Shown: positions 1 through 64,000 of the stretch, in pieces
Numbering within the stretch: the stretch's first letter is position 1
How the letters are laid out: the number at the start of each line of letters is the position of its first letter
Assembly (NCBI GenBank): GCA_016748015.1
Contig: JAAOMT010000003.1
Span: 1,372,147-1,436,146, forward strand
Length of the DNA: 64,000 nucleotides
Source: Geosiphon pyriformis
Lineage: Eukaryota; Glomeromycota; Glomeromycetes; Archaeosporales; Geosiphonaceae
Reading direction: 5' to 3'
Made by a program: the position numbers and the translations under genes
The notes under the pieces: generated by a model
What the model was told of the DNA's origin: nothing
The model's database searches: none
Seen by the model: the letters and a program-made list of their open reading frames with translations, nothing else

Positions 1-27
1 AATACTTTCTTTTTGATATTTCAACCT

Positions 28-111
28 GGTGTTTGCTGCTATCACCAGTTGGTGTTGGCTGCTATTGTGAACTGGTGCTTGCCACTATTGCGAGATGGTG
101 TTTGCTACTAT
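28..111. repeat. 23-bp tandem repeat, about 3.7 units
   Basis: Three full 23-nt units (28-50, 51-73, 74-96) and a 15-nt partial unit follow each other, each opening GGTG followed by a (T/C)TG-C-(G/A)CTAT core. Units differ at several positions, so this is an old or degenerating array. It stands out because it is much richer in G and C than the DNA to its right. The array may extend left of the window. Confidence 0.8.
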
Positions 112-2738
112 ATTAATCATTACCTTTCTAAGATTATTATTGTGCTATATTATGATTGAATAGTTTGTATTATTTTTATGATTCTTTTTGCTAAATTCTT
201 AAACCGTAACAGTGGTTTCTGAATTTGGTTTTTTTTCTATTGTTATTATATTATATAATGTATTTTTAAATATATTTGCTGTTAATATTAAAATAGTTCT
301 TAGTGTATTTAGTAAAGTTTCTTATATTATGTTAAAACCAATTGGTGTTTAACAATATGTTGTTTATTTTAAGAATTTAGATACTACTATATTTGCTTTA
401 AATTATTAATCAGTTTTGTTAAACAAAAATAGCATTAAAATTCTTTTTCTTATAAATTAAAATAAAACTATTCTGTCTTATAATAAATTTAAAACCAAAT
501 TGGTTAATCTTTTTTTTGTTGTACTGTTTATAAAATTAGTAATATGATTTTTTAAGTTGGTAGTCAAACTTGTTTTATTTCTTATTTACCTACTTTTGGT
601 CATCATTCCCAGTTTGCTTTAATTATATTTGGTTTACAGAGTAATTTAAATATTGCTATTATTAGAATTAGTACTTTAAAAAAATATTACATCTGATAGA
701 AAACTTTTAGATGTTAATGCTGTTTTATATGCCAAAACTTGAATTATTTGGCTATTAATTATAAGATGTTATCACCTTTTCTTTTTAAAACTTTTAGGAC
801 TTTTGTGTCTTATTTTATTAATATTAAGTTTTATATTAAGACTATTGCTTTTGTGTCTTCTTTAATTTTTAATTTTTCAATTAATTTTGTTTTTTTGCTA
901 ATATATTGGTTGATATTTCTGCAGTTTCTTTTTAGTTGATTTCTTTGAAATCTAATTTGGCCAAGTTTTTTATTCTGGTTAAGTTTATTGTTAAGCCAGT
1001 TAAATTTTTGATTATTGTGTTTAAATAATTTATTAATAGTAATTTGGTTTCAAGTAGTGTACTTGGTTTTAGGGTCAATAAAATTTTGGTATATATAAGT
1101 ACTTTTAGTAAAACAGTTAATAAGTTAAAATGAAAAATAGTTGCTTTAAAAATTGAGTGTAATTATAAAGACATTAATATATCTGGCTTTTATATAAGTT
1201 TGTTTACAGTTAATAATAATATGTTTTCTAACTTAATATTACTAAAAACATGAATCTATTAATGTTAAAATTGATGCTTTAAAAATGACTAAGTAACTAA
1301 TTAAATTGATTGATAATAGTACTATATTATTTAAAATTATTTAAAAAATGTTTTTTTTGAATAAATTTTCTTCTAAAGTATTAATATAGTATAGTTTGAA
1401 CTGGCTTAAATAGTTAATTATATGTAAAAAATATGTAAACTGTATTTAGTCTTGAAATTTTTAATTTATCTCTAATTTTTAAATAATAATTAGGTTATAT
1501 TTAATAAATATATAATTATAATAAAAAAATTTTTTAAATAAATAATTTCTATATTAATGTTTGATTTTTTTTAAAATTATTTTTTAGTTTGTATATAATT
1601 TTATTAATACAAAATCTGTGTTTAAAAATAATATAAAGTTGTTTTATATAAATTTTGTTTTTTAAGTTTTTATAAATACTGTTTTTTAAATTAAACTTAT
1701 TTATTTTATTTATTTTTTTAAGTTAGTTAATTTTTTTTAATTATATAATTTTTAATTATATAATTTTTAAATTAATCTTTTAAATTTATAATTATACTTA
1801 TTTTATTTTTTGTTTTTTTAATTTTTTTTTAATAATTGTAATATATAAATATTATTTTTGGTTTTTAAAAAAATTTAAATATTGTAATTATTAAGATTAA
1901 TATTTTTTTAAAATATTATATTTGGTATTAAAATTTAGATTATTTAGTTATAAATTATAAGCTTTTTTTTTTAAGTTTTTATTTAAGTTTATAATTAATT
2001 TTAAAGTTTTTAATTATTTTTTGTTGGTATTAAGTTTTATATTAAGATTTTTGTTTTATTAATCTTTTTTGTTACTGTTTTTTTGGTTATTTTTGCTATT
2101 GGTATTATTATTATTAACTTATTAATTGGTTTTAAAATGGTTTTTTTGAAATTTAAGTTAATTAAATTATGTTTTTGTAGATTCAATTTAATTTAATTTT
2201 AATTAATTTAATTAGTTAATTATATATAAAAAACATATAAATTATAACTATTGTAAAATATTTCAATTATGTATAATTTGTATTTAATATATAATAATAT
2301 TGTACAAATATAATTAATAATTAGATCAAAAAAAATTATAAAAATTATAAATATAAAATTAAATTAATTTTTAATTTAAGAACAAATATTTATAATTATA
2401 ATTTTTTATTAATTGAATTTGTTATTTAAAACAATATTTTTTAATAAAACTTTACAATAATAATAATTGTATTATGTATTATAATTATTTAATTAAAATT
2501 AATAATATACCTAAAAAGAATAACTAAAATAAAAAAATATAAAATACTTATAATTTTTGTTTTAACAAATATAGATTCTAATCAATTAATTAAAAAAAAA
2601 CACTTGAAAAAATAAAAAATTCAATTTAAATAGTAAACAACATATATATATATACATAATTTAATATTTAACAATATATTATGATAACATATGTTGTGAT
2701 TAGCTCCAAGTTTGCACCAATAGGCATATTATTTCCAA
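112..2738. other. gene-free AT-rich island with strand skew
   Basis: No convincing exon is visible. The + strand is dominated by T with A and some G, and almost no C, up to roughly 2,250; after that it becomes more A-rich. Two stretches, about 635-965 and 1860-2165, look like diverged direct copies of each other: both contain a TATAAATTATAAG-like core, then a stretch reading close to TTAAGTTTTATATTAAGA. I read this as a decayed repetitive element, perhaps damaged by C-to-T mutation, but it has no recognisable coding domain or termini. Confidence 0.45.
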
Positions 2739-4282
<1,544 letters not shown>

Positions 4283-5018
4283 GCTTAATTTAATATGGGA
4301 TATGGGAGAAATTTTCCCAAAGTCCTCTTGTTTTGGAAGTCAATCGGACTTCTAGCCTCTTTTTAAAGGCTCTTTATTAAAAATACGTGGAAAAGCGGCC
4401 CTTTTTAAACATATCCAAGGGATCAAAGGATCACTGAGTGAAGTACAAAGTTTTTTATTGTGAATAAAAAATTTACAAGCTTCATTGTAAGCCTTTTGGG
4501 ATGTGACCGATAGAAGGAAAATGATAAGTAGAACCTCGTGCAACAATTTTATATATTATCTTTATTCTAAAGGGTTGCTATTTACTAATAATAATAATAT
4601 AGTCAAATCCTACATCATTAGCCAGAGTGCTCCTGGGTTGTCCATCTTTGCTGGAACGAATTTTAATTGATCTCCAATTGGAGATTCTTACGCATAATGG
4701 CGGATAAGTTTTTTAGTTTAGTTATATTGAGAAATCGTGATCTAATAGCCAAGAAAGTTATCTTGAAAAGTTTTTGGCTTTTATGATTACATTCAAAAAT
4801 CTGAATCAATAGGACCAATATATTAAATAATTGTTTTGGAATGAAATAAATAAATTCTACATTTAATTAATATTAAATGCAAAATTTCATGTTCAAAATT
4901 TTCATAAATATATGGTAATTTAACCAAGTTATTTTGTTAAATATTAATGTTTATAAATTAATTGCACAGAAATTGATAATTGGATTAATAAAATTATTTG
5001 ATTTTTAACTCTAATATA
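4283..5018. other. intergenic, nothing recognised
   Basis: Stretch between the deoxyhypusine synthase stop codon and transposon copy 1. Short open frames occur on both strands but none shows a domain, splice pattern or codon use that supports a gene. It becomes more AT-rich towards the transposon. Confidence 0.5.
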
Positions 5019-5020
5019 TA

Positions 5021-5043
5021 CAGTCAGATCTCTATAAAAGAAC
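5021..5043. repeat. left terminal inverted repeat, transposon copy 1
   Basis: Begins CAGTCAGATCTCTATAAAAG. It pairs with 7249-7271 with two mismatches and is preceded by the TA target duplication. Confidence 0.9.
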
Positions 5044-5140
5044 ACAGTTGGGACATGCAAATTATGTTCCATTTTAGAGGTGTTCTATTATAGAGTTTTA
5101 TAATTATTATCAAATAAACTGTATTTATTTATTAAATCAA

Positions 5141-7010
5141 TCAATTATTATTATTATTATTATTATTATTAAAATATAGATTAATTGTTACCCGTTTTTT
5201 AGAATTTTCCTTCATTTTTTCGTAATAATATAATTTTTTTCTAAGTAAATTTTGGTTTTCTATACTAAAATTTTCTTCTGCTAATTGCTCTTCAAATCTA
5301 ATTACCTTTTTTAATGCTTCATATGCTTCTGTAATTGTAATTATAGCAGGTGGAGATTCTTCTAATTCTTTTTCCGAGTCATTAATTGTATTGGTTTCAA
5401 TTTGAGCATCGGCTAAAACCATATCTACAATTTCATTATCATCAAGAATATTTTCAGTTGCCAATAATTCATCAACTACTACAGTATAATCTTCGAGATT
5501 TTTGACCAATTGTTGTGCATTTGATGGTAAATTGTTGAATATATCCATAGTAATTGATGTTTCGGATTCTTGAATTTCTAATTCTTGATTATAGAAAAGA
5601 ATATCCGTTTTTTGCCAACAGTTTTGAATTGTAACAGGTGTTGAAACCATAATTGAACAACATAATCAATTGCTTGTTTTATGTTTAATTTATTTCTAAA
5701 AAATAAATTAATATTAGATAAAATTATATAATATATAATGATAATAATACTGTATATATTATATTACTTAACTGTTTAATATTAATTTTTTGTTCAAATT
5801 GATGTAAAATATGTTGACAATATAAGTGCTTATATTTGCCTTTGAAAGATTTGATAATGCCAGCATCCATTGGTTGAAGATGTGATATAGTATTTGGAGG
5901 AAAATAGTGCAAAGTAATATTGGTCAATTGGAATGAATCTTCTCCGATTTGAGTATGATGAGAAGTTGCATTATCAACCAAAAGTAATATATGCCGATTT
6001 TGAATTCGAAAGCCTTCATTTATATATTTGAGCCATGCTTTCCATATATTTGAGCGCATCCATGCTTTGGAATTGAATTTGTAAATCACAGGTAGGTTGG
6101 AAGTATTAATTCCTTTAAAGCATCTTAGATTTTTTGCATGTCCAATTACTAAAGGTTGCAATTTGTGAGATCCAGTTGAATTTGTAGCAAAAAAAATTGT
6201 AATTTAAAATTTATCCTATAAAAAACCCAATTAATTTAATATAAGAATAATATATAACGATAACAATTGGTAAATATAATATACCAATTTTTTCCTGCAT
6301 TTCGACATTTTGCAAGTGTTTGATTTGGTTCCATACGAAAAAATAATTCTGTTTTATCAGCATTATATATGTCAGCAGGATCAAATTCGGATATAATGGT
6401 TTTTAATTTTCTTCGTTCTTCTGGTAAACTTTCAGTTGATACACTTACTGCTTCACCATGAAATCGGTAAACACGTAACTGGTTTCGTTTTTTGACTTTT
6501 TGAACCCATCCATTTGAGAATTGCATTTCATTCTTGTGCATACCAAGAAGTTTGGCAAATTCTTTTCCTTTCTCTTTAATTAGTTGATCATTGAATTCGA
6601 TAGTAGCTGCAGTTACTTGTTCTACCCAATAACTTAAAGCTTGGTCTAATAATGGAAATTTAATGCTTTTGTGTCGAATAGATCTTTATGAGATTTCATT
6701 AATTTCAATATTCAACCACTTTGCATGCTCTTTGGATATTTATGATTGAAGTAAGCTACAATATTATCATGTTTCGTGCCAGAGTGATTTTTGGAATATT
6801 GACAAATTTCTTTACGAAGAGCATCATTAACTGCTGCTTGTTTTTGTTTTTTGAATAAAGGTTCCGACATTGTGATAATTTAGCAAGTTTGTTAGAAAAT
6901 GTGCCTATAACGATAATATTAGATTTGGTTTTAGCAAGCCTGAATTGGAATACAATAGGGGCTAAGTGGCTGTATGTGAAAACAGACAAGATCAAAAAGA
7001 GTAAATCCAA
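5141..7010 (-). pseudogene. CENP-B/pogo-type transposase, copy 1, broken
   Basis: The fragments read as one transposase from high to low coordinates. A psq-type helix-turn-helix with KEICQYSKNHSGTKHDNI lies near 6720-6900. A CENP-B-type second HTH follows near 6500-6660, ending in FSNGWVQKVKKR. The DDE_1 domain has its first Asp in IYNADKTELFFR (about 6340-6385), the second in LLVDNATSHH (about 5965-5995) and the third in HLQPMDAGI (about 5865-5890). An acidic tail ends in a run of Asn. A likely intron with GTATAT donor and ATAG acceptor separates the first Asp block from the rest (about 6210-6285). Just after that acceptor this copy has TAA where copy 2 has a tryptophan codon, and another stop lies between the two HTH regions in both copies. 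I therefore call it a pseudogene. Confidence 0.85.
5143..5171. repeat. (ATT)n microsatellite inside transposon copy 1
   Basis: Trinucleotide run that encodes a poly-Asn tail on the - strand. The same site in copy 2 (about 33817-33861) is clearly longer, so the tract has changed length since the copies separated. Confidence 0.85.
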
Positions 7011-7248
7011 TGTAAATCGATTTAAAAGTAAGTTAGGATGAAATCAATTCAATACGTTCTAACTCTTTTCCCAATTAACATCTAGCACGTGATATTTGTT
7101 CTAATATGAAGGTAAATTTCGAATAAACGTTTGATAAAATTATGTTCTTGTTCCTTTATAGATTGTTCTTATATAAAGGGAAATTGTTAATTAATCAATT
7201 GTTTCTATAAAAAAATGTTCTTTGCAAGAGGTTGTTCTTTTATCGAGG

Positions 7249-7271
7249 GTTCTTTTATGGAGGTCTGACTG
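7249..7271. repeat. right terminal inverted repeat, transposon copy 1
   Basis: Reads GTTCTTTTATGGAGGTCTGA then CTG, the inverse of 5021-5043, and is followed by TA. A near-duplicate GTTCTTTTATCGAGG lies just inside it. Confidence 0.9.
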
Positions 7272-7345
7272 TATTTCATATAATTTGGTGCACCAATTGA
7301 AACACAATGCTTGTTTTTTTAAATTCGGTTTTTTTGCACCACACT

Positions 7346-8807
7346 CTAATTACTTAAAGGTGGAAGATCAATTACTATAGCCGTATTTACAGGGCGATAC
7401 TTCAAGTTCACGGAGGAAGCATTAACAAAAATTGTTGAATTCCGTTTTACATTACTTTCGGATATTGAAGAACACAAAGGCCATTCTCTCTCTAATACCC
7501 CAAATCCTTCATGGATATGTCCAAAAACGTGTATCAATGGTTTGATCTTACCCACCCGTTCTAATAAATCTGGGCAACCTACCTCAAGATCTTGAAATGT
7601 TTTATCGAGAATCTAAAAATCAAAAATTTAAATGAATTAAGGAATTATGTTAGGAAGAAACTAGATGAGAAAATATAAATACTTAAAAGATAACAAACTT
7701 TATACGGTGGGCCGTGGGTGATTAAAATCTGGGTGTCCAATGGGATTTTTGCCCAGACCTCTATTATCGATGTGAAATCAATGAAGTCGGTCAAACCCAG
7801 CGGCTTATAAATTCATGTCTTTAAATCAATCGTAAAATCTGTGAAACTCACTCTGGCACTCTTCTCCCCTTTTTGCATTGAACGCCCACTCACAAAACTC
7901 AGGTGACCAAGGACTCCCAAACACTTTGTATCCACACTCAGGAATCGTGTAGGATTCATCTTCCAAGTACACGATCCCATTTTTTGTATTTCGTACAATT
8001 TTCAATGATTCTGCAGAGTTTTCTTTATTTCGATGAAATCTGTGCCAGTTTTTTTCATAAAAAGGGGGATCTAGTCTAACATGATAGAAGAATTGGAATA
8101 AGTATAAATCAAGAGAGTCGATGAAAATTATTTCCACTTACGTCAAATCATGATTTCCGGCTATTATTATCTTGTAGCTTATTTTAAAATGATCATGTCG
8201 ATTTCGTCATAACACAGAAAGGAAATATAAAATAAACCAACAGAATATTTTAACTTTTAATAATTCTAAATCAAAAAAGATGCGGGATTAAAAATTTCAC
8301 ACTACCGATGTGGAAGTCCTTTTAGCCAATCAAAAGTTGCGTGAATTTGGCCCACCGTTCCGTTTTTTGTCAAATCACCAGCATGAACTATATACGTGAT
8401 CCAGAAGTTTAAGATTTCAAAACCACGTTTTTAGGATTCACACGGGTGAAATTCGAATTCAATCATTGAAAAAAGAAAATAGCATCATGTAAAATCGGCT
8501 TTCATTCCGGTCCCCATTAAAACAGAGAGTTGATTACTTACTCAAAACGTCACCCACCGGCACAATAAATCCTTTGGTGTTGGCGTCAATCTTATTATGG
8601 GTATCACTGTTGGCCCCTTTGTTAATAACTTACGATGGGACAATAAAAGTTTTAATCATTTTCTACTTGCCTAAGGCACACAAGCCTTGTCCACTCCACG
8701 CCGGGCTTGCTTGCTGGGACTTCTTGACTTCCATAATATATATGTGGGCTTAGCGAATCACCTGTCTCTTTTTGAGATTCTCGCTGTTCCAGGTCAAGAC
8801 AGGACAT
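7346..8807 (-). CDS. calcineurin-like metallophosphoesterase, MPPED/UPF0046 type
   Basis: Seven exons on the - strand: 8671-8807, 8542-8606, 8306-8387, 8142-8177, 7852-8075, 7699-7760, 7346-7612. They join in phase to 290 residues, the usual size of MPPED1/2-like phosphoesterases. All metal-binding blocks are visible: LSDTHNK (D-x-H), IHAGDLT (GD-x), IIAGNHDLT (GNHD), ITHGPPYK, and FGHIHEGFG (GHxH). The family block VFGSPWSPEFCEWAFNAKRG sits in exon 5. Intron 1 (8607-8670) starts with GC (GCAAGT): the joined codon makes the Ser of SDTH, so the GC donor is well supported. The start is the only Met after an upstream in-frame stop. The substrate is unknown; relatives hydrolyse cyclic nucleotides or phosphodiesters in vitro. 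Confidence 0.93.
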
Positions 8808-9121
8808 ATCAGCTTTTGAGAAAGTATCAAGTATATGCTAGGGGCAAAAATGAAATTGTAATAGAAATCTGGGTTTTACAATAGTCGCACAAATTACAAT
8901 CTTCGCTCTTAATCATAAGTGAAATGATCTCTAGATTACAATTAATCTAATCTAATAACCAGTCAGTGATATATATTATCCCCGAATGTCCATATCAGCA
9001 ATGCCTGAATAAAATTTCTATTTTCTAATCATGAACTAAGTAACGCGTTCAGCTTTCGTAGCAACATATTTACATAGCTGTTGCGCATGTTATAATTATC
9101 CATTACCTCTTTCGTCTACGA
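8808..9121. other. intergenic, nothing recognised
   Basis: Upstream region of the phosphoesterase gene; it probably holds that gene's promoter. No motif that I can support. Confidence 0.4.
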
Positions 9122-9361
9122 ATGAATAAATCTTTTATTAAAAATAAATTGAAACATTTAAAAGAGCAGAGAAAGATGCTTACCAAATGCTTATCTAGCG
9201 AGGCCAATTTATCTAACGTTCCTTTCAAATGCAATTGTGCATCAGATCTTAACCTTTCAATTGGACCGCCCCCACTTGACCCTGATGGACTTCCGATTAG
9301 GGTTTGCGAAGGAAAATTGGAAAAAGGTGTGATTTTTGATGCTGATGTTGGACTTAAATAA
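9122..9361 (+). CDS. hypothetical small protein, 79 residues
   Basis: An uninterrupted frame with a basic, helical N-terminal half (many Lys, Leu and Glu) and a C-terminal half containing PPPLDPDGLPIRV. I do not recognise it. It lies convergent to, and within 100 nt of, the end of the large nucleoporin gene. It could be a real small gene, one exon of a longer + strand gene, or chance. The opposite strand is also open here, which lowers confidence. Confidence 0.3.
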   Translation: MNKSFIKNKLKHLKEQRKMLTKCLSSEANLSNVPFKCNCASDLNLSIGPPPLDPDGLPIRVCEGKLEKGVIFDADVGLK

Positions 9362-9458
9362 TGCTCCAAATGGCGCCAAAGTAACAATAATGCGATTTCA
9401 ACATCATCTAAAGAATGGGGAATTGCTCTTCAAATATTGTATATATTGAGTAAGAAGA

Positions 9459-12400
9459 TTACTGGTTCAGAAACGTACTTAAATAAGAGTTGATTTTTCT
9501 CAACGCTTTTGAGCGTCGCTTGAATAATTCTTGAATGGCCAATGTTTGACATTGAGAGTGGTTGAGCAGGTGAACATAATTTTCGGAGATCGTTTCGAGA
9601 ATCTGTAGTTTAGGAAGATGATCCATGGAATTTTACTAGTTAAAAGCGTTTTATTACCAGGATTTTGAAATATACCTCATCGACATCTGATTGTGGCATG
9701 TTATTATAGTTTCCAAGCTTCTGTGAAAGTTCATTATACTCTTGAAGTCTTTTGAACAATCCTTCCACTAATAACCTTAGACAAATAATAATAGCTGAAA
9801 GTTCAGGCTCCTCTGGAAATAATGAAGTGTATTAAAATATAGTACACTAGCCAACGAGCACAGAGAAATGCTTAATTAGGAGCAGAATATATTATACTCT
9901 CTGTTTGGGAATCGTCACGCCGGTTTGCCACTTCAAGAGAGCCGGTAAATATAGGTTTAAATTCCAAACCTTCATAAGAGATCTCAATTAGCAAATCATT
10001 TCGATTTAAGATAAAAAACGCAAAAAGTATCATCATATTCAACCTTTGGAATCAGTCACTCTATGGGCCCAAGTTAACAAATTTCTGTTGATATACTTAA
10101 GGAGGTTTTGTGCTCCTGGAAATAAAGTAAGAGAGAAGTACTACAAAAATCCGAATTATTAAATTAAACCAAAAATATCGATAGATGCATACGCTGTATT
10201 TTAAATTCATCGCCGATATCCATCATGTCCGGACGCCAATCACTTATATAGAAATATTTTGCTATCGTTTCTTTCAATAAACTGTGAAAGGCTGGTTGTC
10301 GTGTATCTTGCCGCTGTTAAATATCAGAGTCCTAGATGCAGTTAATTTTGACAGTCATGGAATCAAAGGCTTTTAATTTTACCTCTTTATCCAAAATGGT
10401 TATTCTATTCCCCAAAAAATAGAACAAGGAAATTACTTCACACAAAGCTTCTAGATAAATCAAACAAGCGTCCTGATCATCAGAAGTCAATGTTCCTAAA
10501 GGAACATTATCGGAAAGAATATCGGCTAATACACCTTGATGACTTCTGATAAATTTGGAAACCTTAGCGATAAAATAAGTCAGCAAAAATTTTCCATAAA
10601 CGAAGTCGCAGCATAAAAATAACCAAAAACCTTGGCTAAGCACGAGGAATTGTCATGGCCAATACTTGTAAAAATAGCGATTACTAGACGAAGCACCCAA
10701 AGCAGGAGTTGATGATATCGGATATATCCCAATTTTCCGAACAAATCTGAAGGATTATTTTTTTTTAGTTAATAGACAGATCGTGATGCAAGAAATTTTT
10801 GTTTACGTACCTCCTGTGGGTTTATTGAATGCCGGGCGATCATCAAGAAACTTCATATTTTCTAAAGTTTCAATCATGCCTGAATCCAAAAGTTTGATGG
10901 CAGACTCACGACTTTGAGCGATGCGTATTAATAATGCCATCCTTGATTCGAAAAGATAAGAGGCATGTAGTACCGATTGATCGGCTAGATAAAGAATGAA
11001 AAAATATTACAGTTATCAATTGCGGTGTGATAACTTGAAATTGAAAATTGTTGATCCAATTTCTATTGAAATCGCCCCGAATCTGAAAAAAATAAAAATC
11101 TAAAATTTCGATATCGCTTTAGCTTACCGGCTGATCGCCCAAAAAAATATTTCAATAAATCATCACTGCGTTTTAAATCTCGTAATGTTTCGGACAAAAA
11201 ATGAGTTTTGATCAAATAATCTACAATCGAATTATCTTTTTCTCGTTGATACAATGCGCAAAGGGCAATCAAAGTGGAGATTGAGGCAAGCTGTGCAGCT
11301 ACATGTCCTGCAGACGCATCGCTGCGTAATACATTCAAAAGACGATCACCAAGTTCTCTTAGAGTCGCGAAATTACCAGCGTCGACAATTGATTTGGTCC
11401 CAGTTCCACGTTTTAATGACGGAGAACCCCAAGCTCTTAATGCACCTCCTCCCATGAGAGGAATCAAGTTTTTATCGCTGAAGTTAACTGCTGAATGAGA
11501 GGTAGATGGCAAAGAACCACCTCGGGAAGGTATAGAGACAGAAATTTCTGTTTCAGGATTACAATATTGAAAATACAAGTATAGACCAACATAAAAATTC
11601 ATCCGCATTTCTGTGTTAGCAAATCCTCCAATAATTCCATAGAGAACGGATCTGAACATGTTATGAAGTTTTTCGGGGGGCAAGTTAGTCATGTGTCGAG
11701 AGGAGAGCTTTATACTTTGCAGCGTTGACTGGAAACGGCGATCCTGACATAATTTCGATAAAGCTGATACAATGACGTAGCTTAATATAAGTGAAGTGTT
11801 CAAATACTGTTGAGGCCTTATTTTTGGCAGTAATGTTGAGACAATCTCAACAAGGATAGGTTCCCGACGATCAAAGTTCATGACTTCATAATGGTTATAT
11901 ATAATGACGTCTATCACCTCACGCCAACCTTTAAAAGATTCAAGCTTGAAAGCTTCATAACACGTCTTGCGATTTTGTGAGTAGCAATATTCCAAGATTG
12001 ATCGAAATTCTTGATGTAACTCTTGCTCATTCGAAATAGCTCCTCGCTTCCTCATGTTATTCTCTAGATTTTGTAAAGCTGAATAAAGATCTCTAATGTT
12101 ATATACTCTAATTCCTCTTCTGTCCTGTGTTAAGAAAGCCTCGATATCAAGTCGATCAAAATAACGTCTTTGAGAAGTATCCGCAAGGCAGGAATCTTTC
12201 CATTGATGATCTAGCATATCAAGCAAATCGAGTAGTTTACCCCTTTGTTGGCTGTCGGTTCGACCATTGTTGAAAGAAGTGTTGAGTTCTTCTTCCATTG
12301 TTATATCTTTTTCCAATTCCTGCACAGAATCCCTTCCAAGCAGTAATGAGAGTAAACTCGAGACTTCGGAATGAATTTGACATTTTTGCAACTCCAAAGC

Positions 12401-15400
12401 CAGAATTTTCAATAACCAAGTCTTTTGATCAAGGGTAGATTTGATTGTGTTATAATCAACCTTCAATTTTACCTGGTCGAATTGTATAAGTATGCTATTA
12501 TCTTCTTGATTATGAGGAGGCGACTGTGGAATAGATAAAGGCATCGACTTCAGCTGACCAATAAAAAATTTAATTGTTCGGAGATGGGTCATCGTGGGCT
12601 CTGATGTCTTGCCATCTGCACAAAGACGGTATATGATTTCATAAAACCGAGAAGCAAGACCCGGATTATTTAAAAAAAGATCTGGTGATCCAGTGTCGTC
12701 TTCATATTCTTCAGATTCTCTATTAGAATGTCCAAGCAGGCTGAGAATCATATGTAGGCAACTTGTTCTCGTGTTGAATGCATCAATATATTTAATAGTT
12801 GCTTTACGTGATGCCCCCTCAAAATCATAACCAAGGAGGAAATGTGCAATAGTTGGTGGCCTCGTCCCTGGCCTTAAATTTTCCAGTATCAAGTCAGCGA
12901 TTGCAAGTCTTACCGACTCCGAATTTATTTCAACATCATTTACTTGGAGTTCTGGAGTCTCTAAATTCTTTAGGTTTTGTATTATGTTCTCATCTTCGTG
13001 ATCTATCACATCATTGTTGGCACTTTCAACCCCATTTAATTCTAATCGTTCAATAAATCCAGATATAATTCGATCCGACTCATCAGAAGATGCTAGTGTT
13101 TTAACAAGCCTGTTAATCCCTCGACCGTCAGTCCTGTCTATGTCATTGAACGCCTTAAAACGACTAAGCCGTAACAAGATTTTAATAGCATAGAAGCAAA
13201 TAGCATGATCCTCAGCTTGTAAGAGCAATGCAATTTGAATAACAATTTTGCTTTCGTTTAAAAAAACGCTTTCAAAATTTCCAGGGGGATTTTCACGAAG
13301 AAGTGGTATTAATATACGGGAGAATCTTCTTTCCTTTTGAATTGCCATATCAATAATTCGAAGGATGCGAACGATAGATCCACTAAAATGAGGTGTCTTT
13401 ATAATGTTTTGAACAAGCTTTGTAGACGAGCCTTCAAGAATATTGAACATTGTTTCGATCAGTGCAGTTTTAGATAAAAGACGTTTCATAACATCGAACC
13501 CTGGATGATGTTTCAAATAGCGAAGAATTTCCTGATTTATAGATGATTCTGAGCTCTGATTGATAGACGATGCTTCCTGGCGTGTCATTGATAGGGATGA
13601 GGAGTCATGAAATAATGGCCCAGTCAAATTAAACGAGAGAAGACATTTTTCAGTAATTTCTAGGGATTTTGATATAATTTCCCATTGCTCTAAAGGATTG
13701 TGATAACTGCGGAGTGAAGCTTTGGTGAGAATATTGTCGATAATGAAGCTGATGTAAGGAGTTATTCCCGGAGTTCGATAGGTAGAGCCAAGATCAAAGG
13801 GTATGGTTAAAGATATGGCAGGAAAGGCAAATAGCTGCGCGGCTCTCTCATTATCAATGTGAATCAAATTACTGATGAGATTTAGAAAGGCCAAAGTTTG
13901 TGGATATGTTTGGTTGGCTACCTCTGCTTCAACTAATTCCTTTTTCATACCACCACCAGAAAGCGCAACATTATTTGGTCTAGAAGTAATTGCACTATTA
14001 GGAATTTGTTTTGGAATAGTCGGAATAATCTGACTATTTTCCAGTAATTTCCAGACTTCCCATGTAGCACTATGGGTTCGGCCAGGAACTGACCTACAAA
14101 AAGCAGAGATAGCATTGAGAACTGAAGCCTTTAATCTAGGTCTCAATTCTCGATTCAAAATGGCAAAAAGTTTATTGATAATGCCCTCCTTCTGAAAACG
14201 GTTGCGAGCTATTTCAGAATATTGAACAATTTGACATAGGACACGAAGAAAGGCACTTAATATAGAACTCTCGTCGGGTCGGATCTTATTGTCACTTTGA
14301 CTTTGCGAGCCTGATGTTCCTGCCCCTAGCCTAACAAGAGGTGGCGAGCCATATAGCACTACTGCTTTCTCCAGCATTTTCCAAGAACACCATTCTGTAT
14401 TTTGATCTTCTGCTATTAAAAACCTATCAGCCTGTTCACTGCATTTAGGGCCTGTCGCAAGAGAGCAAAGCATTTCCAAGTAGGCCCGAATCATACCGGT
14501 TTCACTCACACTAGCTCCCCATTTTAAGAAAGCTCTATAGTTCTCCCAAAATTTCAGACCTTCATCAGGCCGACCACGATAAATTGTGGCTATTAAATGT
14601 AAGAATGTCGCTAAATCCTGCCGCAAGCCCATGGTTTCGATCGAAGAGGGCTGTGACAATTTTGCAGCTTGAATTGAATCTTCTTCTCGGCGCTTGAGAC
14701 CATGCAAGCTTGGAGTCATTTTTGCAATAAAAGAGGTAACAAGTGATTGAAACTGATTTAAAAGAGTCTCCTGGAATTCTTTCTCTATACTAAAGGAAGA
14801 AGCATTTTTCTTCCTAATGTCGTTGATTGAAAAAAGATTTTTTATAGGCAAAAGAGAATCCTCTGGGTCTATATCGTCATCGGTTCTTTGAAATGTCAAA
14901 AAATGTTGAATTATAAATTGAAAGGCATTCCCTTCAATCGATTCCTTTGCCAAATTTAAAAGTTGATCTTCTTGCAAGTTCAATTGTTGCCTTAATGATG
15001 GATTCCGAGGCAATACCTCCCATATGAATAAAATCCATTGAAGTTGAATGATTTTACGAATCTCGGGAATCTTCCAGTGGCTTTGGCCATCATTAGCATC
15101 GTTATTAAGAAACTTTGAAAAGTTGCTTATAAATGTTTTGTCATTTTGCAAGGTTGAGTATTTCTTCGGTTCAGATGTTAATGCAGAGTTATGATCTCCC
15201 GAAATATCAATATATGCTAACAGTGTGATGACAAGATGTGGAGTAAGGGACTCTTGGAAATCGGCTGATTGCAATGTTTTGGCCACTTCCATGATTTCTG
15301 TCGCTTCTAGTCTAAAATTACGTGCAATATGATAGAGAACGCGTCCTAATGTGCGGCGTTGATTATTGAACCACATTATAACGTCCTCAGCATCTTCAGT

Positions 15401-16246
15401 GGAAATACCTTGAATAGGTGTGTAAATTCCATTTTGCTGCATAGGTGTAATTAGATCTTTGTGAAACTGGGTAATTTGTTCTTTAAGCTTATTGATAGTC
15501 TTCAAAATATGTTGGGGGAAAGAACTGGAGGAAGTGGTCGGGGCAGCCGATGAATAAGTTTGAAGTAAATCTTCTACATATCTTGCAAACAAATCTTTGA
15601 TATCTGGTGATAAATTTTCTTCCCTCACAGTCGCGACTATGCGTTCAAGACACCCAAGCATAAAATTACATTCAGATTCAAAGAAAGTAATTGCTGTCTC
15701 TACGGCATTTTTCCCAAGACGTGCAGCTTGATTTTGGGTACGTATAAGTATTATAGCTGCGAGCGACTCATCGAGATTCAAAATATCGGAGAGTAGGAAA
15801 ATAGCCTGAGCAAAGTCTGGTTCAATCAGATACTCATTATCTTCCAGTTTTAGAGTAGGAGCAACAGCATTACTTGGTTCTAATGACATAATAAAAATTG
15901 TAAGTAGAAGTGCAAAAACTTAATAAGAGTGTATTTGTTTCTGAACAACGTTATAGGTCTTATAGCGAAGCGAACGCTTAGGACTTTTACAAAAATAGAG
16001 CTTCCAGAACTAAGGAACAAATCTTGAGAACGGTTACCAAAAGCGCGACCCACCCTTTTTGAAAGCTTCTCTCTTGCCGGTCTTAGGGAGGAAATCCAGC
16101 AACACAAGAAACAAGGGTTTATAGGTTTGCAACTTATGGCTTAAATCTCTAAGAATAGATGCGGAAGGAGTCTCTTGGGTTACTCGTTCGATGTCTCTGT
16201 AAAGATTTTTGAAAGTCTCGGCGTTCCATTTGAGAGAAACGCTCAT
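9459..16246 (-). CDS. NUP192: inner-ring nucleoporin NUP192/NUP205 family
   Basis: Large scaffold nucleoporin of the nuclear pore inner ring. Ten exons on the - strand: 16054-16246, 11128-15879, 10811-10984, 10631-10746, 10383-10562, 10193-10313, 10044-10115, 9898-9969, 9676-9812, 9459-9602. They sum to 5,961 nt, or 1,986 residues, matching the 1,700-2,000 residues of this family. Exon 1 encodes the N-terminal helical segment with LFLVLLDFLPK. Exon 2 is a single 4.75-kb exon of alpha-helical repeat that begins with the family-like EYLIEPDFAQAIFLLSDIL block. The small C-terminal exons keep the helical pattern (for example ESRMALLIRIAQSRESAIKL). The last exon ends at TAA; a GTACGT just before the stop could be a donor to a further short exon. 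Reading exon 2 through its donor gives a false short C-terminus at 11063. Confidence 0.9.
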
Positions 16247-17681
16247 TTTGAAGAGGGCTTCTGAACTCGCGCTCTCAAGATGGGAAATTGGCCAATTATA
16301 ATTAAATTATGTAAAAATTTCTATGATTGACAAAAAATAAAAAATTTCAGGGCTAAACGCACATCACTTTTTCCCGGGTGATGTTTAATTTTAAGCTAGA
16401 AAAATTGAACGCATGAAACTACCTCTCAGCTTGTTCGTTATTAAAAGCTCGTCTATTCTAGATAGTAGTTAAAAAAGTGGAAATCGCGGAAGTTAACTTG
16501 CCACGTTTTTAGTCGTATGTCAAACTCATATATCGCGAAGATTTTAGGATTTTGTGGTTCCCGGCGGATTTCTCTAATAAAAAACATTATCATATTATCA
16601 TGCAATTACTGAATCCTCGAAATATGACAATGAAGAGAACGCCCTTTATTTATCTATACAAGCTTGAACACTGGTAGCCATGGTGTAAATATTGGAAAGG
16701 ATCACCTCTCAAAAGTTTGCCTCCTCTTTATCCACCAGCCCAATAAAAGCCTTCTGGACACGCTTTTTTTCTTTGCCACCATTCCTTTTACGTTATGCTT
16801 CAATGAGTTTGAGGTCTCATCACCCACATCATTGAAGGTATGTTTTTGGTCATTATCATGCTGGAATACCCACTGATACCATATCTCCTGGTCCCATTGT
16901 CATAAAGGTGGTTGTTTAGTATCTTATGATAGGTATGACGGTTCACTTCTTTGGTGAATACATGAAAACGGAAACTCATCCCGGACAGTTTGTCCGCCGA
17001 CCTCGAAGTCTCGATGCGTTTTTTAGAGCCGTACTTTTATTTCGGCGTGCGTGAATTTGCCGATCTGGTGACATTTTGCGATGAGTAAGTTTGCGTGGGC
17101 GGCCAGGATGATGAATATCCAGAATCTGGCCATTCATGCCGAGGAGGCAGACGTAATGTTCACAGGAGCGAAGGGAACACTAATTAATTCGGCGATTTGG
17201 GTTGCATTGTGGTGATAGTTGTGTCAAAAGTACTTAGCCACCAAAAAAATCATTTTATGTTTTGAATTAAAATTAATTGTAAATATTATTTTTAGTTTGT
17301 ATAATAAAGTTGTTTATATTTTGCATTTTTTCAAACTTTTAAGCTGATTAAAAATTTTAATATAATTTAAAATGTAAAATTTTCAATTAAAAATAAAGTA
17401 TTGTTTTATCTTTATATTTGATTTGCATAAAATATATATTTCATAAATTGAATTTTATTTTTATTGCTGTGAAATATCTGATGGGTACTCACAAAACTCG
17501 TGTTTTGATAAATCTCGTTTTCGTCAAGTTGTGACTTAAGATTTGAAAGCATAATAATGTTGTGATACCATATTGGATAATGGGGATTTATTTAAGTCGC
17601 TCAAATAACTTTTACCGCTAAATTTAGTTCAGTTTTCGAAACACAAGTTGTAACAACATTTAATTTCTATAATTTTATTAT
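16247..17681. other. intergenic, with coding-like fragments around 16.66-17.2 kb
   Basis: This stretch between the nucleoporin and the NMNAT-like gene is less AT-rich than other spacers between about 16,650 and 17,210. On the + strand it has short open runs such as one around 16923-17050 (GMTVHFFGEYMK, then PRSLDAFFRAVLLFRRA) and one around 17079-17213 (MSKFAWAARMMNIQ). Frames change and stop often. It looks like a decayed gene or several tiny exons, but I cannot assign a family. The final 400 nt are plain AT-rich spacer. Confidence 0.35.
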
Positions 17682-18583
17682 ATGATGGCAAATACATCAA
17701 CAAAAACTAATTCCCCCATGACTGTTGACCAAATTTTCACCCAATCATCATTAACACCACTTACAAAACTTTTGCGCAACCTTTCACCTGATATCATATC
17801 AATAAAAACCCCTGTGGTTCTATTAACAACCGGATCAATCAATCCGATTCACAAACAACACATAAATATTTTTGAACTCGCAAAGCGTACCATCCATCCC
17901 CAAACACCTTTGAATGAAAAGTATATTGTTGTGGGAGGATATATTTCTCCATCACAAGATCTTTATGTGAATTCTAAACTTGGAGCCCTTGCAATTCCTG
18001 CCATTCATCGAATCGCAATGGCAAAATTGGCAACACGGGATAGTGATTGGGTGGATGTGGACGAATGGGAGGCTAGAACCGAGGAAATGAAAGGAATGTT
18101 TATCGATTTTCATCGTGTGGCCCATCGATTACAACAATGGTTGAATGAGTGTCAAGAAGTTCAAGAGGCAAGGTCTGTTGCTATGGCTACCGGTGGAGTA
18201 CTTTCACCCATCAAAGTTATGTATTTGTGTGGTTTTGATCACGTATTACGTACTGGAACGCCCGATTGAGTGAGAATGGGATAGTGGTAGTGGGAAGAAG
18301 TGTTGATTCCTATCTGAAATCATACAGCAGAGAAATCACACAAATTGAATGCCGGAAAAATTCGTGGATAAAGGAATGCAGCCTTATTTTCGATAGAGTG
18401 TACGGAATAAATCAGTGGTATCATTTTGTAGTTTTTGTGCAGGCGAATGATGATATATCTACTAGCTCTACAAAAATCAGAAACATGATAATTTCCGGAC
18501 AAAATAAATGGGATATTTATTGTGAAAAGGAGGTTGTTGATTACATAAAAGAACATAAAATACTCAAGCCACGGGATAAATAA
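17682..18583 (+). CDS. nicotinamide-mononucleotide adenylyltransferase-like, frameshifted
   Basis: Nucleotidyltransferase of the NMNAT type, which would make NAD from NMN and ATP. The N-terminal part (17682-18266) has the family signature LLTTGSINPIHKQHINIFEL (GxxxPxHxxH) and later LCGFDHVL. The frame then hits TGA at 18267-18269. The downstream half continues in the frame beginning at 18266 with LSENGIVVVGRS and the C-terminal SSTKIRN block (the family SxTxxR). One missing base near 18264-18270 explains the break. Inside the second half, 18398-18442 (45 nt, GTGTAC...GCAG) may be a short in-frame intron, since the family runs from the strand directly into the DDIS-SSTK segment. This could be a sequencing error, a recent pseudogene or an unusual splice. 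Confidence 0.75.
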
Positions 18584-18886
18584 ATGTATTCATCGAAAAT
18601 TTTCCATTTTTCTCGTAAATTCTTGATTAAGAAATAAAAAATGTTCAAATATATTAATAATCTGTGGATAAAAGCGCTCATTCAGTATATTGAGGCGTTA
18701 GAATTTAATGAATAAGTTGCAAAATTAATTGAAATTTTTATCTTTGACTGAGAGTAAAGTACTGGAAATTATACCAATTACCAACAGCTTGAAAATAAAA
18801 GCCGAAATAATACTCATTCTATATAGTTGCGAGACAGATATTGTGTGCAGAAACATAAGATATGTTCAATTTGAACAATTAATCCT
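18584..18886. other. convergent 3' spacer
   Basis: AT-rich spacer between the convergent NMNAT-like gene and the small membrane protein. Nothing recognised. Confidence 0.5.
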
Positions 18887-19240
18887 CTATTCTTTTTCCC
18901 ACAAATGAAAACTACTAGCTTCCACCGGATCAATAGGGTCATGTTTTCCGGCGTTCGTTTTCAATTGCCGATATTGTGCCCATGCTATTTCAACATTCTC
19001 CTCCTCTTCATTAGAATCACCTCCACCAAAACCTTCGGTTTCTGCATTGGCTTTACTATCCTTACCCTCTACTAATTGCTGCGAAGAGTCACCGCGATGC
19101 GAGTTAACGGGTAGTTTCGCATAGTTAGAAGGGGTACTCGAGATAAATTGATCGATTCCAGAAAGGTAAAAGAAAAGAAAGATAAGTGCGACACACAAAA
19201 TTATGGAAATTAAAGTGGCTACCAATTTTGCATAGCTCAT
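18887..19240 (-). CDS. small single-pass membrane protein, hypothetical
   Basis: A 117-residue intronless frame. Residues about 7-28 form one strong hydrophobic segment (LVATLISIILCVALIFLFFY), followed by a Ser/Gly/Glu-rich acidic region (EEEENVE) and a short C-terminal tail with AWAQYRQL. The short N-terminus before the segment suggests a signal anchor. I do not recognise the family. It is divergent from the reductase gene at 19396, with about 155 nt between the two start codons, so the two may share a promoter region. Confidence 0.6.
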   Translation of the reverse strand: MSYAKLVATLISIILCVALIFLFFYLSGIDQFISSTPSNYAKLPVNSHRGDSSQQLVEGKDSKANAETEGFGGGDSNEEEENVEIAWAQYRQLKTNAGKHDPIDPVEASSFHLWEKE

Positions 19241-19395
19241 TTTTGATTTAACTGAGAACTTGGTTTCATGTGAGGTTTTTTAATTTTAAAGCCACATTTA
19301 TCTAGAACTTTAAAATATGCACTATTTGATCATCCTGTCTATACGATCATTGAATCAATCAGGTTCGATGAGTGATTGAGAATAATATATTTACA

Positions 19396-21178
19396 ATGAA
19401 TCCCATTGTTCAAAAATACCTTGAAGAAGTATCCGCAATAAAATCACGTTTGAAAGCCAAAAGGCAAGCAGATACTGTTATATGGAAAGAGGAAAAATCT
19501 AATGAAAAGAAATTACTACCGATTGGAATTTATTACGATGAGGACGGCGAGGTTGAGGATTTGATGCCTATCTTTTAGCCATTTGTGGCAAGAACAAAAT
19601 TACAATCCATCGATTGATGTATTTACTATAATCGTATCATCTTTTAAAATAGTTAAAACTTAATCTCCCTAAAGAACCGACTCTTCCTGATCTCAATGAT
19701 TGTTGCAAGAACGGATGTACCCCATGTGTGTTTGACGTGTATCGTGATGAAGTTTTAGAACATCAATGCCGCATCAAAGAGTTGCTACGTGATTTTGAAA
19801 ATATCTCTTTATCAGCCCCCTCGTCCAAGTCAATACCGCTACGTTCTCAGATAACATCTTTGAGAATTGATGATGATGATGGTGATGATGATGATGAGTC
19901 AAGAAGGAAAAAAATTGAAAATGAGAAGTCCAAGAATTCTTCCATATTCCCCTTGAGCTTAAAGACTTACCGTAATTTTGCCATTCTTGAAAAAATGCGT
20001 ATTAATCATAATACTTTCCAGATTGTCTGTAAAGTCAACAGTGCAAAAATATCAAATAATGATTATTATAATGGCCAGGCTGACAATGAATCTCTTAGTT
20101 TGAAAGTTGGTGTTGGGGAACATGTTTTAATTCGGTAGGATGTCTACACTGAAGGCCTTTGGTTTCGTAATTAGCAATTGCTGATATTATTTTAACGACT
20201 AGAACTAATATTAACGGCAAGATCATCACCAAAGCTTTCACCCCAATCACACATCCGAATACCAGAGGAACTTTCACGTTGTTGATCAAAGTAAATTTTT
20301 GAAAATTTACAAGAATAATATACCATAATACAATATTCCTTAAGAAAACTTCTCGAAACGAAATAGACATATCAAAATCATGAACCTTCCATATACTTCA
20401 ATCGTCTTCGAGTCGGTGATCAATTATCTATACGAGGCCCAATTAAAAGTGGTTTCACTTATTCACCGGGATCGGTATGTTTTCCAATTATTTTCGAGTT
20501 TTATTTTATAATTTAGACTTGTATTGAATTTTCTGAATGAAATCTAGTGTAATTATTTAATCATGATCGCTGCAGGATCAGGTATGGGACATTTCATACT
20601 TTTGGAAAAATAACTTGGGTTTTTTTCTAATGCTCGATCACATTAGGTATAACACCCATGTATCAGATCCTTCTCCACGAACAGAGCATGTCACTTGGAA
20701 AGCAAACGCGACACATTTTTTTGATATATAGCAACCACACATCAGGTGACATATGGCTCAAACGAGAAATAGATGATATTTTTGATTTTGATTATCCTGA
20801 CAGAACGCGTCGAGCTTGGTACCTTATTACTGATCCTGGAGCTAAAGTTATTCAAGGGGTATTCACCTTAATATCAAATCTGTATTTTTAATTTAAGTAA
20901 GAGTTTAATGTTTTTAATTCTTTTGCTTTTTCGTTTTTATACAGACCCTTGATTCTCCGGATCCCCAAGTCACCAATATACTTCATGAACGCCTTACATT
21001 ATCTTTATTGAAACGTATTCTCCCACATTCAATACTTAATTTAAATATTGCCTCTGCAGCATTGGAGGAATTAACATCATATAAAATTTTCATATGTGGC
21101 CCAGAATCTTTTAACACAGATATTAGACGATATTTAAAGGATGGTCTTTTGTTGAATGATATTCAGACAATAAATTAA
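19396..21178 (+). CDS. NADH-cytochrome b5 reductase-like with N-terminal oxidoreductase-like Cys motif
   Basis: Seven exons: 19396-19551, 19653-20134, 20203-20290, 20367-20474, 20548-20581, 20647-20858, 20945-21178. They join in phase to 437 residues. The N-terminal part carries CCKNGCTPCVFDVYRDEV, the oxidoreductase-like cysteine motif also found at the start of CYB5RL-type proteins. It is followed by an FAD-binding barrel (GEHVLIR, then ITKAFTPITHP, GTFTLLIK, VGDQLSIRGPI) and a Rossmann NAD-binding half with MIAAGSGITPMYQ and CGPESF. The flavin-binding R-x-Y-T/S is here K-x-F-T. An acidic insert with runs of Asp and Glu lies between the two domains. The exon 1 to exon 2 join is the least certain, because I cannot align the N-terminal 50 residues to a family. 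The role is probably electron transfer from NAD(P)H; the partner is unknown. Confidence 0.88.
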
Positions 21179-21336
21179 AAAATATAAAATTACTAGTTTC
21201 TCGTAAATCTAGTGACGAAAGTTAAAAGTGTACATAATCACACATCTTGTCTTGTATTGCATTCCATAAAAAGGTCAAAATTTTTTAAAAATAGGATTTT
21301 ACTCAAGATATAAAAAGCTTTATTCCTAACGATAAA

Positions 21337-23411
21337 ATGACAACTGTCAAACCTTTACCATATAACGTTATCTTGAAACCCTCTCGTCATCTTCTTAATC
21401 CTAAGTTTGAAGGTTATAAACTCACTCTTTTTGACGATGCACGTACTCTATGTGAAATTTTACCCGAGCCTGGGGTTAACATTCCAAAAGTTCCTGTGAA
21501 TGCAAAACTCTCTTATGAAGAATTGCGTAGCAGGGTGCATTTTAACCATTTATTTGCTGGGTTTGACACACCAGAAGGCAAAGGAGCCGCCTTTTTTTTC
21601 AACTCTGAATTCAATCTAATTCATGTAGAATATGACCTGGTAGTGTTCTCTTCATTTACTTTTTAGTGACTTATGATTTTCCCTTTTACTGAACGTTAAA
21701 ATGAAGAATTCTATAGATTAAACACTCCATCCATACCGAACCTCTTGTGCAAATACCTAAACCATCGACCAACTCTCTCGATCATATCTTCATTGATCCA
21801 TCAGTAAGTAATCGGGTGAATTATCCCTCTTTACGAGCTCTTTCACCAACCTTACTTTTGGCAACTGATGGAGCAGGAAAAATCTACTTGATCAGAGTAT
21901 TCAAAGATCCTCAAAGTCAAAAGTTCACTGGCGAAATCATTCAGCAAGCCAATTTTTATCAGAATCCTGAGCTAAATGATGTGACAGTCACTAGTACTAA
22001 TTGTTTGTCAACATCACCTTGTGACCTTCTGGATGCTAAGATAATAGGAGATGGACAGCAAGCCCGAGTTCATTTTATTGTATATAGCACTGTTCATGCA
22101 AAGTCCGGGAAAAAGCTGCAAGAAGCGGGTGGCATATTCTTTGATATCTTTCTTCTTCAAATTTCCTTGAATATTTCATCTGGGATTCAACTCATTCATC
22201 ATCTTAGAGGACCTGACATCCCACTATATTGTTCTCTTGACGTCAATGGGAAAGATTATGTCATTGGAAGTAATAGCGATTATCAATTATTGCCATTTGG
22301 AGATCATCACTTGCCTTCCGCTATAATAGAGACAGAGTTAAAAGGATCTACCAATGAGAGAATAGATCATTCTGAAAATATGATAGCACCTTATATGTGG
22401 ACACAAACAACAAATGAAGTTACTATATTTTTTCAATTACCTCAAGAAACACCTAAAAGTGCTGTTCATTGTAATCTAACGAATACACATCTTTCTTTGA
22501 CCATTAATCCTCCAAGCAACTCAACGACCGACTTAAATGGTGGATCTGCTGATGATCTTATCATCAAATCACGCCAGCCACCTGCTCCCTGTTATGTTTT
22601 CACGCCGTTTTTTGATTCAATTAAAATTTCCTCATCTCTTTGGACTATTGAGTCCAAAATTGGATTACTTACCATACATCTTGAAAAGCAAAAGCCTGGT
22701 ACTTGTTGGACACACGTCTTTAAACAAGACGATGGCGTTTTAGAGACCGTTGATCCAAATGAGATGACAGAATTTCGTGAACGTCTCGAGAAATTCACCT
22801 CCGGCTCTAGCTCGCCTGGATCTTTCGCTAGTCTTCAACATACTATTGGACATGAAATTGAAGCGGAGATTGACAGTGAAGGAAGATCAATAAATTTTTT
22901 TTGGATCGATGAAACAGGAACAATAGATACACTAATAGTTGGAGGTAGTCATGAGTATCTTTGTAAGCAATTTGAGCGCCTTGGAAACAAACATAACGAT
23001 CAGACACATGATTTTCCCTCTGTTTGCCTAAAATATGACGTGGATGGGTTGGTTTACAAATTTCAGCACCCTCGTAAAAATCTTGATCCAAAATCAGACC
23101 AAATCGCTTGTTTAAGGGCCACTCACGTTTCAACATTTGATGCCTTTGCTTTTGTGCAAGCCTCCAAAAGGGAAAAGCGTCATATGTTTCATGACCCGTC
23201 TAATCGCTTTGTAATCATACTCGAAGGGAATAGGCGTTGTTATATTTACTGGCATACCCAAGCTCAAGGTATCCGTGTTTTTGATCAACAGTCTGTCATT
23301 GATTTTGGGGATAAAGTCAGAGATGCGGATGTCCTTGGAGTTCAGATGATGGGGGATGATGTAATCATGATTCTTTTATCGAAAGCTATTATTGCCATTA
23401 ATTTATTTTAA
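21337..23411 (+). CDS. NUDCD1-like protein (CS domain)
   Basis: Two exons, 21337-21639 and 21717-23411, giving 665 residues. Residues about 320-400 form a CS/p23-type domain (APYMWTQTTNEVTIFFQLP then SAVHCNLTNTHLSLTI), the hallmark of NudC-domain proteins. The flanking regions look like beta-propeller strands of NUDCD1 (for example LLLATDGAGKIYLIRVF, RFVIILEGNRRCYIYW, DDVIMILLSKAIIAINLF). The protein is somewhat longer than the animal protein. NudC-domain proteins act as co-chaperones with Hsp90 and dynein regulators; the specific client here is unknown. The intron has a GTAGTG donor and CTATAG acceptor and preserves phase 0. It follows the reductase gene on the same strand with a 158-nt spacer. 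Confidence 0.85.
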
Positions 23412-23641
23412 AGCCTTGGAAAATATTTCCTCGTGCTTCTAAATATATGGAAAAAATATTTTTCGCAACAAACAGATAATGGTTTAGTCAATCAATGGGC
23501 TAAACCTATTTTTTTAATTGGCTTCAGCGTAACCTTACCCATGCCAATTTTTAAATTAACAATTTATTAAGGTATATCAATTTTATGAAATTCTTCTCTT
23601 ATTTTCATAAATTATATTTTCTTGTAGTTTTGTTTCCAACT

Positions 23642-25006
23642 TTACCGATTCTTATTCACTTGCTCTTTAAGAGCATTTTCATACAGAACTTGCACTTGCA
23701 CCAAGTTCTCCGTTAAATATTTTACTCTATTTTGTCGAGATGGATGCATTACTAAAGTAGTGTCTTTACTAATTTGGGTATTATGTCTTACGCCATGACC
23801 TTCAACTTTATATGGATGAGATGATTTCGATGTCAGTGGAAAAGACAAATTTTCTTTTTTAAGACCTGGAGAAGAATCATTTAATCCTTCAAGATCGACC
23901 ATCAATTGCCAGAGTTGTAATGCATTCGCAGGATCATAACCGGCACGCGCCATTATCTCCTGCCCCAGTATATCAGCTTCGCGTTCTAGAATCTGGGAAT
24001 GATTCTGAAGGAACAACAAAGGTCTTTGCCATTGATTCCCATCGATACTATTCCTCTGATCGTGTAAAAAAAATTTATGATACAGTCCATTCGGAATCAA
24101 AGACTTGATGGTTTCTCCCAAATTTGCTAGACCCTTCATCAAATAAGACATTCCGAAGAACTCAGCTGCATGATCTTGTAATATATGGGCCATTTCATGA
24201 GCAATGATTGCTGCCAAGAGATTTTCATCGTAATCTATTAATCTTAGCCAACCTGTCGTTAGCGTGATGGCCGAGGATGGATATGCCACCCCATCTAATA
24301 TATCATCATTAGAAATTAGGTGGACTGTTGGCTCTTTGAGGTGTTTCATGCGATTTTCTACTGTGACACCGTTGTCCCAAAGATTTTTGCATACATTGTT
24401 GACTAATTGACTAAGAGGATCGGATATTGGAACATTTATAGAAGAATCGATTACTTCTTGAACACATTTTTCGGCCGTTTTAATGAGTTCTCTTTTTTCC
24501 CATGGCCAAAGCAACATATGCCGTCGGCGATCAGTATTTGGTGTGATCTCTGATGTAAAAAAATAAATTACAGGAAAAGCCAGCAATATAGATAGTAATG
24601 TTTTGGTAATATTTCTAGTAGTGGATGGATGGAAAAACTTTGTTGCAGCCACTCGTATTATCAGGAAGTATGGAATACATAAGGGGATTGCGAAGAGGAT
24701 TGTGGGAAGGATCGGGACTAAAGTTACTGGGGTGGTTTGAAATTGACGATGATAATTCCCGATTATTGCAGTGTATAGGGGGAATGATTGAAATTCTTTA
24801 CTATAATGAATTCTATTAAGTAGAAAATTAGGAGATCGAATCAGGTTTATGGATGAGGTAAGTGATCTATATGTGACATTACGATACCCATATTTTTTTA
24901 TTTCTTTAAGTGGAAGTTTGATCAATTTTTCATTGAGATAAAAATGTTGAGATGATTTTAATCTGATTATGTCAAATGTTCTCCGGAAAATTGACATAGA
25001 TCTCAT
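23642..25006 (-). CDS. OMA1: mitochondrial inner-membrane metalloprotease OMA1
   Basis: A 454-residue intronless gene of the M48 family. The zinc site HEMAH sits in LAAIIAHEMAHILQDHAAE near residue 270, and the third ligand region is LEREADILGQEIMARAGYDP. The N-terminus is rich in Arg, Lys and Ser with few acids, as expected of a mitochondrial presequence. Two hydrophobic segments (LPTILFAIPLCIPYFLI and LLSILLAFPVIYFF) lie between it and the protease domain. OMA1 degrades misfolded inner-membrane proteins and responds to membrane stress. The gene converges on the NUDCD1-like gene with 230 nt between stop codons. Confidence 0.92.
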   Translation of the reverse strand: MRSMSIFRRTFDIIRLKSSQHFYLNEKLIKLPLKEIKKYGYRNVTYRSLTSSINLIRSPNFLLNRIHYSKEFQSFPLYTAIIGNYHRQFQTTPVTLVPILPTILFAIPLCIPYFLIIRVAATKFFHPSTTRNITKTLLSILLAFPVIYFFTSEITPNTDRRRHMLLWPWEKRELIKTAEKCVQEVIDSSINVPISDPLSQLVNNVCKNLWDNGVTVENRMKHLKEPTVHLISNDDILDGVAYPSSAITLTTGWLRLIDYDENLLAAIIAHEMAHILQDHAAEFFGMSYLMKGLANLGETIKSLIPNGLYHKFFLHDQRNSIDGNQWQRPLLFLQNHSQILEREADILGQEIMARAGYDPANALQLWQLMVDLEGLNDSSPGLKKENLSFPLTSKSSHPYKVEGHGVRHNTQISKDTTLVMHPSRQNRVKYLTENLVQVQVLYENALKEQVNKNR

Positions 25007-25859
25007 AATATCGATTTCTATTGAGAATTTAAATAAAAATCTATTTTTTTTTGATTTTCATCTCGGCTTCACCCTCTCTTTTATATTTTGGTCCGAACTA
25101 TCCCTAATCCCTTTTGTTTACCCTGACATATGCATTTAAAATAACACGTTATTACTGTCAATGTGTCATCTCGGCAAATAAAATACACATGCTGTGCAAA
25201 GAAATGACATTATTGTAAGACTGAATATGCGGCAACGCCTCTTTTTACCCCGATAGATTTCGTTGACAGATGTCATCATTTCCCGAAAATCAAACCATTA
25301 CGTCATTACGGACGGGAAGATCAAGAAATCGGGGATATTTAGTTCGTGATGATCCGCCAAACGTATAAAAATATTAAAAATAATAAAAATTCTTTTAAGT
25401 TGAGAGCTCTCAGGGCTTGAACATGTAAAAGTTTCAAGACTGTTATTTAATTAGTAGTGGGGATTTGGAAATTGAATATAAAATTTGATTTCTACAGCAA
25501 TTATGTTAATTAGTTAATTATTAATGCAACTTTATTAATGATTCACAGTATTTTGTGCGTACCAATCGACTCAGCGTATTCGAAAATTAAATTTGAATGG
25601 TTAAAAAACGATTGTATTACCTCTTAGCCAATATTGATCCTTTTTACAGCATTGGTTTCACAAACATTATCTAGTAAAAATTGTCATGAAATCTCAATGA
25701 TATTACAATGTAGAGTTTGTTTTTTATTTTGAAACCATTATCATACCAAGTGGTTGGTTGATATAGACCTGACAAAATCAAGATCTAGATATATAAAAAT
25801 TTTTAAATTCAATCACCAGCAGATATTTTTGATAAAACACCTTTGTCTTTAAAGTACGC
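25007..25859. other. divergent intergenic region between OMA1 and GCV3
   Basis: An 853-nt region between two divergently transcribed mitochondrial genes, so it should hold both promoters. I see no motif I can support beyond AT-rich stretches and short inverted segments. Confidence 0.5.
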
Positions 25860-26611
25860 ATGGCTCTTTACGCGCTTTCCTCTCACATCTTTTCCAGCCA
25901 TGCTCCGGTCCTTCGTGCCAGTCTCTGTTCCACTGGCAGTTTTTTGTTGCGAGGTTATGCTTGTAGGTTATCGAAAAATTTCTATAATGTTGAAGTTTGA
26001 CTGAAAGAGAGCGAGGTACTTAACACCTTTGTCAACCTAATCATTTTGAGTGTAGCTTCAACTAAAAAATTTACACCGGACCACGAGTGGGTCAGCTTGA
26101 AAGAGAATGAAGCCACAGTTGGTATAACCCACCATGCCCAAGCTTCTCTTGGAGATGTCGTGTTTGTCGAACTTCCAACGCTAAATAAAGCCGTGGAGAA
26201 GTCGGGTAAAGAATACAGTCTATTTTGAAACCACAATCACCTTTAAATATCAGACAAACTCTAATTAAAAAAATTTGGTTTGTTTTAAAAAGAAACTATT
26301 GGTACAGTGGAAAGTGTTAAAGCCGCCAGTGATATATATGCCCCTGTCAGTGGGGATATCATTGAAGTCAACGAGAGTCTTAAAGATAAAACGTTCCTGA
26401 TCAATGAAAGTCCCGAAGATGAGGGTAAGTTTGTTCTTTTTTTCAAAGATATATAAAATTAAAAATCTTGGATCAAATGTGGTTTTACTAATTGATAAAT
26501 CATATTTTAAAAGGATGGATTTGCAAAATAAAAATTTCAAAAGCATCCGAAATAGATGAACTCCTCGACGAAGAGGCCTACAAAAAAATAATTGAACCGA
26601 CGGTAGACTAA
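25860..26611 (+). CDS. GCV3: glycine cleavage system H protein, mitochondrial
   Basis: Lipoyl carrier of the glycine decarboxylase complex. Four exons, 25860-25962, 26056-26205, 26293-26424 and 26514-26611, give 160 residues in phase. The first 34 residues ([18 protein letters not shown], then RASLCS and RGYAS) look like a mitochondrial presequence. The mature part has [29 protein letters not shown], the lipoyl-lysine block [20 protein letters not shown] and the C-terminal [16 protein letters not shown]. The lipoylated Lys is in ESVKAAS. A long antisense open frame covering exons 3-4 is a shadow. Confidence 0.95.
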
Positions 26612-28237
26612 AAAATCTGTAGAAATTTTGTACTATTAAAGTTTTATTTGAATACCTTAAAAGAATAATGCAAAGATATAGAGCTTTCGAAATTAACATA
26701 ATTTGAATCTTTGCATATTGAGGTTTTTTAGCATGATATCACTTAGAATTTTACCAGAAGTAATAATAGAGGGGAGAGTATGCAGTGACAAGTTTTATGT
26801 TTGATCTTTTTTTTGATTATCTTTTCAAGATGAGTTGAATAAATATCCTTAATGATGGTCAGGGTGAGGGAATTGATTTGCCTGTTTGGTATAAATCGGA
26901 TTTTCCTCGAAAAAACTGACTGATTTCATTTTTTGTAAGGATCATTGTTCCCTATAAATATCACCTTCCTTTCTTGAAGATAAGAATTCGGTATGAAATT
27001 TTAATTGTAGAGAAAATTTTACATTTTTGAAGGTATTTTACCAAACAAAAATATGCTCAACCTCATTTTCAAGAATTCAATTAAATAAACTAATTTTGTT
27101 TTTTAATACATTTTTTGAAAGCAAGATTATTCTAGTTTTTGTTAAATGAATGCTACTCTTGTGTTGAAACATTCAGAAATTACTTAAATGCTTAAAAACG
27201 AATTAAGATTCCAACAAGTTGACTTGCCAAAGCTTTTCTTCAAAAAAAAAACAATTTTGGCTTGGATTCAATAAGAAATATTTGAAAAACTAATCATTAA
27301 ACAAAATAGAAATTTATTTATTGTTTAATAAAATTATTAATTACAAATCATTTTTAATTGTGTGCAAAAAAATTGTATTTATTTTATGAATGATTTAAAG
27401 TAACTTATTTATTATATTATAAAAATATACAAGTGAAATTTCATTGTATAATTAAAAAAAAATTTAATATGTAAAATAAATATTTGTTTCAAAAATTTTG
27501 TTAAAACAAAAAAACCAAAAATAAAATGAATTTATTATGAAATATTTTTATACTACTAAATTTATAATTATAATTTAAAATTTTCTTTTACAATCTACAA
27601 TTTACAATTTATAATGTATTTTGGTTAAAAAATTTTGAAAATATTAAATGATTTTTTATAGATTCAACTTTTAAATATCAATTTTTCTTTTTTCAAATCT
27701 TTTTTTATTTATGTCTTGAACTTAAATACATAATAACAATATAACTAGTTTTTTAAATATGTAAAAAAAAAAATTTATTTGGTAACTCTTATTTATTTCA
27801 TGTATAGATTTTAAAAATTATTTTATTTGTAAATTATTTTTAAAAGATTAATTAATTGATTATTTACCTAAAACAAGTTTTAAGTAAATATTTGTGTAAA
27901 ATCAATTGTTATTTTACATAAAATTTTCAAAACTATTATTTGGAGGTTGAATTATTTGTTAATAAAATAAAAAATTTATGGATTTTCTATTTAAAATAAA
28001 TAAGTGATCAATTCGAAAAAAATCGTTCACCACCAAATTTAAAAGGAATGGAAATAATCGATACATATTAAATGCATTTAGATTGAATTTCAACATAATT
28101 GTGAAACCTGTGGATCGATGATGAAAGCGGATAACCGATGTGAAATAACGCTATTTCGTCCATTTGACTTTTTCAATCACTTAAATGGTGAATAATTTGA
28201 TTGCCCCCGCAATAAAAATTATATTACAACCATTCTA
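26612..28237. other. AT-rich intergenic region, no gene seen
   Basis: About 1.6 kb between GCV3 and RIT1, mostly poly-A/T-like sequence from about 27,000 to 28,000. No domain, transposon terminus or RNA gene recognised. Confidence 0.55.
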
Positions 28238-30569
28238 ATGACACAATCAAACGCTGACTCTTTGTCTCTAAATCAAATAACTTTTCGGTCAATCGACCAA
28301 GAGTTAGTTGGCGATTTGTACAAAGAAACTGAACAAATTCGAAGGGATTCAAAAAAATTGTAAGTTTTAGTTTTGTCAAGTTAGTACTCGTTCTTTTAAT
28401 AGTCAATAAAATCCTCGACTTGTTCAATTCTCAGATATAACAGGTTGAAATCAATAGACGAGGATTCTCGATTTGTGAGTGAAATTGCCTCCTTGTTGCC
28501 AAATTTTCCTGCTGTTGGTAATTTTAAGATTCTCTTCGATGAACTTTTGAATGTCAAATTTATCCTAATAACAATATTGTATCATCGTTTTTAAAAAGCA
28601 AATGAACGTTGTGGCACTTGGTACGTCGTTCCGGATCGAGTATGTTTGTATAGCTAAAATAAATATTTCAATAAAAATATTTTAAATCTCTCATCTCAAT
28701 TAATCTTTACTTTCGAAGCTTTTCCCACAAACAGTTTACTTTAAATCTACTGATGGACATAACGGAAAATGGAGTTTCAATCTGCGTCGATTCAATTCCC
28801 ATCTTATAGATATTATTAGCAAGCATGGTGGGTAAGCAAAATATTTTTCAGCTGTTCAGCTTTGCCTGTGAACAATGTTAAGGGATACCTTTACCCAATC
28901 TTTTCGATATAGATCTATAGTGGTTGATTCAACCCGTCGAGGAAAACGAATTTCGGATGCATTATCAAAAACCATTCCAATATGGTGCTCTACAATTAAT
29001 CAAGCGATTGATAATTTCCGACATCAAAATTCTTTATCACCGATTAGTGAAAAATTGCAATCCGAGGGAATATCAATTGATGAAAGCTCGGATGAGATCC
29101 CTTGGGATATCGAATTTCATTCACCACCTTCAACAGTCTCGAAATCTGAACATGACCAAATCGCCGCAATGATACCTAGATTCGCTGAGAAATTACTGGC
29201 ATGTTCATCCCGATTTGTAGCAAAATTACCATAAACTTATCTCTTTGGTTAATATTACTATACAAAATAACAGAATTCCGGAATAAATATTGCGGAACTC
29301 TCTAGCAAGCTCTTAAAACCTCTTCGTCCTATTTGGGTGACCCCTGATTCCAAAATATATGCCAATGGACCACCTGATTACACCCAACTTTCATTTTTCC
29401 CAGTGATATGTCTTAACGCATCACAGATGGTTGAGCCAGGAATGGGACATCGACAAGGGTACACTTACATTCAAGGTGCTGCTGATGACCATGAAATGTG
29501 GGCACTGGTAAAGAAATTAACCTTTTATCTTTCTCATTATGAAATTTTTTTAAAATTGGGTTTTTTTTGAAGGGATTGATCCCTGCTTTATTTTGGAAGC
29601 ATCGAAAAGAGATCTTGGAAAAAGCATCCAACGATTTGGTTAATTATGAAATCACCGTGAAAAATCTTTTCAAAATCACCAATTTAAAGACTTCAGATTT
29701 TTTTTCGAATGGAACATGTAACTTCTTGGGGAATACAAATATTGCCATAGGAAACCGCAATAGTGGTAAGAATTTATTTATTTTCTTAAAATTGTCTCCC
29801 TTTTCTTTAATAGCTTAATTATTTATTAATTCTATAATTTTAGGCCGGCCCCCATTATGCTGGGAAATTTTCGATCATGTAGTGAACTGTACTCCTGAAG
29901 ATTACGAGCTGAAATTAAAAATCAAAAGCAAAATACAACTAATATCTACAATAAGTGAGGACGGGAAATATCTTCAACTTCCAATTCCAGAAGGCAAAAA
30001 AGGTCAGAATGTATTATTTGAGATGATCCCAAAAGCATTAGAATATTTGTGTGAACCTTTATTTCAAAGTAAAAAGGTCTTGATACACTGTGAGCAAGGT
30101 ATTGATCGTAGTGTGGGAATTGCGTTAGCTGTTTTAATCAATTTTTTTGATGAAGAAGGTAATTTGGTTTTTTTACAAGCTTTTAATTAAAGCAATTGGT
30201 ATAATTTCTCAGTATATTTGGTTAATTGATTGATTGATTGATTCATTCATTCATTACAGAACAGTATATCGATGGAGGTATTAATCATAAAGGTATGACC
30301 TTGATTCTCAAAAATATTCTAATTTCATTCACCACTCTTTAAATACGCACATAAACTATCTCTTTTCAGTGGTTACAAAGGAGCTCGTTCAACGCCGGCT
30401 ACTTTTTATTACTTCTTTTCATAAAAAGGTACAGAAATTTTATTTTAAAAAAAAAAAGATTAAATAATTTTTGAAGATAATTAGGATACATTTCATTGCT
30501 TATTAGGCCAATCCTACACGTGCAACTCTAAAAAAAGTAAATTCCTATTTCATGAGTAATATTTCATAA
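28238..30569 (+). CDS. RIT1: initiator tRNA 2'-O-ribosyl phosphate transferase
   Basis: Modifies A64 of cytoplasmic initiator tRNA-Met, which keeps it out of elongation in fungi and plants. Eleven exons: 28238-28359, 28435-28517, 28599-28643, 28735-28831, 28913-29216, 29274-29507, 29573-29765, 29844-30158, 30260-30292, 30370-30428, 30507-30569. They sum to 515 residues, almost exactly the length of yeast Rit1. Recognisable blocks are ERCGTWYV, YFKSTDGHNGKWSFNLRRFN, IVVDSTRRGKR with DALSKTIPIWC, the YIQGAADDHEMWALGLIP segment, and the phosphatase-like loop HCEQGIDRSVGIAL (Cx5R). The end of exon 3 has two possible donors; 28643 keeps phase. Exon 9 is only 33 nt. Confidence 0.93.
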
Positions 30570-30946
30570 AATTATTCTCAATTTGGAAACAGTGATTCAA
30601 TTGTTAACAATAAGAAATACATGACATTGTAAGAGGATTGGCTTTTTGTCTCATCTAATAATCATAATTTAGTCAACATTTAAAAGAACATAAAATAAGT
30701 TAGGTCATATTTTATTGAAACCTGAGTCGCCTCAAGTTCCCACAATATTGGCGAAATTAAATGAATTAAAACTCGAATTATTTGTTAATCAAACCTTTTA
30801 ATCAAAGGATTCCTTTTCTTCAATCATGCTAATTCATAATTTACACTCAATATATATAAGGCTACCTAGTTCTCAAACCCTTTGAAATTTTTCAATTTTT
30901 AAAATTCAAGTTCCAAAAACCCTTCATCTATTATTATCACTCTAGA
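30570..30946. other. intergenic, nothing recognised
   Basis: Spacer between RIT1 and the acidic hypothetical gene, both on the + strand. A TATATATAAG near 30850-30860, about 90 nt upstream of the next start codon, could be a TATA element. Confidence 0.35.
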
Positions 30947-31423
30947 ATGCAATGTCCCAATGCACACCGTCATCAAACCATCGCAGGTCAAGGGGGTGGT
31001 CAACCCGGAATCCCACATCCAGAAATCTCTAGTCTGAATCCTCCCAAAGAAAAGGTCACCAAATATGTGAAAAAATTCGGCGCACCAAAACCGCCTCTTA
31101 TCGATCATGCCAAAGTCACCAGATTGCCTGAGGCTGTCTCGGATTATGATCCGGATGAACCGTTAAGCACAGCTACCGAAGGAGAACCGCTTGATCAAAA
31201 CGAGGAGGAAAAGGAGAGTGAGGATGGAGAATATAGAGAATGCGGAAAGGGGGAAGGAGAAACTCGTGTAGGTGCTGTTAAGAATCTGGCCGAGTCTAGT
31301 TTACCTGGAACTGATTCTGCTACAGTTGAGAGAGGCATTAGTGGTAGTGGTGGATATGGCCAGACTAGTCGAGAGCTGCATAGAGCTTTGGGTAAGAAAC
31401 TACATGCCGAATTGGGTCAATAG
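30947..31423 (+). CDS. acidic hydrophilic protein, hypothetical
   Basis: A 158-residue intronless frame with higher G and C than its surroundings, which supports it being coding. The N-terminal half is Gly/Pro/Lys-rich (GQGGGQPGIPHP, KKFGAPKPP). The middle is strongly acidic (EEEKESEDGEY), and the C-terminus ends in a helical RELHRALGKKLHAELGQ. No signal peptide or membrane segment. It is probably mostly disordered. I do not recognise the family. Confidence 0.6.
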   Translation: MQCPNAHRHQTIAGQGGGQPGIPHPEISSLNPPKEKVTKYVKKFGAPKPPLIDHAKVTRLPEAVSDYDPDEPLSTATEGEPLDQNEEEKESEDGEYRECGKGEGETRVGAVKNLAESSLPGTDSATVERGISGSGGYGQTSRELHRALGKKLHAELGQ

Positions 31424-31827
31424 ATTTGAGCGAGGTCTTGAAATATGACAGCAAGCTATGAAAATTTGGATGATCGGTTTGAAATTAAAGTATTAGCTGT
31501 ACATGTATTTAAAGATTAATATAAAATTACTCGATATCAAGGTGTATATGATTTTTCTTACATGTTCATTAGGGAAATACTTCCAAAAGATTGTAAAATG
31601 AAAAAATGGATAGAGTTTTTTTAGTTTTTGACCGTTAGAAAAAGTGGGGATGATTGATTTTTATCGCTTGTCATATTTCTGCATTTATATTTTATATTAT
31701 TTTTGAAAAAATGGCAAATCATTATAATCACAATTAAGATATAAGATTTTAAAAATACTTTGTGAAAATAGGGATCGTAAGTTCTGACTATTATTTCCAT
31801 TTGGAACGATAAACATGAAAAATTTTC
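31424..31827. other. convergent 3' spacer
   Basis: AT-rich spacer between the acidic protein gene and lipase-like gene A. Nothing recognised. Confidence 0.5.
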
Positions 31828-33151
31828 TTATTCTGGGTATCCTAGCGATTTCGGCAAAGGATTAGGACATTCGCCAATCGTGTAGCTAAAATATGGACCT
31901 TTGTGTGATTGGTCACCCAAGTAATGGTATTTATTGTTGCATAGCTGAAATAAAATGAAAAGTTAGCTATAATTTAAGATAATCTCAAAAGATCAATTTT
32001 AAAAAATTGATGAAACCCAACCCTCAACCTTCAACCTTCAACCTACCCGATTTTCTTCCATTTCATTATTATAACAAACATAAACCGTTTCGGTCGCTGG
32101 CTGGTGTTCACAACTACAATCCACATATATCCAGTATTCAAGCATCGGATGAACTAATGGTTCTTGGGATACTGTAAGAGGCAACCGCGGCACATAATCA
32201 TCGGTATGGGTAACTCGATATAATCTAACATTTGTCAATATGTTATACATGTTCGCAAATTCCTTGTCACCAATATGTGGTAACCCGTAGGTGAACACCT
32301 CAAAGCGAACCCTTGGCATTCTTTTGCTCCATTTTGCAGCTGCCAGTACAGCGTAAACTAATAAAATAATCAAATTCTGACCTAGTTAATGTATGAAAAA
32401 GTGACTTTAAAATTATAATAAACATTTCTTACCTCCTCCAATACTATATCCAACCAAATTCACGCATTTAATCGAATTTCTATCAGTCCTGGGACTTCGA
32501 AAAATTTGCCTGGCAAAATGATACATTATTTTTTCATCAATATTTGCTTCAGCCTCAAGAAAATTTTTGCAAAATTCGCCATCTATTTGTCCATCAAAGC
32601 AAGAGACCAGTTCAAACTTTCTATCTATCCATTCTTGGCGAGTATACTCGGCACCCTTGAATGTTACGACTAGTTCCATTTGAGACCTTGTGTTATATGT
32701 TGGTTCTGCCTTTACTGTTCAATTGAACCGTCAAAGAATAAAGACTTAAAAGATTATGACAAACTATTTAAAATAATAGTAAACGGAAAGAAGTACCAAA
32801 AATATTTGGTCCAACTTCATCACTTTTCTCGTATTCTATACAATATGCGATCCAAGCGTAGTATGAAAATTTCTTAATATCCTCAAATATTAGATTATCC
32901 TCATTCAGAGGAGTTTTTTGACTTCGGCCACTGAGAACATTTTTTTTCGGAAGTTTAGCTTGAATTTTAAAACGTGGGTTATATATAGCGGGTAATATTT
33001 CGGAATCATTAATCGGATTGTGTAGTCTTTTTTGATCTGCCCAGATTGAGATTTCTTCATCTCGAGTCTTCAGTATTAAAATCACGATTATGGATATGAA
33101 AAAGTATAGTATTATAAACGATAACTGAGTTTTAGCTGTTCTCCTTTCCAT
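31828..33151 (-). CDS. class-3 lipase-like membrane protein A (catalytic triad kept)
   Basis: Four exons, 32797-33151, 32433-32705, 32047-32357 and 31828-31944, give 351 residues. A signal-anchor segment (LSFIILYFFISIIVILIL, residues about 10-28) precedes the lumenal or extracellular lipase-3 domain. The nucleophile elbow is GYSIGG with Ser at about residue 206 (32443-32445). The Asp is in THTDDYVPRLP and the His in SHKGPYF (residue about 327). The oxyanion-side strand is VVTFKGAEYTRQEW. It shares with its four paralogues a YAW-x-AYC block before the domain, the paired cysteines of WI-x-x-DCSCE, and a last exon starting near a Cys-Asn-Asn. It is the only one of the five with the elbow serine, so it is the best candidate for an active lipase or esterase. 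The intron phases (1, 1, 0) match those of B, C and E. Confidence 0.88.
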
Positions 33152-33691
33152 ATTCTTGGTTTTTTACGAAGGTAGTGGCAAAATCAGCTGAGACAAAGAG
33201 CTGAACGCCTCGAGTCTTGATATCATTCCGGTCAAAATTATAAATAAATGATGAATTAATTTCTCTGATTATTTTATAGGTAAATTGGTATCAAGCCCAT
33301 CTTTGGTTAAAGTTTCTCATTTTTGAGGATACCTCAAATTTCCCGCTGAAGCTTTCTTTTGTTGAGATGTTTTGTGGACAAACAGGCCAAAGGTTTTTAA
33401 AACCATAAGATCAATCGGGTAACGATCGGGATAGACAGAAAGGGTGTGTGAGGTTTCAAGAGTTGTCTCTGATTTTTAGATCGGACAAATCCGACATTGG
33501 AAATAAGGCAAGAAGAATGAACCAGTGAACAAGGCTTTTTAGTCAATGTATTAATAGAAAAAAATGTCCTAGAAATGAATCTTACCAAATCATATAAATA
33601 CTTTGATGGATTTATTTCAAGAAAGTGAATATATTAAATTTTAATTAGTAATAGTATTTTTCTCTTACCTTATTTTTTTTTTGCAAATATA
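33152..33691. other. spacer between lipase A and transposon copy 2
   Basis: Upstream region of lipase-like gene A, probably carrying its promoter. A 63-codon open frame on the - strand shows no recognisable feature and I do not call it. Confidence 0.4.
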
Positions 33692-33693
33692 TA

Positions 33694-33716
33694 CAGTCAG
33701 ACCTCTATAAAAGAAC
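33694..33716. repeat. left terminal inverted repeat, transposon copy 2
   Basis: CAGTCAGACCTCTATAAAAG followed by AAC. It differs from the copy 1 left end by one C/T change. Confidence 0.9.
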
Positions 33717-33816
33717 ATAGTTGGGACATGCAAATTATGTTCCATTTTAGAGGTGTTCTATTATAGAGTTTTATAATTATTATCAAATAAACTATATTTA
33801 TTTATAAAATCAATCA

Positions 33817-33861
<45 letters not shown>
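33817..33861. repeat. (TTA)n microsatellite inside transposon copy 2
   Basis: The same tract as in copy 1 but roughly half as long again, in the transposase tail region. Confidence 0.85.
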
Positions 33862-33863
<2 letters not shown>

Positions 33864-33902
33864 AATATAGATTAATTGTTACCCGTTTTTTAGAATTTTC
33901 CT

Positions 33903-35510
33903 TCATTTTTCGTAATAATATAATATTTTTCTAAGTAAATTTTGGTTTTCTATACTAAAATTTTCTTCTGCTAATTGTTCTTCAAATCTAATTACCTTTT
34001 TTAATGCTTCATATGCTTCTGTAATTGTAATTATAGCAGGTGGAGATTCTAATTCTTCTTCCGAGTCATTAATTGTATTGGTTTCAATTTGAGCATCGGC
34101 TAAAACCATATCTACAATTTCATTATCATCAAGAATATTTTCAGTTGCCAATAATTCATCAACTGCTACAGTATAATCTTCGAGATTTTTGACCAATTTT
34201 TGCTTGTTTTATGTTCAATTTATTTCTAAAAAATAAATTAATATTAGATAAAATTATATAATATATAATGATAATAATACTGTATATATTATATTACTTA
34301 ACTGTTCAATATTAATTTTTTGTTCAAATTGATGTAAAATATGTTGACAATATAAATGCTTATATTTGCCTTTGAAAGATTTGATAATGCCAGCATCAAT
34401 TGGTTGAAGATGTGATATAGTATTTTGGAGGAAAATAGTGCAAAGTAATATTGGTCAATTAGAATGAATCTTCCCCGATTTGAGTATGATGAGAAGTTGC
34501 ATTATCAACCAAAAGTAATATATGCCAATTTTGAATTCGAAAGCCTTCATTTATATATTTGAGCCATGCTTTCCATATATCTGAGTGCATCCATGCTTTG
34601 GAATTGAATTTGTAAATCACAGGTAGGTTAGAAGTATTAATTCCTTTAAAGCATCTTGGATTTTTTGCATGTCCAATTACTAAAGGTTGCAATTTGTGAG
34701 ATCCAGTTGAATTTGTAGCAAGAAAAATTGTAATCCAAGATTTATCCTATAAAAAACCCAATTAATTTAATATAAGAATAATATATAACGATAACAATTG
34801 GTAAATATAATATACCAATTTTTTTCCTGCATTTCGACATTTTGCAAGTGTTTGATTTGGTTCCATACGAAAAAATAATTCTGTTTTATCAGCATTATAT
34901 ATGTCAGCAGGATCAAATTCGGATATAATGGTTTTTAATTTTCTTCGTTCTTCTGGTAAACTTTCAGTTGATACACTTACTGCTTCACCATGAAATCGGT
35001 AAACACGTAACTGGTTTCGTTTTTTGACTTTTTGAACCCATCCATTTGAGAATTGCATTTCATTCTTGTGCATACCAAGAAGTTTGGCAAATTCTTTTCC
35101 TTTCTCTTTAATTAGTTGATCATTGAATTCGATAGTAGCTGCAGTTACTTGTTCTACCCAATAACTTAAAGCTTGGTCTAATAATGGAAATTTAATGCTT
35201 TTGTGTCGAATAGATCTTTATGAGATTTCATTAATTTCAATATTCAACCACTTTGCATGCTCTTTGGATATTTATGATTGAAGTAAGCTACAATATTATC
35301 ATGTTTCGTGCCAGAGTGATTTTTGGAATATTGACAAATTTCTTTACGAAGAGCATCATTAACTGCTGCTTGTTTTTGTTTTTTGAATAAAGGTTCCGGA
35401 CATTGTGATAATTTAGCAAGTTTGTTAGAAAATGTGCCTATAACGATAATATTAGATTTGGTTTTAGCAAGCCTGAATTGGAATACAATAGGGGCTAAGA
35501 GTAAATCCAA
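33903..35510 (-). pseudogene. CENP-B/pogo-type transposase, copy 2, broken
   Basis: The same protein as copy 1, again in pieces: psq HTH (about 35244-35400), CENP-B HTH ending GWVQKVKKR (about 35020-35160), first Asp block IYNADKTELFF (near 34880), and DDE core with LLVDNATSHH (near 34490-34520). Here the exon after the presumed intron is open (DKSWITIFLATN is readable, about 34700-34745), unlike copy 1. However, CAA has become TAA right after GEDSF (near 34461), and one extra T near 34425 shifts the frame. The acidic tail is truncated by the 150-nt deletion. The two copies therefore carry different disabling changes, plus at least one shared stop. Confidence 0.85.
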
Positions 35511-35755
35511 TGTAAATCGATTTAAAAGTAAGTTAGGATGAAATCAATTCAATACGTTCTAACTCTTTTCCCAATTACCAATTAACATCTAGCACGTGAT
35601 ATTTGTTCTTATATGAAGGTAAATTTCGAATAAACGTTTGATAAAATTATGTTTTTGTTCCTTTATAGATTATTCTTATATAGAGGGAAAATTGTTAATT
35701 AATCAATTGGTTCTATAAAAATTGTTCTTTGTAAGAGGTTGTTCTTTTATCGAGG

Positions 35756-35778
35756 GTTTTTTTATGGAGGTCTGACTG
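35756..35778. repeat. right terminal inverted repeat, transposon copy 2
   Basis: Ends TTATGGAGGTCTGACTG and is followed by TA. The inner end is degraded relative to copy 1. Confidence 0.85.
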
Positions 35779-35779
35779 T

Positions 35780-35808
35780 ATACATATATATATATATATA
35801 TATATATG
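35780..35808. repeat. (TA)n dinucleotide run
   Basis: TATACATATATATATATATA-type run directly after transposon copy 2. It probably pre-existed as the insertion target, since these elements insert at TA. Confidence 0.8.
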
Positions 35809-35963
35809 GAGAAATTATATTGTAGAAAAATTTATTTCTTTAAACTAAATTAATTGCGGTTTTTTATTAATGATGTAAAACTCTTTTATCCAAACAATCA
35901 TGTCCATAAACAAATTTATAAAGTTACTACATGGTTAGAAAGGTGTTGAGAATACTTAAACAT

Positions 35964-36003
<40 letters not shown>

Positions 36004-36409
36004 AACACACACTTTAAAAAATAAAGTAGTTTGAAAATTTGAATGTTTAATTTGTATTTGTGTCTTTACACCAAATGATCAAAAGAATCAATTATTATTA
36101 TTAATTTTAGAAATATAGATTTAGTGAGCTCTTAAAATAAAAAATTACAATTCATTATTTAACGAATGATTTAGAATCAGCTTTTCTTTAATTTCTCAAC
36201 ATGAGCTTTTGAAATAATAAGAGTGTTTATTGAATTAGATCTACAGCTTGTTTTTATGAATTATTACCCAGAAAACGTTTCTAATGATGAAGAAATTCAT
36301 AGGATTTTAACAAAGGTAAACTATAAAATTTTTTAGAATCATTAAATCTTATGTTCAATTCATTCCAAAGAAATAATAGTCAAAAATTTTCATTTTATAA
36401 AGTTATTCG
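35809..36409. other. intergenic, AT-rich with trinucleotide repeat
   Basis: AT-rich spacer carrying the (GAT)n tract at 35966-36003. No gene recognised. Confidence 0.5.
35966..36003. repeat. (GAT)n microsatellite
   Basis: About twelve uninterrupted GAT units. Not in an open frame that I would call a gene. Confidence 0.9.
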
Positions 36410-36631
36410 TTACTCACAAACAAGATGTCTTTGAAGGTTATCTAAAGTTTTTCCAAGTGTTTGCATATTACGCTGACTGAAATCGTAAAACTCGTCTTTC
36501 AAATGATTATAATTGACTGGAATAGTCTCATCTATTTCGACACTCAATCTTTCCTTAAGATTTATTAAATTTTCAATTCTGTTCCATTTCAGATATTTCT
36601 TGTGAACAGCATTCAAAGAATTTTTCATCAT
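36410..36631 (-). CDS. hypothetical coiled-coil-like protein (3' part)
   Basis: An open frame of 73 residues with a heptad-like helical pattern (IENLINLKERLSVEID, then FYDFSQRNMQTLGKTLDNLQRHL). The same frame stays open upstream for about 20 more codons (ISEGIKMMKN), so the Met is probably internal. A second - strand frame at about 36,675-36,868, starting MKATSQKCTLEDHPATC and containing RKAQLRHIMTILYTINHR, could be the first exon. I could not find a donor and acceptor that join the two in phase. I do not recognise the family; the helical content would suit a small complex subunit. Confidence 0.45.
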   Translation of the reverse strand: MMKNSLNAVHKKYLKWNRIENLINLKERLSVEIDETIPVNYNHLKDEFYDFSQRNMQTLGKTLDNLQRHLVCE

Positions 36632-36868
36632 TTTTATCCCTTCAGAAATTTTTAGAAAATTAGAAATAAAACCAAAAAAATTTAAAGAAAAATTTTTTTA
36701 TATATACTTTTTGAGGTTCAATCTATGAAGCCTTTTATCATTTGACCTATGATTAATCGTATAAAGAATTGTCATAATATGTCGAAGTTGTGCCTTGCGA
36801 AGGGTAAAGTTTGCGGTACAAGTTGCCGGGTGATCTTCAAGAGTACACTTTTGTGATGTAGCTTTCAT

Positions 36869-37783
36869 TTATTTTCTTTTTTCTTTTTTTCTTTTTTTCT
36901 TTTTTCTTTTTTTGAAGAAAGATTTTAAAGAATTTTATAAATTTTTAAACGAAAAATATCAACTCTAAATCATAATATTTAAAAATAAAATAAAAGTTAA
37001 ATAGCCTATTTTTTCATAATATTGATTAATAATTTTTAGATATTAAATATATATATCCCTGCATTTTAGAGCTGATTCATAAATTTTATCAAGTACTTGT
37101 TGAATTAATAAAAAATGCTAATTAGAAAAATAAGTTAAATGATAAAAAGGAAAAAATGAGATTGAATAATTTGTTCAAAGATATTATTTGTGAATTTTAA
37201 AATTAAAAATTGTCTGCTTTAATTCTTAGAAACAATTTTTATGAAATATTTCGAGTCACAAATTTTTCACTTGAATCTAAAATTTTTTCAAATTACAAGG
37301 AAGAACCATTCCAAAAGATTATTGTTTTTTTATAAATATTTATGATAGCGAGGTAAATTCAGCCCTTTGTTTGCAATTTTAAAGGGAAAAAGATATTTTA
37401 TATATATATATATATATTTGATTAGACCACTTTCGAAATTTTAGGTATGAAATAAATGAGCCATACTTGAATGTAATGATGGGAAAATTGGTATGAACAA
37501 TAAACCTGAATATTGGAAACACTATTATCCTTCTTCCAGTTATTTCTAGTTATCATTATTTAGAAATACACATTTCACCAATTTTTTATTAACTTTATTG
37601 ACAGTAGTTAGTGCTTTCATGATCAACCCGACAATCTCGGAAGATGGTTAAAAAATTATATTTGTCGCTGGTTTGCTTTTATTTTATTTTATTTTATTTT
37701 TTGTTACACCAGAATTTGAAATATATCTGAGAACACTTTTGATTTCAATTCTAATAAAGATAGGTATTCGTATTACCGTCACT
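36869..37783. other. intergenic, AT-rich
   Basis: Contains a pyrimidine run of TTTTC/TTTTTC units (about 36870-36915) and a TATATATA run near 37400-37420. No gene recognised. An open frame running into lipase B from 37673 has no Met before 37784. Confidence 0.5.
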
Positions 37784-39071
37784 ATGAAACTTTTACAAAA
37801 TTGTACTTTTAACTCATTTTTAAAAGAAAAAATCTTACTATTATGGATCACCACCCTCCTTGGGTTATTCATCATCTTAGAAAAGTATAGTAATAATGAG
37901 AAAATTTACAAAATTTCGGAAAGATTAGAAGCAGCAGAACTAGATCCTGTAATTGGAAGAGATTCTTCTAAAATTGACAGTTCATGGCAGAATATGACAA
38001 GCTCAATTAATTTTAAAAGAAACATGGAGAAAGTAAAACTAGAAATGACATATTCATTTGTCCGGTACTTTCAAAGATACGCTTGGTACGCCATGAAAAC
38101 TTATTGCTTTGATAAAGAGGATATAATAGGCGAAGAAATTTCTGGTAAGACTGAACAAGTTTTTCCTTGATTTAATCTCATCAAAATTCTAATCGATTTC
38201 ATCAATTTGCTCCTTCATCAAGCTAGCTTAAAAGTAATAGATGGTGAATTGATATTTAGCGTGAAAGGTGAACCGGTTAATAATCATAATTATTGGAATT
38301 TGAGGCCTTCGAACTCTTTCATCGAATACGCGCCAGGAAAGAGAGTCGATAAACTATTTTATGAACAATATAGCAAAGTCGCTCTGATTCTTCTTAGAAA
38401 AATTTCAAACACTATTATTAAAACCGGGATTGAGAATGTGGTCGGTGTTGGTCATGGTATTGGAGGTGGTAGGTAGAATACTAGATTTTTTTTTTTTGGA
38501 AGAAATTCTTTACTTACATCATCTAAATATTTTTCTTTTTCTCTTTTATACTTAGTATTTTTAATATTTGCACTACTAGAAGTATGGAACATAAGAGCGA
38601 TATTTAAAGATTTACAAATAAAAGTAGTAACGTTTGGACAACCATACATTGGCGATAAATTTTTCGTCCAATCTCTACTTCAATACCCAGGAAGTTTTGA
38701 TATTTATCGATTCACAAATACCGATGATTATGTTTCAAGATTACCAGAAAGTTCAATAGGAACATATTATAAGCATACCGGCTTGGAACTTTGGAATGAT
38801 GTTTGTAATTGTCCGGATGAAATAAAAATTTATCTATGTCAAGGGCCTATTATTAAAGAAGGTGATTCAAATTTTATTCGAGAGAGTCAGGTAAGAAAAT
38901 TTTTATATAGTCAGCAACAAAATTCTGATTTTTAAAAGACTTTTTTATCCATTTTTCGGTTTCCAGGAATGCAATAATCAATATACTACCAAATCTTTTG
39001 AAGCGCATAATGGTCCTTATTTGGGAGTGATGATGGGCCAATGTTTGAATACGTCACCACCGTGGAAATAA
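37784..39071 (+). CDS. class-3 lipase-like membrane protein B (nucleophile Ser replaced by Gly)
   Basis: Four exons, 37784-38144, 38223-38468, 38556-38890 and 38967-39071, give 348 residues. The signal anchor is ILLLWITTLLGLFIIL (residues about 17-32). The pre-domain block is RYAWYAMKTYC. The elbow reads VGHGIGG: the codon at 38456-38458 is GGT (Gly) where lipases have Ser. The Asp block is TNTDDYVSRLP and the His block AHNGPYLG (His at 39006-39008) is intact. The oxyanion-side strand is VKGEPVNNHNYW, without the usual TFRGT. Cysteines are conserved (NDVCNCPDE, ECNNQY). The reading frame is undamaged and splice sites are good, so it is probably expressed but not a classic serine hydrolase. 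It ends 365 nt from the end of gene C, tail to tail. Confidence 0.87.
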
Positions 39072-39074
39072 AAT

Positions 39075-39104
39075 AACTATTATTATTATTATTATTATTA
39101 TTAA
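39075..39104. repeat. (ATT)n microsatellite
   Basis: About nine ATT units directly after the stop codon of lipase-like gene B, probably in its 3' untranslated region. Confidence 0.85.
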
Positions 39105-39435
39105 TTTTCTTTGATCATTTGAAGCAAGGAAAGTTTTAAAAGTTATCGTTGAAAATAACTTCTTTTAACGTATTTATAAAAGTAAATTCCTTCTGAAATC
39201 ATAAAAAGAAAATTTTAAAATCATGAATTTTATAATATTATGGATTAACTTCTCTGGTATTTCGTTAAATAGCTTTTTTATAATATTTTTAAATTTTTTG
39301 AATTTTAAAGTATTCATTACCACTGTCCGACATTTAACTAAAAAAAAAAAAGTCATTTTATGAATATATATATATAGAAAAGTAGTTTTACGATTTACAA
39401 ATTTAAATGGGCTCACAAATTTAAAGAGTGAATAT

Positions 39436-40796
39436 TCATGATGAGAGTGGTAATAATGGGTCCAGGCATATTCCCATCCTTATGCCAAGGTACGGTCCAT
39501 TATTTGCCCTAAAGCTTGTTGTATTAAATTGATTAACGCATTCCTGTGACCAAAGTAAATTCTTTAAGTGATCAATTCCAGTTCATGAATAAAATTTCTT
39601 GATTTTTTTGTGACATAATAACTTACATTACTCTCCTCGATAAAAAGGTACTCATTAGTACCCGTAATAAGCCCTGGGCATTTATAAATCATTGAATTGC
39701 AATCACAAGAATCATCAATCCAAAATTCCATCATGGAGTGAGTGAAACTATTCGTTGGCAGCCTTGGCAAGGGGTCATCATCATGGGTGAATCTATAGAT
39801 CTGAATGTATTCTTGGAGACTATTAAGAAATTGTGCAAAATAACGGTCTCCTATTCTTGGTTGCCCAAATGTGTACACTTTAAGGGATGGTTTTCTATTG
39901 AAATTCTTGACACGTTCCCAATACTGAAGGATTGCAAATGTTGCGTAAACTATTTATTTAGAATTTAGGAGTTTGAAAATTTTATTATTTAGTTTTGAAT
40001 TAAGTCAATTTAAACCAATTAAAATTAGGGATTATAACATACCCCCTCCAACCCCATGACCCACGGCTACAATGCTATCTAATTTCGTGAGCTTTTGCGT
40101 ATTTTGTAGTAAATCGATGATCTGATTTTGAGCTTGAAGGAAATTTGTGTAGAAAATTGCATCAACTTGGGTATTCGAATCCAAATATTGAATTAAATTG
40201 GTTAATCGCGTTGACCAGTAATTTAGGTAGTTAGCTCTTTCCCCTTTAACAAATAAGATGATTTCCTTTTTTTCTACTTTTATACCAACTAATGAATAGA
40301 TAAAATATTTAAAAACTTGCATAGCATTTCAAAGGAGATTTTAATTTTAATTATTCTTACCATAAATAAAGGGAGTAATCATTTGTACCAAATGAGTACA
40401 ATAAGCTTCCATAGCGTACCATGCATATCTCTTTTTAACCCTTTGTAAAAAAAATTGATCAGTGATTAATTCTCTATTCTCTGAAATTTGTCTCAACATT
40501 AACGTATTTTTCTTTTTAGCCTTGCTCCTATTTAAGGAGATTGTAAGAGAAATTTTTGAAAATAAATTCTCAGTAGTGTTAGTTTCTTGTAAAGGTTTAT
40601 CAAGAGATCCAAATCTATCAAGAGAATAGTGTGATTGATTAGATGATTTTATTAACCACCAGGTAAATAAAAAGATGACAAAAATACTCGAGAATAAAAA
40701 GATCTTTTGAATTTGGTATCCATTTTTATGTAAAGATTTTTGTTTATCATTGTATAAAATGTGAAAAGAATTTGGAAATAACAAAGTATTAGACAT
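39436..40796 (-). CDS. class-3 lipase-like membrane protein C (Ser and His both replaced)
   Basis: Four exons, 40361-40796, 40043-40288, 39627-39949 and 39436-39543, give 370 residues. The signal anchor is IFLFSSIFVIFLFTWWLI (residues about 32-50). The pre-domain block is RYAWYAMEAYC. The elbow is VGHGVGG with GGG (Gly) at 40053-40055 in place of Ser. The Asp block is THDDDPLPRLP. The last-exon block reads ANNGPYLG: the codon at 39502-39504 is AAT (Asn) where B has the catalytic His. The cysteines of WIDDSCDC and EC-x-NQ are kept. The exon layout matches gene B codon for codon around all three introns. The start Met follows an A-rich run; an in-frame extension upstream lacks a better start. 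Confidence 0.86.
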
Positions 40797-41949
40797 TAGA
40801 AAAAAAAAAAAAACCCCCCTATTGTCAATGAATAAGAGTACGCGCAAATTTTTCTCTTTCAAAATAACAATTTTTATAATGAGTTTTAACATGTGATTCA
40901 AAGATTTGGCAAACAAAAAACAATAAATTTCGAATTTTCAAGATTGATAAGCCTTTTGTTTTGAACGAGGCTCTCCTAACTTTGTATTTATATTTTTTTT
41001 GTTTCATTTTTTTTTTTGAACATTCTTCAATTAAAATGATTTTACTTTTGAATTTAAAAATTCCTAAATATAAATTGCTCTTTATCATTCTCAATAATGA
41101 TTTTCGTTACTTGAGAAGGGATTTTAGTGACCTTTAAATATCATTCTTTTACACTTGAAATTATATCTTTCAAATTAATAAACCCCTATATAAATAAAAG
41201 AGTTTTTTCTTATATATAGCAAAAATAGATAATTGAGGGTGGAAGGGGTTTAATTGAAAAATAAGAATTTCTAGTCTTTGAATAGCACACATGAAGATAG
41301 TTTAAGACTCGTTTTTTGTTTTTTTTTTAAAAATATTGAATCAAAGTTTTTATAATTCATTTGGTTTATTTTATTGAATCAAAGTTTTATAATTCATTTG
41401 GTTTTTTTTTTGTATCGAATCAAAGTTTTATAATTCATTTGGTTTATCGTATAGATTCCACGAATTAATTATCTACCCCAAAAAGTTAAGATTCTTCATG
41501 AAAATAATGAACATTCTTTAATAAAAATCTTAACAAATTACAAAATTACAAAAATAGCCAAGGAAAGCTAATTTTCATTTTTAAAACCCCCTGACGTTTC
41601 CGAAAGCTAATATGATAATATTATCTGGGAAATTCTCCTCAATGCATGATTTTTGAAAATTTCGAAGCTTCTAATAATTACCTAAAAAGAAGTTACACGT
41701 ATAAATCACATGTTTTCAAGTCAATACCGAAATTAGACGATTCCTAAAAGAGGTCCTCACACGTTTAGATGATGTATTTCTCGTCGCAGAAAAATTGATG
41801 ATATAACTTGTCATCATACGCCGTCATAATCAACCCTATCTCTAAAATTTTAAGCGTGGGATCACGTTTCGATTGAGGAGAAAAAGAGCTTATAAAATGG
41901 CAGGAGCCTGGTTTAAATTTTTTTTTGGAAACTAAGCTAAAATACTATC
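40797..41949. other. intergenic, AT-rich
   Basis: Divergent spacer upstream of gene C and of the small gene at 41950. It contains a ~40-bp tandem repeat (41338-41450). No gene recognised. Confidence 0.5.
41338..41450. repeat. ~40-bp tandem repeat, three units
   Basis: Units begin GAATCAAAGTTTTxTAATTCATTTGGTTT at 41338, 41376 and 41417. They differ mainly in the length of the following T-rich spacer. Confidence 0.85.
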
Positions 41950-42635
41950 ATGAAGCCTCTAACAAAATCCTTAAATAGAAAAATCACATTTTTACATTCT
42001 ATACTAAAACCAAATCAAAAAAGCCTAGTTAAAGTTCACCAAGAGTGGATTTTACTTCGCCCATATAGCACTTCCGGGACAAGAGCAAAGTAAGCAAAAC
42101 TTTTCAAAGCATTATAAACAACTTAAAATATTTTAATCGCAATCAATCCTAACTACGGAATATTTAGTAATGCGAACGAACGAGATTATAATGAAAAAAT
42201 CACAATCGAGAAGGAACGAGTGATCAAAGGTAAATTTGAGACTTGCGCACTTTAATTAGTTCTTAAATTATCTTGTATAATTTGCCAAAAATATTTTTGT
42301 AACTCTTTAATTTATTCTATGTTAATAAAGGAGAAGTAAAAAGCCGAATTGGATCTGCTCCAGGATGGAGTGAAATCTTAGCGTCCGAAAGTGAGGCAAT
42401 GGTAAGTCAACGAAAAGGTAACGTGATATTTAAAAAGTTTAACTTTATCCAAACTCATCATCTACAAACTTGAATTTACTAGATAAAAGCCGATCGACAC
42501 CCCATTGATCATACCTCCATTGAACAACTTCAAAGAGAATCTGCTAAAGTGTTACATCTCGAACATGATAATCAAGGATCTGACACTTATCAAGAAGCCC
42601 ATGAAATGGAGGAAAGACCAAAGTTAAAGGTTTGA
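41950..42635 (+). CDS. small protein with probable mitochondrial presequence, unknown function
   Basis: Four exons, 41950-42089, 42168-42229, 42331-42401 and 42483-42635, give 141 residues with consensus splice sites and exact phase. The first 45 residues have many Lys, Arg, Ser and Thr and only one acidic residue (MKPLTKSLNRKITFLHS... LLRPYSTSGTRA), which suits a mitochondrial targeting peptide. The mature part is helical and charged, with a striking block GSAPGWSEILASESEAMIKADRH. Its APGW-x-E-x-LAS-x-SEA-x-x-KADR look suggests a conserved small fungal family, but I cannot name it. The C-terminus is acidic. A plausible alternative end is not visible. Confidence 0.7.
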
Positions 42636-43272
42636 ATTTAATAGCAGTGTACGCTAATTAGCATACAAAGAGAGATGGGACTTTATTACAATTAGTTCAT
42701 TGTCTATCGTTGTAAAACTGTGTTCACCAAGAAATTTTCAAAAAATCGATAAAACTTAAAAATCCAATAATTTAATAAGATTTTTAAAATTACTGGGATT
42801 GATTGTACACATAAATAGTAGGTAGTATTAAGCATTGCTAAGTAAGACTACCATTTTCTGTATGACCTTGATGGGGAGGACTCCAGAGTCCTATTTTCAT
42901 CTCTGTTCATTATAACCCTGCGATCCCGGCAATTTTATCCTTTATCAGTTAAAACTCTTGAATGTATAGGTCTCATTTTGTAATGGTAACTTGGACTCTT
43001 ACCTTCTTGGCCTTGACTATCAAATGCTGAAAAAAATAGCAATATGCCAAAGAGAGCATTTTCTGACATCAGTAAAAAGTATACAAAAATCGTAATCAAT
43101 GAAAAAGTGTATGTATAGAGCTGTCTGCTTGGGTTTTGGCAAACTTGTCTTTCACATTTCATAGAATCAATTTTTCAAAAATATCCAAGTTTACCATATA
43201 TATATATATATTTATTCTTATTATATAAAAATAATTTTTTTTAATTTGTATTAACATAAAAATCGGGTTTAC

Positions 43273-43304
<32 letters not shown>

Positions 43305-43756
43305 TAAAAATAAAAAGATGAATTTTATATTATGATAACTTTATATGATTAGATGTGCTAACACACAAAATGATGATGTATATATATACAATATTCTATT
43401 TTTAAAAATTTTTTAATTTAAAAAAAGATCTGGGAATAAAACAATATTTTGATTGATAAACATTTGTAAAGTATTTTTATGGATAGAAATTACTCAGCAA
43501 AAAGTTTTCAATTATCTAAGCCTTTTTTGATTTAGTTTAATCGTCAGAAATGACATAAAATACATGATTAATTCTGATAAGACTAAACTTTTTACAGCCA
43601 TTATTTTGGAAGTTATTTCCTAAAAAGGTTCAAAAGACTTCTATTTAAAAATAATAATTCACATTATTTACATTTTCATTTTTCGATGTGGGAGTTTACA
43701 AAATGTGATTGAAACGTTGTGTCTAACTAGATAAATAATAGCTTATCTCTACGCGT
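42636..43756. other. convergent intergenic region
   Basis: About 1.1 kb between convergent genes. Contains a TATATATA run near 43197 and an (AAT)n tract at 43278-43300. No gene recognised. Confidence 0.5.
43278..43300. repeat. (AAT)n microsatellite
   Basis: About eight AAT units followed by AAAT-type units, in a gene-free stretch. Confidence 0.85.
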
Positions 43757-45697
43757 TTAAAAGAGTTCGGGATGTTGTTTTTTCATGAGGTCACATGTAA
43801 ATTTGCGATCATCGAGAATTTTTGGTATCCATCCATTTTCCTGATGGAAATAAAATATATTTCAGAAAATTTAAAAATTCTAGAAAATTCAATTTCCTGC
43901 AAATTACATACCACGCCTAACTGATAATCCCATTTTGGATTGATATTATTCTCAGTCTTCCAAGTCCAATAAAACCAACCGCTTCCTGCTTCAAATGCTT
44001 CCATTTGTAATTCAATCAGCGCCAGCTCATAATCCTTATCCGATTGTGTCCAAGACTCCCAATTCTTTTGACTTTGACAGGCACAATTTGGGCATCCCGT
44101 ATTAGGGGATTTACTATGTGTGTCAAAGCCGTTAAAGTCTTTCGCACAATCATCTGTTGCTGCTGCCCATTCACTTACAATTGTTGAACTAAAATCTTTT
44201 TCACTGAGCGCAATATCTTGTTTCCATTTAACGCATGGGTAAGCCAATTTTTCGTTATCAGAAGAATTAGATAAATTTTTCACATATCCCAAGTAATTAT
44301 GAGTGCCTTTGATTGAAAAGATTAAAATAAGTCAATATTTTATAAGTAATAAATTAATAAAGTAATAAAGTAATAAAGTAATAAAGTAATAAAGTAATAA
44401 AATATTATTTAGGAATTTCAGTTTACTCACCCAATATTTTAAACTTTTCGTCTTTGAAAAGGTCAGTATTTGACCAAAATTTAAGTCCGTAATGCGCTTC
44501 ATCCAATATAACATAAGGCTTTTGATTTGTGTCGTTATACGAGTCTTGTATGATATTGTAGGCTTTCAAATAAAAATCCGTAAAATTTCCAGTAAAATTT
44601 CGAGCTACCGGTTCGTTAACAGGTCCCAATAGTGTCACTACATCACTATAATTTGATTTTTTAAAAAAGTTTGCTAACGATTTTACCATCCGAAGAGTTC
44701 TTGCGCTATCTGTTGGACTATTATTTAGTTCATTTACAAACTCAACTTCAGTAAGCTGACCTTTGTGATTTATGAAAACGTTAAAAAAATCAGATTAGAA
44801 GAAATCCGATGATTTTTAGAAAAACTAAAAGTACATACCGTCTTGACCCCCACCAGGTACCACATGTAAATCTACATATACTCTTATACCCTGTTTTCTC
44901 GCCCAATTTATCCCTCTTAACAAAAATTGCCAGCTTGCAAGCTCCACATAATTTTCACCTTCTTTTTTTTCAATCGCCCAAAATCCTATTGGAATTCGAA
45001 CATGGTTGAGACCGAACTTTCGCATTTGAATAAAGTCATCTTCAGTGATAAACTGATCGTAATGGTTCAATAACCTCCTTTTAGCTTCTTTCGGCGATAA
45101 TGATGAGACCAATGCTGTTTCATTCGGTGCATTACTATTAAATAATGATGGGACGATGAACGGATCAAGAACCAGCCAACCTCCAATATTTACACCACGT
45201 ATTTTATAATTTGGATCCCCATAAGGAAATTTTTGATCTATTGGTGGAGTTGTTTTATCATTAGGTCTTTTGGAATTGTCAAATGTACTACTGTCAATTA
45301 TCATAAAAGAAGAATCGAGTTGAGGAAGTATTGGAATTCCAAATTTGTCATACGCAACTTCGGATGGATAATGATATGTGACATTTTTCTTTGGATTAAT
45401 AAATGACGATGGATCGGAGTCATCAGTAGCGTTATGATATGTGGCGGAATTTTTTTTTCTAGGTCTCAATACTAGATATACAATTCCAAAAACAATGACA
45501 ATTATCGTGACAATAAATGACAACAATAATTTTTTCCAATTACGACTTAATGAATTTCTGCCAGTTAATGATTTCTCTGACATTGCATCTGATGGTAAAA
45601 TGGATATTGCTGCCAAATTGGTGAGCAGTGAATCTGGAATTTCAAAAGATTGTTCTTGAGCTGGTAAAATTTCTTCATTAATGCCATGTCTCTCCAT
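43757..45697 (-). CDS. membrane-anchored GH5 exo-beta-1,3-glucanase-like enzyme
   Basis: Four exons, 44839-45697, 44431-44760, 43912-44306 and 43757-43840, give 555 residues. An acidic cytosolic N-terminus of about 55 residues is followed by one membrane segment (LLLSFIVTIIVIVFGIVYLVL), a Ser/Thr/Asn-rich stem and a GH5 catalytic domain, a type II arrangement as in fungal Exg2-like enzymes. Blocks seen: KIRGVNIGGWLVLDPFI, GLNHVRIPIGFWAI, VYVDLHVVPGG-QDG, the proton donor in GPVNEP (Glu about 335) and the nucleophile in VSEWAAATDDC (Glu about 442), then GSGWFYWTWKTE. Both catalytic Glu are present. Several N-x-S/T sites suggest glycosylation. It probably trims or remodels cell-wall beta-glucan. 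Intron 2 (44307-44430) contains an 8-bp minisatellite. Confidence 0.92.
44345..44401. repeat. 8-bp minisatellite in GH5 intron 2
   Basis: Six or so copies of an AGTAATAA unit in tandem within the intron 44307-44430. Confidence 0.85.
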
Positions 45698-47174
45698 TTT
45701 AAAATTAAATGCTGTTTTTAGTCAAAAATATGATTTCTTTTAGTTATCATTTAAAAAATCAAATATAATATCTCACAAGTATTTATTTTGTGAAAAAAAA
45801 CAAAAAAAAAACAACTCAAGTTCAGGGAGCTCTGGAAGTTCTGGAGAGAGTGGAATATGTTGATGATAGGACGTAGCTTTAAGTAAGAAAAAAATTGGAG
45901 TTGACTCAAAAAAGTTAAAACATTGAGATAAAAGCAACAGTGAAACCAGAAATATTAGCAACAGCCTCAGTAACGGACAATCATAGTAATATTAGGCTAG
46001 GATTAATATTAATATCCATTCTCGTGAAGGTGTTTCTTTTTATAGTTATACCTATTAATAGATCGTCGCAAATTAGAAAATATATTGTACCCCGTTGACC
46101 AATTAGAGATAAATTTCAAAATCCTTAATAGAGACCACAACCCGATACAAAACCAAGTGATATCATATCATGTGGTAAATGAATCGATGTTTAGAGTTAA
46201 CTGGTAATAATATATAATCATGGGAAACTATATTAGATTAAGAGAAAATACATGCCCATAAAAAAAAAAAAAAAAACTATATCAATTAAGTATTTAATCG
46301 ACAATAAAGTAAAATTAAAAATAAACCTATTATGTATTGTATTCGTCCACATTACGCAAAAGGAAATCAGATCTAGTAATTATCATCATATTAAACTATT
46401 GGGGAATGTCCACTTAATTATATAGATCCCTTTTATTGAACAACTAGCAAACATTCTCTTTTTCATTGCCATGGACACAAAGAAATCCCTTTAACTTCTA
46501 AACCAACTACATAATCATCTTCACCGAAATCCAAAAAAAATAAAAATAAAAAAAAATGAAAATTATCCTTTCTATAAAATCCGTGTACATTTACATCATT
46601 TTGAAACGCCAGAATGATTACAAGAATATTTTTATTAGGTCATTAAGTTCCTTGTATAATAAATTTCGAGAAATTTGACTACTATCTGAACCTTTGCAAC
46701 AAGAATAAGGTAAACCATTTTTATGATTTTGGTTGATAAAAAAAAAATATTTAAAATAAGATGGTATAAATAAAAAAATTTGAGCTTATTATAAAATAAA
46801 ATTTTATTTCAATTTTAATCTTTTTCTCAAATCACAAACTGAAAAACTATCTTAATTACCCATAAAAGTAATTATAATGATTCTTGTTAAAGAAACAAAA
46901 ACCTGCATGTTTCTTAAAAGATATCAAAGATTGTATGCATGAATTTACTTTTTTAAATGCTGCTACCGACAATTTACGCTTAAAACAGTATACTTTTTAG
47001 CTTTTTTTTAATTTTTTTTGCATGTCATTAAAAACTTAATAAAGCTAAAAAGTTCAATAAATATGTAGGTTAACCTAATAATTTCCTTAAGTTTATGAAC
47101 GTGTATCAAAAATTTTTGCATTATTGATAAAATATTATCAGGGCATCCGTGCTGATCTTCCTGGCATAACAACT
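45698..47174. other. divergent intergenic region between GH5 and Nudix genes
   Basis: About 1.5 kb, AT-rich, with a run of A near 46260-46276. It should hold both promoters. No gene or motif that I can support. Confidence 0.5.
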
Positions 47175-48070
47175 ATGTCAAATCAAGAGCAAGAATATAC
47201 TTTATCTAACCAAAATCTCAAAGCGTCGGTAAAATGTTTGCACCCACGAGTTGGATTAGGGGTATTTGTTACTCGAGAAGGAAGGTTCTTGATTGGCAAA
47301 CGAAAAGGGTTTCACGGCTCAGGTATTGTTTTCTAAAAGTATAGATGGATAGCAGCACAAAATTCTCCAAGAATATGAGTAATCATTTTGTTCATGTCAT
47401 CATATAAATGCTACCAAAGGAACATGGCAACTTCCTGGAGGTACGTATTAATCAAAAAGTATTTGAAACATCTTTTTCTTAAAAAATTTTTATCAAAGCT
47501 CATTTTAATTATTTTAGGAAATTTAGAATTTGGTGAATCTTTCCAAGATTGTGCGAGCCGTAGGTTTTTTTTTCGTTATTCTTTTTGCTTTTAAATGAAT
47601 ATCTTGATCTTAAATTTTATTGTATACAATCCTGATCTAAATTTCGTAGGGGAAGTGTTAGAAGAAACAAACCTCATCATTCACAATATCAGATATCATA
47701 CTACAACAAACGACCCAATGCCCGAATTGAATAGCCATTATGTCGATATCTTCATGTGCGCCGAATCGGCTGATATTAATGCGGAACCAATTGTTAGCAT
47801 CCTTTTAAATTTCTTTTGGTCTAAACTTGGCTATTTTCAACCTTTCATTTTTTTTATAAGTTAAGGCAAGGTGATTTTAAAATTTTCTTTTCTTTATTTC
47901 AGGTGATGGAACCAGATAAATGTGATATTTGGAATTGGATAACCTGGGATGAATTTATAAAGGATGGTATTGATAGTCAAACCAACAAGTATCGGCCAAT
48001 GTTTCAGCCAATGCAATCCTACATTTTGCAAAGAAATGGTAAAGGTCCTTTTAAGGATATTAAAAATTAA
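47175..48070 (+). CDS. Nudix hydrolase, NUDT15/AtNUDT1-like
   Basis: Five exons, 47175-47322, 47420-47440, 47518-47559, 47650-47792 and 47903-48070, give 173 residues in phase. The protein opens with a strand typical of the group (VGLGVFVTREGRFLIGKRKG), then GTWQLPGGNLEFGES, and the Nudix box G-x5-E-x7-REVLEET with all catalytic Glu. Downstream, HYVDIFMCAE and EPDKCDIWNWITWDEF match the NUDT15/plant NUDT1 group, which removes oxidised or abnormal nucleoside triphosphates. Exon 2 is a 21-nt micro-exon coding TWQLPG, and the box is split across exons 3 and 4. The substrate is inferred from family only. Confidence 0.9.
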
Positions 48071-48269
48071 TTTGAAGAGATTCTTAAAAAATTTGAATCT
48101 AAACAGCAAATGAATAAATGAGTAAAGCCTTTGATTTTGTAATAGAAAACGGTTTTCCAATGTATTCTCCTTTTGAAGGATCAGGTCAACGTCGGTGCTA
48201 AAAATAAAATTTATACTATTTCTTTGATATAGTTTTAAGATGCGAATAAATAACATGCAGAGTTGGAGG

Positions 48270-48502
48270 GAAAAAAAAAGGATTTGTTTATTACTGTCTA
48301 GCTTATTGATGTTACATATACAATCACGTGAGCATACAATCTGATCACCATTACTAATAATATGTAAAAAGATTTTAATGCTTTGTTTTTTCTCTTTAAC
48401 AGAAATAACATCAACAATTATACCTTTTCCATTTGGTTTTTGTTGATGTTGCAGATGAGACTTTACTGAAATAATTATGTTACAGCTTGGTTCAAGAAAC
48501 AT
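48270..48502 (-). CDS. possible exon of an unknown protein
   Basis: A - strand frame starts MFLEPSCNIIISVKSHLQ and continues with GKGIIVDVISVKEKKQSIKI and GDQIVCSRDCICNINKL. Its amphipathic strand pattern is more protein-like than other frames in this AT-rich stretch. After about 48,270 the frame becomes the low-complexity antisense of the spacer and Nudix exon 5, so any real gene must splice or stop there. I do not recognise it; it may belong to the repeat next door. Confidence 0.25.
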
Positions 48503-51428
48503 GTTTTTTATTTTTTTAAAAATAAAAACTTGTACTTATTATTAACTTTTTTGTAATTATTTTAACAATACAATAATTATAATATATACATAAAACAATT
48601 TCTTATCCAATTTTATGCTCACAAATTTTAATTAATAATAATAAAAAAGAATAAATAAGCAAAAAAAAGCACAAAATTAAAGCAAGTTTTTTTTTACATT
48701 TAAAAAAACAAGAAATAAAAGAAATAATAAAAAGTCTAAAAATTTATATATATTTAAATACAATATAAAAAATAAAAATAAAGCAATAATTAAGTTATAT
48801 TAAATAAAAAATAAAAGTTTTAAATATATTATATATATTACAAAATTATTATTATAAAATTGTATAAAAAGTTATTTTAATTTTAACTATTTTTAGAATT
48901 TATTAAAAAATATATTACAATAATATAATTTTATATAAAAAAAATTATTTAAGTTTAGAAATTTTTTATTTATTAAAACATTAAGACACAAAAGTTTAAA
49001 TAATTTGTTTAATATTATTTTTAATATTATTTATAAAAACAATTATAACAAATAATTAGAGTTTAAAAATAAAACTGCAAAAATAATTTATTGTTCTATA
49101 AATATATATTTTATATGTAAGAACAATTGTTTGATAATTAATTTAGTCTTAAATATAAAAAACAAAAACAAAAAACAAAAAAAATAGCAAAATAAATAGT
49201 AAAATAATTATAAATCTGACCAATAATTATAAAAGTTCTAAAAATAAATATTTAATTTAATATTAAAATTCCAAATAAAAAAATCACATATAAAAAAATA
49301 ATTATAAGTTTGGTTTTTAATAATTATTATAATTATTATAATTTTAAAAATAAATACAAAAATATTTTAAGATACTATTCCAAAAAAAATTATATATGAT
49401 AAAAAAATACCAATATATATTTTTTGTTTTATTTTAAACATTAAAAAAATAACTGGTTCAATAAAAAAGTATATTTTTATAATAAATTAATATATAATTG
49501 GTTGTTTTAATAATAAAAATTTATATAAGTTTATAAAAAAAAATTATTTCTTAATAATAATAACAAAAACCAAATATTTATATTTATTAAATCTAGTAAA
49601 ACTTGTAACAAAAATAAGATATTATAATTGTGATAAAATTAATAACAATAATATTTAAAAGCTTGTTCATATTTGTTTTATGGTTTAAGCTTTTGTAAAA
49701 AAACATAATTTAATATAATATATATAGACACAAATATGTTAACAAATTTGCAATTTTGTAAATAAAATCAACAAAAAAACTACTGTATAATTTATATAAA
49801 CATCTAACGTTATTTTTATCTTATTTTTTAATATAAATCAGATAACAAAAAAGATCCAAAAATAAAAAATTAATTTTAAAATAACTCAAAAAATGATAAT
49901 ATAAGTATATTTAAAATTTAGAAAAAGGTTTTTATTAAAAACTAAAGAATATAAAAATAAGTGTACATAGTTTTAGAAACATATATAAACAAAACTTATA
50001 TTTAATACAAGTAGATTAATAAAAACTTAAAAAAAAAGAGTTTTTTTATTGTTATATATGCAACTTGAATCTTGATAAAAATATTAGTAATAGACATAAT
50101 ATTTTTTTTTGAGCTTTATTGAACAGCTACATAAAATTTAAATAATAAATAAATAAAACTGGTCAATAATATATTTACAAGTAATAGTATTTTTTTTAAA
50201 AAAAAGAGATAAAATTTATTGTGGCTTTTATTATAAAAAAAATATACAGCTGAAGCCAACAATAATAATAACAATATTAAAATAGAATAAAATTAGTAAG
50301 CACTTAAAATATACAATTGGATAAATATTTAAAAGATTTTTTTGGGTTTTATTAAGTAGAATTGTTTTTTAAAGTACTATTTAAATAATAGATTATGTTG
50401 GCTTATAATAATTAATGTTGTATATTATTATATAATTCAATCTATTTTTATTTTTGCGCTCTTTTTTGAGATTAAAATTAATTATGAGTTAAGATATTAT
50501 ATAGACTTATAAATATTTTTTCTACAGAAAAATCCAGTAAAATACACAATTGTGCAGATTTGTAATAAGATAATCTGTTTGTTAGTAAAATATAAACATG
50601 TTATTAAACTTATAAATTACCAAGAAGTTTTGTTAATTTATTTTTTGTATTTTTATAAACATTAAAAGGTATTTTGTTTTTTTAAGAATTGCTTAAAAGA
50701 AAAATATTGTAATCCAAATTTGAAATAGGCTGTTTTGAATTGAGTTTTGTAAGTTTAAAAATAATATAAGTTATACAAATAACAACATTTTTGAAGTTTA
50801 AGAGCAGACAAAAAAGAAATAAATTCAATTTTTTCTTTTTTATGCTTTATAAGATCTGTAAAATGAATATTATATATAGTCTAAAAAGTGAAACCACATT
50901 TACATCTCTTTGCTAATTTCAAAAGCTTTTTATTAGTTTGCTCTTTTTTTATTATCTTATTATCTAATTATCTATTCCTTTTTCATTGTTACTGTCTTAT
51001 ATAAAATAAGATATACTACTTAAATTGCTTATTCAAGTTTTTTTAGGCAATAGCAGACTATTTTGATTTTTTGTCATCTATGTATTAATCTTTCCAGCAT
51101 TTGCTTTTCTCATGTTTTTTCAGTCATATGAAAGTTGGTTTTATTTTTAAACAAAAGACCCAAAGCTAAAATCTTGATTTTTCGTGATATTTATAATTTG
51201 TAATTAAAAATAATTGCATAATATTTAATTATTATATGATCGTATTGTCAAAATTATATATATGAATACAATTAGTGACAAAAGATTTTATCATCTTTAA
51301 TTGTAATTTATGTAATACTTATTTTTTATATTAAAAAAACCAATTATTATAAAATTAGTTAAATTTCGAAAAATTGATAATTATTTTACTGGACAAATAA
51401 AACTAAAATTTATTTTATTTTAATAAAA

Positions 51429-51429
<1 letters not shown>

Positions 51430-51459
<30 letters not shown>

Positions 51460-51461
51460 TG
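51430..51461. repeat. (ATT)n microsatellite
   Basis: About ten ATT units in a gene-free region. Confidence 0.85.
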
Positions 51462-52188
51462 TTCAAAACTTGTATATTTTGTAAAAAGTTGTAAAATCAG
51501 AAATTTACCAAATATTTCAGCCTTTAAAAACATAAAATACTTCAATTTTAAAATTATTTTTTAAATAAAATAAAATTTTCAATAGTCAAGTAATAAAAAT
51601 TAATAATTTTATTAAAAATTAGCAATATTTGCAAAATCTAGTCTTTTATGCTAGATAATTAATTGAAAATATTGATTTAGAAAATAGTTTTTGGTAAAAT
51701 ATTTTAAAAAACTTCAATTCATTTCACAACTTGATTTGTAAAACTGTACGGTTTTAATTAATTTTAATGACATAGAATTAAGTTTTTAAAGACTTTGGTA
51801 TAGTTTTTTGAAATGATTTTTTTAAAAAAAAAAAAGCTAGTAAAAGGTGTGTAGCATAATAGATTCAATTCAAGTAAATGCATTATAGATTTTTACTCAT
51901 GAAGGCTAAAATTGCCAATTTCCAATGATTAATTGGACATTATTATTAGATTCGTAACACATAAATTTCATCCTTTAAAGCAAATATATAAATATTTTAA
52001 AACTGTTTGGAAATTCACTGATTAATCGTCTAATATTCATATTATCGAGCAAGAAAATTCCGGTTTCTCAAAGTAAATAAATTTAGTATTATATTTGTGT
52101 TTTTTAAAGAGATAAGAACTAACATAATATCGATTGTTTTAAATGAAAAAAAATTGGAGATTTATTTTTGAAATCCTAAAATCATAAG

Positions 52189-53620
52189 ATGATGGCTTAC
52201 AAAAAAAAATTCTTTAATCAAATACATTTACATTTAATATTCCTTTTAGTTCTAATTCTTTTTTATACACTCTTATTCTTGCGAAAATTTACTCCAGTTC
52301 TAAAGGGCAAAGAATATGAACCACCTTCGAAATATGCCGCTCATTTTTATCGGAAAAACTTAAATTCAACGCTAAATTATCTTGATTCAACCACTCGAAA
52401 GAATGCTATGCAACAACGGTCACTTCAAGATTTTGATACTTCTAAACTCTTTGAATTGGCCCAGGCATCAAATCAAGCTTATTGTATGAGTGGGTTGGAT
52501 CTTATAGGTTAAATTTTGAAAAGATTCTTAATTTGTCAAATTATTCCAGTCCGCACTTTTTTTAACAAAAAATTTTTTGCAAAATTCTAGCAAATCAAAT
52601 TTTAGGCACGGAATATATCGTTGCTTTTGGAGGTAGCGAAATGATAAAATTCTAAACCTATTTCTTTTAAAAATTACCCCCGATTATTTATTAATTTTGT
52701 CATTATGGCTTTCAATGTATCTATCTATATAGGGTTCTCGTTGACTAAGAAAGAATGGACAAACTTAAAATTTAAAATGGTCCCATATGTAGTAGATGGG
52801 CTCAATCCGGACCCTTTAATTCAAGTAGCAGAAATATTCCAAAATGGATTCCTTGCCCTCAAAAAATCTATTTATTCAAACCTTAAATTTTTGTTTACAA
52901 TTCGAAAAAAAGAGGGTTTGAAAATCATTCATTTCACTGGATGGGGGATTGGTGGTGGTATGTTTTAAACTCTTTCTTCTCAATAAATCGTATTATTAAA
53001 AGTTATCCACATTTAACAATTGCTGTTCTCAATTTTATTGAAAAGCATTGGCAGTTATCGCCGCAATTACCTTTCAACTAGAATCCTACATAAAAAACTC
53101 AAATTTTGACGTACGAGTGACCACATTTGGTGCGCCTCGTATAGGAAACACTTATTTCGCTCGTTTAATTAACAAATTTTTAGATATTCAAAGATTTACA
53201 TATTTCAATGATCATGTTCCTCATTTTCCGAAGCGTGACTCTATACCCAATGATATTTTGACACATCATGAGCTCGAACTATGGATAATTCCTGAAAAAC
53301 TCTGCGACTGTCCAACTGAGTTTCGTATTGTACGGTGTCCAGGTTTTGATTACAAGAAAAAGGCACCGCGACAAATTGGAGTGTCCAATGACACATTCTT
53401 CCCACACCGTGTAATGTCGGGGGAAAATCAGGTTTTTAAAAATGATTTTTTCATTGAATTAACAAAAGCTTTTTTATTTAAGTTTTTTTTTAAAAAAAAT
53501 CCTTTTAAGGAGTGTAATGCTGGCCAATCAATTACGAATGTACGAGTGGACTTTGTCCATGTTGGACCATATTTTGGTAAAATCATGAATGATTGTACGG
53601 GAGTTCTCGGAAGTAGATGA
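52189..53620 (+). CDS. class-3 lipase-like membrane protein D (nucleophile Ser replaced by Gly)
   Basis: Five exons, 52189-52507, 52591-52632, 52733-52957, 53046-53431 and 53510-53620, give 360 residues. The signal anchor is LHLIFLLVLILFYTLLFL (residues about 13-30). It is the most divergent member: the pre-domain block is ELAQASNQAYC, closer to ordinary fungal lipases. The oxyanion-side strand is EYIVAFGGFSLTKKEW. The elbow is TGWGIGG with GGG (Gly) at 52945-52947. The Asp is in FNDHVPHFP and the His in VHVGPYFG (about residue 341). It has one extra intron (52633-52732) that splits the second exon of the other members. The last intron (53432-53509) is 78 nt with no in-frame stop, so retention would add 26 residues; paralogues support splicing. 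A second Met follows the first immediately. Confidence 0.85.
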
Positions 53621-54921
53621 ATTTCGTCGAAGTCAATTTTTATTGTATACGAAATCTTCCCTTCGTAAAAATTTTGCTAATTAAATAAGAAACAAATAAA
53701 ATATTCAAGAATTAACAACATATTAGAAATTCTGGTACCATTTAAAAAATCCTTTTTTGGGCATATCAATATTTCAATAAATTGAATTCTTGAAAGTGTC
53801 TTCTTTGCTTTGAAAGTAGCTAATTTTTACATATTTTGACCATAGCAACAGTGCTGCAGACAAATTCTTAAAAGCTTGCGAGAATTTAAATTTTAGTGGG
53901 AAATATCAATTATCATTAGTCGAAACCATATTATAAGCAAATACGACAGAATTTACAGCACAGTTCTCTACTAAAGTCTACAATTATTATTATTATTATT
54001 GTAGACATTTTTAATTCGCTCCATCAATTTCGATGTTTTATCTAGATTGACATCCGCAAAATGAATGAAAATAAGATTTGGGAGGAAATAATTTGGTGGG
54101 AGTCATGTAAAGATTCTTCGCTCTCCAAAGAATCTTGAAAGTGTACATTTAAAAACAACAATTCGAAAGTATTGAATTTAAAATCATTTATAAACTGGTT
54201 GAAAGAAATAATAATTTCATTAAATAATTTTAAGTATTTAAATGATTAAAACAGTTTATTTTTTTAATCATTTTACTAATTGTATTTTTTAAAAACTATT
54301 TAAATAAAATATAAAATTTTATTATTATTGTTATTTAAAAACTTAAATTACATCTAATTATTTAACTTGATTGAATTTATTTCTTAATAAAAAGTTTATT
54401 TATGTTTACAAATCTTTTAATAATAATTTGATTATTTTTAATTTAACCAGATTTAAAAACTTTACAAATTTCAATTTAGAAAATTTGTATTTTATTAAAA
54501 TTATTCAAAAAATTGTTATTTATACCAATAAAACATGAATGCTCTTCAGTAATAGTTACTTGGGAAAAATTGATAACAAAACATTTATACCAGGAAATTT
54601 TCAAAATATTCAATGACAATTTAAAAAATTAAATATAATGAAAAAGAAATCATTTTATACAATGTGTGTTCAGGTCCATTCAAAAAAAAGATTTTCAAGT
54701 TCATCTGGCACTTGTCAAAACAAAATAACAGAATTATGCATTTATCCATAAATTCATTGGAATGCTGCCCTAAACATAAAAAATACGGGTTATTGAATAA
54801 ACCCTTTGTATAAGACGGGGTTTTCGCCTCCAGTAGAGGATGTGAGGTTGCAGTTTCACGAATATATAAGATAGGCCCATGTGGATAATTAGCTATATTC
54901 GTGATATATGCATAGCTGGCA
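53621..54921. other. convergent intergenic region
   Basis: About 1.3 kb, AT-rich, between convergent lipase-like gene D and COQ8. It has an (ATT)n run near 53980-54001. An open frame running through the COQ8 end is a shadow. Confidence 0.5.
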
Positions 54922-57256
54922 CTAACGTAAAACAAGCTCTTCGAAAATATCTCGACAACGAACGCGAGCTCCCATTTTTGCACACAAAAGAAAAGCTCCT
55001 GATAATTTTCTGTGTAAACTATATGTTTCATCGGGTGGCGGTGTGAGACGGTAACGTAGCATCGTAGGGATTAATTCTCGAACCCGGTGGGTCACAGTTT
55101 GTTTTGAAAAGTCATAAAGTTTGCTGCCAAATGGCTCAGCTAATGCCATTATTGAATCTACATGTGCCGATTTCATCACCTTTTATATGAAAAGATATAT
55201 CAAGTTAGATGATTTCTGAATATTTTATTATCAGAAGATTAGGTGAATAACCTCAGTTTCCAATCCAGTTAAATATCCCAGTTTTTGCGAATAATTGAGA
55301 CATCCCGCGCGATCTTGTTTAAACGCAGCTATTAGCGTTTCACGGTACAATTCTACGAATTTGGGATCAAATTCACGGCTTGCTCCAAAGTCAAGTAGCT
55401 CAATCTGATATAATTTTTGATATTAAACTCGATGAGATGAATATTGGAAGTCAAGAGAAATAAAATTGAAATAATATACCTTTCTTGTTTTGCTATTGTA
55501 AAAAAAATTGGTCCAATTAGGATCTGTTTGCATGAAACGAAACTCAAAAAGTTCTCGTAAACATAAACGAAGTATATTTTCAGATATCTTTGAAATATGA
55601 TATCTTATTTTTAGTATATAAAAAAAATGATAATTAAAAGACAGTAGAAATATGAAGTAATTCACCCTGTCACGAGTTTCCTGATTATATTTTCTAGTTG
55701 TAACAGTCATTGATTCACCATTCATTAATTCACTTGTTAAAACCATTGTTGTTGTTAACCCTTTGACAAGCATTGGGACAGCAAAATTTTGATCATCTTT
55801 CAAAAGTTGGCCAAATTTTTCCATGCACCTTCCTTCTCGAAGATAATCAGTTTCCCAGGCTAATTCTCGCCGAGCCACTTTGATCGTATTTTCGAGATAG
55901 AGGCCTTTCGGCAATAAATTACTAAAAGTGATCAAAGCTCTTAGGTTGTCCAAATCAGAATCAATAGATGCCGCCACTCCGGGATATTGAACTTTTACAG
56001 CAACTGGGATCCCATTAATTTTTACATTGGCTGAATGTACTTGACCAATAGATGCGGCTGCAATGGGAATGTCGTCAAAGGATAGAAAATTTTGACGCCA
56101 TTCAGGTCCGAGCTCTTTTACCATTACTTTCTAATACTCTTGAAAATTTCATAAATTAACTTGTAAAAAGGAAACCTAATAACTCCATATTACTGACCTC
56201 CATTTGCCATTTTGGCATATAATTAGCACTATTTTGAACCCGCAAAAGTACTTGTTCCAAAGGTTCCGGAAGCATTTTATTATCTGATATATAAAAAAAA
56301 AACTAGACTTGAATAAACAAGCAAAATTGAATTAAAATTCTTGATATTTTACCTTGAATACTAATCATTTGTCCTATTTTCAAGGCTGCTCCACGCATTT
56401 GTGACAATTTTTTTACTAGACGCTCAATGTTAGCCTCACTCATTAATAATGACCCTTTGCTTTCTAAAAGCAATTTTCAATTAGTTGTAGAAATTATTGG
56501 GCAGGAAAATTTTGACGAATTCAAACCATCTAGAGTTCTATCCTTTCGAACAATTCTACGAGCAGCTTCACTTATAGTCCCGATCCCAAGACCAACTGCA
56601 AGACCTGTGAATGGAATGTTAGTCATCAAAAAATGATTAATTTGGTGAAATTCAAATTTCAACATTTATTATGAATTACCGCTATATTGAAAGAGTCTAT
56701 TAATTCGAGAAGCCGGAACTTTGGATTCTTTTAGAATTAACTTTGGCTGACTCTAGAGATATTTTATGAAAGATTAAAAATGTTTCTGTATGGCTGACAG
56801 ATCATCTTCAGTTAAACTCACTTTAGAAGTTATATCTTCATCAAAATCTTTTTCGAATTCTTTGGCAGGAAATTTCGAGATAAATGGCCCTCTTTCGGTT
56901 GAAATAATTTTAGCTTGATGATTCAAATTAAAATTCATGGCCTCATTTAATGCGCTGGATGGGATAACGGGATCATTGTTTTTATTCAATGTTAAATTTT
57001 TTCGATCAAGGCTAATTGGATCTTTAAAAGCTTCGTTTTTAAAATCATTTTCGGTAGATTTTTCAATAGAATCTTGATCTTGATTATGAATCTCAGTTGG
57101 TCTTATCGACCATTGCCAATTCGAAGTCTTTAAAAATAAATCTGCGTTTTTTCTTTGCAATGTTAAGAATTGGCTTGCAAAAATTTTTGCGGCGTGAGTC
57201 AAAAGAATAAGATCAATTAGACGCTTTTGGGGCGAATTCGAGAAAAAGTGGTTCAT
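54922..57256 (-). CDS. COQ8: COQ8/ADCK3 atypical kinase for ubiquinone synthesis
   Basis: Mitochondrial UbiB-family kinase/ATPase that supports the coenzyme Q biosynthetic complex. Nine exons: 56822-57256, 56680-56752, 56527-56604, 56353-56463, 56198-56283, 55666-56130, 55480-55587, 55252-55404, 54922-55179. They sum to 588 residues in phase. Hallmarks are all present: the KxGQ motif in MRGAALKIGQMISIQ, the Ala-rich loop AAASIGQVHSA that replaces the Gly-rich loop, VAVKVQYPGV (Lys), TDPNWTNFFYN (catalytic loop) and LLDFGASREF (metal-binding DFG). The N-terminal 150 residues are poorly conserved and acidic, as usual for targeting and linker sequence. Exon 1 ends at a strong GTGAGT donor; reading through it gives a false C-terminus. 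Confidence 0.94.
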
Positions 57257-57282
57257 AACAAATCAAAAGTTTTTTTTTGAAG

Positions 57283-57313
57283 GAATGATATGATATGATA
57301 TGATATGATATGA
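57283..57313. repeat. (GATAT)n microsatellite just upstream of COQ8
   Basis: About six units of a pentanucleotide, 27 nt upstream of the COQ8 start codon, so probably in its 5' untranslated region. Confidence 0.85.
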
Positions 57314-58026
57314 TCGCTCAAAGCGAAAATAAATGCTGACAAAATATTCAAGAAATCTTTGATTATTGAGTAATCGACCAGTGATCGAGCTCTAATTTCT
57401 TTAGGCTGAGAAAATTTCATGTAGGACCAGAAAATTAAGCCAAAGTAGTATAACATGATTTTCATATAAATTTGTTATTCATTTTTTTTAGCATTTCAAT
57501 GTGTTAATCAGAAAAAACACAATGGTTTTTATTTATGATAGTTTAAATATGAGAAACATTTTTCCATGTAAAATTAATAAAAGAATTTCCGCTATAAAAA
57601 TTCAACCATTTTTATCACAAATTAAAAACATAGGTCAGGAATTTTTTTAATATTTAAATATGAGATATTTATTTCATCATAAATAAATCATCTAATATAT
57701 TGTATATTTTATTTCTGTTGGACATGAAAGATATAATATATTTTAAAAATTAAAAATATTTTATAAAATATGAAAATGTAATTTTTTGGATGAAATTGTT
57801 ATTAAATTTAAATTTAAATCTGAACAATTTAGAAACATTATTTTGGACAAAATGCAAAACTTTAATTAAAATATAATTTTAGCATATTGTTTCAAGATTT
57901 TTTTGTTTTCAGAGTTACATTTTCACATTCAAAGATAAAGAGAGGTGGATTTATTGAAAAGAATTAAAAATAAAATCTTTGTTATTATTATGGTTTAATT
58001 CATAATGATTTCATTTAAGAGACATA

Positions 58027-58053
58027 ATAATAATAATAATAATAATAATAATA
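58027..58053. repeat. (TAA)n microsatellite
   Basis: About nine units in the spacer between lipase-like gene E and COQ8. Confidence 0.8.
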
Positions 58054-58425
58054 TAAAAGTTATGTAATTGAGGATATAACTAATCAAATATTTGACAAAA
58101 TAACAAATGATAACAAAATTAATGAACGATTCAGAAGAGGCTCTCCCAATTTTAATTTGGAAAAGGGTGGTCTAAAATGAGAATTTCTAGTCTTTCGAAT
58201 TAATAGACATACAGATTCAAAATTATGAAAAAAAGCAGAGAATCGAATAAACTCTTTTTTGCATCAAAGCATTCCAAATATTTTAATAAAATAATTACTA
58301 AAGTTCAATGTAAATTGCACTGTTCAAGTATAAATTATAAATTTAAATTTAAATTTAAATTTGCCTTGGCTTGTCTCAATAATTTAAATTTATAATTTAA
58401 AAACGATTTTACATTCTTGATCCAG

Positions 58426-59883
58426 TTAGTATACTAAGATAGGATCAAATGAGGGATATGAATCGAAGCAACTTCCCATAAGGACGTTAAGGTAGGGGCC
58501 GTTATTTGATTCATAACGTGATAAAGAGTACTGGTTTATACATTCCTAAAAATAAAATCAATGGTTTTTCAATTCCTTGCTGATATCCAAAATACAAAAA
58601 TCTCGAGACTTTTTGCAGATAGCTAACCTGACTCTCCTCTGTATACGACTCGCCTTCCGTAATAATAGTTGGACCTTCACATTGATAAACCTCAGACGTT
58701 GGACAATCACAAGAACTATCTATCCAATATTCGGTTTTTTGATGAAAGTACTCATCATACACGTTTCTCGATATGCGAGGAATATAGTCGTCCCTGTGAG
58801 TGAACCTATAGAATCTGATATTTTCTCCAAGATTATTCAAAGTTTTTGCGAAATTTCGATCTCCAATATGGGGTTGTCCAAATGTGACTACACTTATAAT
58901 GGAGGTTGACGCAGTTCGTTGATATAATTGGAGGAAATCAAGTATGAGAAATGTCGCATGAACTAATTCAAGAAATTGTTTAGCTTATATATTATTACTA
59001 TATATAAAAAGAAATCAAGTGCATAGAATTATTTCGATTTACCGCCTCCTATGCCATGACCGACAGCCGTGATTTTGTATATATGATTTTGTGTTATGGT
59101 CTCAAAGAGCCAATTGGCGATATCATTATTAGTTGCAAGATACTGTTGATAAAAGTTATCATCCACCTTTACACCAGGATATCGCTGTAATGGAGTCATG
59201 GTATTTCTTTTGCCAGACCAATAAGAGGGGTTATCTGCTTTATCACCCTTTACTCTGACAATTATTTCACCATTTTCCAATATTATATCAGCTAAGAAAT
59301 TTGGAGAATTAAATTAGTTTTTGAGATTGAAAATATTCAATAAACTTTATGCACTCCTTAAAAATTTACCAAATACTCCTCGAGCAAACTCTCTCATAAA
59401 TTCAGGACAATATGCTCGCATAGCATGCCATGCATATTTTTGATGACGCCTCAAAAATTCTTCATTTGTTATTTTTAATTTTATACCAGTGCTGCTTTTG
59501 ACTTCTAAAGTTACATTTTCTTTTTTACCATCGACTAACCCTAATTTTCCTGTCGAACTGTATTGAGGATTTAGAACAGCTGTAACAGCCGATTTATTCT
59601 CACATTCTAAGGAATCATAACCATTTCTATTAACACAATTTCCAGACTTCAAGTTTGGTTCATTCTTTTCCACCGAGAAATATCTTGGTTTTTCTTTAAG
59701 GCTGACCAGTCTAATTCCAATCCAGACACATAAGGCAACAAGAGTGAAAATCAAAAGCATCAAATACCCACGAACTGATCTTTTCTTTGACCTGGGTTTT
59801 CGAAGTTGATTATTATGATCATAAAAAGTTGCTTCAACACGAGAATCAATCAAAGGTTCCTTTTCGTTAAGATTTTGCTTCAT
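58426..59883 (-). CDS. class-3 lipase-like membrane protein E (Ser and His both replaced)
   Basis: Four exons, 59370-59883, 59043-59291, 58628-58962 and 58426-58545, give 405 residues. A basic cytosolic tail (RKPRSKKRS) precedes the signal anchor YLMLLIFTLVALCVWIGI, so the rest should face the lumen or outside. It has the longest stem. The pre-domain block is KYAWHAMRAYC. The oxyanion-side strand is VRVKGDKADNPSYW. The elbow is VGHGIGG with GGC (Gly) at 59053-59055. The Asp is in THRDDYIPRIS. The last exon reads SNNGPYLN, with AAT (Asn) at 58504-58506 in place of the His. The cysteines WIDSSCDC and ECINQY are kept. A TATATATA run lies about 40 nt upstream of the start and may be a TATA element. 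Confidence 0.87.
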
Positions 59884-61760
59884 TTTGAGTTTTAACGTGT
59901 AAAAGACGTAGGGCTTGATATATATATAAAATGATTTTTATGCCTCAGATCGTATGTGTTTTTGTTTATTAGAACTCGAATAAAGACATTCTCATTAACA
60001 AAGAGACAAAAATTTTCCCAGTCCAAAGAGGTCTTAGATTGTGTCCAAGCACACCAAATACAGCAAAATTAAGAGTAAATGAAATTTCAGCCAAGTGGTA
60101 AGCCTTTTTTGTCAAGTATGTAAACGATAAGCTCATACCCATGCAAAGAATGAGATTATCATTTTAAATAATCAAAAATCATACCTGTTATAGCCTCATT
60201 CCAAAAACCACAGAAAAGGAAATACAAACGCGAATTTCATAGATGTGACGTTAATTTGGTTTTTTTCATTTTGCCATCATCACATCGTTGATTTGATTGA
60301 AAACATGTATTTGGTAAAATCCAGAATCTAAATTTCTTGCAATAAAGTTTATAAAAATTTTATCATTTCTATATTAGCACAAATTGGCAACAAAATAATT
60401 TTTGGAAATCTTATCAGTGATCTCTTTTGTTCAAATTCTTGTTGAGAGTTTACTACATATATTAAAGCCCTAAACACTCGAGAAAAGTATATATTGATAT
60501 CAAAGGTTAGCATTCAGCCGGTATTTTTGACCTTGGGAAATCAAATTGCATCCAAAAATGAAAAAAACTGCACGGATTTAATATAGAACCTTTTCATGTT
60601 GAAGAAATATTTGATAAAATGGTGAATAGTCAAATAAGCATTCGTTAATAAATAATGGTTTCACCATTTACGAGCAAAATTAGTTGAAATCATCTTCCGT
60701 CTTTAAAACATGTCCAAGAAAAAAATAACTAGATCATAACGAAGCAAAATAAAATAAAATAGCACACTAAAATATTGAAATGCTTTTCATCTTCTAAAAA
60801 GAGTTTTTCATTATTCCAAAATTTATTTCTCCTGCTACACTATCCTTCCAAATCTCGGTATTTCTTGTCGTTTCTAATGCAATTAAACCCGAAGAGAAAA
60901 TCCTATGCCTTTTTTTCTGAAATTGTTTATAAATTGGTGACAATATTCTGCATATGGACTTGAATTTTTCAATTGGAATGGGAAAAGTGGTAATTAATTA
61001 GAATAAAATATACTCTGGCAGAACCGTATATCCGCATTATAATCTCACTACAATTTTACTTGCTAAACCCATTGAACAGAAGCACGCCTTTTGTTAAAAA
61101 ACTTCCGAAAATTTAGCAGAGAAAATTGCAAAAAAAAATTCTCGGAAAGCAGGACTTTGCAGCATATTAAACCAACGAAAATTCGTGTACTCCCAAAAAA
61201 AATGTAAGATTTGCGAAACAGGGTGACTGCCTGAAAGAAAAAGATTTTTTTCCGCAGGCATTTACGATGAAGTGTCCTTTTTAAATATCAAATTATAGCC
61301 AGCATCATTAAAGAAGAAATCTTAACAATGTGTAAAGATTTTAGTGTTCCCTTACACTAACTTTTGAGTCTGACAATTTGGTCTTTCAAAACAAAAAAGA
61401 TACAGTTGCTTATTACATATTTGTGTAGTTTACGCTCTGCTATAAATAAAATTGGATGAAATTTAAATCAGGTGAACAAATATTATGCTTAAAGCATTTT
61501 CAAAGTTATTTATACGATGAATAATTGAAAAAAAGAGATGCTTAGCTTTTGGGTAACTTATTCTTAGGACTAAATAAATGTCTGCAAAGGAGATGGAGGT
61601 AGTTTAGTTTAAAGCATATCGGCATTTCTTATAAAAATATCGTATTTGCAATGTTCGAATAACATAGTGGGCTTAAAAGTTTAGGACAAGTAAATTCTTG
61701 AATCAAGATTATTGGAAATACTTATGAGTCTTGGAGTTTGGATTTTAATGTTTTTTCTGT
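59884..61760. other. intergenic, no gene recognised
   Basis: About 1.9 kb between lipase-like gene E and the histidine kinase 3' end. Short frames such as 60775-60963 (+) show no family features or splice logic. AT content is high but not as skewed as in the 48-51 kb island. Confidence 0.5.
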
Positions 61761-64000
61761 TCAGCTCTCGCCAAGCCATTGAATTAGCTTGCTCTTAAGT
61801 TGTAGAAGTTTTAAAGGTTTCGTGAGATAATCACTCATCCCGCTTTCCAAGCATTTATCACGTGTGCCCTTAGCAGCAGAAGCTGTCAATGCAATAATTG
61901 GGATCTCAGATTGAGGTGGCTTCATGCCACGAATAGCTCTGGATGCATCAAATCCTGACATAACCGGCTACAAAAAATATATATAATATTATTTTATGCA
62001 AAGTGGAGAAAATGGTTTACTATACCAATTAATTTCAAATTACCATAGCACAGTCCATTAGGATCAAGGATATTCTGGTTTTAGGTGTGGAGACATCTGA
62101 GTCAATGGAATCTCCAATTTCCCCTTGAACAATGTCAATTGCTTCTTGACCATTAGTGGCGGATAAGGATTGGTATCCCAGTTTGGTAAGCTGATGTAGA
62201 ATTACCTAAACAAGAGACCAAAATATGGTCAAACCTATGCTTAGCAAGATAAAGAAAATTCTGTTTTACTGACCTTCATATTAATTGGATTATCCTCCTG
62301 ACAACGGAAATTTATTTTCAAAAGTTACACTCAAGCTTGTAGTATCAAAAAAATCCATTAAATGTTAAGAGAAAATTAAATACCACGCATAATATACACT
62401 TCGATTGTGAGACTGCTCGAGTTCGGGATTTTTTTGATGATTCAGATTGTGATGAGCCATTAATGTCACTCGATGCGGATCTCTTACTCGGTAGCCTTGA
62501 GGAATTTGGTTTTTGTAACTTCGCTGTTAACTCCTCTTCCGGCGAAATATTAATTGCTGATACAGGCAATGCTTCCTGTATCATTTCAATATCAGGCTCA
62601 ATGCTAACATCCGAGCTTCTAATTATCGTAGACTCCTGATCAGTAGAAAGCGTTGGTCGATTGTGATAATCATAATCCTCAACTCGAAATCGATTAATTG
62701 ATAAACCGACTGTTGGTTTAGGTTCATCCATTTTGGCAGAATTAAATATTTCCTTATCACACAAACAATCCAATAATCGTTGCCGCATTACAGGCTTGCA
62801 AAGTGCTGCGGTATGTCCACCAATCTTTCGAATTAGTTCCTTGCCTAAGGCGCGACCTCCAGCAGACCAAAAGACTAATAAACCAATCGCCAATTTATCT
62901 TCACAAATAGATTGTAATTCTTTCGCAGCTTTCAATACTTGTTCGGTGTTTTTAGAGGATACATTAAAGAAAACCAAATCCCATGGTGGGCTGTGATACT
63001 GATCCCGCCAAGCTTTTGATGCCATCACAGCTTTGGAACAATCCTCAAATGCCTCTACTTTATCAACGTTTGGATTAAGCATCGCTACCATAGCGGATCG
63101 AGATACTGCCACCGTGTCTATAACCATGACCCTCCTCAATTTTATTTTGCTGGGTAAAACAAACATTGGCTCACCATTTGCCAGTTGATGAAGGGATTTT
63201 AGCGGCGTTGCCTTAAGGGTAAGGGGTTCAATATTCCAGGTAAACCAGAACCGACTACCTTTATTTAATTCACTCTGAACCCCTAAATCACCTCCATTAA
63301 TGGAGACTAAATGTTTGCAGATAGATAGACCTAAACCGGTACCATCTTGGCGTCTAGTCATTGAAGGGTCACCTTGTGAAAAGCTATCCCAAATATCTTT
63401 GATAAAGACTGGATCAATTCTACAAAAAATTACAGTTTTATAAGTTTTTGTTATAAAAAGCCGATATAAAACTTCAACACCTTACCCGATGCCTGTATCA
63501 GTCAATTCAATAAGTAAGCTTCCTGTTTTATGAGTATTCGGCTCACTATACAGCTCTGTTTCTGTGTTTTGGACATCGATTGAAGAAATTTTAAGTACGA
63601 TCTCCCCAGAATCGGTGAACTTCAGCCTGAAAATTCTCGTTAGCTTTTAACAAAAAATTGCAATCTTTAATTGAAAATCCAAGATAACTTACGAGTTTGA
63701 TAATAAATTCATTAGAATTTGTTGCAATCTGCGAATTTAAAAACTCGAGTATTTAAAATGTCATTCTATATTCATTTCTATGAAATAAATTTAATGACAT
63801 TTTTATTTACCTTTCAGGATCAGATTTCACATATTTTGGCAACTCAGTTGGATCAAAGATGAGAACCAATTCAATCTGTTTCGTGCCAGCTCGTTCGCCA
63901 AATATTTCTATTGTTTTCTCCACAAGGTCAAATAAATCAAAGGTTCGACAGGCCAGCGTAATTTTTTGCGCTTCAAGCTTTGCCGCGTCCAAAATGTCAT
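61761..64000 (-). CDS. hybrid histidine kinase, 3' part (5' end beyond the window)
   Basis: Exons seen: 63811-64000 (runs off the edge), 63693-63728, 63486-63626, 62384-63419, 62274-62297, 62044-62205, 61761-61967. The visible protein starts just after the H-box (DILDAAKLEAQKI) and continues through the N-box (LQQILMNLLSNSLKFTDSG), G1 (LTDTGIGID), F (FSQGDPS) and G2 (DGTGLGLSICKHLV) boxes. Next comes a degenerate receiver-like domain (RRVMVIDTVAVSRS ... DLVFFNVSS) with Asn where the phosphoacceptor Asp belongs. After a Ser/Lys-rich linker there is a canonical receiver: ILCVEDNPINMK, the phosphoacceptor in LILMDCAMPVMSG, and LTKP. Exon 62274-62297 is a 24-nt micro-exon coding EDNPINMK. The phosphorylated His and the sensor are outside the window. 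Confidence 0.92.

Follow-up and report, generated by a model that had tools for sequence, protein, structure and literature searches.

The class-3 lipases (PF01764) of Rhizomucor miehei and Thermomyces lanuginosus are among the closest described relatives in kind of the Geosiphon pyriformis genes reported here. The Geosiphon family aligns with them in its domain, in the positions of the nucleophile elbow, the catalytic Asp and the catalytic His, and also in the FRG oxyanion strand and the C-terminal YFG..C motif. Unlike these lipases, four of the genes studied (B, C, D and E) carry Gly at the position of the nucleophile, Pro occupies the oxyanion position in many of their relatives, and the family displays an added CxC pair of cysteines as well as an N-terminus that resembles a signal anchor.

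Single pseudoenzymes that use a lipase fold are known from plants and animals. In plants, EDS1, PAD4 and SAG101 are intracellular proteins that carry an EP domain, and their Lipase_3-type fold serves non-enzymatic immune signalling. They match the same profiles as the Geosiphon family, if weakly, but represent a handful of genes as opposed to hundreds; in addition, A–E showed no extra domain shared with these plant proteins, Lipase_3 being the only Pfam domain detected in A–E at an E value of 0.001, with no EP domain found at that threshold. In animals, neuroligin-type cholinesterase-like adhesion proteins and the yolk proteins of Drosophila are alpha/beta-hydrolase pseudoenzymes whose nucleophile Ser has been replaced by Gly. 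These are few genes and belong to other hydrolase families, and we claim no membership in them for the Geosiphon set.

A very large PF01764 family is likewise present in the early-diverging fungus Entomophthora muscae, which belongs to a different subphylum from Geosiphon and whose Lipase_3 expansion amounts to 348 genes (PMC10515909). In the sections of that work that deal with the expansion, these genes are treated as degradative enzymes and the nucleophile is not mentioned. We found no report of class-3 lipases lacking the Ser in Geosiphon in the open-licence literature.

Lipase_3 genes in the window

The window, a 64,000-nucleotide stretch of the G. pyriformis genome, carries five genes of this type (Table 1). 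All five encoded proteins score above the curated Pfam Lipase_3 cut-off (22 bits) and have a hydrophobic N-terminal segment, and all five genes carry a phase-1 intron directly 3' of the elbow; gene D has one additional intron compared to the other four. B–E each match the family at 29–35 of its 37 conserved columns, and at 44–55 of 166–171 other columns. The oxyanion residue is not Pro in any of the five proteins.

Table 1. Lipase_3 genes of the window, with positions counted from its first nucleotide. Lengths refer to the spliced models, and scores to the Pfam Lipase_3 profile.
Gene	Span	Strand	Exons	Elbow	Elbow codon	Triad Asp	Triad His (codon)	Length (aa)	Score (bits)
A	31828..33151	-	33151-32797, 32714-32433, 32357-32047, 31944-31828	GYSIGG	Ser, AGT 32445-32443	present	His, 31905-31903	354	65
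B	37784..39071	+	37784-38144, 38223-38468, 38556-38890, 38967-39071	GHGIGG	Gly, GGT 38456-38458	present	kept, 39006-39008	348	41.5
C	39436..40796	-	40796-40361, 40288-40043, 39949-39627, 39543-39436	GHGVGG	Gly, GGG 40055-40053	present	His to Asn, 39504-39502	370	73.4
D	52189..53620	+	52189-52507, 52591-52632, 52733-52957, 53046-53431, 53510-53620	GWGIGG	Gly, GGG 52945-52947	present	kept, 53558-53560	360	57.3
E	58426..59883	-	59883-59370, 59291-59043, 58962-58628, 58545-58426	GHGIGG	Gly, GGC 59055-59053	present	His to Asn, 58506-58504	405	75.2

The nucleophile of class-3 serine lipases, the Ser of the GxSxG motif, is present in A and absent from B, C, D and E. An earlier note on this DNA had described Ser in A and Gly in the other four, and examination of the raw sequence bore this out, with identical coordinates for B–E. 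Its description of B–E as intact multi-exon genes with good splice sites also stands, all the spliced models being full-length with GT-AG introns. A splicing or reading error at the elbow could be rejected, as each of the four genes has its Gly codon well inside exon 2 (in D, the exon at 52733-52957) and three different Gly codons are employed. Indeed, since the elbow codon lies inside this exon and is flanked by in-frame Gly codons, no splice would be expected to restore Ser while keeping the elbow. As far as their predicted sequences indicate, B–E are not serine hydrolases.

The elbow residue across the genome

A census of elbow-plus-intron sites was performed on the G. pyriformis genome using three pattern searches, for which reversed-pattern controls gave 0, 6 and 1 matches. 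The 347 sites identified carry Gly (232), Ser (46), Ala (41) or other residues (28); Ser is thus absent from 301 of them (87%), and Gly genes outnumber Ser genes by approximately 5:1. B–E belong to a genome-wide family with hundreds of members, within whose tandem clusters Ser and Gly members are interleaved.

We examined 97 distinct elbow sites, which generated 89 spliced models, 6 copies for which no model was obtained, stops or frameshifts being seen in them, and 2 chance matches; spliced open models were obtained from 50 of the 52 distinct Gly sites. Sampling for the 89 models was not random, as all 41 AGY-Ser sites were included deliberately (38 of which were modelled), while about 50 of the 232 Gly sites were picked by contig order and nearness to Ser sites, together with 2 sites in which Trp precedes the Gly. 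The elbow Gly column is thus 100% Gly through the choice of sites. One Gly site (L030) is absent from the 97, presumably since its 180 bases match those of another site, and the 5 TCN-Ser sites, as well as the Ala and Asp/Glu sites, are known from 21 bases each only.

An intronless match to the family (L006) was set aside as another lipase, with a GHSLGA elbow, and not a Gly member. Relatives in IMG/VR consisted of two phage-like contigs, and the one that was examined (L079) has an ordinary GHSLGG lipase. A search with the fungal FAS profile PF17951 yielded 0 matches, but included no positive control that scored and is hence uninformative on its own.

Phylogenetic analysis was performed on the modelled proteins, leaving out four short models (s0, s14, s62 and s67). 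A single Ser-to-Gly event within the window was rejected, as monophyly of B–E is incompatible with the data (AU test, p = 2e-8), and so was a single ancient event for all sampled Gly members (AU test, p = 7e-47). The tree requires 9 Ser/Gly changes, 6 of which are forced by well-supported branches, versus a mean of 27 for shuffled states. Gly has arisen repeatedly in the family, and the Gly of D does not stem from one local event with that of B, C and E. D lies in a large Gly clade, A is placed apart from B–E and is not their sister, and deep Gly clades persist. Since Gly is the commonest elbow state genome-wide and a B–E clade is rejected, the earlier idea of a local family of five, four of which had undergone the same change, is left unsupported.

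An upstream exon with a hydrophobic segment and a YC motif was identified by a mechanical rule in 28 of 49 Gly members and in 14 of 38 Ser members, as compared to 0 of 87 in a reverse-strand control; the same rule found no such exon in 21 of the 49 Gly members.

Selection and catalytic residues in Gly members

Selection was measured in Gly members other than B–E, the sample having no close B–E paralogue. Within three young Gly clusters, one of which includes one Ser gene, dN/dS was 0.05–0.06 in the conserved core columns and 0.48–0.82 in the other columns, and whole-gene values for several young Gly pairs reached 0.9–1.1, as relaxed constraint would give. The selected non-catalytic roles proposed in the earlier note are thus partly backed, in that the core of other Gly members is under strong purifying selection, but some pairs, taken over the whole gene, lie near 1. 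These pairs, the tandem clusters and the 6 of 97 elbow sites found in unmodellable copies with stops or frameshifts are features expected of duplication debris, in which lipase genes multiply in a genome rich in repeats, catalysis is lost as selection relaxes, and most Gly copies are turning into functionless pseudogenes. We regard this explanation as unlikely in view of the low dN/dS of the core columns, the open models obtained from nearly all Gly sites examined, the retention of Asp (50/50) and His (46/50) in Gly members, and the persistence of deep Gly clades.

The triad Asp is kept in 89/89 models (50/50 Gly and 38/38 Ser members); 46 of 50 Gly models and 35 of 38 Ser models retain the triad His. 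Both residues are kept equally well whether Ser is present or absent (Fisher p = 1.0), and coupling of His loss to Ser loss was thereby ruled out. Being kept equally in both groups, the two residues may have a structural role, and their retention carries little information on a ligand. A profile match to the Rhizomucor lipase chains mapped the elbow Ser of the family, the residue following F-R-G (position 82) and the His of the C-terminal H-x-GPYFG motif (position 257) onto that enzyme. Within the largest Gly clade, 25 of the 37 Gly members have Pro as their oxyanion residue, while among the 35 Ser members that fall elsewhere in the tree 1 does so (Fisher p = 3e-9, which is overstated because the genes compared are related); in that clade, Pro at this site points to the removal of a second catalytic feature.

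Near-invariant Asp and His in Gly members, in an alignment whose columns have a median entropy of 2.76 bits, could also be a sign of enzymes that operate without Ser, the Asp-His pair acting as a general base on water or substrate and the Gly members being hydrolases, lyases or oxygenases. HOD-type dioxygenases are alpha/beta-hydrolase enzymes with such a Ser-independent His-Asp dyad. Nevertheless, a replacement nucleophile was sought and rejected, as Gly members have no newly near-invariant residue, polar or otherwise, with respect to Ser members apart from the CxC cysteine pair; this, together with the oxyanion Pro in the largest Gly clade and the loss of His in C and E, makes Ser-independent catalysis very improbable. 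Even less probable is a role as dedicated regulators that pair with Ser proteins (A, in the window) and modulate lipolysis like inactive subunits elsewhere. In its favour, Ser and Gly members have a common fold and interleaved positions, and work on beetle GH28 describes inactive family members that matter to the active pathway; against it, there are approximately five Gly genes per Ser gene and A is not sister to B–E.

A putative pseudolipase family in Geosiphon

We consider it probable, from the sequence data, that B–E belong to a very large G. pyriformis family of pseudolipases that bind ligands or partners. These proteins would associate the fold of Rhizomucor lipase with an ectodomain that carries cysteines and with what is probably a signal anchor at the N-terminus, the nucleophile being replaced mostly by Gly, and the set appears to be large, living, diversifying, secretory and probably membrane-anchored. 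The emptied active-site pocket, with its Asp-His pair, could hold a ligand resembling a lipid or an ester, or else dock a partner protein, at the cell surface or the membrane; the fast-evolving parts, chiefly exon 2, where the oxyanion/lid side is encoded, may adjust what is bound, and tandem duplication would supply new variants. The elbow residue of the lipase fold has a strained backbone, as described in PMC8110907, and we infer that Gly is favoured as a replacement probably because it relieves this strain once catalysis is irrelevant. Since Ser is mostly replaced while the genes examined are mostly intact, the function is probably one of binding or recognition rather than fat digestion.

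A more tentative extension of the pseudolipase reading, which we find unlikely as it stands, is that the disarmed lipase fold constitutes a large, fast-diversifying surface repertoire for recognition. Hundreds of proteins with differing pockets would recognise self, the cyanobacterial partner or lipids for uptake; the Ser/Gly site would switch by single transitions in young copies, and dead and possibly live pockets would be exchanged among copies.

When a fungal genome has many PF01764 genes, their number is taken as digestive capacity. With 301 of 347 elbow sites lacking Ser, lipolysis judged by gene number would come out several-fold too high in Geosiphon. A family of this size, in which Asp and His are kept and Ser is repeatedly replaced, offers a natural series on the uses of an empty serine-hydrolase pocket. 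Geosiphon is a fungus with a cyanobacterial endosymbiont and is close to arbuscular mycorrhizal fungi, and a surface repertoire, if true, would thus bear on partner recognition.

The window genes and the size of the family

Genes A-E can each be spliced to a full-length protein through GT-AG introns, in agreement with the earlier note, which had described B-E as intact multi-exon genes with good splice sites; the glycine codons of B, C, D and E and the serine codon of A were likewise found in the raw sequence where it had placed them. All five proteins exceed the Pfam cut-off for Lipase_3, and the five genes share a phase-1 intron directly 3' of the nucleophile elbow, with gene D carrying one additional intron upstream of the elbow. 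At the N-terminus, each protein displays a 19-residue hydrophobic segment (mean hydropathy between 1.89 and 2.78) that follows residues with a net positive charge, as expected of a signal anchor. Downstream on contig C401 there are two Ala elbows and additional lipase-3 exons, and the window therefore belongs to a longer array.

Locations of features in the window and elsewhere in the Geosiphon pyriformis assembly (G000; C96 and C401, contigs; L028-L033, sampled loci)
Feature	Location	Strand	Remark
GH5-like exon, marginal	window 44825-45697	-	23.4 bits, cut-off 23.5
Low-G+C stretch between genes	window 48001-52000		16-18%, versus about 30% in surroundings
ABC1 kinase-like exon	window 55423-56124	-	neighbour of lipase genes
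HATPase_c exon	window 62345-63361	-	neighbour of lipase genes
Further lipase-3 exons and two Ala elbows	G000:C401:1480780-1546402		at most about 110 kb downstream of window
Young cluster with single-transition toggle AGT/GGT	G000:C96:232664 (L028), C96:297663-376466 (L029-L033)		oxyanion Pro background

A Pfam search of the assembly (124.7 Mb, 406 contigs) gave at least 163 Lipase_3 exon matches, a lower bound with 150 of 748 candidates scored. More telling for family size is an elbow census, in which a DNA pattern covering the elbow and the intron donor was searched with a reversed-pattern control each time. When preceded by His or Tyr, glycine (GGN) elbows gave 232 matches and serine (AGY) elbows 41, both with a control of 0; elbows with other first letters, AGY included, gave 64 (control 6), and those with Ala, Asp, Glu or Val codons 51 (control 1), of which 41 have Ala in place of the nucleophile and 10 an acidic residue, Asp or Glu. 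In other alpha/beta-hydrolases, Asp serves as the nucleophile. By residue, the 347 pattern matches, which exclude genes lacking the elbow-adjacent intron or with an altered GG, comprise 232 Gly, 46 Ser (13%), 41 Ala, 7 Asp, 5 Arg, three each of Phe, Tyr and Glu, two each of Cys, Asn and Leu, and 1 Ile; a few of these rare residues may reflect chance hits, as the matches in the controls indicate.

Such expansions are known in early-diverging fungi, with 348 PF01764 genes in Entomophthora muscae according to a passage of PMC10515909, and PMC12574304 gives an average of 189 lipases per genome, all kinds included, for the Glomeromycotina. The Sel1-repeat family is very large here (1991 first-look candidates, 150 scored, 150/150 matching; open frames up to 4187 aa), which fits Glomeromycotina. 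The Hint domain has only one match in the assembly, in contrast to the expansion that PMC8778642 mentions for other Glomeromycotina.

Serine and glycine at the elbow

In the sampled loci, a slightly wider pattern gave 97 distinct elbow sites (52 Gly, 42 Ser, 2 Cys and 1 Arg), and spliced models above 60 bits were obtained for 89 of them (50 Gly, 38 Ser and 1 Cys). Six sites (2 Gly, 3 Ser, 1 Cys) gave no model, all with stops or frameshifts near the elbow. Two others, one Ser-like and the Arg site, were discarded as chance matches, with no lipase surrounding either.

When a tree of 85 models was calculated with the nucleophile column masked, the Ser/Gly state required 9 changes, at least 6 of them on well-supported branches, compared to 27 for shuffled labels. 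Genes B, C and E group together (support 98/90) inside a larger clade (100/95) that also holds four Ser genes, and D is placed in a clade (97/88) where 37 members have Gly and 3 have Ser. A single clade of all Gly members is rejected (p-AU 7e-47), and so is a tree that constrains B-E together (p-AU 2e-8), so that the earlier proposal of a local family with one shared change does not hold. In the young cluster on contig C96, one modelled gene carries AGT (Ser) and four carry GGT (Gly) at the nucleophile site; the Ser gene differs from its nearest neighbour at 10% of nonsynonymous sites and has Pro at the oxyanion position, and its serine is probably a reversion.

The same change in four genes had also been taken as an argument for a selected role. 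The main caution is that the elbow residue is strained, as a section of PMC8110907 describes, and Gly would relieve this strain once catalysis is no longer selected. Frequent replacement by Gly would then need no shared function.

Remaining active-site residues and selection

A profile of the Ser members was aligned end to end with Rhizomucor miehei lipase chains. The family elbow aligns to GHSLGG of that lipase; the residue following F-R-G matches its position 82, and its position 257 is matched by the His within H-x-GPYFG. Positions 82, 144, 203 and 257 are the oxyanion and triad residues of this enzyme. The triad Asp is kept in all models (50/50 Gly, 38/38 Ser) and the His in 46/50 Gly versus 35/38 Ser models, with no difference between the two (Fisher p 1.0). 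Two of the four Gly-model exceptions are C and E from the window, where Asn replaces the triad His; given their Gly elbows, they have thus lost two of three triad residues, and B and D one of three. Asp and His may be retained for the fold, because they are equally persistent with and without Ser; conservation is as high in nearby residues such as the R-x-T that precedes the Asp and the GPY that follows the His.

Within the largest Gly clade, Pro occupies the oxyanion residue in 25/37 Gly and 2/3 Ser members, versus 1/13 Gly and 1/35 Ser members outside it, the few rows gapped at that residue being scored as not Pro. Since Pro has no backbone NH to donate, ordinary ester chemistry is doubly hindered in this clade. 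The oxyanion residue of B-E is not of the Pro type.

Whole-gene dN/dS values between close copies ranged from 0.35 to 1.10, with several pairs near 1. We split the columns of three young clusters, the first with eight Gly genes, the second with four Gly genes plus a Ser gene and the third with three Gly genes. Columns that the remaining family members conserve have dN/dS values of 0.06, 0.05 and 0.05, respectively, and all others 0.82, 0.73 and 0.48. The part of exon 2 that ends at the elbow is the fastest or almost the fastest (0.82-0.93), and one Ser pair shows a like pattern (0.04 in conserved columns, 0.92 in others). Thus, the core of the fold is guarded, and the values in the other columns fit near-neutral change or diversification. 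Genes B-E have no close copy in the sample. Of the 37 family-conserved columns, B matches 29, C 34, D 35 and E 30, and of the other columns the four genes match about 30%.

Serine-less lipases as probable pseudoenzymes

Animals have single alpha/beta-hydrolase pseudo-members in which Ser is replaced by Gly. The Geosiphon proteins are thus of a known kind, the pseudoenzyme, and what is unusual is their scale, the recurrence of Ser loss and the retained Asp-His pair; our search of open-licence papers found no reports of Ser-less class-3 lipases in Geosiphon. The lipase fold is retained around a serine-less pocket, with Asp intact and His mostly intact; the conserved cysteines suit the secretory path, and an anchor is probable. 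Judging from these sequence features, we infer that the most likely role of the Ser-less proteins would be the binding of a ligand or partner at the membrane surface.
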